Shown here in pieces: positions 1 through 48,718 of a stretch of DNA of 48,718 nucleotides. The number at the start of each line of letters is the position of its first letter. Position 1 is the stretch's first letter. A model generated the notes under the pieces. The model was not told the origin of the DNA, did not search any database, and saw only the letters and a program-made list of their open reading frames with translations. Both the position numbers and the translations under genes were made by a program. Source of the DNA: Nitrosomonas communis (lineage in GTDB: Bacteria > Pseudomonadota > Gammaproteobacteria > Burkholderiales > Nitrosomonadaceae). The stretch covers positions 1-48,718 of the forward strand of contig NZ_JAGFJM010000077.1 of assembly GCF_024102715.1 (NCBI RefSeq), read 5' to 3'.

Positions 1-19
1 GCTCACACACGTACCCGCG

Positions 20-130
20 TCAGTGCCCTTCCCCGCGACCATCGACGATTTCGCGCGCGATGGCCAGCGCCTGTTCATAATGCTCGATCGCGCGGCTGGT
101 CTGGCCTAGTGCAGCGTAGCGGTTCGCGAG
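20..130 (-). pseudogene. TPR repeat continuing in frame past a nonsense codon
   Basis: Beyond the TAG stop at 131-133 (minus strand) the same reading frame goes on for 36 codons to a TGA at 20-22. It still encodes a good TPR unit (RYAALGQTSRAIEHYEQAL, then AIAREI). The unit matches the preceding repeat almost residue for residue, so the TAG most likely replaced a sense codon in a once longer protein. The TGA at 20-22 falls where the next repeat should begin, so a second lesion or a frameshift may lie at the window edge. The alternative is that the protein now simply ends at 131. Confidence 0.6.
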
Positions 131-400
131 CTAGCCGCTCCAGCCACCCTCCGCTCGACGATCGCCGATTTCGCGCGCGATGGCCAGTGCCTGTTCATAA
201 TGCTCGATCGCGCGGCTGGTCTGGCCCAGATCAGCGTAGCGGCTACCCAGGCTGCCGAGCCAGGTACCTTCGCTGCCACGATTACCGATTTCACGCGCGA
301 TATGCAGTGCTGCTTGATAACAGCCGATCGCTTTTTGAACCTGCCCGATAGCGGCATAAGCTGTACCCAGATTGCCTACGCACCTTTGTTTCAAATCCAA
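40..400 (-). repeat. 120-bp tandem DNA repeats encoding TPR units
   Basis: Three copies with an exact 120-base period, starting near 42, 162 and 282. The first two copies are nearly identical over most of their length; the third is more diverged. Each encodes a 40-residue TPR unit with the core GQTSRAIEHYEQALAIAREI. Near-identity at DNA level points to recent duplication or gene conversion and gives a simple way to change repeat number by slippage or recombination. Confidence 0.8.
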
Positions 401-2410
401 GTCATGAATTGTGCCCTGTAATCGCTGGTGCAGCGCTATGACTAAATGGCAGTGGCCCCACAGTTGCAGGTAGTCAAAGTCGATTTCCAGTAATACATTG
501 GCGGCAGTGTCATAATCTTCACCTGCGCAGCGCAGTTCAAATTCATTCAATTGCGGGGTGAGGTCCTCCAGTCTTTTCCATGTTTCCCGCGGTTGACGGG
601 CTTGTTTGAAATATTCCGCACCGCGATGAAGCAAGGTGTGCTGAGAGTAAGATGCTGGAGGAGAAGGCATGTCGGGAGTCTGGGTATCCTGTTTTTCACC
701 TTTGGGAATGCGTGCCAGCGCATACGCACGATCAGTGGCATGTTGGTAATAGCGATTGCCTTCCTTGCGCACGAATTGCATATTGACCAGTCGATTGAGC
801 ACAGGTGCGCTGTTGATACTGGGCTCAAAAGGTTGCAGCAGATAATCCACGGCGGCGGGTGTAACAGGCCGCTCGTAGATCGCCAGTGCTTCCATTACCT
901 TCTGCGAGGTGATGTCCAGGCGGTCGAAAGCTTCGCCCACCAATACTTCCACCACATGATCCGGCAAGGGTTTGGAGAGCACTTCCTCAAGCGTAGTGTA
1001 GCGGTCGGCAGAAAGGATGCCGTATAAGGCGACCAGCGCGCGCGGATAGCCCCGCGTATAAATACGCGCTTCATTCAACAGGGATTCGGGGGCGTGTTTC
1101 AGACCTACTTTGCCGTCGGCATCCATCTCACGCAAAATATTTTCAGCGTGAGGTGATTCCAGTCCTTCATCCAGAAAAATCTGCTGTTGTCGCTCTGGGT
1201 GAATCACCAGCCATTGACGCGGGCTGATGCGCGTGGTGACGATTACTTTCACGGCGTGCGGGGGTGCTTGCAACAATGCGCGCAGGGCTTGGTTTAGTTC
1301 ATCGTCCTGTACGTCCTCCGTTGCAGGATCGATTAAATCTTCCAGGTTATCCAGCAGCACTACGGTTCGTCCCTGCGGAAACTCGGTCAACAATGCCTGG
1401 AGCTTAGCCTCTGTACTGATTTGTGGATCTTTATATAGTGCATCAAGCGCATTCGATTTGTTTACTGGCAACAACTTGCCGAGATCGGTCAACAGGTGGG
1501 TAGTGTTGATGCGGCGGGAGCCTTTGGCACTCAAGTACACTATACCCTCCACGCTCAGCGGGCCGAGGTCATCAGGTAAATGACCGCTTTCCAATGCTTT
1601 AAGTAAACGGCATGCCATTGCTGTCTTGCCGATACCCCCACGCCCCACGATGGTCAGCAGGCGACGACTCGGGTCTTTTAGAAAATCTCCGATGAGCTTG
1701 GTTTCAACATGTCGATTTTGGAAAAAGGTCGGTGCGATGTCGGGTGGGGGGTTGATGAACTTTGCACGTGCTACATCGGCAAACGGTTTTTCTGGCTGCT
1801 GTTCACGTTTCAAGCCTGCCTGAATATTGTGCTCGGTCTGCTCGGCAGCAGCTTGGGGATTGTCGACAATATGCTTTTGTTCCGCGATCTGCTTTTTGAG
1901 TTGCGTGATCTCATCGGTGATACGCGCTGTTTCAGTCGAATCCGAAGCACGTCGCAGGTCACGTTGCGCATCATTCAGTCGATATTCCATCGCTTTTAAA
2001 ATACCGCGTGGAGACGACAAATTCAGCAAATCCTTACGCAGGCGTGCCAGACCCGTTTCAAAATTGCCTATGAAATCGAGATACTGCCGGGAGTTTAATC
2101 GGAATGGTGGATCGGCCTTAGCATGAAAGCGAGCCAGCAAAATCGGTTTCTTGAATTTCAACGCCTGTACCCATTCATTTTTGCAAACAGACGCGTCTTC
2201 TACACTGTCGGATGTCATCACGAAAATCAAACTTTCGCAATCGCGGATGGCCTCAGCGATCTGTTTGTCCCAGTCATCGTTTGCTTGCAAACGCCGCTTA
2301 TCCAGCCATGCCTCGAACACTGGAGGGCCGCTTTGCAGTTCATCGCACAACCGCAGGGCAAATTCAAAACCATCTACGGCAGAGTAGCTAATGAAATGAT
2401 GGCTGGGCAT
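131..2410 (-). CDS. TIR - NTPase (STAND) - TPR protein
   Basis: A 759-residue signalling NTPase. Residues 1-130 form a TIR domain: it opens HHFISYSAVDG, has WLDKRRL near 35-41, and carries the candidate catalytic Glu79 in CKNEW. A charged, probably coiled segment (about 140-200) leads to an NB-ARC-like ATPase with Walker A GRGGIGKT (256-263), Walker B VVLLDNLEDL (350-359) and the sensor VTTR (391-394). The C-terminal third is helical with TPR units. Bacterial TIR domains of this layout usually break down or convert NAD+ when the repeat sensor detects an invader; that role is inferred here. The start is the ATG at 2408-2410, about 40 bases from the end of an insertion sequence. The TPR array is cut by a TAG at 131-133 although TPR coding continues in frame, so the gene may be impaired. 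Confidence 0.85.
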   Translation of the reverse strand: MPSHHFISYSAVDGFEFALRLCDELQSGPPVFEAWLDKRRLQANDDWDKQIAEAIRDCESLIFVMTSDSVEDASVCKNEWVQALKFKKPILLARFHAKADPPFRLNSRQYLDFIGNFETGLARLRKDLLNLSSPRGILKAMEYRLNDAQRDLRRASDSTETARITDEITQLKKQIAEQKHIVDNPQAAAEQTEHNIQAGLKREQQPEKPFADVARAKFINPPPDIAPTFFQNRHVETKLIGDFLKDPSRRLLTIVGRGGIGKTAMACRLLKALESGHLPDDLGPLSVEGIVYLSAKGSRRINTTHLLTDLGKLLPVNKSNALDALYKDPQISTEAKLQALLTEFPQGRTVVLLDNLEDLIDPATEDVQDDELNQALRALLQAPPHAVKVIVTTRISPRQWLVIHPERQQQIFLDEGLESPHAENILREMDADGKVGLKHAPESLLNEARIYTRGYPRALVALYGILSADRYTTLEEVLSKPLPDHVVEVLVGEAFDRLDITSQKVMEALAIYERPVTPAAVDYLLQPFEPSINSAPVLNRLVNMQFVRKEGNRYYQHATDRAYALARIPKGEKQDTQTPDMPSPPASYSQHTLLHRGAEYFKQARQPRETWKRLEDLTPQLNEFELRCAGEDYDTAANVLLEIDFDYLQLWGHCHLVIALHQRLQGTIHDLDLKQRCVGNLGTAYAAIGQVQKAIGCYQAALHIAREIGNRGSEGTWLGSLGSRYADLGQTSRAIEHYEQALAIAREIGDRRAEGGWSG

Positions 2411-2451
2411 GAAAAAGACTCCTTAAGCTCGAGCAAGTTTGGAGACTCATT

Positions 2452-3494
2452 AACGTGAGTTCAACATAAGAAAAGCAGTAAAAAGAAGTAAAAAGAACCT
2501 GAATTCCTTCCTTATGATAAAGCTCTCAAGAAACACCTCCCAAGTAACTATTTTGGAAAAAGGTTTCATCACGCGGTCTAATGGATAGATACTATAGCGA
2601 TTTCTTGAGTGATTGACGATATTTTGTCAGGAGTTTGAACCATGGTGGGGGGAGCAGCGCTTATTCGAGTTGGCGCTGAAGCGAAGTCGGCGGTGAGGGG
2701 AGCTGTATCTAAGCGAAGTCATGACGACCGTGGCAGGGTTTCATCTGTCAGGTTACCGGACGTTTAAGTCTTATTATGTGGGATGTTCAGGTGTTGATGT
2801 ATCAGCGGCCCTATTATCCGGGGTTAGTAAGCTATAACTGCTTTGTTGAATTGTTGCCAGGTAGCCTGATGCCTTTGTGCTGCTTCTGGTCAGCCGCTTT
2901 GGGCGCTGGAGTGGGATCAGCTTCATTGATTCGACCAAGATCAGTGTGTGCCACAATCGCCGCATCTGATCGCATAAAATGATGGCAGAGTTTGCTGACC
3001 GGGGAAAGACGAGCGTGGATTGGTTTTATGGGTTCAAGTCGTACCTGATCATCAATGACCAAGGGGAATTGCTGTGAGTGAAAATCACGGCGGGCAATGT
3101 CGATGACCGTGACCCGGTATCAGAGTTGACACACGCTTTGTTTGGGAAACTGTTTGGCGACCGGGGTTACATCTCCCAGCCGCTCTTCGAGCAACCCTTG
3201 GAGCAAGGCGTGCAGCTTGTTACCAAGGTGGGTAAGAACATGAAAAACAAACTATTGCCACTGTTTCACAAACTCGTATTGCATAAACGCTCGATCATTG
3301 AGACTGTCAATGATCAATTGAAAAACATCTCGCAAATCGAATATTTTCGCCATCGCAGCCCATTTAACTTCTTTGTTAATTTGATAGCCGGACGAGTGGC
3401 TTACACCTCCCGCGAGAAGAAGCCCTCTCTTAATATTAGATTTTCTTAGGCTCTTCCAGCCGTGGTGTAATGATTTTTATGCTGAACTCACGTT
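2452..3494. mobile_element. Remnant of an IS982-type insertion sequence
   Basis: The ends are imperfect inverted repeats: AACGTGAGTTCAACATAA at 2452-2469, and at 3477-3494 a sequence whose reverse complement is AACGTGAGTTCAGCATAA (17 of 18 match). The 1,043-bp length suits IS982 elements, and the enclosed broken gene encodes an IS982-like transposase. I see no convincing target-site duplication next to the ends. The element sits about 40 bp upstream of the TIR-STAND start codon and may have disturbed that promoter. Confidence 0.8.
2612..3449 (+). pseudogene. IS982-family transposase, broken by frameshifts and stops
   Basis: Pieces of one transposase can be followed through several frames. 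They begin with IDD at 2612, shift by one base, and continue as FCQEFEPWWGEQRLFELAL. A stop follows, then LYLSEVMTTVAGFHLSGYRT. After a shift near 2780 comes RPYYPGLVSYNCFVELLPGS, after another near 2885 GRWSGISFIDSTKISVCHNR, a stop, then FADRGKTSVDWFYGFKSYL. A TGA at 3075-3077 is followed in the same frame by the C-terminal half, including KLFGDRGYISQPLFEQPLEQ and KRSIIETVNDQLKNISQIE. At least three shifts and three stops mean the gene is dead. The order of motifs (SEVMT-FH-SGYRTFK, then GKTS..WF-GFK, then the IIETV-QLKN block) is typical of IS982 DDE transposases. Confidence 0.8.
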
Positions 3495-3579
3495 CAAGTG
3501 TTGTATATCAACAAGCCAAGAGATTTGGTTATATTTTTCCACACACTTTGATTACATAGCCATATTTTATCTTTAAAGC

Positions 3580-3936
3580 CTACTGGCTTACTGTTGACTG
3601 GCTGTCTTTTGCGCGAATCTGATTATCGACCTTTGTGACGCCCTCAACCAGCCACACCTGCATAATGACCTGATCGATTTGGGTCTGATTGTCGGCCAGA
3701 CCTTTTATAGAGACCTCGCCGTTTTTCACATCTATATTGAGAACTAGGTTTTTCAGATCTGAATTAGCGGCTAATCTTGAATTGATTGTATTAAGAATGG
3801 CATTATCATCGTAATGAGGTCCTTCCGGTGGTGTGACCCAGGATTCGTGCACTCTTTCGGAATTGCCGCAGCCTGTCATAGTCAACATACTAAAAAGTAT
3901 TCCCATCAGAATCCATAATTTAATACGCATTCCCAT
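3580..3936 (-). CDS. BON-domain lipoprotein
   Basis: A 118-residue lipoprotein. The N-terminus has a positive start (MGMRIK), a hydrophobic stretch and a lipobox ending MTGCG, so it should be lipidated at Cys23 and placed in the cell envelope. Residues about 43-110 form one BON domain, as in OsmY-type proteins: ILNTINSRLAANSDLKNL, then the strand VSIKGLADN and a closing EGVTKVDNQI. BON domains are thought to bind phospholipid membranes and occur in proteins made under osmotic or envelope stress. The gene stands alone, with its upstream end toward miaA. The family call is firm; the exact role is not. Confidence 0.8.
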   Translation of the reverse strand: MGMRIKLWILMGILFSMLTMTGCGNSERVHESWVTPPEGPHYDDNAILNTINSRLAANSDLKNLVLNIDVKNGEVSIKGLADNQTQIDQVIMQVWLVEGVTKVDNQIRAKDSQSTVSQ

Positions 3937-4000
3937 ATTGCCCTCCTTAGAATTAAAGTTAGCTTAAAATTATATAGCGGGAAGAAATGCCTTGGGTGAA

Positions 4001-4987
4001 TTAATCTTTAATTAGCAGGCTTCTTGTCTGTAAGTAGGCGATCACTTGTTGGGATAAATTCTCCGCCAGGCAATCGAATGCCTGTAATCCTGTCATTGCT
4101 CGTAGCCAAGTTAATTGCCGTTTTGCTAACTGCCGCGTAGCGGCAATTCCCATATCCATCATTGCTGCCAGGCTTATAAGATTGTCCAGATACATGGATA
4201 CCTGTCTATAGCCGACACAACGCATGGAGGGGGTGTCCGCATTCACACCATATCGGCTACGGATAGCGCGTACCTCATCGATCAATCCCATGTCTATCAT
4301 GTTTTCAAATCGAAGTTGAATGCGCTGATGCAAAATTTTCCGGTCAGTTGGTAATAACGCCATATTGATCAAGTGGTATGGGAGAGGCGTGCTTCTCGGT
4401 TGCGACAGTATTTCTGACATAGGTCTGCCCGTGAGATAGCATACTTCCAGCGCCCGCTGGATACGTTGGCTATCATGAGGTTTGATACGCGCTGCACTGA
4501 CAGGGTCAAGCTGCGCTAACACTTGATGTATTTCTGGCCAGCCTTTCTTTTCAGCAGCCGTTTCAATCTCCAGACGAATGTTTTCATCTGCGCAAGGAAG
4601 TTCAGACAGACCTTCTTTCAACACTTTAAAATAAAGCATGGTGCCTCCCACCAATAATGGAATTTTCCTTCTTGCTGTGATTTCATCCATTTTGGCGAGC
4701 GCATCTTTGCGAAATTGGGCAGCAGAGTAGTGCTCATCCGGATTGATTAGATCGATCAGATGATGAGGTACCGCAGCCTGATCGTGCTGATCAGGCTTAG
4801 CGCTGCCGATATTCATTTCCCGGTAAACCTGGGCTGAATCGATACTGATAATTTCAACCGGAAATAGTTGGGCAACTTCCATGGCCACATTTGATTTTCC
4901 GCTGGCTGTCGGGCCTATCAGGACAATGGCAGGCGGAAGCTCTGCTGCGCTGTGTTTACTTGATCTGTCGTGCTGATGAATGTTCAA
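4001..4987 (-). CDS. miaA: tRNA dimethylallyltransferase MiaA
   Basis: A 328-residue enzyme that transfers a dimethylallyl group from DMAPP to N6 of A37 in tRNAs reading codons that start with U, the first step to ms2i6A. The P-loop GPTASGKS is at 25-32, followed by the expected EIISIDSAQVYREMNIGSAK, with the base-recognising Asp in SIDSAQ. VPHHLIDLINPDEHYSAAQF and PLLVGGTMLYFKVLKEGLS are further family signatures. QRIQRALEV and the CVGYRQ / AATRQLAKRQLTWLR blocks complete the C-terminal half. Length is normal. It has an N-terminal extension of about 18 residues before the first beta strand, so a slightly later start is possible. It is transcribed alone, not next to mutL or hfq. Confidence 0.97.
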   Translation of the reverse strand: MNIHQHDRSSKHSAAELPPAIVLIGPTASGKSNVAMEVAQLFPVEIISIDSAQVYREMNIGSAKPDQHDQAAVPHHLIDLINPDEHYSAAQFRKDALAKMDEITARRKIPLLVGGTMLYFKVLKEGLSELPCADENIRLEIETAAEKKGWPEIHQVLAQLDPVSAARIKPHDSQRIQRALEVCYLTGRPMSEILSQPRSTPLPYHLINMALLPTDRKILHQRIQLRFENMIDMGLIDEVRAIRSRYGVNADTPSMRCVGYRQVSMYLDNLISLAAMMDMGIAATRQLAKRQLTWLRAMTGLQAFDCLAENLSQQVIAYLQTRSLLIKD

Positions 4988-5161
4988 GGAATTGTCAGAA
5001 CTTTAAAAGATTGTTTGAAAATTAACGGATCAATCGTATGCTACGGTTATCAGTTACAATGCATAAACTGAATTGTCATTTAAGCAGATGAAACATAGAT
5101 TATTCATTGCTTAGGCTTGGCAATCAATACCGGTAAATTCCAACAATCATAGGAATAAAAA

Positions 5162-5353
5162 TTGAAGATCTTTGCTATTTTACTATTGCTGATAATACTT
5201 TACAGCCTCGGATCTGCGCTTTACTACATGCTTAAAGATGACGGAAAGAGTACGCGTATGGTCAAATCATTAACGATACGTATTGCTTTGTCTCTCGTGC
5301 TGTTCATTGTCATGATGATATCAACTTATATAAATTATATTCATAAAGGTTGA
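5162..5353 (+). CDS. Small two-helix membrane protein (DUF2909 type)
   Basis: A 63-residue protein with two hydrophobic helices (about 3-24 and 41-58) joined by a short polar loop, KDDGKSTRMVKSL. This is the layout of the DUF2909 / twin-transmembrane proteins found widely in beta- and gammaproteobacteria, often near cytochrome oxidase assembly genes, though not here. It starts with TTG at 5162, preceded by AGGA about ten bases upstream; no in-frame ATG would keep the first helix. The role is unknown. Confidence 0.7.
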   Translation: MKIFAILLLLIILYSLGSALYYMLKDDGKSTRMVKSLTIRIALSLVLFIVMMISTYINYIHKG

Positions 5354-5712
5354 TTCTTTGATCAGCTTAAATGCTGGCAGCGAGCTACGAAAATTACTCT
5401 TTTCTCGTGAGCAGGAACGATGTCCAGCTCGTATAGCATGACAGCAATATCACTACAATCATCAGAATGATTTTTGAGTGCGCCAGCATTACCTGAAGCA
5501 GACAAGATTATTCTGAAGAAAGTATCATAAACAATGCAATGGGCTGAAGCAGTTGGTAACATGCAATGCCCAGCACACATAGCGCTTCCTGATAGTGCGC
5601 ATCTTTGCTGCCTGCCATATTGTGTTCATTGCTTCCATTCGCTTTTGGATTGATGTCACTTACGCTAGCTTTTGTAGATGGAAGTACGTCATAACCAGCA
5701 ATTTTTTGAAGA
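5354..5712. other. Gap without a supportable gene
   Basis: About 360 bases between the small membrane protein and the antiporter remnant. Short open frames exist on both strands, but none has a clear ribosome site, a known motif or plausible composition. It may hold the old promoter region of the decayed antiporter gene. Confidence 0.5.
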
Positions 5713-7087
5713 AAATCACACAGCACGATTTTAATTACCACTATTGCCATCAGTCTTGGTCTAGCGCTCATCATGGGAATTGTTGCTCAGTGATTGAGAT
5801 TGCCGGTATTAGTAGGGTATCTGCTGGCTGGTATGATCATTGGCACGCATACGCCTGGGTTTGTAGCAGATCTCGAGTTATCAAATCAGTTGGCAGAAAT
5901 CGGTGTTATCCTGCTGATGTTTGGCGTAGGGTTGCATTTTTCACTCAGTGACTTGCTGGTGGTTCGACGTATCGCCTAGCCAGGTGCGATCGCACAAATC
6001 GTAGTGGCCACCGCAATGGGAATTGCGATGGGTGCTCTGGCATGTGGCCAGCACCAAATCAAACGAGCTTTTCACGCTCGGCGTCGTTGCTGTTGCGGTT
6101 GGCATTGCTTATGGCGCAGCGATACAATTTGATGTTTCTTTTGCACTGAGTACATTTTTCTCGGGCATGGTGATGCGTGAGTCTAGTTTGAGCCATCCTG
6201 CTGCGCAGGAATCTTTGCCGTTCAGAGATGCTTTTTCGGTGCTGTTTTTTGTGTCTGTAGGCATGTTGTTTGATCCGAATATCTTGCTCGAGGAACCGCT
6301 GCGCGTCCTGGTCGTCGCTGCGATCATTATTCTGGGAAAATCGCTGGTCGCATTTATCCTTGTGCTTATTTTTCGGTATCCACTCAATACCGCTCTTACG
6401 GTGGCAGTCAGTTTGTCACAGATCGGTGAGCTCTCATTCATCCTTGCCTCCCTTGGCTTAACGACAGGACTTCTTCCGCTTGAAGGATATAGCCTGATAT
6501 TGGCGGGCGCATTTATTTCCATTACCCTTAATCCGCTCATTTTTCAAACTGCTGAACCCATCCAACACTGGATCCGTTCCCGTTCCAGACTGGCGCGCAG
6601 ACTGGAACGCGCAAATGACCCACTGGCTGAACTGCCAATAGCGGTGACATCAAATTATGTGACGAATCATGTAGTGATTGTTGGCTATGGTGCCGTAGGC
6701 AAGCGAGTTGGTGACATTCTGGCCAAGAAAGGAATCCACCTTGTTGTGGTAGATCATGTGGTAGATCACAATCGGGAAATCGTCTAGCGCTTCCGCAAGC
6801 AAGGCATTCATGCCGTGGCAGGTGATGCTGCCGATCCAGCGGTATTGATCCAGGCACATATCGCCGGGGTCAGTGTGTTGATCATCACAGCTGCTGATGT
6901 GTTCCGGATACGACAAATGGTGGAGACAACGCAGATCCTCAAACCACAGATTGAGGTGCTGATAAGTACGCACGATGCAGGAGATGCTGCACGGTTACAA
7001 AAAGCCGGCAGGGTATTTTGAGGCGAGCAGGAACTTGCGCATAATATTACCCATCATGTGCCGGAAAAGCTACCAAGCCATCATTAG
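5713..7087 (+). pseudogene. Decayed Kef/YbaL-type K+/H+ antiporter
   Basis: The pieces line up with monovalent cation:proton antiporter-2 proteins. The first piece lacks a start codon and is stopped by TGA at 5791-5793. It is followed by LRLPVLVGYLLAGMIIGTHT and FGVGLHFSLSDLLVV up to a TAG near 5978. A deletion of several membrane helices plus a frame change precedes the second half from about 6060 (LFTLGVVAVAVGIAYGAAI, then ALSTFFSGMVMRESSLSH). The C-terminal NAD-binding (TrkA-N) domain is present (HVVIVGYGAVGKRVGDIL) but interrupted by TAG near 6785 and TGA near 7019. Four or more lesions make function implausible. Intact members of the family exchange K+ for H+ across the inner membrane. 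Confidence 0.88.
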
Positions 7088-7200
7088 CATCTAACCGCAG
7101 CATTGATACGCAAAATTGTTTCATAATTATCCGACTGCTTGGGCATCTCACTTGCTTTATAGTCAAATTTTGTAAGATGCCCAGTTATTAATCATCGCGA

Positions 7201-7395
7201 TCAACAGCAGCGGCTGATTTTACCGCCGTAACGCGCCTCCTGACGCTCACGGAAGAATGCTTCATAAGACATGATTTCCTTATCAGGATGCGCCTCTTTC
7301 ATATGAGCAACATACACATCGTATTCAGGCATGCCAATCATCAATCGCATGCTTTGCCCTAAATAACGTCCTGCACAGATAATTTTGTGTAACAT
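7201..7395 (-). CDS. ybdD: YbdD/YjiX-family small protein
   Basis: A 64-residue protein beginning [20 protein letters not shown], with the family signature [12 protein letters not shown] and the ending [11 protein letters not shown]. YbdD/YjiX (DUF466) proteins are almost always encoded directly after a CstA/BtsT-type transporter, as here (34 bases after cstA), and are thought to assist that transporter. The open frame runs further upstream, but only the ATG at 7393-7395 gives the normal family length. Family identity is clear; the molecular action is not. Confidence 0.88.
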
Positions 7396-7429
7396 AGTGG
7401 AAAAATCTTCCGTGAGAAAATTTTGAAAA

Positions 7430-9472
7430 TTAATAAGGACTGATAGGAGATAATTCGACGCGCGCTGTTCTGCGTGCGAGCAATATAGTCCGGATACCAA
7501 AAAACAACATACTGATCAATATACACATGAACATCGCAGCAAGCCCAGCATCCAGATAATCATTAAAAATAACCTGCTGCATCTGCGAAGTCGATTTAGC
7601 AGGTGCAAGCAGATTCCCTACACTGAGCGCCTCCTCATATGAGGAGGCATGGGCCAGAAATCCAATGCGCGGGTTGTCATTAAATATCTTATGCCAGGCA
7701 GCTGTTAAGGTAGTGCAGGCAATCCAAACGGTAGGCACAATGGTAATCCAGGCGTAACGGTCGCGTTGCGTTTTGAACAGGATGCAGGTGCACAGAATAA
7801 GCGCAATGCAAGCAAGCATCTGATTAGTGATACCAAATAGCGGCCATAAAGTGTTAATACCACCTAATGGATCGATGACCCCTTGGTAGAGGAAATATCC
7901 CCAGCCACTGACACATAGTGTTGTAGCAATGAGATTTGCGGCAATGGAGTCAGTGCGTTTCATGGCAGGTACAAAAGTACCGAGCAGATCCTGCAACATG
8001 AATCGTCCGGCACGGGTACCTGCATCAACAGCCGTCAGGATAAAGAGTGCCTCAAACAGAATCGCGAAGTGATACCAGAAAGCCATCATGGCCTGACCGC
8101 CGATAAAGTTAGACAGGATTTGGGCCATGCCGACAGCCAAAGTGGGAGCGCCGCCCGTACGTGAGATAATGGTGTTTTCACCCACATCTTTGGCGGTTTG
8201 GGTCAGCATTTCTGGGGTGATATAAAATCCCCACTGTGAAATGGTCTGTGCCGCAGACTCGGCGGTAGTGCCAATCAGTGCTACCGGGCTGTTCATCGCA
8301 AAATAGATCCCTGGCTCAATGATTGAAGCAGCCACCAGTGCCATAATCGCGACAAATGACTCCATCAACATGGCGCCGTAGCCAATGAAACGGGCATCCT
8401 TCTCATTTTTGATCATTTTGGGTGTCGTACCGGATGAGATTAACGAATGAAAACCCGAAACAGCACCACAGGCAATGGTGATAAAGAGGAAGGGAAACAA
8501 GCTGCCAGACCAGACTGGACCGCTGCCATCGACAAATTGTGTGAATGCCGGCATTTTGAGTTCAGGTGAAATAGCCAGCACACCCACAGCTAAACCGACT
8601 ATCGTGCCAATTTTCAGGAAAGTCGAGAGATAATCACGCGGTGCCAGCAACAGCCAGACCGGTAACACCGAAGCGATTGCACCATACATAATCAACATCC
8701 AGGTTAACTGCACTCCATTAAAGGTGAATAGGGCCGCTAGCTCAGGATTTTCTTGAATGGATTGCCCACCGACGATTGCGAGCATGAGCAGGATAAAGCC
8801 GAGCAAGGAAACTTCGCCGATTTGCCCTGGTCGGATATAGCGCGCATAAATACCCATGAAAAATGCAATCGGAATGGTCGCGGCCACGGTAAACGTTCCC
8901 CAAGGTGATTCCGCCAGCGCCTTGACCACAATCAATGCCAATACCGCCAGCAGAATCAGCATGATGAAGAAGGTGCCGACCAGCGCGATCATGCCAGGAA
9001 CAGGACCCAGTTCAGATTTGATCATATCGCCGAGTGAGCGGCCATCACGTCGCATGGACATGAATAACACGACGAAATCCTGCACTGCTCCCGCTACCAC
9101 CACCCCGACCAGCAACCATAGCAAGCCGGGAAGATAACCCATCTGGGCAGCCAGAATCGGGCCAACTAAAGGCCCGGCACCGGCAATTGCAGCAAAATGA
9201 TGACCGAATAGCACATACTTGTTTGTCGGCACATAATCCAGTCCATCGTTAAATTTATGCGCAGGAGTCATACGCTCAGAATCGAGCCCCAATACACGGC
9301 GGGAGATAAACAGGCTGTAATAGCGATAGCCAATCAGATGAACACAAACGGCTGCAATGACTATCCAGATAGCATTAATGGTTTCGCCTTGCTGCACGGC
9401 AATGACGCCAAATGAAAAGGCGCCTGCAATAGCTAGAATCAGCCAGCCAGTATGTTTAATGAGATGATCCAT
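7430..9472 (-). CDS. cstA: Carbon starvation protein CstA-type transporter
   Basis: A polytopic inner-membrane protein of about 680 residues. CstA/BtsT proteins take up pyruvate or peptides under carbon limitation. Signatures include [38 protein letters not shown], a long series of hydrophobic helices, [17 protein letters not shown] and [21 protein letters not shown] take the ATG at 9470-9472, because AGGAAAAACC stands just before it and the protein then starts [10 protein letters not shown]; the frame is open for another 24 codons upstream. Length is normal for the family. It forms an operon with ybdD. In an organism living mainly on CO2 it would serve for scavenging small organic acids; that is inference. 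Confidence 0.95.
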
Positions 9473-9613
9473 GGTTTTTCCTAAGATAGAATTTTTCTGG
9501 TTTACCCCATCGCCCTGCTTGCTAGCAGGGTGCTGTAAAGACAAGGGGTACTCATAGAGATTACTGAATTTATAAAATATACTTTTGCTGGTAATGCCAT
9601 GATTACTTAGTAA

Positions 9614-10003
9614 TCAATGGGCAATCCCTGAATTAACAATTTCTTCCGTTTCTTTCATCGTATACCGGGAAACGACTCCTTCCTTGTCGAACATAATCAC
9701 TAGTTCTTTCGTGACTACGTCCGCACCGCTGCTAACTATGCCAACAAAAGGTATAAAGTTACGTGCATGCGGAACTGCACGTGCATGCCTGTATGTCCAT
9801 ATTTCATTGCCAGAATCTGTAAAACTGGTAGTTGTAGCATTTCCAAACTGGGCGTTAATTTGTGATTTTGTTGTTTTGCCTTCTTTAATGACCTGTGAAA
9901 CTGAGCTTTCGGTCTGATGCTCCATCTGTTTGTTTCCGGCTGTTGCACAGGCTGTTAGTATAACAACCATCAATAAAGATACGATTGTATCGATTGTTTT
10001 CAT
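9614..10003 (-). CDS. BamE/SmpA-like outer-membrane lipoprotein
   Basis: A 129-residue lipoprotein with signal peptide and lipobox LTAC (Cys19). The mature part has the SmpA/OmlA-type core: EGKTTKSQINAQFGNATTTS, then GNEIWTYRH, a hydrophobic hairpin and KELVIMFDKEGVVSRYTMKE. BamE itself belongs to the beta-barrel assembly complex, but many short lipoproteins share this fold, and the extra FIPFVGIVSSGADV stretch suggests a paralogue. It stands alone; AAGAAGGAATAAAA before the ATG gives a good ribosome site. Confidence 0.72.
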   Translation of the reverse strand: MKTIDTIVSLLMVVILTACATAGNKQMEHQTESSVSQVIKEGKTTKSQINAQFGNATTTSFTDSGNEIWTYRHARAVPHARNFIPFVGIVSSGADVVTKELVIMFDKEGVVSRYTMKETEEIVNSGIAH

Positions 10004-10264
10004 TTTTATTCCTTCTTTAAAAAATGCATGTCAGAGAAATGTGACCCTGCAGTATGTGCTGCCTCAATCATCAGTAACACATATTGATTAGCCACCGCAG
10101 TTGCTATCATCAGCGGCACTGCTTCTACCGCTACAGCCTTGTCCTGCAGTGGTGGAGCAATTATTCACTTGTTATAAGGCAAAGTGTATCCGGGAAATTA
10201 CATAGTTAGATTCAATCAAAAATTGGATAAACTGACCGCTGTCACAACAGCAACAAGGAAAGTT

Positions 10265-11614
10265 ATGAGATTGCAGAGCAGAAATTTATGGGCGTTTGCT
10301 CCGATAGTTCTGGTACTGGCAGTATGTTTTACTATTGGATGGGTGATCGCTCAACAAGCCAAAATTCTGCCACAGCAATTACGTCATGCAATCAAATCTG
10401 ACTATCTCGAAAGCAAGAAAAAGGATCTCAAAAGTCATATCGAACTGGCCCAGAAAGCCATCAAACATTTGCGTGAACCTGGGTTAAAACTTACAGATGA
10501 AGAAGCAAAAGAAGGAGCCAAAAGGATTCTGACAAACCTTAGGTATAGTGAGGAAGATGGTTACTTTTTTGTATACGATTTTACAGGCACGAATATTGTG
10601 CATCCCATAAAAAAAGGCTGGAATGGCCAGAATAAATGGGATTATCAGGACAGTAACGGGAAATATGTGATACGGGATTTACTTAAGACTGCGCTGGGAG
10701 GAGATGGGTTTGATGAATATTTGTGGCATAAACCCTCTGCAGATCATGCTGGGAGATCTAAACTGGCTTATATGGTCGTGCTGGAAGACTGGGAGTGGGT
10801 ACTAGGAACAGGTGTTTATCTGGATGATGTCGAACGCTTTTTAGATGGCATTGATACGGAATTGCGCAGCTATATCCATGATTCACTGAAATGGGTGACT
10901 GCTATTACACTGCTTGGGGTGATGGTGCTGAGCATCATACAGATCCGGATCGGAAGAATAATCGCATGTACGCTGCTTGCCCGGGAGTTGCATGATAAGG
11001 TCAAGCAGGATTTGGCTTATATAGCGCGTGAATTAGGCAATAAGCTTGCTTTGTTTAATCATTCAGGGGTAATGGCGATTGCTCATGATCAGGATTTCCT
11101 CCGGAACATGCAGGATGCTGCGCAACAAGCCCTGAGCAAGATCATTTTCCTCATAGAAGGCAAGGATCCTGATAATCCTTCGTTAGTGGAAGGATTAAAA
11201 ATGGTTAAGAATGATTCTGAAAAAAGAGAGGGTATTCCTGTTATTTTTTCCCTATCGAATCAAATGAAGGCTCAAACAGATCATTTAGCAAAAGCAAAAA
11301 AAATGGCATTGATTGAGGTTGCAAGAGAAGCGCTGAACAATATTGGCAAGCATGCGGCAGCGACCCAAGTGAATATGCAGCTAGGGGTAGACGACCATAA
11401 CATCATACTCACTATTCACGATAATGGCATTGGCTTTGATATTGATTATGCCATACGAGGTATGGGACTTAACAATATGGAGGCATATATGAAAGAGGTG
11501 GATGGAACGCTGCTTATCGTCTCATCGCTGGAAGAAGGAACGACCATCACAGCAACTGCACCGAGAAATCATAACATTTGGAGCGATATCTTATGCTTAC
11601 TGAACCGTCCATAA
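10265..11614 (+). CDS. Cache-domain sensor histidine kinase (NarX/LiaS type)
   Basis: An inner-membrane sensor kinase. One helix at the N-terminus (AFAPIVLVLAVCFTIGWVIA) is followed by a periplasmic sCache_2 domain with the family marks EEDGYFFVYDFTGTNIVHP and LEDWEWVLGTGVYLDDVE. A second helix (VTAITLLGVMVLSIIQI) leads to a HisKA_3 box with the phospho-accepting His in ARELHDKVKQDL. The HATPase domain has an N box, REALNNIGKHA, and a G box, DNGIGFD. Cache_2 domains bind small molecules such as carboxylates; the ligand here is unknown. The frame is open from a GTG at 10184, but ATG 10265 has AAGGAA four bases ahead and places the helix normally. The end overlaps the response regulator start by 22 bases, so the two are translated together. 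Confidence 0.88.
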   Translation: MRLQSRNLWAFAPIVLVLAVCFTIGWVIAQQAKILPQQLRHAIKSDYLESKKKDLKSHIELAQKAIKHLREPGLKLTDEEAKEGAKRILTNLRYSEEDGYFFVYDFTGTNIVHPIKKGWNGQNKWDYQDSNGKYVIRDLLKTALGGDGFDEYLWHKPSADHAGRSKLAYMVVLEDWEWVLGTGVYLDDVERFLDGIDTELRSYIHDSLKWVTAITLLGVMVLSIIQIRIGRIIACTLLARELHDKVKQDLAYIARELGNKLALFNHSGVMAIAHDQDFLRNMQDAAQQALSKIIFLIEGKDPDNPSLVEGLKMVKNDSEKREGIPVIFSLSNQMKAQTDHLAKAKKMALIEVAREALNNIGKHAAATQVNMQLGVDDHNIILTIHDNGIGFDIDYAIRGMGLNNMEAYMKEVDGTLLIVSSLEEGTTITATAPRNHNIWSDILCLLNRP

Positions 11615-12519
11615 ATATTGAAAAGCCTATAAAAATACTACTGATAGAAAATGAATGGAGAATGAGAAAAAGCCTGCAAGAAGGGCTGGCGGCGGATGCT
11701 AATCTTCAGATTGCAGCAATAGCAGAAAATGGGCGAGAAGCGCTTGGTTATTTAAAGAGTCAGGCAATTGATCTAGTGATCATGGATTATGAACTGGATG
11801 ACCATGGTCTCTGGGGCGTTGAACTTACGAAAAGGATTCTTGATCAGTTTTCCCATATAAAGATTATCTTCTGGAGCGCTTATATCAGGGATCTGGATTT
11901 GGATCGCGCAAAAGAAGCAGGTGCATCAGGCTATATTCCAAAAACAAAGCCTGATGAAGTTTTAATACAAGCAATTTATAAAGTTATGAGCGGGAAAGTG
12001 GAATGGATTTCACTTAAAGATGAAGAAGTTATTGGAAGATATATCAAGCTGACCCGAAAGGAAATACAAGTCATGGAACTACTTGCCGAAGGAAAATCAC
12101 ATGGACAGATTGCTTATTCGTTTCTGCAGGCTGAATATAAGGAATCGTTAAGAAAATATGGGAAGGAAAAAGCACTGGAAATTTACGGTGATTTTGATCA
12201 ATACATGCATGAAGTGCCTGAAGAGAAAGGAAAAATGATAAGAACGCAATCACGTCTGAAAGGGCGTACGCGTGTGGTTGAGGCTGAAATTGCCAATATC
12301 AAGGAGAAACTTGGTATCAATAAACTGGGTGAATTAATAAGAATAGCTATAGACGAATATCTTCCACTCGAAAAGAAAAGGCGGCCATTCACTGAAGAGG
12401 AGCTGATAGTGATGGAAAAGTTGTTGGTAGAAGGAATGGCCGTCGAGCAGATTGCTGAAGAACACAGTATCAGCAAGCATCAGGTGGAAGATATCAGGAA
12501 GAAGTTTGGTGTAGCTTAA
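11593..12519 (+). CDS. Response regulator with split LuxR-type HTH
   Basis: A 308-residue partner of the kinase before it. The receiver domain (about 13-135) has phospho-acceptor Asp65 in VIMDYELDD, acidic Glu19/Glu21 near its N-terminus and Lys117 in YIPKTKP. The output half begins like a LuxR/NarL HTH (LTRKEIQVMELLAEGKSHGQ, 153-172). About 45 extra charged residues (178-222) then break in before the expected second half, GRTRVVEAEIANIKEKLGIN (224-243). A second HTH-like stretch follows (FTEEELIVMEKLLVEG ... SISKHQVEDIRKKFG, 266-306). The ATG at 11593 is preceded by GGAG eight bases upstream. Targets are unknown; the patatin gene next door and the lipid-oxidation island beyond it are candidates. 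Confidence 0.85.
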   Translation: MLTEPSINIEKPIKILLIENEWRMRKSLQEGLAADANLQIAAIAENGREALGYLKSQAIDLVIMDYELDDHGLWGVELTKRILDQFSHIKIIFWSAYIRDLDLDRAKEAGASGYIPKTKPDEVLIQAIYKVMSGKVEWISLKDEEVIGRYIKLTRKEIQVMELLAEGKSHGQIAYSFLQAEYKESLRKYGKEKALEIYGDFDQYMHEVPEEKGKMIRTQSRLKGRTRVVEAEIANIKEKLGINKLGELIRIAIDEYLPLEKKRRPFTEEELIVMEKLLVEGMAVEQIAEEHSISKHQVEDIRKKFGVA

Positions 12520-12607
12520 TAGATCCGTATACTTCAGTGAAATATGTAGAAGTCTGGATTTAATCTAACGTCAGTTGTTGTCTCTTCGCGTAATTTTGCA
12601 TACAGAT

Positions 12608-14032
12608 TTATTTCAATTGCTCCCTCAATCTATTGAATTCAGTGTCCTTGTGTAACAGCTCGGCAGCCGTACTTCGCAATGCCTTGATCGTGTCGATAGG
12701 AAGCTTGAACGTAGTCGGCAGATTTTTAAAGTCAAATCGAGTTTTCGGATCGTCAATAAGGTCAAATGAGATGTGACTGACGTAGATATCTACGGCGTAG
12801 AGATCTCCACCTGGAAGCCTGGCTTCCGGACAGGTGTTCCGGAGAATGTTCTCACACGTCTTGCGGGTGCGTACTGCGTCGTTGTATTCTTTCGCAATGG
12901 CACGTGCCCTTTCCACCGTGTCAAACGAATACCGATCCAATGGAATGGTTGCTGCCGTAATCAGCGTGTCGACCAAACCAGGCACTTTTGCTTTGGCATC
13001 GCGATTTGCCTCGGGATCAGTTGCTGCGTTGACAACAATGATAAGCAGTTTCTGGATCTCCTGACGGTTAAAACGCTTCTGCAGGCTGTAGGGCGAGTCG
13101 CTACTCTGAAGTGCGAACAGAATCCCACGCAAACCGATATTGTCAGAAACACCTCCATCAATGAGATGGACGTAGCGTTTTTCTCCTTCCCATGGGTTTC
13201 TCAAGTAGTAGCTTCGCTGGCGTTCAGCTATCTTTGCCCGCTCTGGAGCAATGCGGTGATCTTGGTTAGCGAGCCCGATCCATTGTGGTTCCTGATAATC
13301 ACATGTGCCAGCAAGGTTCCGGTACGTCAATGGTGTCAATATGCCCGGAAAAGCGGAAGACGAGGCCACAGCACGGGCAATAGGTAATTTAGCCAGGTCG
13401 GAACAAATCAAATCGAATTGATCCTGAATGAAGGAAAATTGTTCCCCTATACTCATGTCAGTTGCGTTCAAGATGACAAATGGCCGCGTGCTTTTTTTGA
13501 TCAGGTCAGCATAAGTGGCGCCATGAAAAATCGATGCATCATAGTATTCGGCAGCCAAATCGCTCCGCCCGTAGCTCCAGCCAGCGAGCTTGAACCAGTG
13601 AATCGGCCACAAAGTTCGCATAAACAAATCATGCTCAATATCCTTGTTGAGGAATTTGCGCTCGAAACTCCCATCAAACAGTCCATCGCCATGTAAGGCA
13701 TAATAGGCTGAGGTAAAGCTACCGCCGGAAACGGAGGAAATGATGTCGACCTCATCAAGCAGGCGCTTTTTTTGGCCAGCCCAGACAATCTCGGTGTCGC
13801 GCAGCGCCTCCATCACACCATAGGAAAAAGCAGCAGCACGGGTGCCACCGCCGGAGAAGGTCAGAATGACAAACAGGCTATCCGTGTTCTTGGCATCTGG
13901 GCGTAATTCATCGAATCGGTACCCTTGTGTAGGATCGTGCTTTTCGAGTTTTGGGTTTTCGGGGAAAGTGGCACAGGCGAAAAGACTCGCCATGAGCAGC
14001 AGACCAATACAAAGACGAGTAATTGATCTCAT
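12608..14032 (-). CDS. Patatin-like phospholipase, lipoprotein
   Basis: A 474-residue lipoprotein (signal peptide, lipobox LFAC, Cys20) with a patatin catalytic domain. The oxyanion-hole loop GGGTRA is at 61-66 and the nucleophile is Ser102 in SSVSGGS. The Asp of the Ser-Asp dyad is in LIDGGVSDNIGLRG. Patatins are acyl hydrolases that free fatty acids from phospholipids; lipidation should hold this one in the envelope, facing membrane lipids. Its start overlaps the end of the small PEGA-like gene by four bases (ATGA), so the two are coupled. It is transcribed away from the lipid-oxidation island and toward the two-component genes. Part of the fatty acid supply for that island could come from it; this is inference. 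Confidence 0.9.
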   Translation of the reverse strand: MRSITRLCIGLLLMASLFACATFPENPKLEKHDPTQGYRFDELRPDAKNTDSLFVILTFSGGGTRAAAFSYGVMEALRDTEIVWAGQKKRLLDEVDIISSVSGGSFTSAYYALHGDGLFDGSFERKFLNKDIEHDLFMRTLWPIHWFKLAGWSYGRSDLAAEYYDASIFHGATYADLIKKSTRPFVILNATDMSIGEQFSFIQDQFDLICSDLAKLPIARAVASSSAFPGILTPLTYRNLAGTCDYQEPQWIGLANQDHRIAPERAKIAERQRSYYLRNPWEGEKRYVHLIDGGVSDNIGLRGILFALQSSDSPYSLQKRFNRQEIQKLLIIVVNAATDPEANRDAKAKVPGLVDTLITAATIPLDRYSFDTVERARAIAKEYNDAVRTRKTCENILRNTCPEARLPGGDLYAVDIYVSHISFDLIDDPKTRFDFKNLPTTFKLPIDTIKALRSTAAELLHKDTEFNRLREQLK

Positions 14033-14253
14033 ACGTTCACCTTTTCAAACACGACGGCTGCAGGCTCTAGTGGACTCGTGTTTTGTATAGCCTGCACCAC
14101 CTCGCTTGGCCGATAATCTTTTGGAACACCCAAATGAAACCGATGCGTTCCTGATTGTATGTATAAAGTGATATTGGTCAGACCACACAGTTGACCGTCA
14201 ATGAACACTTCCCGCTTTTCTGGGTACTGCACCACGATGAACTCCAAAGCCAT
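14029..14253 (-). CDS. Small PEGA-like protein upstream of patatin
   Basis: A 74-residue protein starting MALEFIVVQYPEKREVFIDG. The pattern VFIDGQLCGLTNITLYIQSG and then HRFHLGVPKDYRP looks like one PEGA-type beta domain (V-IDG-x-G-T, hydrophobic strand, G-H-x-h). I choose the ATG at 14251-14253, because GGAGG lies eight bases before it; an ATG six codons earlier has no ribosome site. There is no signal peptide. Overlap with the patatin start suggests a joint role, for example as regulator or partner, but that is not shown. Confidence 0.6.
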   Translation of the reverse strand: MALEFIVVQYPEKREVFIDGQLCGLTNITLYIQSGTHRFHLGVPKDYRPSEVVQAIQNTSPLEPAAVVFEKVNV

Positions 14254-14347
14254 GCTGACTTCCTCCCTCATTGCTGTTTACAGGACCTCTGCAAATTGAT
14301 TATTCCTGCAGAACGAAAAATTGTCTAGCAGGGGTATTGAAAAACAT

Positions 14348-14383
14348 GATCCTTTTAGTCTGAAGTTCAGTGTTTAAAGGATC
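14348..14383. promoter_or_regulatory. Inverted repeat in the divergent promoter region
   Basis: GATCCTTT at 14348-14355 and AAAGGATC at 14376-14383 form an 8-bp dyad with 20 bases between, and the spacer holds a smaller palindrome CTGAAGTTCAG (14360-14370). It lies between the patatin unit (minus) and the cyclooxygenase-like gene (plus), where an operator would be expected. There is no T-run to suggest a terminator. The call is from position and symmetry only. Confidence 0.3.
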
Positions 14384-14663
14384 GCAAGTTTTTCGGTTGC
14401 TTTCTTAAAGCTATTGTTTGAAGTTGCTCGTTTTCTAAGCAGGTTTTGTTCAAATTTTCTGTAATTCCTGATTTTTATCCTTATCGGTACACTTTGGCGG
14501 ATTTTGAGCGGTTTAATTCCTAGACTGCGTTGTCTTTCACTCTCCTACGTATTTGCACGTATTTATTTACTTCCTGTTTTCCGATATTTTTCTAAAGAAA
14601 TGAAAGGTGCATGTAGATCCATTGATTTTCATTGATATTTATGCGCTTGCAGGAGAATTGCTA

Positions 14664-14690
14664 ATGAGTCAAAGAGACTACTTATTATGA
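14664..14690 (+). CDS. Possible 8-residue leader ORF
   Basis: ATG at 14664 has a good ribosome site (AGGAG at 14651-14655) and reads MSQRDYLL before a TGA at 14688-14690. The stop overlaps the ATG of the next short frame (ATGA), the usual arrangement for coupled translation. It could be a leader peptide for the island downstream, or chance. Confidence 0.25.
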   Translation: MSQRDYLL

Positions 14691-14854
14691 TCGCGAGAAA
14701 AATACTTTTAACCCTGCAGCGTCTGGAGCCGGTTGGCTTAAAGGATTGGTTGACCGATACCCAGTTTCAAGATGGAGAAGGTACAAAAAGATATGCAAAT
14801 GGGAATTTGTCCGCCTGTCCCGATGCGACAAATAATTCCGCTACAAAAACTTGA
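14687..14854 (+). CDS. Possible 55-residue ORF upstream of the island
   Basis: This reads MIARKILLTLQRLEPVGLKD and onward to a TGA at 14852-14854, 33 bases before the cyclooxygenase-like gene. It has no known motif. Its only support is coupling to the short leader frame and its place in the 600-base gap before a large gene cluster. The rest of the gap (14254-14660) is A+T-rich and holds an inverted repeat but no other gene I can support. Confidence 0.25.
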   Translation: MIARKILLTLQRLEPVGLKDWLTDTQFQDGEGTKRYANGNLSACPDATNNSATKT

Positions 14855-14887
14855 CCAGATCATAAGTACAAAAAGGGGGGTGAAACT

Positions 14888-16495
14888 ATGAATGAATTTT
14901 TTTTTCAGATTATTTTTCGGCTTGTCAATAGGTTCCCTTGGATTAGCAGGATTGCCTCACGCATAACTTGGCTGCGTCGGTTTATCAGTGACAATTTTAT
15001 CAATTGGCAGGCTTATGCTACGAACCCTCGCCCCAGGCCGTTTTCCATGGCTGCACCCTATACAACATGGCAATCATTGACAGATAGAACATTTACCGGA
15101 CGGCATCTGCCAGAAGCAGAAGGGGAACAGATTCTTCCGAGTCTGGAGAGAGTCGTTAATCTATGGAAAAGAAAAGAAAATAAAGAAATCCCATCGGTTG
15201 ATACCAGCATACTGTTTTCTTTCTTTGCCCAATGGTTTACGGATAGTTTCCTGAGGACAGATTTTCGCGATCGCCGGAAAAATACCTCAAACCACGAAAT
15301 CGATCTTTGCCAGATCTATGGCTTGCGTGAAGAAATCACCCATTTGTTGCGGCTGAAAAAAGATGGAAAGCTGAAGTACCAAGTCATCGATGGAGAGATT
15401 TTTCCTCCTTATCTTTTTAACGTGGAAGAAACGACCATAGGCAAATGGGTATTCGCTGATAAGGAATTTGAGAATCTGCATCCCCGCTTTGTTCTGGAAT
15501 TTGTTTTTAACAATGTTCCGGAAGAGCGGTTAAAACGTATGTTTGCCACCGGACTGGAGCATGGCAATTCGTCGATTGGTTATACCATCATGAATACCAT
15601 CATGCTGCGCGAACACAATCGGATTTGTGACTTGCTCAAGGAATCCCATCCAAATTGGGATGATGAACGATTGTTTCAGACAACTAGAAACATCATGATT
15701 GTGCTGCTGATCAAAGTCGTGTTACGGGATTACGTGTCGCATTTCACACAGTTTGATTTTACCCTTGATCCCACGCCGGGGATGGCGGAAAGGCAGCGCT
15801 GGTATCGCACTAACTGGATTTCGCTGGAATTTAATCTGCTGTACCGATGGCACCCAATGGTACCGGAATACTACCTGGTCGGTAATAAGCCATACAAGCT
15901 TGACGAATTCCGCAACAATACATCGTTGGTGGTTGAATATGGAGTTGGGCCGCTGATAACGGCTGCCTCAAGGCAAAAAGCTGGCCGTGTCGGTCTTTAC
16001 AACACCCATCGTTTCTTTTTCGATCCGCTGCCTATTGGTGAGGATAATCGCAGTGTCATGGAGCGCACGGTCGAGATGGGGCGTCAGGCCCGGCTGCGTT
16101 CATTCAATGACTATCGCGAAGCATTCAGCATGCCGCGCTTGAGAAATTTTGAAGAATTGACAGAAGATGCCGAACTGCAGCGAGAACTGAAGGAACTTTA
16201 TAATGACCGGATCGATGATCTAGAGTGGCTGGTCGGCATCTTTGCTGAAGATCATGATGAAGGTTTTAGCCTTGGCCGTCTGATGGTACGTATGGTAGGT
16301 TACGATGCGTTTACCCATGCCTTGACCAATCCATTGGTATCGACCTATGTGCACAATGAAAAAACATTTTCGAAAATGGGGCAATCGATCATCGAAGAAA
16401 CAAACTCGCTTGCGGATATTGTTAAACGTAACGTAAAGGACAGCGACACGGTTGTTGCAAGCTTCAGAACATCCGCTGTGGCACCAGGCAGCTAA
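14888..16495 (+). CDS. Cyclooxygenase-like fatty acid dioxygenase (heme)
   Basis: A 535-residue member of the heme peroxidase-cyclooxygenase family, close enough to animal prostaglandin H synthase to align by eye: LRLKKDGKLKYQVIDGE, REHNRICDLL, LEFNLLYRWHPMVPE, FNDYREAFSMPR. By ovine COX-1 numbering it keeps the radical Tyr385 (Tyr319), proximal His388 (His322), Gln203 (Gln115), carboxylate-binding Arg120 (Arg72, in FTGRHLP) and Tyr355 (Tyr351). Distal His207 is replaced by Asp119 (FAQWFTDSF), and Ser530 corresponds to Ala474. Dioxygenation of a fatty acid is therefore plausible while peroxidase activity should be weak. The EGF domain is absent; the first 45 residues form amphipathic helices that may sit on the membrane, like the COX membrane-binding domain. 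A very strong ribosome site (AAGGGGGGTG, 14873-14882) precedes the ATG. It is first of three same-strand oxygenase genes. Confidence 0.9.
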   Translation: MNEFFFQIIFRLVNRFPWISRIASRITWLRRFISDNFINWQAYATNPRPRPFSMAAPYTTWQSLTDRTFTGRHLPEAEGEQILPSLERVVNLWKRKENKEIPSVDTSILFSFFAQWFTDSFLRTDFRDRRKNTSNHEIDLCQIYGLREEITHLLRLKKDGKLKYQVIDGEIFPPYLFNVEETTIGKWVFADKEFENLHPRFVLEFVFNNVPEERLKRMFATGLEHGNSSIGYTIMNTIMLREHNRICDLLKESHPNWDDERLFQTTRNIMIVLLIKVVLRDYVSHFTQFDFTLDPTPGMAERQRWYRTNWISLEFNLLYRWHPMVPEYYLVGNKPYKLDEFRNNTSLVVEYGVGPLITAASRQKAGRVGLYNTHRFFFDPLPIGEDNRSVMERTVEMGRQARLRSFNDYREAFSMPRLRNFEELTEDAELQRELKELYNDRIDDLEWLVGIFAEDHDEGFSLGRLMVRMVGYDAFTHALTNPLVSTYVHNEKTFSKMGQSIIEETNSLADIVKRNVKDSDTVVASFRTSAVAPGS

Positions 16496-16565
16496 GGGTT
16501 ATTTAACTTAAATGTGGAAGTAATAGCGAAGCCGGACGAATTTTATCTTTTGTAAGGAGCGCCAT

Positions 16566-18233
16566 ATGATGAATAAGCTACCACAATATGAAGACAATAA
16601 ACGCAAAGCAGAAAATCGGAAAAATTATCTGCTGCAGAAGCAAGCTCAATATCAATATGCCTATGAGTATGCCAATACGATTGCTGTCGTGCGTAAATTA
16701 CCTTGCCGGGAAATACCGGGACTTGGATATTGGCTGCGTGGCGGGCTAAATTTGTTACGGTTGATTCCAAGCTTGCCAAGCCTGGCGGTTACTTATTTGC
16801 GCTACTTACTCGGAAGACCATTAGAAAATTATCGAGACTATATCTTTTATCCGTTCAGTCCACCAAACCCCGACCTGGTTAACAATTTCCAACAAGATCT
16901 GATATTTGGTATGCAGCGTGTCATAGGGGTCAATCCTGTCGTATTGCGTGCCGTAACCCCTCAGCATCCTCTCCCAGAGAAACTGCCAGAATCTGAAATT
17001 CAGCGCATTTTTGCAGAACACATTGAGGAAATTGACTACGCAGCTGCCATTGAGCAAAAGCGTATGTACGTTCTGAATTACGCGGTCTTGGATATATTGC
17101 AGAAAAACCATGGGCATATTGATGGCGGACGCAAACAATATATTACGACCCCGATCGTCGTGTTATTGATGCAATCAGATGGCATGTTGCGACCGATCGC
17201 CATACAGTTATATCAGAACCCTGGACCAGATAATCCAATCTATACTGCAAAGGACGGTAATCTTTGGTTGGTAGCAAAAATGTTTGCCCAAGTCGCGGAC
17301 GGCAACCACCACATCCTGTATACCCATGCGACGCGTATTCATTACGTCATGGAAGCCATTATTATGGCCTCACGCAGGCAGCTTTATAAGTCCCACCCGC
17401 TTTCTGTTCTCTTAAATCCACATCTTCAGCATACACTCAATGTGAATCATCAGCACACCTTTCTGAGAGATCGAAAAGGGCGCCCTGGCCGGTTCGGCGA
17501 GTTATTTGCTGGAGACTATGATGCGACCACTCAGTGCATGGCCAATGGCATGACGAGCTTTAACTTTAAAGCGTCTGCTTTTCCTAGCGATATTGCCAAC
17601 CGGGAAGTCGATAACCCTGATCTTTTTTATCCCTATCGCGATGATGGCATGTTGCTATGGAATGCCATTCAAGGTTTTCTCCGAGAATATGTCGATGTCT
17701 ATTACCAGTCTGATGCAGATGTTACTGAAGACTACGAAATCCAGGCATGGGCCAATGACATCAGTGCCCAGGATCGCGGCAGAATCCCCGGGTTTCCTGC
17801 CAAATTTGAATCTAAACAAGAACTGGCTGAGACGCTTGGCCATATTGTTTTTCTATGCACGGCTTTTCATTCGAGCATTCATTTCAACCAATACAAATAT
17901 CCGGGGTTTGTTCCCAATATGCCGCATGCGGCTTATGCGCCACCCCCAACGGGAAAACGTACTGAAATGGATGAGGCTGGACTATTGAAGTTTCAACCTG
18001 CATTCCGGGCGGCTTATTCACAAACCTGGACGTATTTCCAGACAAATTTTACTGTTAATCGCATTGGTCAGTACCCATTACGGCTATTCGATCCGGCTGC
18101 GCGTGACGTCATCAAACGATTCAGTGACCGGCTAAAAGAGATAGAAAGGGAAATTGATCAAAGAAATCACAGTCGTTCTGTTGCTTATGATCGCATGAAT
18201 CCAAGGTTCATCCCCAATGGGGTAACTGTTTAA
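16566..18233 (+). CDS. Lipoxygenase
   Basis: A 555-residue lipoxygenase lacking the N-terminal PLAT/C2 domain of eukaryotic forms, comparable in size to short cyanobacterial ones. Lipoxygenases insert O2 into polyunsaturated fatty acids at a 1,4-pentadiene. The iron ligands are visible: His249 and His254 (HILYTH), His435 and His439 (HSSIHFNQY), and the C-terminal carboxylate of Val555, where Ile is usual. Other marks are LWLVAKMFAQVADGNHH, the block SHPLSVLLNPHLQHTLNVN (276-294), and MPHAAYAPPP. The fourth ligand being His rather than Asn resembles mammalian 15-type enzymes. There is no signal peptide. It follows the cyclooxygenase-like gene by 70 bases with GTAAGGAG before the ATG, so both are probably on one mRNA. 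Which carbon is oxygenated cannot be read from the sequence. Confidence 0.93.
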   Translation: MMNKLPQYEDNKRKAENRKNYLLQKQAQYQYAYEYANTIAVVRKLPCREIPGLGYWLRGGLNLLRLIPSLPSLAVTYLRYLLGRPLENYRDYIFYPFSPPNPDLVNNFQQDLIFGMQRVIGVNPVVLRAVTPQHPLPEKLPESEIQRIFAEHIEEIDYAAAIEQKRMYVLNYAVLDILQKNHGHIDGGRKQYITTPIVVLLMQSDGMLRPIAIQLYQNPGPDNPIYTAKDGNLWLVAKMFAQVADGNHHILYTHATRIHYVMEAIIMASRRQLYKSHPLSVLLNPHLQHTLNVNHQHTFLRDRKGRPGRFGELFAGDYDATTQCMANGMTSFNFKASAFPSDIANREVDNPDLFYPYRDDGMLLWNAIQGFLREYVDVYYQSDADVTEDYEIQAWANDISAQDRGRIPGFPAKFESKQELAETLGHIVFLCTAFHSSIHFNQYKYPGFVPNMPHAAYAPPPTGKRTEMDEAGLLKFQPAFRAAYSQTWTYFQTNFTVNRIGQYPLRLFDPAARDVIKRFSDRLKEIEREIDQRNHSRSVAYDRMNPRFIPNGVTV

Positions 18234-18286
18234 CAGGGCACGCATACCTATATCCAACTATAGGTCGCTGTGTCAAAGTAGATCGT

Positions 18287-21200
18287 ATGGTAAAAACAAT
18301 AGTTAAACGAAGCTTGAGGTATTGCTTTCGATCAAGCCCGGATGAGAATTTAAGAAGGGGTTTAAATAAGGCGAATTATTTAACCGACCCATACCTTGGC
18401 TTTAAGTTTGTAGCTCGATCTACTGATTTTATTCAGTGTTATTTGGTTTCCCTCTATTCCAGGTGCCGTCGTTTATTGACGCATCTGGCAATGGCAGGAT
18501 TGCTTCTGCTCAGTGGCTGTAATACCTGGGAGTCTGAACTCTCCTGTCTGGAAGTATTCATGCAGGGGGATATTCAGCGCGTTGCTCAAACCAGAGAGCA
18601 GCGGTTCCTCGGCAAGGTGCCTGAAAAGCGGGCGCATTGTCTCGGCGGAGATCATGCCGTCACGCTCAACCAGAGCCCCTGGCTGGACTGGCCAAATTTC
18701 TGGGCTACAGGGGATAGCTCATCACTATCACCACCTACTTTGCTAAATAGCACATTTTTCGGTCCCAATGCGCGTGGCATCAGCGGCGCGCTCTATGAAT
18801 TGGAGTTACAACGGATCGAACTTATCAAATTCAACCTTTTCGACAATAGTGGCACTTACCAGGCGTATATCACAGGCCGTGATAGCAAGGCGGGTCCCGT
18901 GCTGCAAACCTGGCCAGAAATGCTGTTGCCTCCGACCCATCCCAATTATCAGGATGTAAGGAGTGATCAAAAACAGGTCTGCAGGGGCGAGTTAATTCGT
19001 TTCCGCACCGTTACTGGCATCTGCAACGATATCTACAACCCATTGATGGGTTCGACGCATCAGCTCTTTGCGCGCAATGTTCAGTTTGAGACGACCTTTC
19101 CTGATCTCGGTTTCCATGAAATGACTAGAAATCGTCATGGAGACCGGTTAGGACTGCTGAAGCCAGATCCACAGGTCGTTAGCCGGAAATTGTTCACGCG
19201 TATGCAGTCTCACCCTGACAAATGCCAAAGCGGTTATGGCTTGCCTGGTAGTCCTGAAGAAGCCGAGTGCGATTACAAAAAGGCCCCGGCCTTTAATGTG
19301 CTGGCAGCTTTCTGGATTCAATTCATGACCCATGATTGGTTTTCTCATATGGAGGAAGACCCTCATCAGCCAGAGTGGATGACTGTTGGCTGCACGGGCC
19401 AACTGGTTGGCAATAGCGAACACTCCTTGACAGAAGAGGAGATCAAGCAACTGGGTTGCCGACCGGATGACAGGATCAATGTTTCACCAGTTGCTGACGA
19501 CACGCCGCCCGAATCATTTGTACATGGCAGCCAGTCCTATCTTGTACGCGCACCGAAAACAACACGCAATCACGTGACAGCCTGGTGGGATGCCTCGCAA
19601 CTGTATGGCTATGATGAGCGCTCTAGTCAGCGCGTGAAGCGAGATCCTGGAGATCCGGCCAAATTACTGTTGATACCGGTGAGAGAGGGTGGAGGTGAGG
19701 GCGATAAGACTGGATATTTGCCGGTCTTCGACGCTGGCGATCCGATCAAGCCGGAATGGTCCGGTCAGGAAGCTACTGCCTTTCCCGACAACTGGTCTAT
19801 CGGGTTGAGCTTCTTTCACAATATCTTTGCCAGAGAGCACAATGCTTTTGTTGATGAATTCCGCAAACAGGCAGCAAAAATTCCCGATGCCGACAGCGGC
19901 CTGAGAAACCCAGCCAGACCTGAGGTCGTTATCCGTTACCAAGATGTCACACCGGACGAGTTATTCAATGTTGCTCGGCTGGTTGTTTCTGCTGAGATTG
20001 CCAAAATCCACACTATCGAATGGACCACACAACTGCTGTACAACGAGCCATTGTATCGGGGGATGAACGCCAACTGGCATGGTCTTTTTCATGAACATAC
20101 AGCGGTATCTGAGGCACTGAGAGAAATCATCCGCCAACTCGATGATTCGGATGCTGCCAACAACAGCCTCTATGCAGCCTTCGCGGGCGGAGCGGGCATT
20201 TTTGGGTTAGGCAACCACCGCTATGAAGGGAAGTCATTCTATTCTTTAGTCGAGCGGGACAGGGAGGATATCTGGACACTCGCCAGCAACGACGACATCA
20301 ACGGCGGAATCAACCATTTTGGCTCACCCTTTAATTTTCCAGAAGAGTTTGTCACCGTATACCGGCTGCATCCTTTGCTGCCGGATCTGATCGAATACCG
20401 AGAATGGAACAAGGATCCGAATGTCATCCAGCAAAAAGTACCCGTTATCGACACCTTCCGCGGAAAAGCAACCGAGGCGATGCGACAGAAAGGTCTGGCG
20501 AGCTGGGCGCTTAGCATGGGCCGTCAACGAGCGGGCGAGCTGACGCTCCAGAATCATCCACAATTTCTGCAAAATCTGAAAATGCCGCAGTTGCAATCAT
20601 CCACCCAGCAGATCGATATCGCTGCACTCGATCTCATTCGTGATCGGGAGCGGGGCATTCCACGCTATAACGAGTTCCGCCGGCAGTATGGGTTGAAGCA
20701 ATTGACCGGTTTCGATGATTTCATCGATCCGCGTTTGCCCCAGGACTCGCCCGTTCGGCGCGAGCAGGAGCAGCTCGTGAAGATGTTACGTGAGGTATAC
20801 GGGCAGCACCGCTGTGATGAATCCAAACAGATTACAAATGCGCAACTGAATAACGATCAATCACCCATTAACGATTGTCTGGGGCATCCAAATGGCAGCC
20901 TCATTGACAATATCGAAGATGTCGATACGGTCGTCGGCTGGCTGGCGGAATTCAAACGACCGCATGGTTTTGCTATTTCAGAAACCCAGTTCGTCGTGTT
21001 TATTCTCAATGCATCGCGCAGGCTCTTTAGCGACCGCTTTCTCACCTCGAGTTTTCGCCCTGAATTCTATAGCACCTTTGGGGTAACGTGGGTGATGCAC
21101 AACGGGCCGGGTCCGGAAAAGATGGAGCAGGGGATGTCCAATGGTCACCAACAGCCGGTCTCTCCGCTGAAGCGTGTTCTATTGAGAACGTTACCGGAAT

Positions 21201-21325
21201 TAGCAGACGAACTTCAGGGAGTGATCAATGTATTCGATCCTTGGGCGCGAGACCGGGGAGAATATTACAGCACCGAATGGGAACCTCGGGGTGGTGCAGA
21301 GGGGGATAGTGCGTTCGCTAAGTAA
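18287..21325 (+). CDS. Alpha-dioxygenase-like heme protein with long N-terminal extension
   Basis: A protein of 1,012 residues; plant alpha-dioxygenases have about 640. From about residue 330 it follows them closely: AAFWIQFMTHDWFSHME with distal His349, TAWWDASQLYG, FAREHNAFVDEF, VTVYRLHPLLPD with radical Tyr692 and proximal His695, DRERGIPRYNEFRR and HGFAISETQFVVF. Alpha-dioxygenases add O2 at carbon 2 of fatty acids, which then shorten to aldehydes. Unlike the cyclooxygenase-like gene upstream, both histidines are kept. The first 330 residues are not recognised, apart from a hydrophobic stretch ending LLLLSGC (Cys78), which looks like a lipobox. The true start may lie closer to it, since the ATG at 18287 has a poor ribosome site. 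It ends 28 bases from the convergent GMC gene. Confidence 0.85.
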   Translation: MVKTIVKRSLRYCFRSSPDENLRRGLNKANYLTDPYLGFKFVARSTDFIQCYLVSLYSRCRRLLTHLAMAGLLLLSGCNTWESELSCLEVFMQGDIQRVAQTREQRFLGKVPEKRAHCLGGDHAVTLNQSPWLDWPNFWATGDSSSLSPPTLLNSTFFGPNARGISGALYELELQRIELIKFNLFDNSGTYQAYITGRDSKAGPVLQTWPEMLLPPTHPNYQDVRSDQKQVCRGELIRFRTVTGICNDIYNPLMGSTHQLFARNVQFETTFPDLGFHEMTRNRHGDRLGLLKPDPQVVSRKLFTRMQSHPDKCQSGYGLPGSPEEAECDYKKAPAFNVLAAFWIQFMTHDWFSHMEEDPHQPEWMTVGCTGQLVGNSEHSLTEEEIKQLGCRPDDRINVSPVADDTPPESFVHGSQSYLVRAPKTTRNHVTAWWDASQLYGYDERSSQRVKRDPGDPAKLLLIPVREGGGEGDKTGYLPVFDAGDPIKPEWSGQEATAFPDNWSIGLSFFHNIFAREHNAFVDEFRKQAAKIPDADSGLRNPARPEVVIRYQDVTPDELFNVARLVVSAEIAKIHTIEWTTQLLYNEPLYRGMNANWHGLFHEHTAVSEALREIIRQLDDSDAANNSLYAAFAGGAGIFGLGNHRYEGKSFYSLVERDREDIWTLASNDDINGGINHFGSPFNFPEEFVTVYRLHPLLPDLIEYREWNKDPNVIQQKVPVIDTFRGKATEAMRQKGLASWALSMGRQRAGELTLQNHPQFLQNLKMPQLQSSTQQIDIAALDLIRDRERGIPRYNEFRRQYGLKQLTGFDDFIDPRLPQDSPVRREQEQLVKMLREVYGQHRCDESKQITNAQLNNDQSPINDCLGHPNGSLIDNIEDVDTVVGWLAEFKRPHGFAISETQFVVFILNASRRLFSDRFLTSSFRPEFYSTFGVTWVMHNGPGPEKMEQGMSNGHQQPVSPLKRVLLRTLPELADELQGVINVFDPWARDRGEYYSTEWEPRGGAEGDSAFAK

Positions 21326-21352
21326 TCCCCATCCATGTGCACATAAAAAGAG

Positions 21353-23290
21353 TTACGAAGCACTTTTTCTCGCATCCTCAATAATAACTTCACTGGCCTT
21401 TTCACTGATCATATAGACGGCGGATACGATAAAGAATCCGGGTATTTTGGGAAAAATTGAAGCATCCACGATACGCAAATTTGTGGTTCCATACACACGA
21501 AACCGATTATCGACAACTGCCATTTTGTCGCTTTCTGGTCCCATTGGACAGGTACAGGAAGCATGATGCCCCCAAGCCTGGTCTTTGATGAATTGACAGA
21601 TTTCATCACGGCTTCTGACTTTTGTTCCTGGAAGAATCTCCTCGTCAATTAAATCTCCGCAATGCCCGAGGATGTTACGAACAGTTTCCACCCCCTCTGC
21701 TACTGAATTTAAATCTTTCTTGCCATCGCTGCCGTCCAGGTCTTCAGGAAAGTAATTAAAATTAATGTGAGGAACATCGCGTGGATCGTTGGACCGCAAA
21801 GTGACATGGCCTCTGTTGCTTGCGTGTGCTTTGAGAATGGCCCAGGTAAAGATATTTTCTTTACAAGTATCAGAGTGGTCGCCATTCTTATTACATAGAG
21901 CATTAGGATAGCGACTATTCTCCTTGCTAATGTCATTAGCGTATCCTGGATAGTATCCACTAAAATTACCGAGCAATCCAAAAATCAATAGATCCGGATC
22001 ATCATTTGGACACTTGGAAGAAGAGCGTTTGATGAGGGCAATCGTGGCACCGTTCGTTGTATAAGGTCCTTTTTGCTGGAGCCACAAGGCATATTGTGGA
22101 TCAGGTTCCTCTCCAGGTTCAGGTGGGCGTAATTTCATTCCTTTGATCAAGGGAATATTTTCTTTAAGTCTCGTTACCACCCCTACTTCATAGCGATCCT
22201 GCAAATTTTTCCCTACACCTGGCAGTTCTACTTTTACCTCAATCTTATGTTTTTCCAGCTCTTCCCGCGGACCAATCCCGGATAGCATGAGTAGTTGGGG
22301 GGTATTGAAAGCACCCGCGGCTATAATGACTTCGCGTTCCACACAAACTGTCTTTGCTTCGGAAACAACTGCCTCTGTGTGCCGAGGATCAGCGCGATAT
22401 TGATGAGTACCCACACGATACTCCACACCGTAAGCTTTGTTATGTTCGTCGAGCAAAATACGCTGGACCAATGAGTGGGTTCTTATTACCAGTTTGTCAG
22501 GGCATTGTTCACGAATCCGCAGGATGTACTCTCTGGCGCCTACCCGCTTGCCGTGTTGGGTAGTCATCGGAATTTTGCATAAGCCCTCAGGGATTCTGCG
22601 TATTAAACGCCAATCATTGGGATCGAAGCGAATAATAAATTTCAGAATTCCTAGAAAAAAACGTTTTAGCGGATTCATCATGCGCCGGGATTCTTTCACT
22701 GCGGCGACCGTCAGTTTTGTTAGTACTTTGTCCTTCAATAGCATCCAGCGATTAGCCTGGTTGGTTGGCAGCCAGCCATCAAATCCATGATGACTCCAGA
22801 TTTTCCATCTTGGAACATATTCGCAGCGTTCCAAACGCTGGAAGTACTTTTGCATATTCCTGCTATGCCAGCTTGGATCATCCATTAGTTTTGCAATGTC
22901 ATCCCAATCACTATTATGGGGATACATCAGAACCATGGCGTTATGTGCGGTACATCCACCTAATGTGCCCGAGCGAGGGTAAAGCACACCATTTTTTTCT
23001 TTGCTAAACTTACAGTCCCGCTCTTGTTGAGTTTTGTCAACATAATGATGCACGAAGTAGTCCCAGCGAAGAGTTTCATTTTCTGAGGCGCGGGCATGGA
23101 ATGCAGGCACTTTATAATCACACGGTTCGTCATCTCCACCGGCTTCCAGTAACAATACACGGAAGCCTTGCAAGGCCAGGTTGCAGGCAAGCGGCCCTCC
23201 ACCCGCACCGGAACCTATTACGACGTAATCAAACTTTTCGTCATTGCTACTATCAATCTGGTTGTTTTCCAAGGAATCGGACTTGATCAC
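21353..23290 (-). CDS. GMC-family FAD oxidoreductase
   Basis: A 645-residue flavoprotein of the glucose-methanol-choline family, which oxidises alcohols. The dinucleotide fold is at the N-terminus (DYVVIGSGAGGGPLACNLAL, Gly26-Gly32, followed by LLLEAGG). GTLGGCTAHNAMVLMYPHNS and IIAAGAFNTPQLLMLSGIGP are the two PROSITE-type signatures. The active-site His is His576 in WGHHASCTCPMG. At the place of the second catalytic residue (His or Asn) the sequence reads IPGFFIVSAVYMISEK, so Phe stands where Asn is common; a bacterial subgroup has this feature. There is no signal peptide. It lies opposite in strand to the neighbouring oxygenases but wholly inside the island, so a hydroxy-lipid is a likely substrate by context. 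Confidence 0.9.
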   Translation of the reverse strand: MIKSDSLENNQIDSSNDEKFDYVVIGSGAGGGPLACNLALQGFRVLLLEAGGDDEPCDYKVPAFHARASENETLRWDYFVHHYVDKTQQERDCKFSKEKNGVLYPRSGTLGGCTAHNAMVLMYPHNSDWDDIAKLMDDPSWHSRNMQKYFQRLERCEYVPRWKIWSHHGFDGWLPTNQANRWMLLKDKVLTKLTVAAVKESRRMMNPLKRFFLGILKFIIRFDPNDWRLIRRIPEGLCKIPMTTQHGKRVGAREYILRIREQCPDKLVIRTHSLVQRILLDEHNKAYGVEYRVGTHQYRADPRHTEAVVSEAKTVCVEREVIIAAGAFNTPQLLMLSGIGPREELEKHKIEVKVELPGVGKNLQDRYEVGVVTRLKENIPLIKGMKLRPPEPGEEPDPQYALWLQQKGPYTTNGATIALIKRSSSKCPNDDPDLLIFGLLGNFSGYYPGYANDISKENSRYPNALCNKNGDHSDTCKENIFTWAILKAHASNRGHVTLRSNDPRDVPHINFNYFPEDLDGSDGKKDLNSVAEGVETVRNILGHCGDLIDEEILPGTKVRSRDEICQFIKDQAWGHHASCTCPMGPESDKMAVVDNRFRVYGTTNLRIVDASIFPKIPGFFIVSAVYMISEKASEVIIEDARKSAS

Positions 23291-23515
23291 AAGTTATCTC
23301 CAACAAAATGATTTTAAAAATCTTCTATAGATTTCCAAGGGATAGCATCACTGTGTCGATAAACACCAAAACTCTCTCCTTATTTAAAGAGAAGCTTTAT
23401 TTGAAAACTTTGCAGACTTTAATTCTTCATCGCTAAAGAACTGATTGAAAATCGAGAGATTGAAGAATGCAGTAAGTACCCCGCCACCAGTAACGAGGTA
23501 CTTTATTCATGAAAA

Positions 23516-26257
23516 TTACATGGTTTTAAGAAACTCAATTAAAGCCCGTTTGTCGCTGTCATTGAGTGCTGTTTTACCTTCCTCTGCTGGCAGGTAATCT
23601 GTACCGAAATAATGGCCTCGATTTACAACCAAATCTGGGCACTTATTAACTTCTAATAAAGAGTCAACCAGGCCTCCATAAATTTCGTGCAATTCATCGT
23701 CTGTAATACTCTCGGGGTTTTCCTTTGCTCTCCACAAATCAGAAACATGCCATCCAACAGTCTTTAGATAATCCCAGGAGAGAGAGAGTCGTTGGCCCCA
23801 GCCCATTTCCATATTGATATTAGAAATTAGATTGACTGCAGTGCCTTTAGGAAATGGGCCAAATTCCAACTCGTCGCCAATAGGAAAAATTTTTACATAC
23901 CAAGGCAGATAACCTCTTGGCACCTTTAGCCAACTTCTTTCTGTCGTTCGATCGATAATACCGGGTACTTCTTTGCCTGATCGAGTGAGATAGGTTTGAC
24001 CTTCGCAACTATTTTTTGCACCGTAGGCCGAGCTATAGGAAGTTTCCGTTCCTTTCCCCTCATCGTACTCAGCATATAAATCTTTTTGGTCGCAGTAGCG
24101 TTTCTCGGGCCATAAGAGTTGTTCTATACTGATATCGAAGGATTTCATACGATCCTCTACCGAGCCTGACCAGTAAAATTTACCCACCGTGTTATTCAGC
24201 AGAAACGGTGCGGTAGACCAAATACTCGTTAGAGATGGCGGTCGAATATAACCGCGACCCCCGTCTGGCATGTCATAATCCGTAGGCTTACGCGTAACCG
24301 GATGATGAATCTTTGCTTTTCCTACTGATGGCAGCATTTTGTAGGAAGTAGATGAAAAATTATCCCAGGTATCTCCCTTGATAGCGTTGGTCGCTATCGA
24401 AGCGCAGATATTGGTTTCCAGCAGAGTAACCGGAACCCGCAATTCTGTAGAAAGGAAATTTTCCCTAAGAAAATCTTCCTCTAATACAATTTTTGTCATT
24501 TTTTCCTTGAATTCTGAGGAATTGGTCCAGTGCCAATATTGATTCCAGCAATTCAAGTAATTAGGACCGACACAACCATTCTCTGGAAAAAACTTGTATG
24601 CTTCCTCTGGCAGTTTGCTCGAGTGACAAGCAGCACAGTTCTCGGCAAATACCTCCTTGCCGCGCTTGAGGATTTCTTCATCATCTGTTAAGTAGCGCTC
24701 CCCTCCAGGTGCATTCTTAAGATAGTCTGGGGGAGTTGCTGCTAGAAAAAACAAAGCACCATCCAGAGTTTGTAGTTCAGTTGCGCGCCAATAGCTGGAA
24801 TTTTGTTCCGCTGCTTTGATCGGAAAAGGTGTAAACGGCTTTCCACCTACCAAAGGATTAATGTGCTGTAGCCATTCTTCACTAAACAAACCAATATTAA
24901 TGAAAACACGATTCAGTGCGCCTAATCCACCCACTGAATCTGCACCATCCTTAAGTACACGTGGTGTCAGCACTTTATCAGCATCTTTTGATTCTTTGAA
25001 AAATGCTCTCAATGGACTGTCAGCAGGAATCTCTTCAAAGTGATTGAACTGTTTATTATCCCTTTCTCCACCGGTTATTTCTTCTTCGCCCAGGCGCAAC
25101 GCATTCAGCATACGCGCAGGAAGGTTATAAACAGCATTCATGGTGCGTGGATTGTTGATATAGTCGGTGGAAATGAGCGAGGTATCCAATGCGCCCGGCC
25201 GATTAGTGTGAAGATGCTGGTAGGCGAAGCTGGTCTTATCTGCTTCATACGCAAACACGCGATCAAACCAGAAGTATTGTGCGCCCGGATTGGAGTTGAG
25301 ATTAGCCCACTCTGGATTTTCCGGATCTTTGGGTGGATTGGTTGGATTGGGTCCTACATGACAGAAACCACAAGACATCCCCACCCGGTAAGGCTTAACT
25401 AATTTTGGATCATTGTAATAGTCAGGATCAGAGTAGTATTTTTCTGCATCCCAGCGTTTTTTTGCTGCTTCATCAAAATCAGGGTTGGGAAACAAACGAA
25501 GGCCTATGATGCCAGTCGCATAGCCATAATAAGATCCCACCGGTACGGTTTTGCCGCGCGCACCAATTTTGACACCGGGATATTTCTCTTCATTTTCGAA
25601 AGGATCAGTAGGGCAATTCGGGTCTCGTGTATCCAGATATAAGCCGAAGCGGTCCTCACGTCCAACCAATTTACCTTGTGCGTCGGTATTTTTTCTGAAA
25701 CACGGTTCATTGACGAGACCAAACCACTCCCATCGGTGGTCACGGCTGTGTTTCGGATTCTTCTTCTGGAGCGCAGGATGGTTCGACAATATTTTCAGCA
25801 AATCGAAGCTGCCAAAGCTCTGTGCATTCATATAATCCCAGAACTTGTCATTGCCGCCCGTCCAAACAATCCAATTGTTTCGGCCTCTGTGCATGATTTT
25901 TTCGATTTCTTCCTTCGACTTGTCGGAGATATTTGGTACAAAGGGTTTTAGAGCAGCGACTACGTCATCAGTCTTCTGACTGATTCCATAATCCATATCC
26001 TTGAAATAATCATCGTCTGCTGCGGGGAAACTTTCTGCAGTCCTACCTACACATTGCGCCTCGTCCATGACTGATCCCGATTTGGCATTGCTGCCTTTGA
26101 TACATTCGCTAGCGATTTTTAGCGACCGGTCATCTGAGCACCCAGCAAGAAATAAAACTAAACTGAATCCAATAAAGGAAAGGGTTTTTTCACATTTTTT
26201 CATGGCGATCTCCAGAATTAGTTGTTGATCAGACAGGCTGAAATTCGAAGCTACCAC
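23516..26257 (-). CDS. Large di-heme cytochrome c, RoxA-like lipoprotein
   Basis: A 913-residue exported protein. A lipobox (FLAGCSDD) follows a hydrophobic stretch. The likely start is the ATG of MKKCEKTLSFIGFSLVLF (about 26203), since the 18 residues before it look like untranslated leader. There are two heme c motifs: CGFCH (296-300), followed by VGPNPTNPPKDPENPEWANL, and CAACH (541-545). The wording around the first heme and the overall two-heme plan resemble RoxA-type rubber oxygenases, which cleave C=C bonds of polyisoprene with O2, and more distantly MauG and di-heme peroxidases. At 913 residues it is longer than RoxA (about 680). An oxidative lipid-cleaving or peroxidase role fits the island but is inference. 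It diverges from the 26.6 kb operon across a 390-base A+T-rich gap. Confidence 0.7.
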   Translation of the reverse strand: MVASNFSLSDQQLILEIAMKKCEKTLSFIGFSLVLFLAGCSDDRSLKIASECIKGSNAKSGSVMDEAQCVGRTAESFPAADDDYFKDMDYGISQKTDDVVAALKPFVPNISDKSKEEIEKIMHRGRNNWIVWTGGNDKFWDYMNAQSFGSFDLLKILSNHPALQKKNPKHSRDHRWEWFGLVNEPCFRKNTDAQGKLVGREDRFGLYLDTRDPNCPTDPFENEEKYPGVKIGARGKTVPVGSYYGYATGIIGLRLFPNPDFDEAAKKRWDAEKYYSDPDYYNDPKLVKPYRVGMSCGFCHVGPNPTNPPKDPENPEWANLNSNPGAQYFWFDRVFAYEADKTSFAYQHLHTNRPGALDTSLISTDYINNPRTMNAVYNLPARMLNALRLGEEEITGGERDNKQFNHFEEIPADSPLRAFFKESKDADKVLTPRVLKDGADSVGGLGALNRVFINIGLFSEEWLQHINPLVGGKPFTPFPIKAAEQNSSYWRATELQTLDGALFFLAATPPDYLKNAPGGERYLTDDEEILKRGKEVFAENCAACHSSKLPEEAYKFFPENGCVGPNYLNCWNQYWHWTNSSEFKEKMTKIVLEEDFLRENFLSTELRVPVTLLETNICASIATNAIKGDTWDNFSSTSYKMLPSVGKAKIHHPVTRKPTDYDMPDGGRGYIRPPSLTSIWSTAPFLLNNTVGKFYWSGSVEDRMKSFDISIEQLLWPEKRYCDQKDLYAEYDEGKGTETSYSSAYGAKNSCEGQTYLTRSGKEVPGIIDRTTERSWLKVPRGYLPWYVKIFPIGDELEFGPFPKGTAVNLISNINMEMGWGQRLSLSWDYLKTVGWHVSDLWRAKENPESITDDELHEIYGGLVDSLLEVNKCPDLVVNRGHYFGTDYLPAEEGKTALNDSDKRALIEFLKTM

Positions 26258-26646
26258 TTACAATAATCTCTTTCTTTTTTCAGTAAGTATATTGCTATAT
26301 TTAGAATTATTGCTATATAAATTTAAATTAAATAATCAATATTCATTCTGCAAGAACTTCTTTCTTTATCGATTATTAAATTCTTGCACATTAAACAAAC
26401 TTGGAATAAAGTCATCTAGAATAAATTTTTACGAGTGAGCAAGAATGGCTCCTTGTTATATATAAATAATCAACAATTAAACAGGGGAGAGTGAATTTAT
26501 AAATTATTAGTTTGAAAAATTTTTAATTGATTCCAGGCGTTTATCATTGTGTATGTGCTGGAGAGTTTCTTGGATTATTACAAATCAAGTGTTGTCAGGC
26601 ATTTTGTTTACTTATTTTTGATATAACTCTATGAGGAGTAACTAAA
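26258..26646. promoter_or_regulatory. Divergent promoter region, A+T-rich
   Basis: About 390 bases between the cytochrome c gene (minus) and the five-gene plus-strand run. It is very rich in A and T, with several TATAAT-like strings (for example TATATAAATAATC near 26460) and no supportable gene. It should hold promoters for both directions; I could not place a -35/-10 pair with confidence. Confidence 0.4.
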
Positions 26647-27102
26647 ATGAACAATACGGTAAGGACTTGGTTGAGTAAATCACGCGAGGAATTAGATGAA
26701 ATTTATCGCAATGCCAATCCAGGGAACATTCCAATTGGCGACACACAGGGCACAGCAATCCTAGCAGGATCAATCTTCTCAAAACTCGTGGCAGCCTTTG
26801 CCCGTCTCTTTGCTTGGCAAGGTAAAGTATTTGATTTATTTTGCCCAGGCGGTCAGGCAGGTGTTCTTGTCAACAAGATTACACCGTTTGGCCTGACATT
26901 TATTATTGCCAAGGTATATCGTGACAAAAGCTGGTTGGATGGAAAAGATACCATTGTCATTGATTATTCTAAGACTTCCTTCGTTGCCAAAGTGATCCGC
27001 GATGAAATTCGTGAGATCGAACCTGGTGTTTATCTCGGGAAGGTATGGTGGGGTAAAACGCGGGTTCTGGATTTTGCCCTGACACGAAGTAATGCTAAAT
27101 AA
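26647..27102 (+). CDS. Conserved-looking protein of unknown function, first gene of operon
   Basis: A 151-residue protein that I cannot assign to a named family. It has no signal peptide and no long membrane helix. The middle is hydrophobic (AGSIFSKLVAAFARLFAW). The C-terminal half has alternating strand-like segments, LVNKITPFGLTFIIAKVYR, SWLDGKDTIVIDYS and EPGVYLGKVWWGKTRVLDFA, which look like a small beta-barrel or lipocalin-like domain. A strong ribosome site (GAGGAG) precedes the ATG. It leads a tight run with the next unknown gene, the DyP peroxidase and the catalase-related gene, so a lipid-binding or heme-enzyme helper role is possible but unproved. Confidence 0.7.
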   Translation: MNNTVRTWLSKSREELDEIYRNANPGNIPIGDTQGTAILAGSIFSKLVAAFARLFAWQGKVFDLFCPGGQAGVLVNKITPFGLTFIIAKVYRDKSWLDGKDTIVIDYSKTSFVAKVIRDEIREIEPGVYLGKVWWGKTRVLDFALTRSNAK

Positions 27103-27137
27103 GAAATCATGTAAATGTTTACTTGAGATAGAAAACT

Positions 27138-28442
27138 ATGACACCTCAATCTCCCTTCATGATTGCTGCGACTGTGCGTGTTGGACAGATGAAAAACCTC
27201 CGCACCTTGTTGGCTTCGATGAACAAAGTACCCGGTCATGCTGATCCCGATAATAGCCTGATTCCATTCAGTCGATTTGATCGCTTGCATTTTGCGCGCT
27301 TTGTGATCATAGAAGCCAATACGACCCACGAAATTAAGGAATTTGGCGTAAAACCAAGACTGTGGCGGCCTACTCTTGCCTTTCTAGGCGATATTGATGG
27401 GGATATGCATACTTTCCTGGCAGAACTGGTGGAACAAGCGGAACCAGGTCTAAAAAAAATCTTTTCCCATTGTGATGGTTTTTCTGAGGAAGATCAAAAT
27501 CTGCTGGAATGGATACAAGCACACACTATCAATCCCAGAGCGAATTATGTTAACTGGATTGGCCGAACTGTTAAACAAATACATGAAGAAGCTGCACTCC
27601 ATCGAAGCCTGTCTACCTATTTACAGAAAATTGTTGATGATGTTGGCCGGGAAAATGTCCGTACCTTACGACAAAAGCTTTTGTCACATGTCGAAATGGA
27701 AAAATATAAAGGTAGACTTACATTATCACCACCCGAACCGACACCCACAGACTGGAAAATCCGCAATCTGCTGCATATGATTGGGGTGCCATTAATTCTA
27801 CTTCTGCTATCCCCACTGCTGTTAGCTATCGCCCCTTTCTTTGCCCTACGTCTGAGAATGCTGGAGCGTTCCGACCCCGAACTCTTTATCCGGCCTAGCT
27901 ATGAACATATCAATGAACTTTCAAAACAGGAAGACTGGGATGTCAGTAATCAGTATAGTGTGTTTGGGGATGTGAAGCCGGGTTTGTTCCGTCTGCTGAC
28001 TTTCAAATTTATACTTCTGCTGACCGACTGGTTTGCGAGACATGTATACAATCGGGGTTTTCTCGCTCGAATAAAAACCATCCATTTTGCGCGCTGGGTG
28101 TTTATGGACAATAACCATAGAGTCTTTTTTGCCAGTAATTATGATGGTAGCCATGAGAGCTATATGGATGATTTCATTAATAAGGTCGGCTGGGGTCTGA
28201 ATCTTACTTTCAGTAACGCGGTAGGCTACCCTACCACGAGATGGATCATTAAAGAAGGTGCGCAGCGGGAACTTGCATTCAAATATACGCAAAGGCGACA
28301 TCAAATACCTACAGAGGTCTGGTATAAGGCTTATCCAGGGCTAACAGCCGTTGATTTGGCACGTAACAGCCGCATCCGGCAGGGCGTGGAAATTCGTCAA
28401 GCCAACGATGCGGAAATCCGTGAATGGCTCAGCCTGATCTGA
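27138..28442 (+). CDS. Unknown membrane-associated protein with duplicated domain
   Basis: A 434-residue protein without a family I recognise. Two segments resemble one another: RLHFARFVIIEANTT (about 49-63), and TIHFARWVFMDNNHR (about 313-327) followed by VFFASNYDGSHESYMDDFIN. Each is followed by a helix-strand pattern that suggests two ferredoxin-like units, the fold also used twice in DyP peroxidases. Between them is a hydrophobic stretch (LILLLLSPLLLAIAPFFALR, about 214-233) that could span or enter the membrane. The stop lies 15 bases before the DyP start. Conserved cysteines or a heme motif are not apparent. It could be a dedicated partner of DyP or of the lipid enzymes. Confidence 0.7.
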   Translation: MTPQSPFMIAATVRVGQMKNLRTLLASMNKVPGHADPDNSLIPFSRFDRLHFARFVIIEANTTHEIKEFGVKPRLWRPTLAFLGDIDGDMHTFLAELVEQAEPGLKKIFSHCDGFSEEDQNLLEWIQAHTINPRANYVNWIGRTVKQIHEEAALHRSLSTYLQKIVDDVGRENVRTLRQKLLSHVEMEKYKGRLTLSPPEPTPTDWKIRNLLHMIGVPLILLLLSPLLLAIAPFFALRLRMLERSDPELFIRPSYEHINELSKQEDWDVSNQYSVFGDVKPGLFRLLTFKFILLLTDWFARHVYNRGFLARIKTIHFARWVFMDNNHRVFFASNYDGSHESYMDDFINKVGWGLNLTFSNAVGYPTTRWIIKEGAQRELAFKYTQRRHQIPTEVWYKAYPGLTAVDLARNSRIRQGVEIRQANDAEIREWLSLI

Positions 28443-28457
28443 ACAGGGAGTATGGAA

Positions 28458-29987
28458 ATGAAAAAATCAAACGATTTTGAATTTGATGATCTGCAGGGAT
28501 TGCTGCGCTTTGGATATGGAAAATTAACCGATACTTGTTTCATGCTGCTGAATATTGCAAATGTTGACGCAGCTAAACAATGGTTGAATACAGCACCCAT
28601 CAGCAATGCCGTTACGATGGATTCACCGCCTGATACGGCGCTGCAGATTGCTTTTTCTGTACACGGCTTGCGTATACTGGGAGTAAGTGAATCGATCATT
28701 GGTGATTTCTCTGATGAATTCATTCATGGTATGACTAGAAATGAAAATAGTTCTCGACGACTAGGTGATATTGGTCGTAATGCGCCGGAACGCTGGGAGT
28801 GGGGTAATGATTCGGTCACAATGCCGCATATCTTGTTGCTGCTTTATGCCAAAAAAGGAGATCTCGAAGCTTGGCGAAAAACTGTTGAAGATGACCGTTT
28901 TTCTCAGGCATTTCAGCTGCTGAGACAATTACCTACTTCGGATATAGGGCGGGTTGAACCTTTCGGCTTCGATGATGGTATCAGCCAGCCCACGATTGAC
29001 TGGACTTATCGACAAAGTACAGACCCGCATGAACGTGATCGTTACTCTAATTTATTGGCTGTGGGAGAGATGGTGCTTGGCTACCCAAATGAATATGGGC
29101 AGTACACTGCGCGACCACTCATTAATCCAAAAAAAGACCAACTTGCAACCGGTTTGCCAGATGCCGAAGATGATCCCGCGCTAAAGGACTTTGCTCGTAA
29201 TGGAACATACTTAGTGCTGCGAGAGTTAGGTCAGGATGTTCCCGGTTTTTGGCAGTTTCTCGACAAGGCATCAAGTTCCAAGTCGAAAAAACGTGAACAT
29301 CTTGCCGCAGCAATGGTGGGTAGAGAACGGAATGGCACGCCATTGATTGCAGAACACATTCCAGGAATTTCACGCAAAGATCATGGTAACCATTTTACTT
29401 ATGACTTAGATGCAAAAGGAAACCATTGTCCGATGAGTGCCCATATTCGCAGGGCTAACCCTCGCACAGGTGACTTACCAGGGGGTGTAACGGGTTTGGG
29501 TATAGTCGGTTTTATCAATCGCTTGATTAAAATCCTGGGATTTGGACAAAAGCCGGAGGAAGATCTTATTGCTTCCTCCCGTTTCCATCGTTTGTTACGG
29601 CGTGGTCGCAGCTACGGTCCCTTCCTTGCACCGGAAGACGCTATTAAACCGGATGCCCCTGTTGCCGAACGTGGCCTCCAGTTTATCTGTCTGGTAGCCA
29701 ACATATCGCGGCAGTTTGAATTTGTCCAGAATGCCTGGATTGTGAATGGTAAATTTAATGGACTGCAAGAGGAACCGGACCCGTTGCTGGGGAATCGTGA
29801 ACCGTTACTGAGTGGGGGAAGTACCGATCATTTTAATCGTCCCGATCCCTCCGGGCCGATGCAAAAAACCTGCCATTTGCCGCAGTTTGTTACTGTTCAT
29901 GGCGGCGGATATTTTTTTATGCCTGGATTGCGTGCATTAAAGTACATTTCAGCCTTACCTGCTAACGGAGGTAATAGTTCATCATGA
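28458..29987 (+). CDS. DyP-type heme peroxidase
   Basis: A peroxidase of the dye-decolorizing type. It is 509 residues from this start; numbering below is from the ATG two codons earlier (28452). The family motif GXXDG is seen as GFDDG (172-176, Asp175 catalytic), followed by ISQP. The proximal heme His is His331 in SAHIRRANPRTG, and the distal Arg is in RRGRSYGP. The protein is longer than the roughly 300-residue cytosolic DyPs and similar to the larger subfamily. It has no Tat signal. I prefer the ATG at 28458, because AGGGAG at 28445-28450 is then seven bases away. It overlaps the catalase-related gene (ATGA). DyPs use H2O2 or organic peroxides; lipid hydroperoxides from the neighbouring oxygenases are plausible co-substrates. 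Confidence 0.93.
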   Translation: MKKSNDFEFDDLQGLLRFGYGKLTDTCFMLLNIANVDAAKQWLNTAPISNAVTMDSPPDTALQIAFSVHGLRILGVSESIIGDFSDEFIHGMTRNENSSRRLGDIGRNAPERWEWGNDSVTMPHILLLLYAKKGDLEAWRKTVEDDRFSQAFQLLRQLPTSDIGRVEPFGFDDGISQPTIDWTYRQSTDPHERDRYSNLLAVGEMVLGYPNEYGQYTARPLINPKKDQLATGLPDAEDDPALKDFARNGTYLVLRELGQDVPGFWQFLDKASSSKSKKREHLAAAMVGRERNGTPLIAEHIPGISRKDHGNHFTYDLDAKGNHCPMSAHIRRANPRTGDLPGGVTGLGIVGFINRLIKILGFGQKPEEDLIASSRFHRLLRRGRSYGPFLAPEDAIKPDAPVAERGLQFICLVANISRQFEFVQNAWIVNGKFNGLQEEPDPLLGNREPLLSGGSTDHFNRPDPSGPMQKTCHLPQFVTVHGGGYFFMPGLRALKYISALPANGGNSSS

Positions 29988-31195
29988 GGACAATCAAGGA
30001 CCGAATACTTAAAGCTATTCACAATTTTCTGATTCTGCTGCTGCGTATTGAACGCCGGTTAGAACCTTGGTTTCGGCCGCAGTGGGACTATCTTTTTCGC
30101 GAACCTGGCTCAAGATTTATCCAGTTTTTGATTAATCGGCGGCGCAAGAACAAGGATCTTAATCTTAAACTGGCTGAGGAAAGATTTGATCCTGATGAAG
30201 AAGAAAGTCTCAATAAAATTATCGATCTCATGATGGATCAGATGCGTGGGCGCTTCAAGCCAGGCGGCTATGAGCGAGGTGGTAATACCAAAACACATGG
30301 TATTGTGCGTGCCACGGTAACCATACGCGATGATCTGCCAGAGCATTGCCGCAAAGGTATTTTTGCCAATCCGTGCAGCTATCCAGCCTATGTTCGCTAT
30401 TCCGGACCTGGTCCGAATGTGCCTGCTGATATTAACGATGTAGGCTTTCTGAGTATGGCGGTGAAGCTCATGGGCGTTCCAGGCGAAAAACTCATGAGTG
30501 AAGAAAAATTTACTCAAGACTTTATCGCAACCAGCGGGGGCGCAACGTTTGTTACACCCAATACGCGGGAAAATGCCAAATTGCAATACTGGAGCCTGGT
30601 GGATATGACGCTTTATTATTTTCTTAATCCCAAGGACTCCCATTTGCTTGATTTCTTCATGCAAAGTCTGTGGACTGCTACTCAGTATAATCCATTGGCG
30701 CAGCGCTATTGGAGTTGCACGCCCTATCTGTTAGGTGAGGGGCAGGCTATGATGTATTCATTTGTGCCAAAAACAAAAGATGTGGAAAGGCATATTCCTG
30801 GCCTGCCTTTTGGTACGCCTCCGTTTAATTACCTGCGGGAGAATATGATCAAAACGCTGAATGAGAAAGACATTGAATTTGATCTTATGATTCAAATACA
30901 AACCGATCCTCATTTAATGCCGATTGAAGATAGCTCAGTACGCTGGCCGGAAAAGCTTTCCCCGTTCATACCTGCTGCCACAATTCATATTCCAAAACAA
31001 AAATTTGATTCGGATGCGCAATTTGAGTTTGGTAAACGATTGAAAATGAATCCTTGGCATTGCCTTCCTGAACATCGACCATTAGGCAATATAAATCGGG
31101 CACGCTTTAGAATGTATTTTGAGTTATCCAAATTCCGCCAGGAGATGAATGAGACCACACATCTTGAACCAACCGGGGAGGAGAAATTCGATTAG
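29984..31195 (+). CDS. Catalase-related hemoprotein, allene-oxide-synthase-like
   Basis: A 403-residue heme protein of the reduced catalase type, shorter than true catalases (about 480 or more). The distal His is His105 in NTKTHGIVRATVTI, and YVRYSGPGPN matches the catalase VRFS segment. The proximal heme ligand should be Tyr378, with Arg374 in RFRMY, matching the catalase R-x-x-x-Y. Before the distal His stands Thr104. In coral allene oxide synthase the same Thr-His pair suppresses catalase action, and its change to Val has been reported to restore it. The protein is therefore more likely to act on fatty acid hydroperoxides than on H2O2. NPWHCLPEHRPLGNINRAR (356-374) marks this subfamily. 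It has no signal peptide and its start overlaps the DyP stop. Confidence 0.85.
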   Translation: MRTIKDRILKAIHNFLILLLRIERRLEPWFRPQWDYLFREPGSRFIQFLINRRRKNKDLNLKLAEERFDPDEEESLNKIIDLMMDQMRGRFKPGGYERGGNTKTHGIVRATVTIRDDLPEHCRKGIFANPCSYPAYVRYSGPGPNVPADINDVGFLSMAVKLMGVPGEKLMSEEKFTQDFIATSGGATFVTPNTRENAKLQYWSLVDMTLYYFLNPKDSHLLDFFMQSLWTATQYNPLAQRYWSCTPYLLGEGQAMMYSFVPKTKDVERHIPGLPFGTPPFNYLRENMIKTLNEKDIEFDLMIQIQTDPHLMPIEDSSVRWPEKLSPFIPAATIHIPKQKFDSDAQFEFGKRLKMNPWHCLPEHRPLGNINRARFRMYFELSKFRQEMNETTHLEPTGEEKFD

Positions 31196-31395
31196 CATTT
31201 TTTATGGCACTAATGCCTAATCAGGCTCTAATCTGACTCCTTCTTTATTGCAAGAAATAAGCAAGCAATTCGCATAAAGCTTATGGAATGATAGGATTAA
31301 TTCGGATTATGTCAATCTAATCCAAGCTATTCCGAACAATTTTTTAGGGATCTAGAAAATATATGCTTTAGTGAAATTCTCACGAAAGGGAGGAA

Positions 31396-33201
31396 ATGAT
31401 GAAAGCTATAGAAAGTAATCAACGCTTGGGGCTAGCTTTATCCGGGGGAGGGTATAGAGCATCGTTCTATCATATCGGCGTTCTTGCGCGCATGGCAGAA
31501 TTGAGTATGTTGAAGCATGTCGAGTCGATTTCAACAGTATCGGGTGGTTCAATAGTAGGGGCAGCTTATTATCTATTACTGAAAGACCTGCTGGAATCCA
31601 AAACCGATCATGAGATTGCTGATTCAGATTATGTTGAGTTGGTACAAGAACTGGAAAAGCATTTCTTAAATGCTGTGCAAAAAAACTTGCGTATGCGAAC
31701 TTTTGCAAATCCTCTCAAGAATATGCGCATGAGCTTGCCCAATTATTCCCGCTCAGACGCCATAGGTGAGTTATATGAGTACCATATTTACCGGCCTTTA
31801 ATTAATGTGGGTAATCGCCGCATACGAATGAGTGATTTATTAATTCAACCGAAGGGGGTAGCGCAGCCTTTCCATCCATGGGATACCGTAAACGGTAATC
31901 CCAGGCGTAAACACAAAGTGCCTGTACTCATGATTAATGCCACCAGTCTGAATTCTGGTCACAGTTGGTATTTTACCGCCATGAGTATGGGTGAAGTTCC
32001 TCCACGAAATTGTACTTTCCGTGACATTGATAAAAGGGATCGCTATCGCCGTATGCGTTATGACGAGATTGATGAGGCCTCCACTGGGAGAAAGCCTTAC
32101 TTTCTATTAGGGAATGCGGTGGCTGCATCAGCGGGTGTGCCTGGCATATTTCCACCGATGGCTATCTCCAAATTGTACAAAAGTCGTCGCGTACAACTTG
32201 TCGATGGAGGTGCATATGACAATCAGGGGATTGCAAGCCTGCTCGATCCTGATTGCGTTTGTAGCGATTTTGTCGTCAGTGATGCTTCAGGCCAAATTGA
32301 GGCCACTAATAAGCCTCGAACCGATTTGTTATCGGTGCTTTCCACGAGTAGCTCAATTTTGATGAGGCGTGTGCGTGAGGAGTTAGTTAATAATCTAATA
32401 CAGACTCAGCCTAAGCACGTTGCTTATTTCCATTTGGCTCGTGGTTTATCTGCAAGAAAGATCGATTGGGCGCCCAGCGATAAAATAGAGATAGAGGCTG
32501 ATTCTTCAGTGTCCCAATTTGATGTTTCGGAGGAAGCGCAACGTACATTGTCAAAAATCCGGACAGATCTGGACTCTTTCACCGATGTGGAGGCGGGATG
32601 CCTGCAAGCGAGTGGTTATCAAATGTCAAAACCAGAGCTTTTAAAATTAAAATCGTATGTATCATCTGCGCATCTACAAGGAAGCTGGCAATTTAGTCAG
32701 TATCAACCGCTGCTAAAAGCAGGTGACCCTAAAACGCTCAATCAGCTGAAGCAAGGACGCTACAGGTTTTTCAAACCGCTCATGTACGCCATCAAGGGAG
32801 CTACAGGGTTTAAGCAGTCATTGGGTTTAATATTAGTAAGCGTACCTGTCATTCTGAGCCTTGCGCTTATTTTCCTTCTTGTTCATTCTCTGTTAGAGAG
32901 CATGTTAGATATCAATATTTGGAAGATCATGAGCGACCAAGAAAGCTTCCAGCAATTCATGTTTAAGGCAGCGCCCACGATTTATTTGTTTTTGGTATTG
33001 TTTATTCTATCGAAAGCTGCTGATGTACTGCTCAAAGGAACCGGTAAATGGATTAATATCTTCTATCAAATATTGAAGAGTCCAATGAGGCTCATTGCTG
33101 GTCTATTCACTCGTCTTATTTTGCCTTTGGTATTTGCTATACCGATAATTATCTATCTCTATACCATTGATAGATACTTTATTAAGACAATGGGAAAGTA
33201 A
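31396..33201 (+). CDS. Patatin-like phospholipase with C-terminal membrane anchor
   Basis: A 601-residue protein. The patatin domain is N-terminal: oxyanion loop GGGYRA (17-22), nucleophile Ser49 in STVSGGSIVG, and catalytic Asp in LVDGGAYDNQG. After about residue 470 come three hydrophobic segments (LGLILVSVPVILSLALIFLL; IYLFLVLFILSKAADVL; LILPLVFAIPIIIYLYTI). There is no signal peptide, so the catalytic part should face the cytoplasm from the inner membrane. Such enzymes free fatty acids from phospholipids, which would feed the lipoxygenase and cyclooxygenase-like enzymes. A strong ribosome site (AAGGGAGG) precedes ATGATG. A 200-base gap follows the catalase-related gene, so it may have its own promoter. 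It is the second patatin in the window; the other is an envelope lipoprotein. Confidence 0.9.
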   Translation: MMKAIESNQRLGLALSGGGYRASFYHIGVLARMAELSMLKHVESISTVSGGSIVGAAYYLLLKDLLESKTDHEIADSDYVELVQELEKHFLNAVQKNLRMRTFANPLKNMRMSLPNYSRSDAIGELYEYHIYRPLINVGNRRIRMSDLLIQPKGVAQPFHPWDTVNGNPRRKHKVPVLMINATSLNSGHSWYFTAMSMGEVPPRNCTFRDIDKRDRYRRMRYDEIDEASTGRKPYFLLGNAVAASAGVPGIFPPMAISKLYKSRRVQLVDGGAYDNQGIASLLDPDCVCSDFVVSDASGQIEATNKPRTDLLSVLSTSSSILMRRVREELVNNLIQTQPKHVAYFHLARGLSARKIDWAPSDKIEIEADSSVSQFDVSEEAQRTLSKIRTDLDSFTDVEAGCLQASGYQMSKPELLKLKSYVSSAHLQGSWQFSQYQPLLKAGDPKTLNQLKQGRYRFFKPLMYAIKGATGFKQSLGLILVSVPVILSLALIFLLVHSLLESMLDINIWKIMSDQESFQQFMFKAAPTIYLFLVLFILSKAADVLLKGTGKWINIFYQILKSPMRLIAGLFTRLILPLVFAIPIIIYLYTIDRYFIKTMGK

Positions 33202-33215
33202 CCCAATCTCCTGAT

Positions 33216-33243
33216 CTGAATTATTTTTTATAAAATAATTCAG
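33216..33243. terminator. Bidirectional terminator-like hairpin
   Basis: A perfect 12-bp inverted repeat (CTGAATTATTTT / AAAATAATTCAG) with a 4-base loop lies between the convergent patatin and cysB-type genes. The stem is A+T-rich, so each strand carries a U-rich arm, but no separate T-run follows. Position and symmetry favour a terminator for both genes. Confidence 0.55.
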
Positions 33244-33282
33244 AGAGATAAGTTCTGGCTATAGCTGGGGACTGACTAAAAT

Positions 33283-34236
33283 TTAACATTTGCTGCGGGT
33301 TGCTGGAATTTCTGATCTTAACCAAGAGAAAGGGGATTCGCTGGATTCCCTGAGTGTAGGAATGCAAAGCTCTATAAAGTAATAGGCGAAATCGCGTAGA
33401 TAGTGATTCTGGCGAATCGAAATAGAGGTGGTATTCTGTTCAAATAAATGTGAGGCGTCCAGTTTGACCAGCAGGAAATCCCGTTCTGGCACGAATGCTA
33501 CCGAGGCAATGATGCCTACCCCCAGCCCCAGAGCAACATAGGTTTTGATTACATCGGCATCCAGGGCAGACATAGCGATATCGGGCGTCAGGCCTGCTTG
33601 CGCAAAGGCTTGATCGATCCGCGACCGGCCGGTGTAGCCCTGGTGGTAGGTAATGACCGGAAATGCAGTAATGGCTTCAAGCGTGAGCGGATGAACCGAC
33701 TGCAGGGGATGTCCGGCAGGCACGATGATGGCATGGTGCCATGTATAATAGGGAAAAGAGATCAAATCGGCAGTGTCTTCCAGCGCCTCTGTTGCGATAC
33801 CGATGTCTGCCTGGCCATCAAGCAGCATCGATACGATTTCATCCGGACTGGATTGATGCAGTACCAGGTGGACTTTAGGAAAGGCTTTCTTAAACTTTTC
33901 GACCACGGAAGGTAAGGCATATTGTGCTTGCGTGTGAGTGGTGGCAATCGTAAGCTGGCCTTGATCATGCTGGCTGAACTGCTCAGCCAGGCGCTTGATA
34001 TTTTTGGCATCGAGCAAGATCCGCTCGACAATCTTGATCAACTCTTTGCCGGGTTCAGTCAGTCCGGTCAATCGTTTGCCCTTACGAACAAATAATTCGA
34101 TACCTAGCTCATCTTCCAGGTCCTTGATATGCTTGCTGACACCGGATTGCGAGGTGAATAAGGCGTTGGCGACTTCCGTCAGATTGTAATTCTGGCGAAC
34201 AGTCTCGCTGAGGATACGCAGTTGCTGGAAGTTCAA
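33283..34236 (-). CDS. cysB: LysR-type regulator, CysB/Cbl family
   Basis: A 317-residue regulator of sulfur assimilation genes. It opens MNFQQLRILSETVRQNYNLT and has the winged HTH with ALFTSQSGVSKHIKDLEDEL, the CysB-specific form. The effector domain starts near residue 90 (LTIATTHTQAQYALP); the THTQA loop binds O-acetylserine/N-acetylserine or sulfate-type ligands in the family. Its place, last in the sulfate transport unit and 36 bases after cysA, is common in betaproteobacteria. It probably activates that unit when sulfur is short. CysB and Cbl cannot be told apart safely by eye. Confidence 0.93.
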   Translation of the reverse strand: MNFQQLRILSETVRQNYNLTEVANALFTSQSGVSKHIKDLEDELGIELFVRKGKRLTGLTEPGKELIKIVERILLDAKNIKRLAEQFSQHDQGQLTIATTHTQAQYALPSVVEKFKKAFPKVHLVLHQSSPDEIVSMLLDGQADIGIATEALEDTADLISFPYYTWHHAIIVPAGHPLQSVHPLTLEAITAFPVITYHQGYTGRSRIDQAFAQAGLTPDIAMSALDADVIKTYVALGLGVGIIASVAFVPERDFLLVKLDASHLFEQNTTSISIRQNHYLRDFAYYFIELCIPTLRESSESPFSWLRSEIPATRSKC

Positions 34237-34272
34237 TGGTTGATTCCTTCGTTGATGTTTAGTTGTTCTCTG

Positions 34273-35346
34273 TTAATGCAGTTGATGAGGAAACAGATCA
34301 AGGCGGCGTGGCTTAATAAAAACCTGGTCACCTCTTCTCAATTGCAACTCACGGAATCGTTCCTTGCTGATCTCGACTTGAACGAGGTTCTTGTTTTCAT
34401 TATCTTCATGCGTCAGTTCTAGTCTTACGACCGGACCAACGGAGAGAATATGAACCACATGCGCTGCCAATGCTGATTCGCCATTAATGGTGCGATCAAC
34501 CTCGATATCGTGCGGCCGCACATAGGCGACTGCAGCCAGATCCTCAGCCTCGGCATGCTCAGGCGCATCGATTTCAATATCGCCAATCCAGGCACGGCCT
34601 TGGTGTATCCGGCCATGGAACAGATTGACATGTCCCAGAAATTCATACACAAACGGGTTAGCCGGCCGCTCATAGACTTCATCGGGTGTACCAATTTGCT
34701 CGATGCGTCCCTCATTCATGATCACAACCCGATCGGAAACTTCCAGTGCTTCTTCCTGATCATGAGTGACAAAAACACTGGTGATATGCATGTCATCATG
34801 CAGCCTGCGCAACCAGGTGCGCAATTCCTTGCGCACTTTGGCATCAAGCGCGCCGAATGGCTCATCCAGTAGCAATACTTTGGGTTCAACTGCCAAAGCG
34901 CGTGCCAAAGCAATGCGCTGACGCTGGCCGCCAGAAAGCTGGTGAGGATAGCGGTCTGCCAGCCAGTCAAGTTGCACCAGTTTCAGCAAATGAGAGACGC
35001 GTTCACGGATTTCCTGTTCTTTCAGACGGCTCTGTTTAGGACGAACACGGAGCCCAAACGCGACATTCTCAAAGATCGTCATATTACGGAACAGCGCATA
35101 ATGCTGAAAGACAAAACCTACCTGCCGATCACGCACATGCTGACTGGTTGCATCTTCGTCATTAAACAATACTTGACCAGTATCGGCTGTTTCCAGTCCT
35201 GCGATGACGCGCAGCAAGGTGGTCTTGCCAGAGCCCGAAGGTCCCAGCAAGGCAAGTAATTCGCCTGCCTCGATTTTCAGGTTAACATCGCGTAATGCAG
35301 CAAACGAGCCAAATTGCTTGGAAAGATGACGTATTTCAATGCTCAT
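34273..35346 (-). CDS. cysA: Sulfate/thiosulfate ABC transporter ATPase CysA
   Basis: A 357-residue ATPase that energises sulfate and thiosulfate uptake. Walker A is GPSGSGKTT (35-43), the Q-loop is in [11 protein letters not shown], the signature is [15 protein letters not shown], Walker B is [12 protein letters not shown], and the switch His is in [10 protein letters not shown]. The C-terminal third is the regulatory TOBE-like domain typical of CysA ([19 protein letters not shown]). Its start overlaps the cysW end by 11 bases. Length is normal. Confidence 0.97.
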
Positions 35347-36232
35347 GGTTATTTTCCTTAAGTTTTGTGGTGTGCTTTTGCTGGGTGACTTTTGATTCTA
35401 CGAACGTTTTGATGGCAAGCGTGATCAAGGCGAGCAATGCCAAGAGCGATGCGACGGCAAATGCTGCTGCAAAGTTATATTCGTTGTAGAGAATCTCGAC
35501 ATGCAGCGGTAAGGTATTGGTGCTGCCGCGAATATGGCCGGATACCACTGACACAGCACCAAATTCACCCATGGCGCGCGCATTGCATAGAATGATGCCG
35601 TACAGCAGACCCCATTTGATATTCGGGAGCGTAATGTTCCACAATGTTTGCCAGCCATTGGCGCCTAATACCACTGCCGCTTCTTCCTCCTCCGTTCCTT
35701 GCGCCTGCATCAATGGGATCAACTCCCGTGCAATAAACGGCACTGTTACAAAAATCGTTGCCAGCACGATGCCAGGCACTGCGAAGATCACTTTGAGATC
35801 GTGTTCGGCCAGCCATGGTCCTAGCCAGCCTTGCAGACCGAATACCAGCACATAGATCAATCCGGCAACGACAGGCGATACCGAGAAGGGCAGATCAATC
35901 AGCGTGATCAGAACATTCTTGCCACGGAATTCAAACTTGGTGATCGCCCAGGCAGCCGCGACGCCAAATACCAGGTTAAGTGGCACAGCAATCGCCGTGG
36001 CAGTCAGTGTCAATTTGATGGCGGCAAGCGCATCCGGCTCAGTGATCGCAGCAAAATAAACATCCACGCCTTTTTTGAGTGCCTCGTAAAATACCGAAAC
36101 CAGCGGCACAAACAGGAATAATGTCAGGAAGGCAAGCGCTATGCCAATCAGTATCCAGCGTACCCAGGCAGGCTCTTGGGTAATGGCAGCCTGCTGGCTT
36201 TTGCTTGGGTGAGAAATGGTTATCGTCGTCAT
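35336..36232 (-). CDS. cysW: Sulfate ABC transporter permease CysW
   Basis: A 298-residue inner-membrane permease of the binding-protein-dependent type with about six helices. The first ([19 protein letters not shown]) is followed by [20 protein letters not shown], a CysW mark. The EAA loop that contacts CysA is [20 protein letters not shown], with [17 protein letters not shown] after it. It pairs with CysT to form the channel. It sits 10 bases after cysT and overlaps cysA. Confidence 0.96.
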
Positions 36233-36242
36233 TGTGCGTCTC

Positions 36243-37076
36243 TCAGGCTAATGCATTGCGGCGGCGGCTCCACCATTGCAACAGGTTGATAATGAGTAAC
36301 AGAACGAAAGAAATGATCAGCATGACGACGGCAATGGCCGTTGCGCCAGCGTAGTCATACTGTTCCAGCTTGGTAATGATCAATAACGGCGTAATTTCCG
36401 AAATCATGGGCATATTGCCAGCGATGAATATGACTGAACCGTACTCGCCGATGGCACGCGCAAGGGCAAGCGCAAAACCCGTCATGAGCGCCGGAAAAAT
36501 AGTCGGGAGAATGATCCGCAAGAAAGTTTGCAGCCGGTTTGCACCCAGCATGGCGGCCGCTTCTTCCAGCTCTGTTTCGATATCTTCCAGCACCGGTTGC
36601 ACCGTGCGTACTACGAATGGCAGCCCGATAAATGTCAGTGCCACATAGACGCCGATAGGGGTAAAGGCGACTTTGATGCCGAGCGGTTCGAGCAACTGGC
36701 CAATCCAGCCATTGCCGGCATAAAGCGCGGTCAGAGCGATTCCTGCCACAGCAGTGGGCAGGGCAAATGGCAGATCGATCAAGGCATCGACCAGCCGTTT
36801 GCCGGGAAAGTGATAACGCACCAGCACCCAGGCCACCAGCAGCCCAAAGAGCGCGTTAGTCAGGGCGGCAGCAAAGGAAGCGCCAAACGTCAAACGATAC
36901 GAAGCCAGTACGCGCGGTGTCGTTACCGTCGCCCAAAATTCTGGCCAGGTCAGTTCAGCAGTACGAATAAATGCAGCCGCAAGCGGGATCAGCACAATCA
37001 GGCTCAGATAGAGGAGGGTAAATCCCAGCGCCAGATTAAATCCTGGCAGCACGCTATGTTGTTTGAATGTATTCAA
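36243..37076 (-). CDS. cysT: Sulfate ABC transporter permease CysT (CysU)
   Basis: A 277-residue inner-membrane permease, partner of CysW. It begins with the family-typical [20 protein letters not shown] and has [20 protein letters not shown], then [20 protein letters not shown]. The EAA loop is [20 protein letters not shown], followed by [16 protein letters not shown]. Length and helix number are normal. A 187-base gap separates it from sbp, so it may also be served by an internal promoter. Confidence 0.96.
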
Positions 37077-37263
37077 GTGTTAACTCCTGATCAATCAGAG
37101 ATTGTAAATAAACCTATTGCGCATCTTAATTGTTGTGTGGGGTGGTGCTCGTTCATCGTTTATCCATTTAATATGTTTCGCTTTGCGCGCCATCTGCTTT
37201 GCGTTTGGGGCGCTTGCTATGATTTTTTGCAACTCTCAGTTGACTTCACCAATACGAAGCTCG

Positions 37264-38262
37264 TTATTTCAGATAGATTTGATCAAATGTACCGCCATCA
37301 TCAAAGTGGACCTTTTGTGCATTTTTCCAGCCGCCAAATGCGTCATCGATTTTGAACAGTTTGATGGCCGGGAACTGCCTGGCATACTTTGCCGCAACTT
37401 TTTCATTACTTGGCCGGTAGAAATGTTTGGCAGCAATTTCCTGGCCTTCATCCGAATAGAGGTACTGCAGATAAGCTTCAGCGATTTTGCGTGTGCCTTT
37501 TTTGTCGACAACCTTGTCGATCAGGGCTACGGTGGGCTCTGCCAGCACGCTGAATGAGGGAATAATGATTTCAAATTTACCCTGGCCATATTCCTTAAGT
37601 GCCAGGAATGCTTCGTTTTCCCAGGAAATGAGCACGTCGCCAATGCCACGTTCTATGAAGGTCGTCGCAGAACCGCGCGCACCGGAATCGAGTACTGGCA
37701 CATTCTTAAAAATATCTGCGACAAATTCCTTGGCTTTCGCTTCACCAAAATGCTGTTTGCCGTATTCCCAGGCTGCCAGGTAGTTCCAGCGCGCGCCGCC
37801 AGATGTTTTGGGGTTAGGGGTGATTACGGCAACGCCTGGCTTGGCGAGATCATTCCAGTCTTTGATGCCTTTCGGATTGCCTTTGCGCACCAGAAAAATA
37901 ACGGTTGAAGTATAGGGCGAGCTGTTACCTGGCAAACGGGTTTGCCAATCGTCTGGCAGGAGCTTGCCATATGCTGCAATCGCGTCAATATCACCAGCCA
38001 ATGCCAGCGTGACCACATCGGCGTCCAGTCCGTCAATGACGGAACGTGCTTGCTTGCCGGAGCCGCCATGTGACTGGCGGATGGTAATCTTCTCACCGGT
38101 CTGTGCTTGCCAGTATTTGCTGAATGCAGGGTTGAATTCCTGATAGAGCTCGCGCGTTGGATCATAGGAGGCATTCAACAAGGTTTTGTCTGCTAATGCA
38201 TGACTGCTGATCAGTAAGCTTGCTGCCAGGAGGATGATGTTTAACCATTTATTTGCTGTCAT
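37264..38262 (-). CDS. sbp: Periplasmic sulfate-binding protein
   Basis: A 332-residue solute-binding protein of the Sbp/CysP type. The signal peptide ends around [11 protein letters not shown]. Conserved blocks are [58 protein letters not shown], and [16 protein letters not shown]. It captures sulfate (or thiosulfate) for CysTWA. It follows the porin gene by 42 bases and precedes cysT. Sbp and CysP are not separable by eye; the SHGGSGKQ loop is common to both. Confidence 0.95.
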
Positions 38263-38304
38263 CTTTGTTCCTTTAATGGATAAGGTTTGGGTTATTTGAA
38301 CGCT

Positions 38305-40038
38305 TTATTTAAATGCTCGAATCGATACTTCAACATAGAAAAAATTGGAACTATCCCGGGATTCTCCCAGTGCCGCCATCTGCCTGTTCTTGGTGAACTC
38401 CCCGCTGATAAAGTGTGAATACCCTATGGTGGTGTCGGCCAGCGATGACAATTTGTAATTGACGCGCGCATTGATCGATTGCCCGATGAAATCGCCACTT
38501 TCTCCGGTACGGTCACGATTGTTGGGATTAGGGGTTGAAATGTTCAGTAAATTATTGAAACGATCGGTGTCACTGGCGAGCCAGAACCAGCTATAGCCCC
38601 CGTCAATGGAGATATCTTTGTGCGGAGAAAACTCGAATACCAGTTTGGGTGCTTTGACGTTTTCCATGACGAGATAGTCATCAGGTGACCACGGCCGTGC
38701 AAAGCCGAAGAATCGTTCAAAACGGTTGTCAACATTGTCGTTAGGGTCGCGGTCACCGCTGACAAAACCATAAAAGGCGCTGAGCCGGGGTTTCCAGTCG
38801 TGTTTGAAGGAGTAGCCAAATTCAAGCAGATAAGACCAGGCAGATTTTTTCATGCCATTGTCGCGGCCAAACTGATAGATCGCGCCCAGATCGAAATCGA
38901 TGTTGGTATTGGGCAGCACGCCATAGGCACGGATGGCTGGTGAATAGATATCCCGCTCGGGCTGACGTCCTTCCCGGTCATCTTGTTTGAGTCCCATGAA
39001 ATAGGGCTGCAGCGTAATGACATCTGACCACTTGCGCCAATGCCCTACTGCGCCATAAAACCATTGGCTTTTATTGCGCCCATCAAATTCATCGATGTCA
39101 CGAATGACCGGCTGCATGCCCCAGGCATCGAACTCCCAGTCATTGGCCTCTTGTCCAAAGGTGACGCGAAAGCCTTCAAAATTGTTGGTGGTATTGCGCC
39201 ATTGGTTGTTACCGAGCAAACGCCGGTCAACTGCTTCCCAGGCCATACGGCCACCACGGATCCGGATTGGACGGTTATTTCCCAGATCGTCCTGCCCCAA
39301 CGCATTCTTGAAATATAGCTCACCATAGGTCTGAATCAGCTCAAACTCATTCCAGTCACGGTTATCTCGTGGGAACTCGCTGTTATAACCGCGCGAGTCC
39401 TGAAATTCGACCGCCATCCGAAACGGATCAAGGATATTCCTGATCCCTACGTACGCACGAGTCCGCAGTAAGAATGGGTAATCGGTTAACAGGTTATTGC
39501 GCCGGATATCACCATCACGCAACTCAAAACGTGTGCGGTGATCAAGACCGGCATCGAGCCAGTTGAGATCCTTGAATATTTCGTATTCAGTCTTGGCCAG
39601 ATTACGCACATAGCGGGGCGGATCAGATTCAGGATGGGTGGCATAGCTGCGCGCACGCTGAAAATAGGTTGTTTTCTGGGAGGCTTCGACTATGGCGGCC
39701 GCAGGTTGCGCAGTTGGTTGTTCCTTGGATTTAACGGCCCACTTGTAGGCATCCTCCCCAGCCGCTTGAGCAGTTTGCAGGACAGCTTGCCGAGAGGTAG
39801 CGTTTTCGGTAAAGGATTGAGCACCCGCAATCTTCTGGAACCACGCCACCGATAGTATGCTTCCAATCAACATGAAGGTGCTGCTTTTAACCAAGAATGG
39901 CTTAGTTCTGTTAAATACTGGAAATAAGGTATTTTTTAAGATGGCAATCGTCTTAAACTGGAATTTGATAATAGTTATCAGCAGTAAGAAAAAGACTTCT
40001 CCTGCTAATGCAAATAATTTTTGCCAAAGGTACTTCAT
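38305..40038 (-). CDS. Outer-membrane porin, alginate-export (AlgE-like) family
   Basis: A 577-residue protein. A barrel of the alginate-export family begins near residue 165 (LDAGLDHRTRFELRDGDIRR). It shows alternating strands such as PFLLRTRAYVGIRNILDPF, IRIRGGRMAWEAVDRRLLGN, ISIDGGYSWFWLASDTDRFN and a final VEVSIRAFK. Members are mostly general or substrate-specific porins, not alginate exporters. A signal peptide is visible at residues 56-73 (MLIGSILSVAWFQKIAGA), yet the frame starts 55 residues earlier behind a good ribosome site (GGGGAGAG), with another hydrophobic segment in between. Which start is used is uncertain. Only 42 bases separate it from sbp, so it probably admits sulfate or organic sulfur compounds. 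Confidence 0.82.
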   Translation of the reverse strand: MKYLWQKLFALAGEVFFLLLITIIKFQFKTIAILKNTLFPVFNRTKPFLVKSSTFMLIGSILSVAWFQKIAGAQSFTENATSRQAVLQTAQAAGEDAYKWAVKSKEQPTAQPAAAIVEASQKTTYFQRARSYATHPESDPPRYVRNLAKTEYEIFKDLNWLDAGLDHRTRFELRDGDIRRNNLLTDYPFLLRTRAYVGIRNILDPFRMAVEFQDSRGYNSEFPRDNRDWNEFELIQTYGELYFKNALGQDDLGNNRPIRIRGGRMAWEAVDRRLLGNNQWRNTTNNFEGFRVTFGQEANDWEFDAWGMQPVIRDIDEFDGRNKSQWFYGAVGHWRKWSDVITLQPYFMGLKQDDREGRQPERDIYSPAIRAYGVLPNTNIDFDLGAIYQFGRDNGMKKSAWSYLLEFGYSFKHDWKPRLSAFYGFVSGDRDPNDNVDNRFERFFGFARPWSPDDYLVMENVKAPKLVFEFSPHKDISIDGGYSWFWLASDTDRFNNLLNISTPNPNNRDRTGESGDFIGQSINARVNYKLSSLADTTIGYSHFISGEFTKNRQMAALGESRDSSNFFYVEVSIRAFK

Positions 40039-40173
40039 TCATCTCTCCCCGCTGTCCTTCCGGTATTCCGGTCAGGCCAAGGTTGTGCATTTTTTTCTTT
40101 CTCCAGTTTTCTGGTCGAGGTGATGTCGAGTATTTGAGCAAACATGAGCTGAGTGCGTTAAATTTTGAATTCG

Positions 40174-40365
40174 TTATTTGAGTTTATGAATAGGATCAAC
40201 TTGATGGATACGAATTTTTTCCCGGCACTCGATTTGCACGACCTGATTAGCATGAATCACAATCTCGACTGAGCCATATTGAATGCTGGCAATGGCTCGC
40301 AGAATCTCTTGCTGGATATCCTGAGGGACTGATCGGCTGTTCGCTGGTGTCGTGCTGTTTGTCAT
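40174..40365 (-). CDS. DUF2292 (YezD-type) small protein
   Basis: A 63-residue protein with the family core EILRAIASIQYGSVEIVIHA followed by NQVVQIECREKIRI. Such proteins often lie beside sulfur-assimilation genes, as here, where it leads a minus-strand run into the porin and the sulfate transporter. Function is unknown. A small nucleic-acid- or metabolite-binding fold has been supposed, but nothing in the sequence proves it. Confidence 0.8.
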   Translation of the reverse strand: MTNSTTPANSRSVPQDIQQEILRAIASIQYGSVEIVIHANQVVQIECREKIRIHQVDPIHKLK

Positions 40366-40747
40366 TGCGTTGAAATAATTAGTAACTTCGATGGTTGCGA
40401 ACTTTATCAGTCATTCTATATATGTAGAAATAATATTAATTCATTTGTTTATCACTTTTTCATATATATAGAGCAATAAGAATGCTTGACAAAGCCCTGG
40501 ATGCTTTCCAGTTTCACCAAAGATTTATTTTTGCGCGGTTTATCCGGCATTTTGTCTTTGCTGCGCGTATCAGCAGATAGCAGGGCTATTTCTTACTGTC
40601 AGCGCGGCGGTGTCGAATAAGAACTTCGAAGTATAGAAACACATGGCAATCAGCAGGAAAATGTATTTTGGCGGTATGATAGACTGACATAGTTGCTGGC
40701 ATCATAAAATTTACCTGAATAGTACATAAAGAATCGGTAAACATGCG
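40366..40747. promoter_or_regulatory. Divergent promoter region between sulfur unit and SIR2-TIR operon
   Basis: About 380 bases with no supportable gene. The part at 40420-40480 is strongly A+T-rich, with mirrored TATATATG/CATATATA strings (near 40422 and 40463), and is the natural place for the sulfur-unit promoter and any CysB site. The right part leads into the SIR2-TIR gene. Confidence 0.4.
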
Positions 40748-42118
40748 ATGGATGAAAAAAGCTGGGACCGTTTGTTGAAATCGATCGAAGATGGATTGGT
40801 GGTACCCGTGCTGGGTCCACAAATCCTGATCGCCCAGGGCAGCAACGATTCCTTGCAGGCGCAGGTTGCGCGTCAGCTTCTGGCATCCTATAACTGTGAT
40901 CCCGGCAGTAATCCGTTGCCGCCGTTTCGCGAAATGAATGAAGCTGTCACGCGCCTCAAGCGCGATCATAAGCTCCAGGATTTATATGGCGATATTCACG
41001 ATGCGATCGAAAAGTTGATGCCCAAAAGTGAAGCAGCGATGCCGGAGCCAGTCAGACAGATTGCAGCCATTAGCCATTTCCGTCTGTTCGTAACCCTGAC
41101 GCCGGATGAGCTGCTTGCACGCAGTCTGCGGACGCGATGTGTTGTCAATGAGATCGTTCATTCTCCTTATTTGCCCACGAGCGAAGGAGCTGATTTACCT
41201 GCCGATTGGTTGTCGCGCGCAGGGGAAGTGTTTTTGCTCTATTTGTTCGGCAAATCGAGACCTGCTCCCATGTTTGCAATTCATGATGAAGATATTCTGG
41301 AATATGTGCATAACATTATTGCGCGCGGTAGTCATGTGCCGGTCCGGTTTTTAGCTGAATTGCAACAGCGTAATTTGCTGCTGATCGGTTGCAATTTTCC
41401 AGCGTGGCTGAGTCGCTTCTTTTTGCGTCTGACCAATCAGCAACGACTTTCGGACACGCAAAGAAAGCGCGAATGGCTTGTGGAAGCATTGCAAGCAGAA
41501 GAGGAGCTGATCTATTTTCTAAAAAGCTACAGCGCGGGAACAGAAATTCTGTCTGATATTTCCCCCACAGTATTTATTGCTGAACTGCATCAGCGCTGGC
41601 TGACGCGTCATGGCGCAGCAGAGGAGGTTACATCCACACAAGCTGAGGTGATTCCCCGCAACACCATGTTCTTTATCAGTTATTGCCGTGCGCCTGATTA
41701 TTCGGTAGCCGTAAAACTGATGGAATCGTTGAAATCGCTGGGTATAGCAGACAATGAAATCTGGTTCGATAAATCGGTGATCGAGCCGGGGCAGGATTTC
41801 CGGGAACGTATCCTGACTGGTATCCGCACGTGCCGTTATTTCGTTCCGCTGATCTCCAGTTCAGCCGATCAACTGGATGAAAAGTTTTTCCGGCGGGAAT
41901 GGAACGAAGCGCTTGACCGGAGTAAATCGATTCAAGGCAGAACATTCGTTGTTCCCATGATCATCGATCAGGCTTACGATCCGGAACAATACCAGCGTGT
42001 GCCGCACGAATGGAAAGATAACTTGCATTTTGGCCACGCACCGGGCGGTCTGCCAGATGAGCAGACCAATACACTATTAAAGAAACTTATCCGCGCTGAA
42101 CGGCAACGCAGTGTTTAA
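40748..42118 (+). CDS. SIR2-like - TIR domain protein
   Basis: A 456-residue cytosolic protein of two parts. Residues about 8-285 look like a diverged SIR2_2-type domain: GLVVPVLGPQIL stands where active members have a GAG loop, FRLFVTLTPDELLARSL where TTN-D is usual, and LLLIGCNFPAW corresponds to the late Gly-rich strand. The NAD-binding residues seem lost, so this half may be structural. Residues about 303-450 are a TIR domain: TMFFISYCRAPD, IWFDKSVIEPGQDF, and candidate catalytic Glu384 in FRREWNEAL. TIR and SIR2 domains in bacteria act as NAD+-degrading effectors in anti-phage defence. The stop is three bases before the next gene, a STAND-WD40 protein that would be its sensor. The defence role is inferred from domain and context. 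Confidence 0.82.
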   Translation: MDEKSWDRLLKSIEDGLVVPVLGPQILIAQGSNDSLQAQVARQLLASYNCDPGSNPLPPFREMNEAVTRLKRDHKLQDLYGDIHDAIEKLMPKSEAAMPEPVRQIAAISHFRLFVTLTPDELLARSLRTRCVVNEIVHSPYLPTSEGADLPADWLSRAGEVFLLYLFGKSRPAPMFAIHDEDILEYVHNIIARGSHVPVRFLAELQQRNLLLIGCNFPAWLSRFFLRLTNQQRLSDTQRKREWLVEALQAEEELIYFLKSYSAGTEILSDISPTVFIAELHQRWLTRHGAAEEVTSTQAEVIPRNTMFFISYCRAPDYSVAVKLMESLKSLGIADNEIWFDKSVIEPGQDFRERILTGIRTCRYFVPLISSSADQLDEKFFRREWNEALDRSKSIQGRTFVVPMIIDQAYDPEQYQRVPHEWKDNLHFGHAPGGLPDEQTNTLLKKLIRAERQRSV

Positions 42119-42121
42119 GCG

Positions 42122-45100
42122 ATGACTCCTCCTCCCCAATCGCCGCTGACGAACATGTCCGAATCCATTCTTGCTGCGGACGAAACGAAAGCAGAGATTC
42201 GGCTGACAGCACAATCACCGTGGCCGGGGCTGGCTGCTTACGATGAAAACGCGAGCAACTTCTTTTTTGGCCGCAAAGAGGAAGCTGCCGAGCTCGCACG
42301 CATGATCCGGCAGACACCTCTGACCGCGTTATATGGTAAATCCGGACTTGGCAAAACATCGCTATTGCAAGCAGGACTTTATCCACTCTTGCGCGCAGAG
42401 CATTTTTTTCCTGTTCATTTGCGACTCGATTTTGCTCTTTCGGCTTTATTACCTCCACTTGAGCAGGCGATGCAGAAATTGCAGGAAGCGCTTACAACAG
42501 CGAATGCCGAATTTCCAGCGCCGGCAAAAGATGAAAGCTTGTGGTGCTACCTGCATCGCCGTGATCTGGAAATATGGAGTCAAGACAATTATCTACTGAC
42601 GCCGGTACTGGTATTCGATCAATTCGAGGAAATTTTTTCCCAGGGCGAGCTGATGCCCGCGCAGCTGCAGTTGACATTGAATGCGCTGGCCGATTTGATC
42701 GAAAATCGTATTCCTACTGAACTCACCCTCGCAGAAACCAGTCGGCGTGTTCTGTCCGACCTGGATCTGCAGGCACAACGCTATCGCGTCGTATTGTCCT
42801 TCCGCGAAGATTTTCTGCCGGAAATTGAAGGCTGGCAGCGGCAAGTACCTTCTCTGTTGCGTAATCGCCTGCGTTTATTGCCGATGTCTCGTGCACGGGC
42901 GATTGAAGCTGTTATGGCAGCAGGCGCTGCTGTGCTGGCAACAGGGGTTGCAGAACCGCTGGTCGATTTCGTCGGCAATCTTGACTCAGCCACCGCCAGT
43001 GCGCTACCGGTGATCGAGCCGGTACTGTTGAGTTTGTGCTGCTACCAGCTCAATCAGCGTCGTTCAGCCGAGGGCAAGATCGATCTTGAGTTATTGCGTC
43101 AGGCGGGCCAGGATATTTTGCAGGATTTTTACAACCAAGCACTGGCGGGTCTGCCCGCGATCGTGTCGGAATTTATCGAAACCCATTTGATTCAGGGTAA
43201 CCGTTATCGCAGCAGCTATCCCGTTGACCAGGCATTGCAGGATGGATTCCTGACGAGAGAGCAGCTTTCGTTGCTGGCAACCAAATATCGCCTCCTGCGC
43301 ATCGATCAGCAATTAGGCGTCAGTCGCATCGAGCTGATTCATGATCGGCTGGTCAGTGTCGTCAGCAAAGCGCGTAACGAGCGTTTGCGACAGTTGGAAT
43401 TGCAGCGTCTGCGAGCTGAGGAGGAGGAGCGGCGTCGCCGCATGGCGCTCGAAACCGCGCTGGAAAAACAGGCGACGGCAGAGGCGCTGGCAGCCGAACG
43501 GCTGCGCGCCACGGAAAGGGCGCAAGCAGATGCAGCAAAGTTGCGCCAGCAGGCGCGAAAACTGCAACGCAGATTTTGGGTTGTCATCATTTGGATCTGC
43601 ACAGCAAGCTATTGGTTTTATGATGCCAATACTGAAAGAAAAGAAAGAAAGCTAGCGCAGCGCGAGATCATCAGCCTGCGCCTGGTAGCCGAGAGTCTGG
43701 ATATCTCGCATGGCATGCGACCAGGGGGCGATGAACGCGCTATGCTGCAATTGCTGGCAGCACAACAAATTGCACCTGGTAATAAAAAGGTGGATGCAGC
43801 GCTGATCACAGTATTGAATAGAAAATACAATACGCGAAAAATCTGGACGACAGATGCACCAATCCATGCCATTGCATTCAGTTCAGACAGTATGCGTCTG
43901 CTTTCGGCTGGTGACGACGGTATATTGCGTTGGTGGGAGGCGCAAACCGGGCAATTGCTCGGTGAGCCGATACAGATCGCCGAACAAGGAATGAGCAGTA
44001 TCGCCATTTCACCTGATGGTAAGCAGTTGGCAACCGGAGATGCCAAGGGAGCGGTACGCTTGTGGGATATCGATACTAAACGACTCACTAGAGAGATAAA
44101 AGGCGACGGGCCTATCTATTGCATGGCTTTTTCATCTGATGGTAAGCAGTTGATCATGGCAGGTGAAGGCATATTCCAGTTGTGGAATCTGGCAACCGGC
44201 GAACCGATGGGTGCACCTTGGCAAGGGCATGATGGCGCAATCCGCAGCGTCGCCTTTTCCCCTGACGATAGCTGGCTTGTTTCAGGGAGCGAGGATAAAA
44301 CACTGCGGCTATGGGATATGCATACCCGGCAGCCGATAGGTGAAACATGGCGTGGACATAACGGAATCATTACCAGCGTTGCTTTTTCTCCTGACGGCAC
44401 CCGTATCGTTTCAGCTAGCGAGGATAAAACGCTACGGCTATGGGATAGTCGGACTGGTCAGCTCGTCGGTCAACCTCTGCGCGGACATGAAGGCGCTGTG
44501 ATCAGTACCACATTTTCACTTGACGGCAAGCTGATTGCATCAGTCAGTCGCGATGCCACGCTGCGGTTATGGGATGCCAGTAATATTCAATTCATTGATG
44601 TGCCGCTGCAAGGGCACGAAGATATGGTGGCGAGCGTCGTGTTTAGTCCGGATGGCAGCCGTATTCTTTCGGCCGGTGACGACAAAACGCTGCGCTTGTG
44701 GGATGCCCATACCGGTGAGTCGATCGGCGAACCGATGCGAGGCCATGAAGGAACGCTCAATGGTGCTGTGTTCAGTCCCGATGGCAGCCGCATTGTGTCA
44801 GGTGCAAGCGACAAGACGCTGCGGCTATGGGATGCCGCTAATGGCCAGCCGATTGGTAACCCATGGTATGGGCATGAAGACGGCGTGGAGACTGTCGCCT
44901 TCAGTCCTGATGGTACGCTGATTGCATCGGGTGGTAAGGACAATGCTGTACGTCTATGGGATGCCCACACGGGCCAGCAAATCGGTGCACCGATGCGGGG
45001 ACATGAGAAAATGGTCAGGAGCGTGGCTTTTAGCCCAGACAGCGCCTTCATTGTTTCCGGGAGTTACGATCAGACTTTGCAGCGCTGGAATGCAAAGACA

Positions 45101-45643
45101 GGTCAAGCTGTCGGCGCACCCATGCGCGGGCACGAACGGGATGTCGTGAGTGTTGCTTACAGCCCGGATGGGCAATATATTGCTTCCGGCAGCAAAGATA
45201 AAACGGTGCGGCTGTGGAATGCGCATACTGGCCAGTCTCTCGGTGAGCCGTTAGTGGGCCATGAAGAGCGCGTCAATAGTGTCGCTTTCAGTCCTGATAG
45301 CCGCCGTATTATTTCAGGCGGTCACGATATGATGCTGCGGTTATGGAACGTAAACAGTGGTCTGCCGATAGGCAACCCCATGCCCGGGCACCTGGGCTCA
45401 GTATCAAGCGCGGTATTCAGTCCTGACGGTACGCGCATCGCCTCCGGCAGTGCCGACAAGACCGTGCGCCTATGGCCAGCCACCACGGCATGGAGCGATG
45501 CGCTCTGTAATAAATTGACGCGTAATATGAGTATGATGGAATGGCATGAATGGGTATCGCCTGATAGCAAGTATCGAACACAATGTCCTGACTTGCCCGT
45601 TCCTGCCGATACTGCTTTGTCCCGTAAAACACCTCAATCATGA
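42122..45643 (+). CDS. STAND NTPase with WD40 double propeller
   Basis: A 1,173-residue protein. It opens with the nSTAND1 pattern SPWPGLAAYDENASNFFFGR, Walker A GKSGLGKTS (72-80) and Walker B VLVFDQFEEIF (162-172). A helical region and an Arg/Glu-rich coiled stretch (about 425-480) are followed by one hydrophobic helix (FWVVIIWICTASYWFY), so the WD40 part may lie across or at the membrane. From about residue 575 I count 13 WD40 repeats (pattern VAFSPDG-SGS-DKTLRLWD), close to two seven-bladed propellers. In STAND proteins the repeats sense a target and the NTPase switches to an active oligomer. It is translated with the SIR2-TIR gene three bases upstream, which should be the effector it controls. 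Confidence 0.9.
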   Translation: MTPPPQSPLTNMSESILAADETKAEIRLTAQSPWPGLAAYDENASNFFFGRKEEAAELARMIRQTPLTALYGKSGLGKTSLLQAGLYPLLRAEHFFPVHLRLDFALSALLPPLEQAMQKLQEALTTANAEFPAPAKDESLWCYLHRRDLEIWSQDNYLLTPVLVFDQFEEIFSQGELMPAQLQLTLNALADLIENRIPTELTLAETSRRVLSDLDLQAQRYRVVLSFREDFLPEIEGWQRQVPSLLRNRLRLLPMSRARAIEAVMAAGAAVLATGVAEPLVDFVGNLDSATASALPVIEPVLLSLCCYQLNQRRSAEGKIDLELLRQAGQDILQDFYNQALAGLPAIVSEFIETHLIQGNRYRSSYPVDQALQDGFLTREQLSLLATKYRLLRIDQQLGVSRIELIHDRLVSVVSKARNERLRQLELQRLRAEEEERRRRMALETALEKQATAEALAAERLRATERAQADAAKLRQQARKLQRRFWVVIIWICTASYWFYDANTERKERKLAQREIISLRLVAESLDISHGMRPGGDERAMLQLLAAQQIAPGNKKVDAALITVLNRKYNTRKIWTTDAPIHAIAFSSDSMRLLSAGDDGILRWWEAQTGQLLGEPIQIAEQGMSSIAISPDGKQLATGDAKGAVRLWDIDTKRLTREIKGDGPIYCMAFSSDGKQLIMAGEGIFQLWNLATGEPMGAPWQGHDGAIRSVAFSPDDSWLVSGSEDKTLRLWDMHTRQPIGETWRGHNGIITSVAFSPDGTRIVSASEDKTLRLWDSRTGQLVGQPLRGHEGAVISTTFSLDGKLIASVSRDATLRLWDASNIQFIDVPLQGHEDMVASVVFSPDGSRILSAGDDKTLRLWDAHTGESIGEPMRGHEGTLNGAVFSPDGSRIVSGASDKTLRLWDAANGQPIGNPWYGHEDGVETVAFSPDGTLIASGGKDNAVRLWDAHTGQQIGAPMRGHEKMVRSVAFSPDSAFIVSGSYDQTLQRWNAKTGQAVGAPMRGHERDVVSVAYSPDGQYIASGSKDKTVRLWNAHTGQSLGEPLVGHEERVNSVAFSPDSRRIISGGHDMMLRLWNVNSGLPIGNPMPGHLGSVSSAVFSPDGTRIASGSADKTVRLWPATTAWSDALCNKLTRNMSMMEWHEWVSPDSKYRTQCPDLPVPADTALSRKTPQS

Positions 45644-45718
45644 TATGTTGGCTACTAACGGCTATAGCGAAGATGGCATCACCAGATTTATAAAGAAATT
45701 ATGTTTTTCCAGAATGAA

Positions 45719-46720
45719 TTAAGTTTTTTTAACTGGCTGTTCTATCTCGGGCTTACGTATGCCATGGCGAACGCTTACAACTTTATTGAGTAAGTCAAAC
45801 CAGAAGGGAGCGCCAAGTGATACGGCAAGGGCGGTCATGAACCAGCCAAGCCAATCTGTCAGTGTGGCCGAAAGTAATTTCAAAACGCCTTCTGGCCAGC
45901 CGATTGGTAGCAGCCCCAAAGTTGAATTGCGTGTCTGAATAGCATCGACCAGTCCTTTGAAAGGAGCACACGCGTTATCGCTCATAAGTTTGTCGCGAGG
46001 CAAGTTAATACATTGCTCAAAAGACGCTTTATTGGTTTGCTCGGCAATTTGAATGGCGAGAGAAGTTGTCGCATCGCGTGTTTCTTTGTCCCGGTAAAGG
46101 TGCTGGGTGAGTGTGATCGTATTAATATTTAGAGTTACTGCAATGGCTAGCCCAACGCCAAAACTGATGATCTGCAGATTCCGTTTATAACTTTCGCTCA
46201 TCATTGTGAGTGATCGATCTAACCAATCACTGATTGCAGTAGAAAAATTTTCAATGGTACTGCCGCTTGTTCTTACAATAGCCTGCAGCTGAATCGTCAG
46301 TGCTGAATCTGTTGATAATTTATCAATTGTTGCCGAAATTTGGTTTACTGCATTGTGAGTATTGCCAGCAGATAAAAGGCTGCCAATGAGCATGCGCCCC
46401 AGTATATTGGGATCGACATAGGAAGGTAATCTATTGGTCGGGAAGAATGTGATCAATAGCCGTTTCAGTTCATCGAAAATGATATAAAAACCTTTCTTTT
46501 TCGGTTGTTCTGTGAAAAAGGGCTCAAGTGCCGGATTTTTTAATAATGTTTGCTTAATCGCATCATTATCAATTAATTTATTCAGGGCAGCACGTAATTG
46601 GCGCCCACGCAAATTGAGCATTTGAGCGATGTACTCATTGATAATAGTCACAAACAAGCTAACCCCAAGATAAATGAGAGTTAATCCGATAGCCACGTCT
46701 ATCCATGTTGTAAGATTCAT
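45719..46720 (-). CDS. Membrane protein of unknown function
   Basis: A 333-residue protein with three likely membrane helices: IDVAIGLTLIYLGVSLFVTI near the N-terminus, IISFGVGLAIAVTLNINTIT near 185-204, and LGWFMTALAVSLGAPFWFDL near 294-313. Between helices 1 and 2 lies a large polar part with YVDPNILGRMLIGSLLS. I do not recognise the family. It is last in a minus-strand run with a secreted protein, an M15 peptidase and a STAND-WD40 gene, and converges on the other STAND gene 75 bases away. A membrane effector or an immunity role is possible by context only. Confidence 0.7.
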   Translation of the reverse strand: MNLTTWIDVAIGLTLIYLGVSLFVTIINEYIAQMLNLRGRQLRAALNKLIDNDAIKQTLLKNPALEPFFTEQPKKKGFYIIFDELKRLLITFFPTNRLPSYVDPNILGRMLIGSLLSAGNTHNAVNQISATIDKLSTDSALTIQLQAIVRTSGSTIENFSTAISDWLDRSLTMMSESYKRNLQIISFGVGLAIAVTLNINTITLTQHLYRDKETRDATTSLAIQIAEQTNKASFEQCINLPRDKLMSDNACAPFKGLVDAIQTRNSTLGLLPIGWPEGVLKLLSATLTDWLGWFMTALAVSLGAPFWFDLLNKVVSVRHGIRKPEIEQPVKKT

Positions 46721-46823
46721 TTTTTTATCACCTATGGGTTAAAAATTTTGCTTAAATTGGTAAATCATTGAGTTTGAAGAAATAAATAGAATCTATTTAT
46801 TAATTTAGACTCAGAAAATGACT

Positions 46824-47408
46824 TCACGGCAGCTGTTCAGTTTTAAGCATCCGTTTACAAACAGCACCAGAATCCAATAATTTGCGAGCCATCGTGTTAT
46901 TGCTGGCAAGACCTAGAAAACATGCACTAGATTTTTTGAGTCCGATTACAAATAACCTTGAGACATTTGAAGTACCAAGATTGGCTGATCGAGCATCAGG
47001 AGTTTGTGCTGTAACGCGGAAGATTAAACCAGCAACAACACCGGTATCGCTCATTCTTATTTCTGCAGGTGCATTACCAACGTTAGGAAAATAACCAAAT
47101 TGATTTTCTTTTTCATAAACAACTTCATCCTCGCTAGACCATATGGTGTTACCTATAGCGAGATCAATCCAGGATCGCTCATCAGTTGACACAATAAATA
47201 ACTTCAAGGGTTCTGATTGAACTATGGCCCTGGTCGGGCATTCGCTTACTACAAGATCGCGGGAAAGATAATGACGAATAACCAGATCATCCGGTGCCTT
47301 GCAAGACTGTGCTTGCAAGGATACGTACTCGCTGTCTTCTTTGCTATAAGCGGTGATAATGGGTGTACTTATTACCGCAATGAGTATTGTGGATATAATA
47401 AATCGCAT
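46824..47408 (-). CDS. Secreted protein of unknown function
   Basis: A 194-residue protein with a clear signal peptide (MRFIISTILIAVISTPIITA) and four or more cysteines in the mature part, so it should be periplasmic and perhaps disulfide-bonded. I see no known motif. It lies 31 bases after the M15 peptidase gene and about 100 before the membrane protein gene, on the same strand. It may be an inhibitor or partner of the peptidase, which is a guess from position. Confidence 0.65.
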   Translation of the reverse strand: MRFIISTILIAVISTPIITAYSKEDSEYVSLQAQSCKAPDDLVIRHYLSRDLVVSECPTRAIVQSEPLKLFIVSTDERSWIDLAIGNTIWSSEDEVVYEKENQFGYFPNVGNAPAEIRMSDTGVVAGLIFRVTAQTPDARSANLGTSNVSRLFVIGLKKSSACFLGLASNNTMARKLLDSGAVCKRMLKTEQLP

Positions 47409-47439
47409 AAATAACCCTGCTCAGTAACGCAATCTCATT

Positions 47440-48198
47440 TTATAAACCTAATGCTTCGGCCGTTTTTGGACCAACAATGCCATCTGGTATAAGGCCTTTT
47501 TCAGCTTGAAATGCACCGACATCTGCATGCGTAGCTGAGCCAAAGATACCATCCACTTTCATTTCTGCTCCTAAAAAATTGAGTCGCTCCTGCAAGTGAC
47601 GCACTTCGGGTCCACGATCGCCAATACTCAATGCGAATTCAGGTGCGACGACAGCGTGACCGAAGAGGCCAGCTTTATGAAATTCTCGTATACGGTCATC
47701 TCCAACCTCGAAGTGCATACTGTCCTCAGTTCCAAAGTCAGCTCCCCAAAACCATCCTTGTTTGTTAAAAAATGGAGCGAGATCTACCAACCCTTGCAGA
47801 ACTTTGCCATCTCCTCGTCGATCAAGTTGATCGTTGATTTTGATATCGATAGCAGTTCCCCACGAATGATTGCTGATCGATGTCTGGGAACCACGAACCA
47901 GGCGGCAACAGAGCATCCCGGCAGTGCCCAATGCTGCATGCAACTGAGGATTGTTCATCTTGACACGGATAAAAATAGCGCGTAAATCATCGATTGCGGG
48001 TTTGAGGCCGGTTATTCTAAATGGCCCAACGTCTTCCAATACAATCAGTTTTTTCAATGTAGTATGCGTAACAGGCTGGCAATCGCTATCATATGAAGAA
48101 CGCGGATTACCCAGTAATGTCAGCATGGTTTGCTGTTTAGCGTTTCGTACACCTGTATTAATGTCTGCAGGTACGTTTGTCAGGTCATTTAAACTCAT
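47440..48198 (-). CDS. M15 peptidase with peptidoglycan-binding domain
   Basis: A 252-residue predicted zinc peptidase. The M15 (VanY/endolysin-like) domain covers about 50-175, with ligands His111 and Asp118 in SNHSWGTAIDIKIN and His162 in DSMHFEV. The C-terminal part (about 189-250) is a peptidoglycan-binding_1 domain: GDRGPEVRHLQERLNFLGA and DGIFGSATHADVGAFQAEKG. The enzyme should cut peptide bonds of the cell wall. It has no signal peptide or membrane helix, which is usual for phage endolysins and injected toxins but odd for a housekeeping enzyme. It follows a STAND-WD40 gene by 49 bases. A self-lysis effector released on activation, or a phage relic, are the two readings I favour. Confidence 0.85.
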   Translation of the reverse strand: MSLNDLTNVPADINTGVRNAKQQTMLTLLGNPRSSYDSDCQPVTHTTLKKLIVLEDVGPFRITGLKPAIDDLRAIFIRVKMNNPQLHAALGTAGMLCCRLVRGSQTSISNHSWGTAIDIKINDQLDRRGDGKVLQGLVDLAPFFNKQGWFWGADFGTEDSMHFEVGDDRIREFHKAGLFGHAVVAPEFALSIGDRGPEVRHLQERLNFLGAEMKVDGIFGSATHADVGAFQAEKGLIPDGIVGPKTAEALGL

Positions 48199-48247
48199 GA
48201 TCTACTCCTTTCAGAATTTTTGGGAGGAAGTTCGTGGAGCGTTTCTA

Positions 48248-48718
48248 TTAGTGGCTTTGCTTGCGTTCTTCTTCGCCGCATGCCCGGCTTTGCTCGGGTG
48301 TTAGCGCTTGAATTGTGGCTTGATTTCGAGGATCAAAAAGGCCTAACTGTTGACGCTCAGCTTTACTCAACGGGCAGAGCTTCTCGGCGCGTGCTGCCAA
48401 TTCTTTGAGAGAGAGCATAAAAATACTGGCATCCCACAGGCGCACCGTTTTGTCCATACTGCCTGACACGATGCGCCGTCCGTCCGGGGAAAACGCGATA
48501 CTCAAAACTGCATCCTGATGACCCAGCAGAGGCTGGCCGATCTGTTGTCCTGACTCAGCATCCCGCAGGCGTATTGTGCTGTCCCAGCTGCCGGAGACGA
48601 TGCGGCGGCCGTCCGGGGAAAAAGCGACACTTGAAACGGCATTCTGATGTCCCAGCAGGGGTTGGCCGATGGGTTGATCCGACTCAGCATCCCACAGGCG
48701 CACGGTGTTGTCCCAGCT
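48248..48718 (-). CDS. C-terminal part of a WD40 (STAND-type) protein, runs off window
   Basis: The frame is open to the last base of the window (SWDNTVRLWD at the very edge), so only the last 156 residues are seen. They hold two complete WD40 repeats (AVSSVAFSPDGRRIVSGSWD; AVLSIAFSPDGRRIVSGSMD), followed by a tail, LKELAARAEKLCPLSKAERQ, of the kind that ends many bacterial NTPase-WD40 proteins. The upstream NTPase part is not visible, so STAND is inferred from the tail and from the similar gene at 42-45.6 kb. It leads the run into the M15 peptidase. Confidence 0.8.
   Translation of the reverse strand, partial: SWDNTVRLWDAESDQPIGQPLLGHQNAVSSVAFSPDGRRIVSGSWDSTIRLRDAESGQQIGQPLLGHQDAVLSIAFSPDGRRIVSGSMDKTVRLWDASIFMLSLKELAARAEKLCPLSKAERQQLGLFDPRNQATIQALTPEQSRACGEEERKQSH
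48439..48718 (-). repeat. 129-bp tandem DNA repeats encoding WD40 blades
   Basis: Two full copies and part of a third with a 129-base period (43 codons). The shared core includes CGTCCGTCCGGGGAAAA and TGACTCAGCATCCC. Similarity at DNA level is much higher than among the 13 blades of the other WD40 gene, so these copies are recent and can recombine. Confidence 0.7.

Follow-up and report, generated by a model that had tools for sequence, protein, structure and literature searches.

What do the oxygenase genes crowded into one stretch of a Nitrosomonas contig do together, and do they form a unit at all? The window, that is, the whole stretch of DNA analysed (48,718 nucleotides), contains an island at positions 14888–33201 whose two ends are both ORF ends; ten ORFs cover 17310 of its 18314 bases. 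An earlier note had placed eight gene families here (cyclooxygenase-like protein, lipoxygenase, alpha-dioxygenase, GMC oxidoreductase, two-haem c protein, DyP peroxidase, catalase-related protein and patatin), and the matches to Pfam, to solved structures and to motifs bear this inventory out. Two island genes were missing from that list, P0006 (H151) and P0007 (H434). The features are as follows.

14888..16495, + strand: P0001, COX-like, most plausibly a haem dioxygenase of the 10S-dioxygenase type (535 aa; An_peroxidase, PTGS2 as top PDB match, active-site residues)
16566..18233, + strand: P0002, lipoxygenase without a recognised PLAT domain (555 aa; Lipoxygenase is the sole Pfam match; 5med)
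18287..21325, + strand: P0003, alpha-dioxygenase-like haem protein, extended at the N-terminus and bearing the lipobox LSGC; accessory (4kvj and 4hhr matches)
21353..23290, - strand: P0004, GMC oxidoreductase (Pfam GMC_oxred N and C domains)
23516..26257, - strand: P0005, di-haem c-type lipoprotein, related to the di-haem cytochrome c peroxidase/RoxA group but expanded (two CxxCH; lipobox LAGC)
26647..27102, + strand: P0006 = H151, small conserved protein (no Pfam or NCBIfam match; adjoins H434 in relatives)
27138..28442, + strand: P0007 = H434, with a hydrophobic stretch by eye (no Pfam match at E 0.001)
28452..29987, + strand: P0008, DyP-like peroxidase (Dyp_perox_C barely above cut-off)
29984..31195, + strand: P0009, catalase-related haem protein (similar to a plasmid 'catalase family protein'; 4-base overlap with the end of the DyP gene)
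31396..33201, + strand: P0010 (PAT1), patatin-like phospholipase with C-terminal hydrophobic segments; accessory (Patatin E 3.8e-18)
12608..14032, - strand: P0012 (PAT2), second patatin, a lipoprotein just outside the island, possibly in the set; accessory (Patatin E 5.2e-17; lipobox LFAC)

Active-site residues of the oxygenases and haem proteins

P0001 matches An_peroxidase in Pfam (E 1.8e-43), and its nearest solved structure is prostaglandin synthase 2 (E 1.8e-69). The homology behind the label "cyclooxygenase-like" in the earlier note therefore stands, but the class does not, since the residues point to a 10S-dioxygenase type. The distal His of cyclooxygenase (COX) supports peroxidase activity; in the printed alignment, this position (His207) is occupied in P0001 by Asp119, and a 10S-dioxygenase-type Asp was present in all 26 aligned COX-like proteins, P0001 included. 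The equivalents of the radical Tyr385 and the proximal His388 are Y319 and H322, which were kept in 26 of 26 proteins and are common to P0001 and the prostaglandin G/H synthases COX-1 and COX-2. On the other hand, P0001 has Gln41 for Arg120, Phe for Tyr355 and Ala474 for Ser530 in the printed alignment. The COX numbering follows in part PMC13049297. Residues 117–121 of P0001 are FTDSF, as in the Nostoc-type 10S-dioxygenase, where F-T-D-S-F replaces F-T-H-Q-F (PMC13049297), and the residues matched to 10S-dioxygenase motifs are TDS, Y282, Y319, H322 and DAF. The same paper gives ARxIGxDAFxQA, with an Ala in the place of Ser530, as the terminal motif of the Nostoc-type bacterial 10S-dioxygenase; in the corresponding segment of P0001, VRMVGYDAFTHA, A, I and Q of the motif are replaced by V, V and H, the rest is identical, and Ala again stands in the place of Ser530. 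On its active-site residues (Asp for the distal His, Ala for Ser530) a prostaglandin synthase was rejected, and P0001 is better read as 10S-dioxygenase-type than as a cyclooxygenase.

This assignment bears on the substrate, which the earlier note had found puzzling because lipoxygenases need polyunsaturated acids that most such bacteria do not make. Oleic and linoleic acid are both substrates of the Nostoc punctiforme 10S-dioxygenase, whose partner is a catalase-related lyase (Brash 2014, as given in PMC13049297), and therefore the puzzle is softened. Because P0001 appears to be 10S-dioxygenase-type, a monounsaturated acid could be its substrate, although the lipoxygenase would still need a diene or a hydroperoxide. 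A desaturase gene was found in 29 of 30 genomes searched, and carriers of the island could not be separated from non-carriers in this respect; thus, a home-made diene for the lipoxygenase is hypothetical.

P0002 matches Lipoxygenase in Pfam (E 6.5e-58), and its nearest solved structure is the lipoxygenase 5med (E 7.7e-80). In lipoxygenases the metal is bound by three His residues, one further side chain and the carboxylate of the C-terminus. In all five aligned rows, H254, H259, H435 and H439 are invariant and a V is C-terminal (V555 in P0002); these five residues, at what we take to be the ligand positions, are the candidate metal ligands. P0002 thus carries the ligand set of a lipoxygenase, and dioxygenation of 1,4-dienes is predicted. 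An unusual residue at the "Coffa" position was dropped because it rests on a gapped alignment.

P0003 also matches An_peroxidase (E 1.8e-66), with fatty acid alpha-oxidase 4kvj as its nearest solved structure (E 1.9e-54) and 4hhr as a further match. Aligned with 4kvj, H349, H575, T580, Y692, H695 and R917 were invariant in seven of seven rows; we take H349 to be the distal His, Y692 the radical Tyr, H695 the proximal His, and H575, T580 and R917 to belong to the active site. The ORF of 1012 aa, against 621 and 652 for the solved alpha-dioxygenase chains, has an N-terminal extension, insertions and a lipobox, and so falls outside the size of a compact enzyme (about 620–650 residues). The true start is probably downstream of the first ATG.

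P0005 exceeds the Cytochrom_C cut-off in Pfam (25.2 bits against 21.3) and has CxxCH at 296 and 541, a spacing of 245 that is also that of PA2077 (PMC4496055). The rubber oxygenase RoxA and the Pseudomonas oleate diol synthase (10S-dioxygenase plus 7,10-diol synthase, FadCcp; PMC4496055) are c-type di-haem members of the cytochrome c peroxidase group that oxygenate unsaturated lipids, and P0005 appears to be related to that group. It differs from FadCcp and RoxA in its length of 913 aa, its large insertions, a match to NF040606 below cut-off (E 3.6e-11; 42.9 bits against 150) and a Leu for the MauG-type His. The last difference is seen against another di-haem protein encoded in this genome, L135 (522 aa), with which P0005 aligns across both haem sites: the His of the motif PYFHNGSVP is absent from P0005 (APFLLNN, versus APFFHNN in L135), and L687 of P0005 is invariant in 10 aligned rows. 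Membership of RoxA proper was set aside because RoxA was not among the PDB matches listed in sequence and profile searches and profile-profile comparison gave a weak match to a RoxA-like group (26 columns at 25% probability). Through L135, P0005 appears to be a distant relative of the RoxA/FadCcp oxygenases, and this kinship makes it a possible further oxygenase. Its predicted structure is poor (pLDDT 31.5).

In the standard Pfam search, P0006, P0007 and P0009 matched no family, and the predicted structure of P0007 is of low confidence (pLDDT 51). P0008 reaches 20.4 bits against Dyp_perox_C (cut-off 20), stays below the cut-off of DyP_N and scores 63.9 bits against TIGR01413 (cut-off 100.5); its translation contains GFDDG, a GxxDG sequence that we take to be the DyP-type peroxidase motif. 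P0009 matched no Pfam family, Catalase PF00199 included, even at E 0.1, but shares 34.6% identity, over 81% of its length, with a plasmid gene that carries the annotation "catalase family protein". Catalase-related hydroperoxide lyases and allene oxide synthases have a distal Thr-His, a proximal Tyr and an Arg seven residues on (PMC5617202). Compared by eye with these residues, P0009 has T104-H105, Y378 and R385 at cAOS-like positions, and apparently Thr102 where cAOS has an Arg that binds the haem, at the second position ahead of the distal Thr.

Co-occurrence and gene order in relatives

Presence and absence were counted over 125 Nitrosomonadaceae genomes, which are genomes and not independent events. 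Raw matches at E 0.001 were 32 for the COX-like protein, 18 for the lipoxygenase, 31 for H434, 22 for the alpha-dioxygenase and 25 for the di-haem protein; strong matches were set by bit score, with a threshold chosen after a wide gap had been seen. The COX-like protein and the lipoxygenase (>1000 bits) occur in the same 17 of the 125 genomes, the window's own included. H434 (>900 bits) occurs in those 17 and in G017, which is without the COX–lipoxygenase pair and has a disrupted alpha-dioxygenase. The di-haem protein (>1200 bits) is found in 16 of the 17, and also without the pair in G515 and, split, in G050. The alpha-dioxygenase is present in nine of the 17 and in none of the second genus's eight carriers. 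Neither the similarities nor the co-occurrence can credibly be put down to chance.

COX lies directly upstream of the lipoxygenase in 14 of 14 family loci. Repeated co-occurrence of at least four members of the set, which the earlier note had named as support for a unit, was found in 11 of these 14; in the other three (L068, L070 and L071), most of the remaining genes lie on a different contig of that genome. Neighbourhood tallies left out TIR and WD40 matches below 200 bits, and one of them also histidine kinase and response regulator matches. The proposal that the set works as a unit is accordingly supported for a core of COX-like protein, lipoxygenase, H434 and di-haem protein, which co-occur, but not for the alpha-dioxygenase and the patatins, which are accessory. 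Likewise, because the alpha-dioxygenase lies outside this core, the three dioxygenase types noted side by side are limited to the genomes of nine of the 17 carriers.

The patatins are patchy and were dropped as fixed members. Among the relative stretches read, PAT1 has relatives beside the island only in G017 (85%) and G071 (39%); those of PAT2 lie beside the island in G017 (90%) and adjoin the lipoxygenase in N. marina (39–40%). No patatin was found near the island in the stretches read of G053, G066, G023 and G054, or at the Nitrosospira and Nitrosovibrio loci examined. Hence a lipid-releasing step cannot be counted as constant. The adjoining LysR gene is grouped with sulfate-transport-type genes, so it was not assigned to the island, and no OdsR-like regulator is claimed.

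H151 and H434 belong to a conserved block, beside the DyP-like and catalase-related genes. Outside the family, one genome (G382) has the run catalase-related gene, DyP, H434, H151, second catalase and alpha-dioxygenase; a relative of the C-terminal half of H434 sits between a P450 and a DyP in locus L107, and G202 has a P450/H434-like/DyP fusion. A RoxA-like di-haem gene directly precedes the lipoxygenase in two of three outlier loci; in the third it stands two genes ahead, separated from the lipoxygenase by a lipase gene. Among eight annotated plasmid records of COX-like relatives, two adjoin a catalase-family gene and two, on rhizobial plasmids, a P450 gene; in the other four (two Acaryochloris, two Ruegeria) no annotated catalase or P450 adjoins the COX-like gene.

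Proposed function and competing explanations

The island probably encodes an oxylipin-type system, in which fatty acids would be dioxygenated and the hydroperoxides processed. From homology, active-site residues, gene order and co-occurrence, we infer its reactions, substrate and purpose. Patatins, where present, would free acyl chains. P0001 would convert mono- and di-unsaturated acids to allylic (10-)hydroperoxides, P0002 would oxygenate dienes or isomerise hydroperoxides, and the lipoprotein P0003 would add 2-hydroperoxidation in the Nitrosomonas carriers. H151, H434, DyP and the catalase-related protein may act together as a module that converts hydroperoxides, as a lyase, isomerase or reductase, and the GMC protein and di-haem cytochrome may serve product oxidation or extra oxygenation. 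The purpose could be a signal or an antimicrobial product made from own or imported acyl chains. A more specific version is tentative: the cascade of ammonia oxidisers might start from their own monounsaturated acyl chains, with 10S-dioxygenase and lipoxygenase feeding a new membrane-linked H151–H434–DyP–catalase-related unit, a haem-enzyme assembly with parts P450-fused in other bacteria, and the products might be signals or weapons in nitrifying communities.

Few bacterial oxylipin systems have been worked out, namely the Pseudomonas diol synthase and cyanobacterial dioxygenases (PMC6377657 and PMC13049297), and no paper describing this cluster by title or abstract was found among the matches listed, in a search with subscription papers mostly outside it. 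A close likeness is to Nostoc punctiforme, which likewise has a haem dioxygenase related to COX (about 540 aa, TDS, Ala in the place of Ser530) and, as its partner, a catalase-related protein, the 10S-hydroperoxide lyase; the island adds lipoxygenase, di-haem, GMC, DyP, H434 and H151 proteins, the Nostoc protein being compared by its published motifs. Coral catalase-related allene oxide synthase–lipoxygenase fusions (PMC5617202) and cyanobacterial catalase–lipoxygenase fusions (PMC11719350) also join a lipoxygenase to a catalase-related protein, whereas the island genes are separate and have a further haem dioxygenase and a DyP-like peroxidase beside them. In fungi, the linoleate diol synthases, which are fusions of a haem dioxygenase with a P450 (PMC13049297), couple a COX-related dioxygenase to a hydroperoxide-processing haem enzyme; the island is without a P450, for which its catalase-related and DyP-like proteins may substitute.

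Defence against lipid peroxides is an unlikely alternative, in which the haem enzymes and peroxidase would clear membrane hydroperoxides arising from nitrifier chemistry, and the oxygenase homologues would be peroxidases or hydroperoxide isomerases and not oxylipin makers. The DyP-like, catalase-related and di-haem peroxidase relatives would suit such a role, as would patatins, where present, by releasing damaged acyl chains. However, P0001 keeps the radical Tyr and proximal His without the peroxidase-supporting distal His, the lipoxygenase and alpha-dioxygenase retain oxygenase residues, and the COX–lipoxygenase pair is confined to its 17 genomes, even though the family's named members are known as ammonia oxidisers. 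We regard as still more doubtful that envelope oxygenases degrade foreign lipids or hydrophobic polymers in RoxA-like fashion, either to gain carbon or as an attack on competitors or grazers. The distant kinship of P0005 to the RoxA group, the lipoboxes found by motif in P0003, P0005 and P0012, and a conceivable external source of polyunsaturated acids speak for it; the Leu of P0005 at the MauG-type His, the lack of a lipobox in the COX-like, lipoxygenase, DyP and catalase-related proteins (by motif search) and, among the window genes searched, the lack of any transporter recurring beside islands except sulfate-type genes at G017 and G066 speak against it. That unrelated redox genes share a mobile or hot-spot location without working together is very improbable: species differ in the order and orientation of the genes, and the alpha-dioxygenase and patatins come and go, but the core is retained even when divided over contigs (in three genomes, COX–lipoxygenase and the remaining genes, both kept), fusions of H434-like and DyP parts exist in other bacteria, and the protein distances of COX, lipoxygenase, H434 and the catalase-related protein correlate (r 0.88–0.95 in 11–12 genomes, a value that a shared species tree also raises).

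If the oxylipin reading is true, COX- and lipoxygenase-type chemistry gains a prokaryotic operon context, the question arises of how oxygenated lipids serve a chemolithotrophic nitrifier, and the H434 and H151 families acquire a testable role. Named carriers of the island include N. europaea ATCC 25978, strains of N. marina and Nitrosospira multiformis, so direct testing is possible.

Layout and conservation of the island

The island occupies positions 14888-33201 of contig C122, the window, in a genome of 3.05 Mb with a completeness of 99.94%. It comprises ten open reading frames in three blocks:

Block 1, plus strand: cyclooxygenase-like gene (COX, P0001), lipoxygenase (LOX, P0002) and alpha-dioxygenase-like lipoprotein (DOX, P0003); intergenic gaps of 70 and 53 bases
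Block 2, minus strand: di-haem c-type protein (CYTC, P0005) and GMC oxidoreductase (GMC, P0004)
Block 3, plus strand: H151 and H434 (conserved, family unassigned), DyP-like peroxidase, catalase-related haem protein (CAT, P0009) and patatin (PAT1); gaps of 35, 9, -4 and 200 bases

Gene families were assigned using Pfam, NCBIfam and a PDB sequence search. Assignments are weak for DyP and the di-haem protein and weakest for the catalase-related protein P0009, which matched no Pfam family and is similar to plasmid genes annotated as "catalase family protein".

A profile search of genome contigs with the LOX alignment returned 17 loci, 14 of them from Nitrosomonadaceae (Nitrosomonas, Nitrosospira and Nitrosovibrio). 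In all 14, LOX is immediately preceded by the COX-like gene. Within the fetched stretch, at least four members of the set occur together in 11 of the 14, the kind of repeated co-occurrence that the earlier note named as support for a unit. In the other three loci (L068, L070 and L071, corresponding to genomes G066, G054 and G023), H151-H434-DyP-CAT, CYTC-GMC and DOX are on another contig.

We then consider presence across 125 genomes of the family. With E 0.001 as the threshold, COX was counted in 32 of them, a number that takes in paralogues and distant haem peroxidases, LOX in 18 and H434 in 31. Above 1000 bits, COX was found in 17 genomes and LOX in the identical 17, the window's genome counted (hereafter, carriers). 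H434 above 900 bits was found in these carriers and in G017. All carriers but the fragmented, 80%-complete G543 have the di-haem protein above 1200 bits (16 of 17), as do G017 and G515, and G050 has a split 1135-bit match. Two identical 17-genome sets among 125 would arise in one draw with a chance of about 2.5e-21, a value that is no probability of function because the genomes are related. Protein distances of COX, LOX, H434 and CAT showed pairwise correlations of 0.88-0.95 over 11-12 genomes, and 0 of 2000 permutations reached as high a value for each of the six pairs; vertical descent alone would explain much of this correlation. G017 keeps the island apart from the COX-LOX pair, which it lacks, and its alpha-dioxygenase-like gene is split over several reading frames (L046:2912-5761, minus), as though the island were decaying there. 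Overall, the island is a real, conserved gene set of ammonia oxidisers, with lipid oxygenation as its predicted chemistry.

The proposal that these genes work as one set is supported for a core of COX-LOX, H434 and the di-haem protein, but not for DOX and the patatins, whose distribution is patchy. Seven of the 17 carriers have an intact DOX of the P0003 type, and the alpha-dioxygenase residues of DOX are kept in all seven aligned rows. G071 and G507 (N. marina type) have instead a different alpha-dioxygenase-like protein, in open frames of 790-796 aa. None of the eight carriers in g321, the second genus, has a DOX, which is thus a Nitrosomonas add-on. In the stretches read, G017 (85%) and G071 (39%) are the only genomes with a PAT1 relative beside the island, and PAT2, the patatin just outside the island, has relatives there in N. 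marina (39-40%) and G017 (90%); no patatin was found by the island in G053, G066, G023, G054 or the Nitrosospira and Nitrosovibrio loci. In N. marina Nm22 (L054:9853-13750), an aldehyde dehydrogenase gene directly precedes a TPR-carrying alpha-dioxygenase-like gene of 779 aa, with PAT2, LOX and COX adjoining, an arrangement that fits the conversion of a 2-hydroperoxide to an aldehyde. In N. mobilis, a gene with Sel1 repeats and a caspase domain (Peptidase_C14; L067:3943-5781) lies between LOX and DOX, and an autotransporter-domain gene lies further along.

The head enzyme P0001

In alignment with PTGS2, P0001 keeps the radical tyrosine (Y319), the proximal histidine (H322) and the equivalent of Tyr348 (Y282), but the distal His207 is replaced by Asp119, Arg120 by Gln41, Tyr355 by Phe and Ser530 by Ala474. 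The replaced equivalents of the distal His, Arg120 and Ser530 argue against reading the cyclooxygenase-like protein of the earlier note as a true cyclooxygenase. According to PMC13049297, the 10S-dioxygenase of Nostoc punctiforme (UniProt B2J5P4; 542 residues) carries F143-T-D-S-F, Ala487 at the Ser530 position and the terminal motif ARxI483GxDA487FxQ490A, oxidises oleic and linoleic acid, and has a catalase-related lyase as its partner. P0001 resembles this enzyme in carrying FTDSF and the terminal stretch VRMVGYDAFTHA. The elements T-D-[S/G], both Tyr, His and D-A are kept in 26 of 26 aligned COX-like proteins, namely 15 main-type Nitrosomonadaceae proteins (P0001 among them), two paralogues and nine plasmid genes. 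This alignment omits L069, L071 and L077 (genomes already represented), paralogue L103, plasmid matches H5, H7 and H8 (more Paracoccus yeei), eight weaker plasmid matches and unfetched family genomes. P0001 is a predicted 10S-dioxygenase-type head enzyme, rather than a true cyclooxygenase; bacterial cyclooxygenases are, according to PMC4420034, still putative sequences.

Judged from sequence, the island would be a variant of the oxylipin systems already described, headed by a putative 10S-dioxygenase-type enzyme and including two uncharacterised conserved proteins. A lipoxygenase was already known in N. europaea (PMC11941309, citing Vance 2004), and PMC6377657 suggests that oxylipin signalling could be more widespread in bacteria. 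Searches of open-access literature turned up no paper whose title and abstract describe this cluster.

Plasmid relatives of the COX-like gene with at least 80% query cover comprised 12 records, and neighbourhoods were opened for nine, one of these without annotation. Among the nine, the neighbour of the COX-like gene is of the catalase family in Methylobacterium currus and in Paracoccus yeei, whereas it is a P450 gene in Rhizobium etli and in Sinorhizobium medicae. In two Ruegeria records the COX-like gene stands beside a 355-aa gene of unassigned family (no Pfam family for the one searched), and in two Acaryochloris records neither catalase nor P450 is annotated by it.

A second COX-like paralogue, 35-43% identical to P0001 and located outside the island (L104:9561-11144, L102:9982-11631 and L103:9621-11099, all minus), is present in nine g321 genomes and in G042, G068 and G526. 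Many Nitrosomonas genomes (G012, G067, G511, G070 and others) have open frames of about 1600-1750 aa that are weakly animal-haem-peroxidase-like. The COX-like gene of N. europaea ATCC 25978 has as its neighbour a tyrosinase gene carrying PPC domains (L048:10459-11976, minus), and tyrosinase relatives occur in the Nitrosospira island loci L073 and L075.

Lipoxygenase, di-haem protein and possible substrates

The LOX keeps its candidate metal ligands in the alignment, and its closest structure is 5med, with the PDB name arachidonate 15-lipoxygenase. Alpha-dioxygenases need no polyunsaturated acid, and the membrane fatty acids of Nitrosomonas probably include 16:1, 18:1 and 16:0. Since 10S-dioxygenase-type enzymes do not need one either, these membrane acids could serve both. 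Fatty acid desaturase genes were found in 29 of 30 chosen genomes, which included 12 of the 17 carriers, and their presence was alike in carriers and non-carriers; LOX would thus still need an imported or home-made diene, or act on hydroperoxides. The puzzle raised earlier over the source of polyunsaturated acids is thereby softened and would persist only for LOX. The window's genome has three desaturases: one is of the DesA family over the cut-off, one is weakly DesA-like, and the third matched no NCBIfam model.

The di-haem protein P0005, which is without one motif His, can be aligned to another di-haem protein of its genome, 522 aa long (24% identity, E 2e-36); the alignment spans the two haem sites and GHYFGT at the C-terminus. 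Against NF040606, the model for RoxA/FadCcp-type proteins, the 522-aa protein scores 62.9 bits and P0005 42.9 bits, both short of the cut-off, 150. PMC4496055 groups two Pseudomonas enzymes, oleate 10S-DOX and diol synthase, with RoxA among di-haem proteins of this kind. The weakly DesA-like desaturase lies near the 522-aa protein gene, with one gene between (L135:879-5502, contig C57), and this pair is a possible second lipid-oxygenation locus.

Relatives beyond the family and flanking genes

Class-wide samples show these genes to be rare: 4 of 370 genomes had a LOX family match over the cut-off and 5 of 369 an H434 match at E <=0.001, the window's genome counted in each. G382, of the same class and another family, carries a single run of CAT-DyP-H434-H151, one more catalase-like gene and a DOX of 55% identity, and G190 has H434-DyP-CAT together. 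In G202, one 1423-aa protein (L107:6880-11151, minus) combines parts similar to P450, to the C-terminal half of H434 and to DyP. Partial H434 matches occurred in 45 plasmid records; most of the best 20 lay in genes whose annotation is P450, DyP-type or hypothetical, and in two alphaproteobacterial plasmids that were opened the H434-like part lies inside long single CDSs with DyP-type and P450 annotation.

Within the stretches fetched, none of the three LOX loci from outside the family contained a COX-like match. A RoxA-like di-haem gene directly precedes LOX in Thiotrichaceae and Ca. Albibeggiatoa, and in a Xenococcaceae cyanobacterium the order is RoxA-like di-haem gene, Lipase_3 gene, LOX. 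The two di-haem genes scanned (L083 and L080) exceed the NF040606 cut-off, and that of L081 is 62% identical to that of L083.

The flanks of the island in the window hold the following genes:

131-2410: TIR-NACHT-TPR protein, reminiscent of defence genes
34273-40038, adjoining the island: LysR gene, then sulfate-type ABC transporter genes, solute-binding protein and alginate-export-type porin
40748-45643: TIR protein, then large WD40-repeat protein, resembling defence genes

LysR and transporter genes likewise lie beside the island in G017 and G066.
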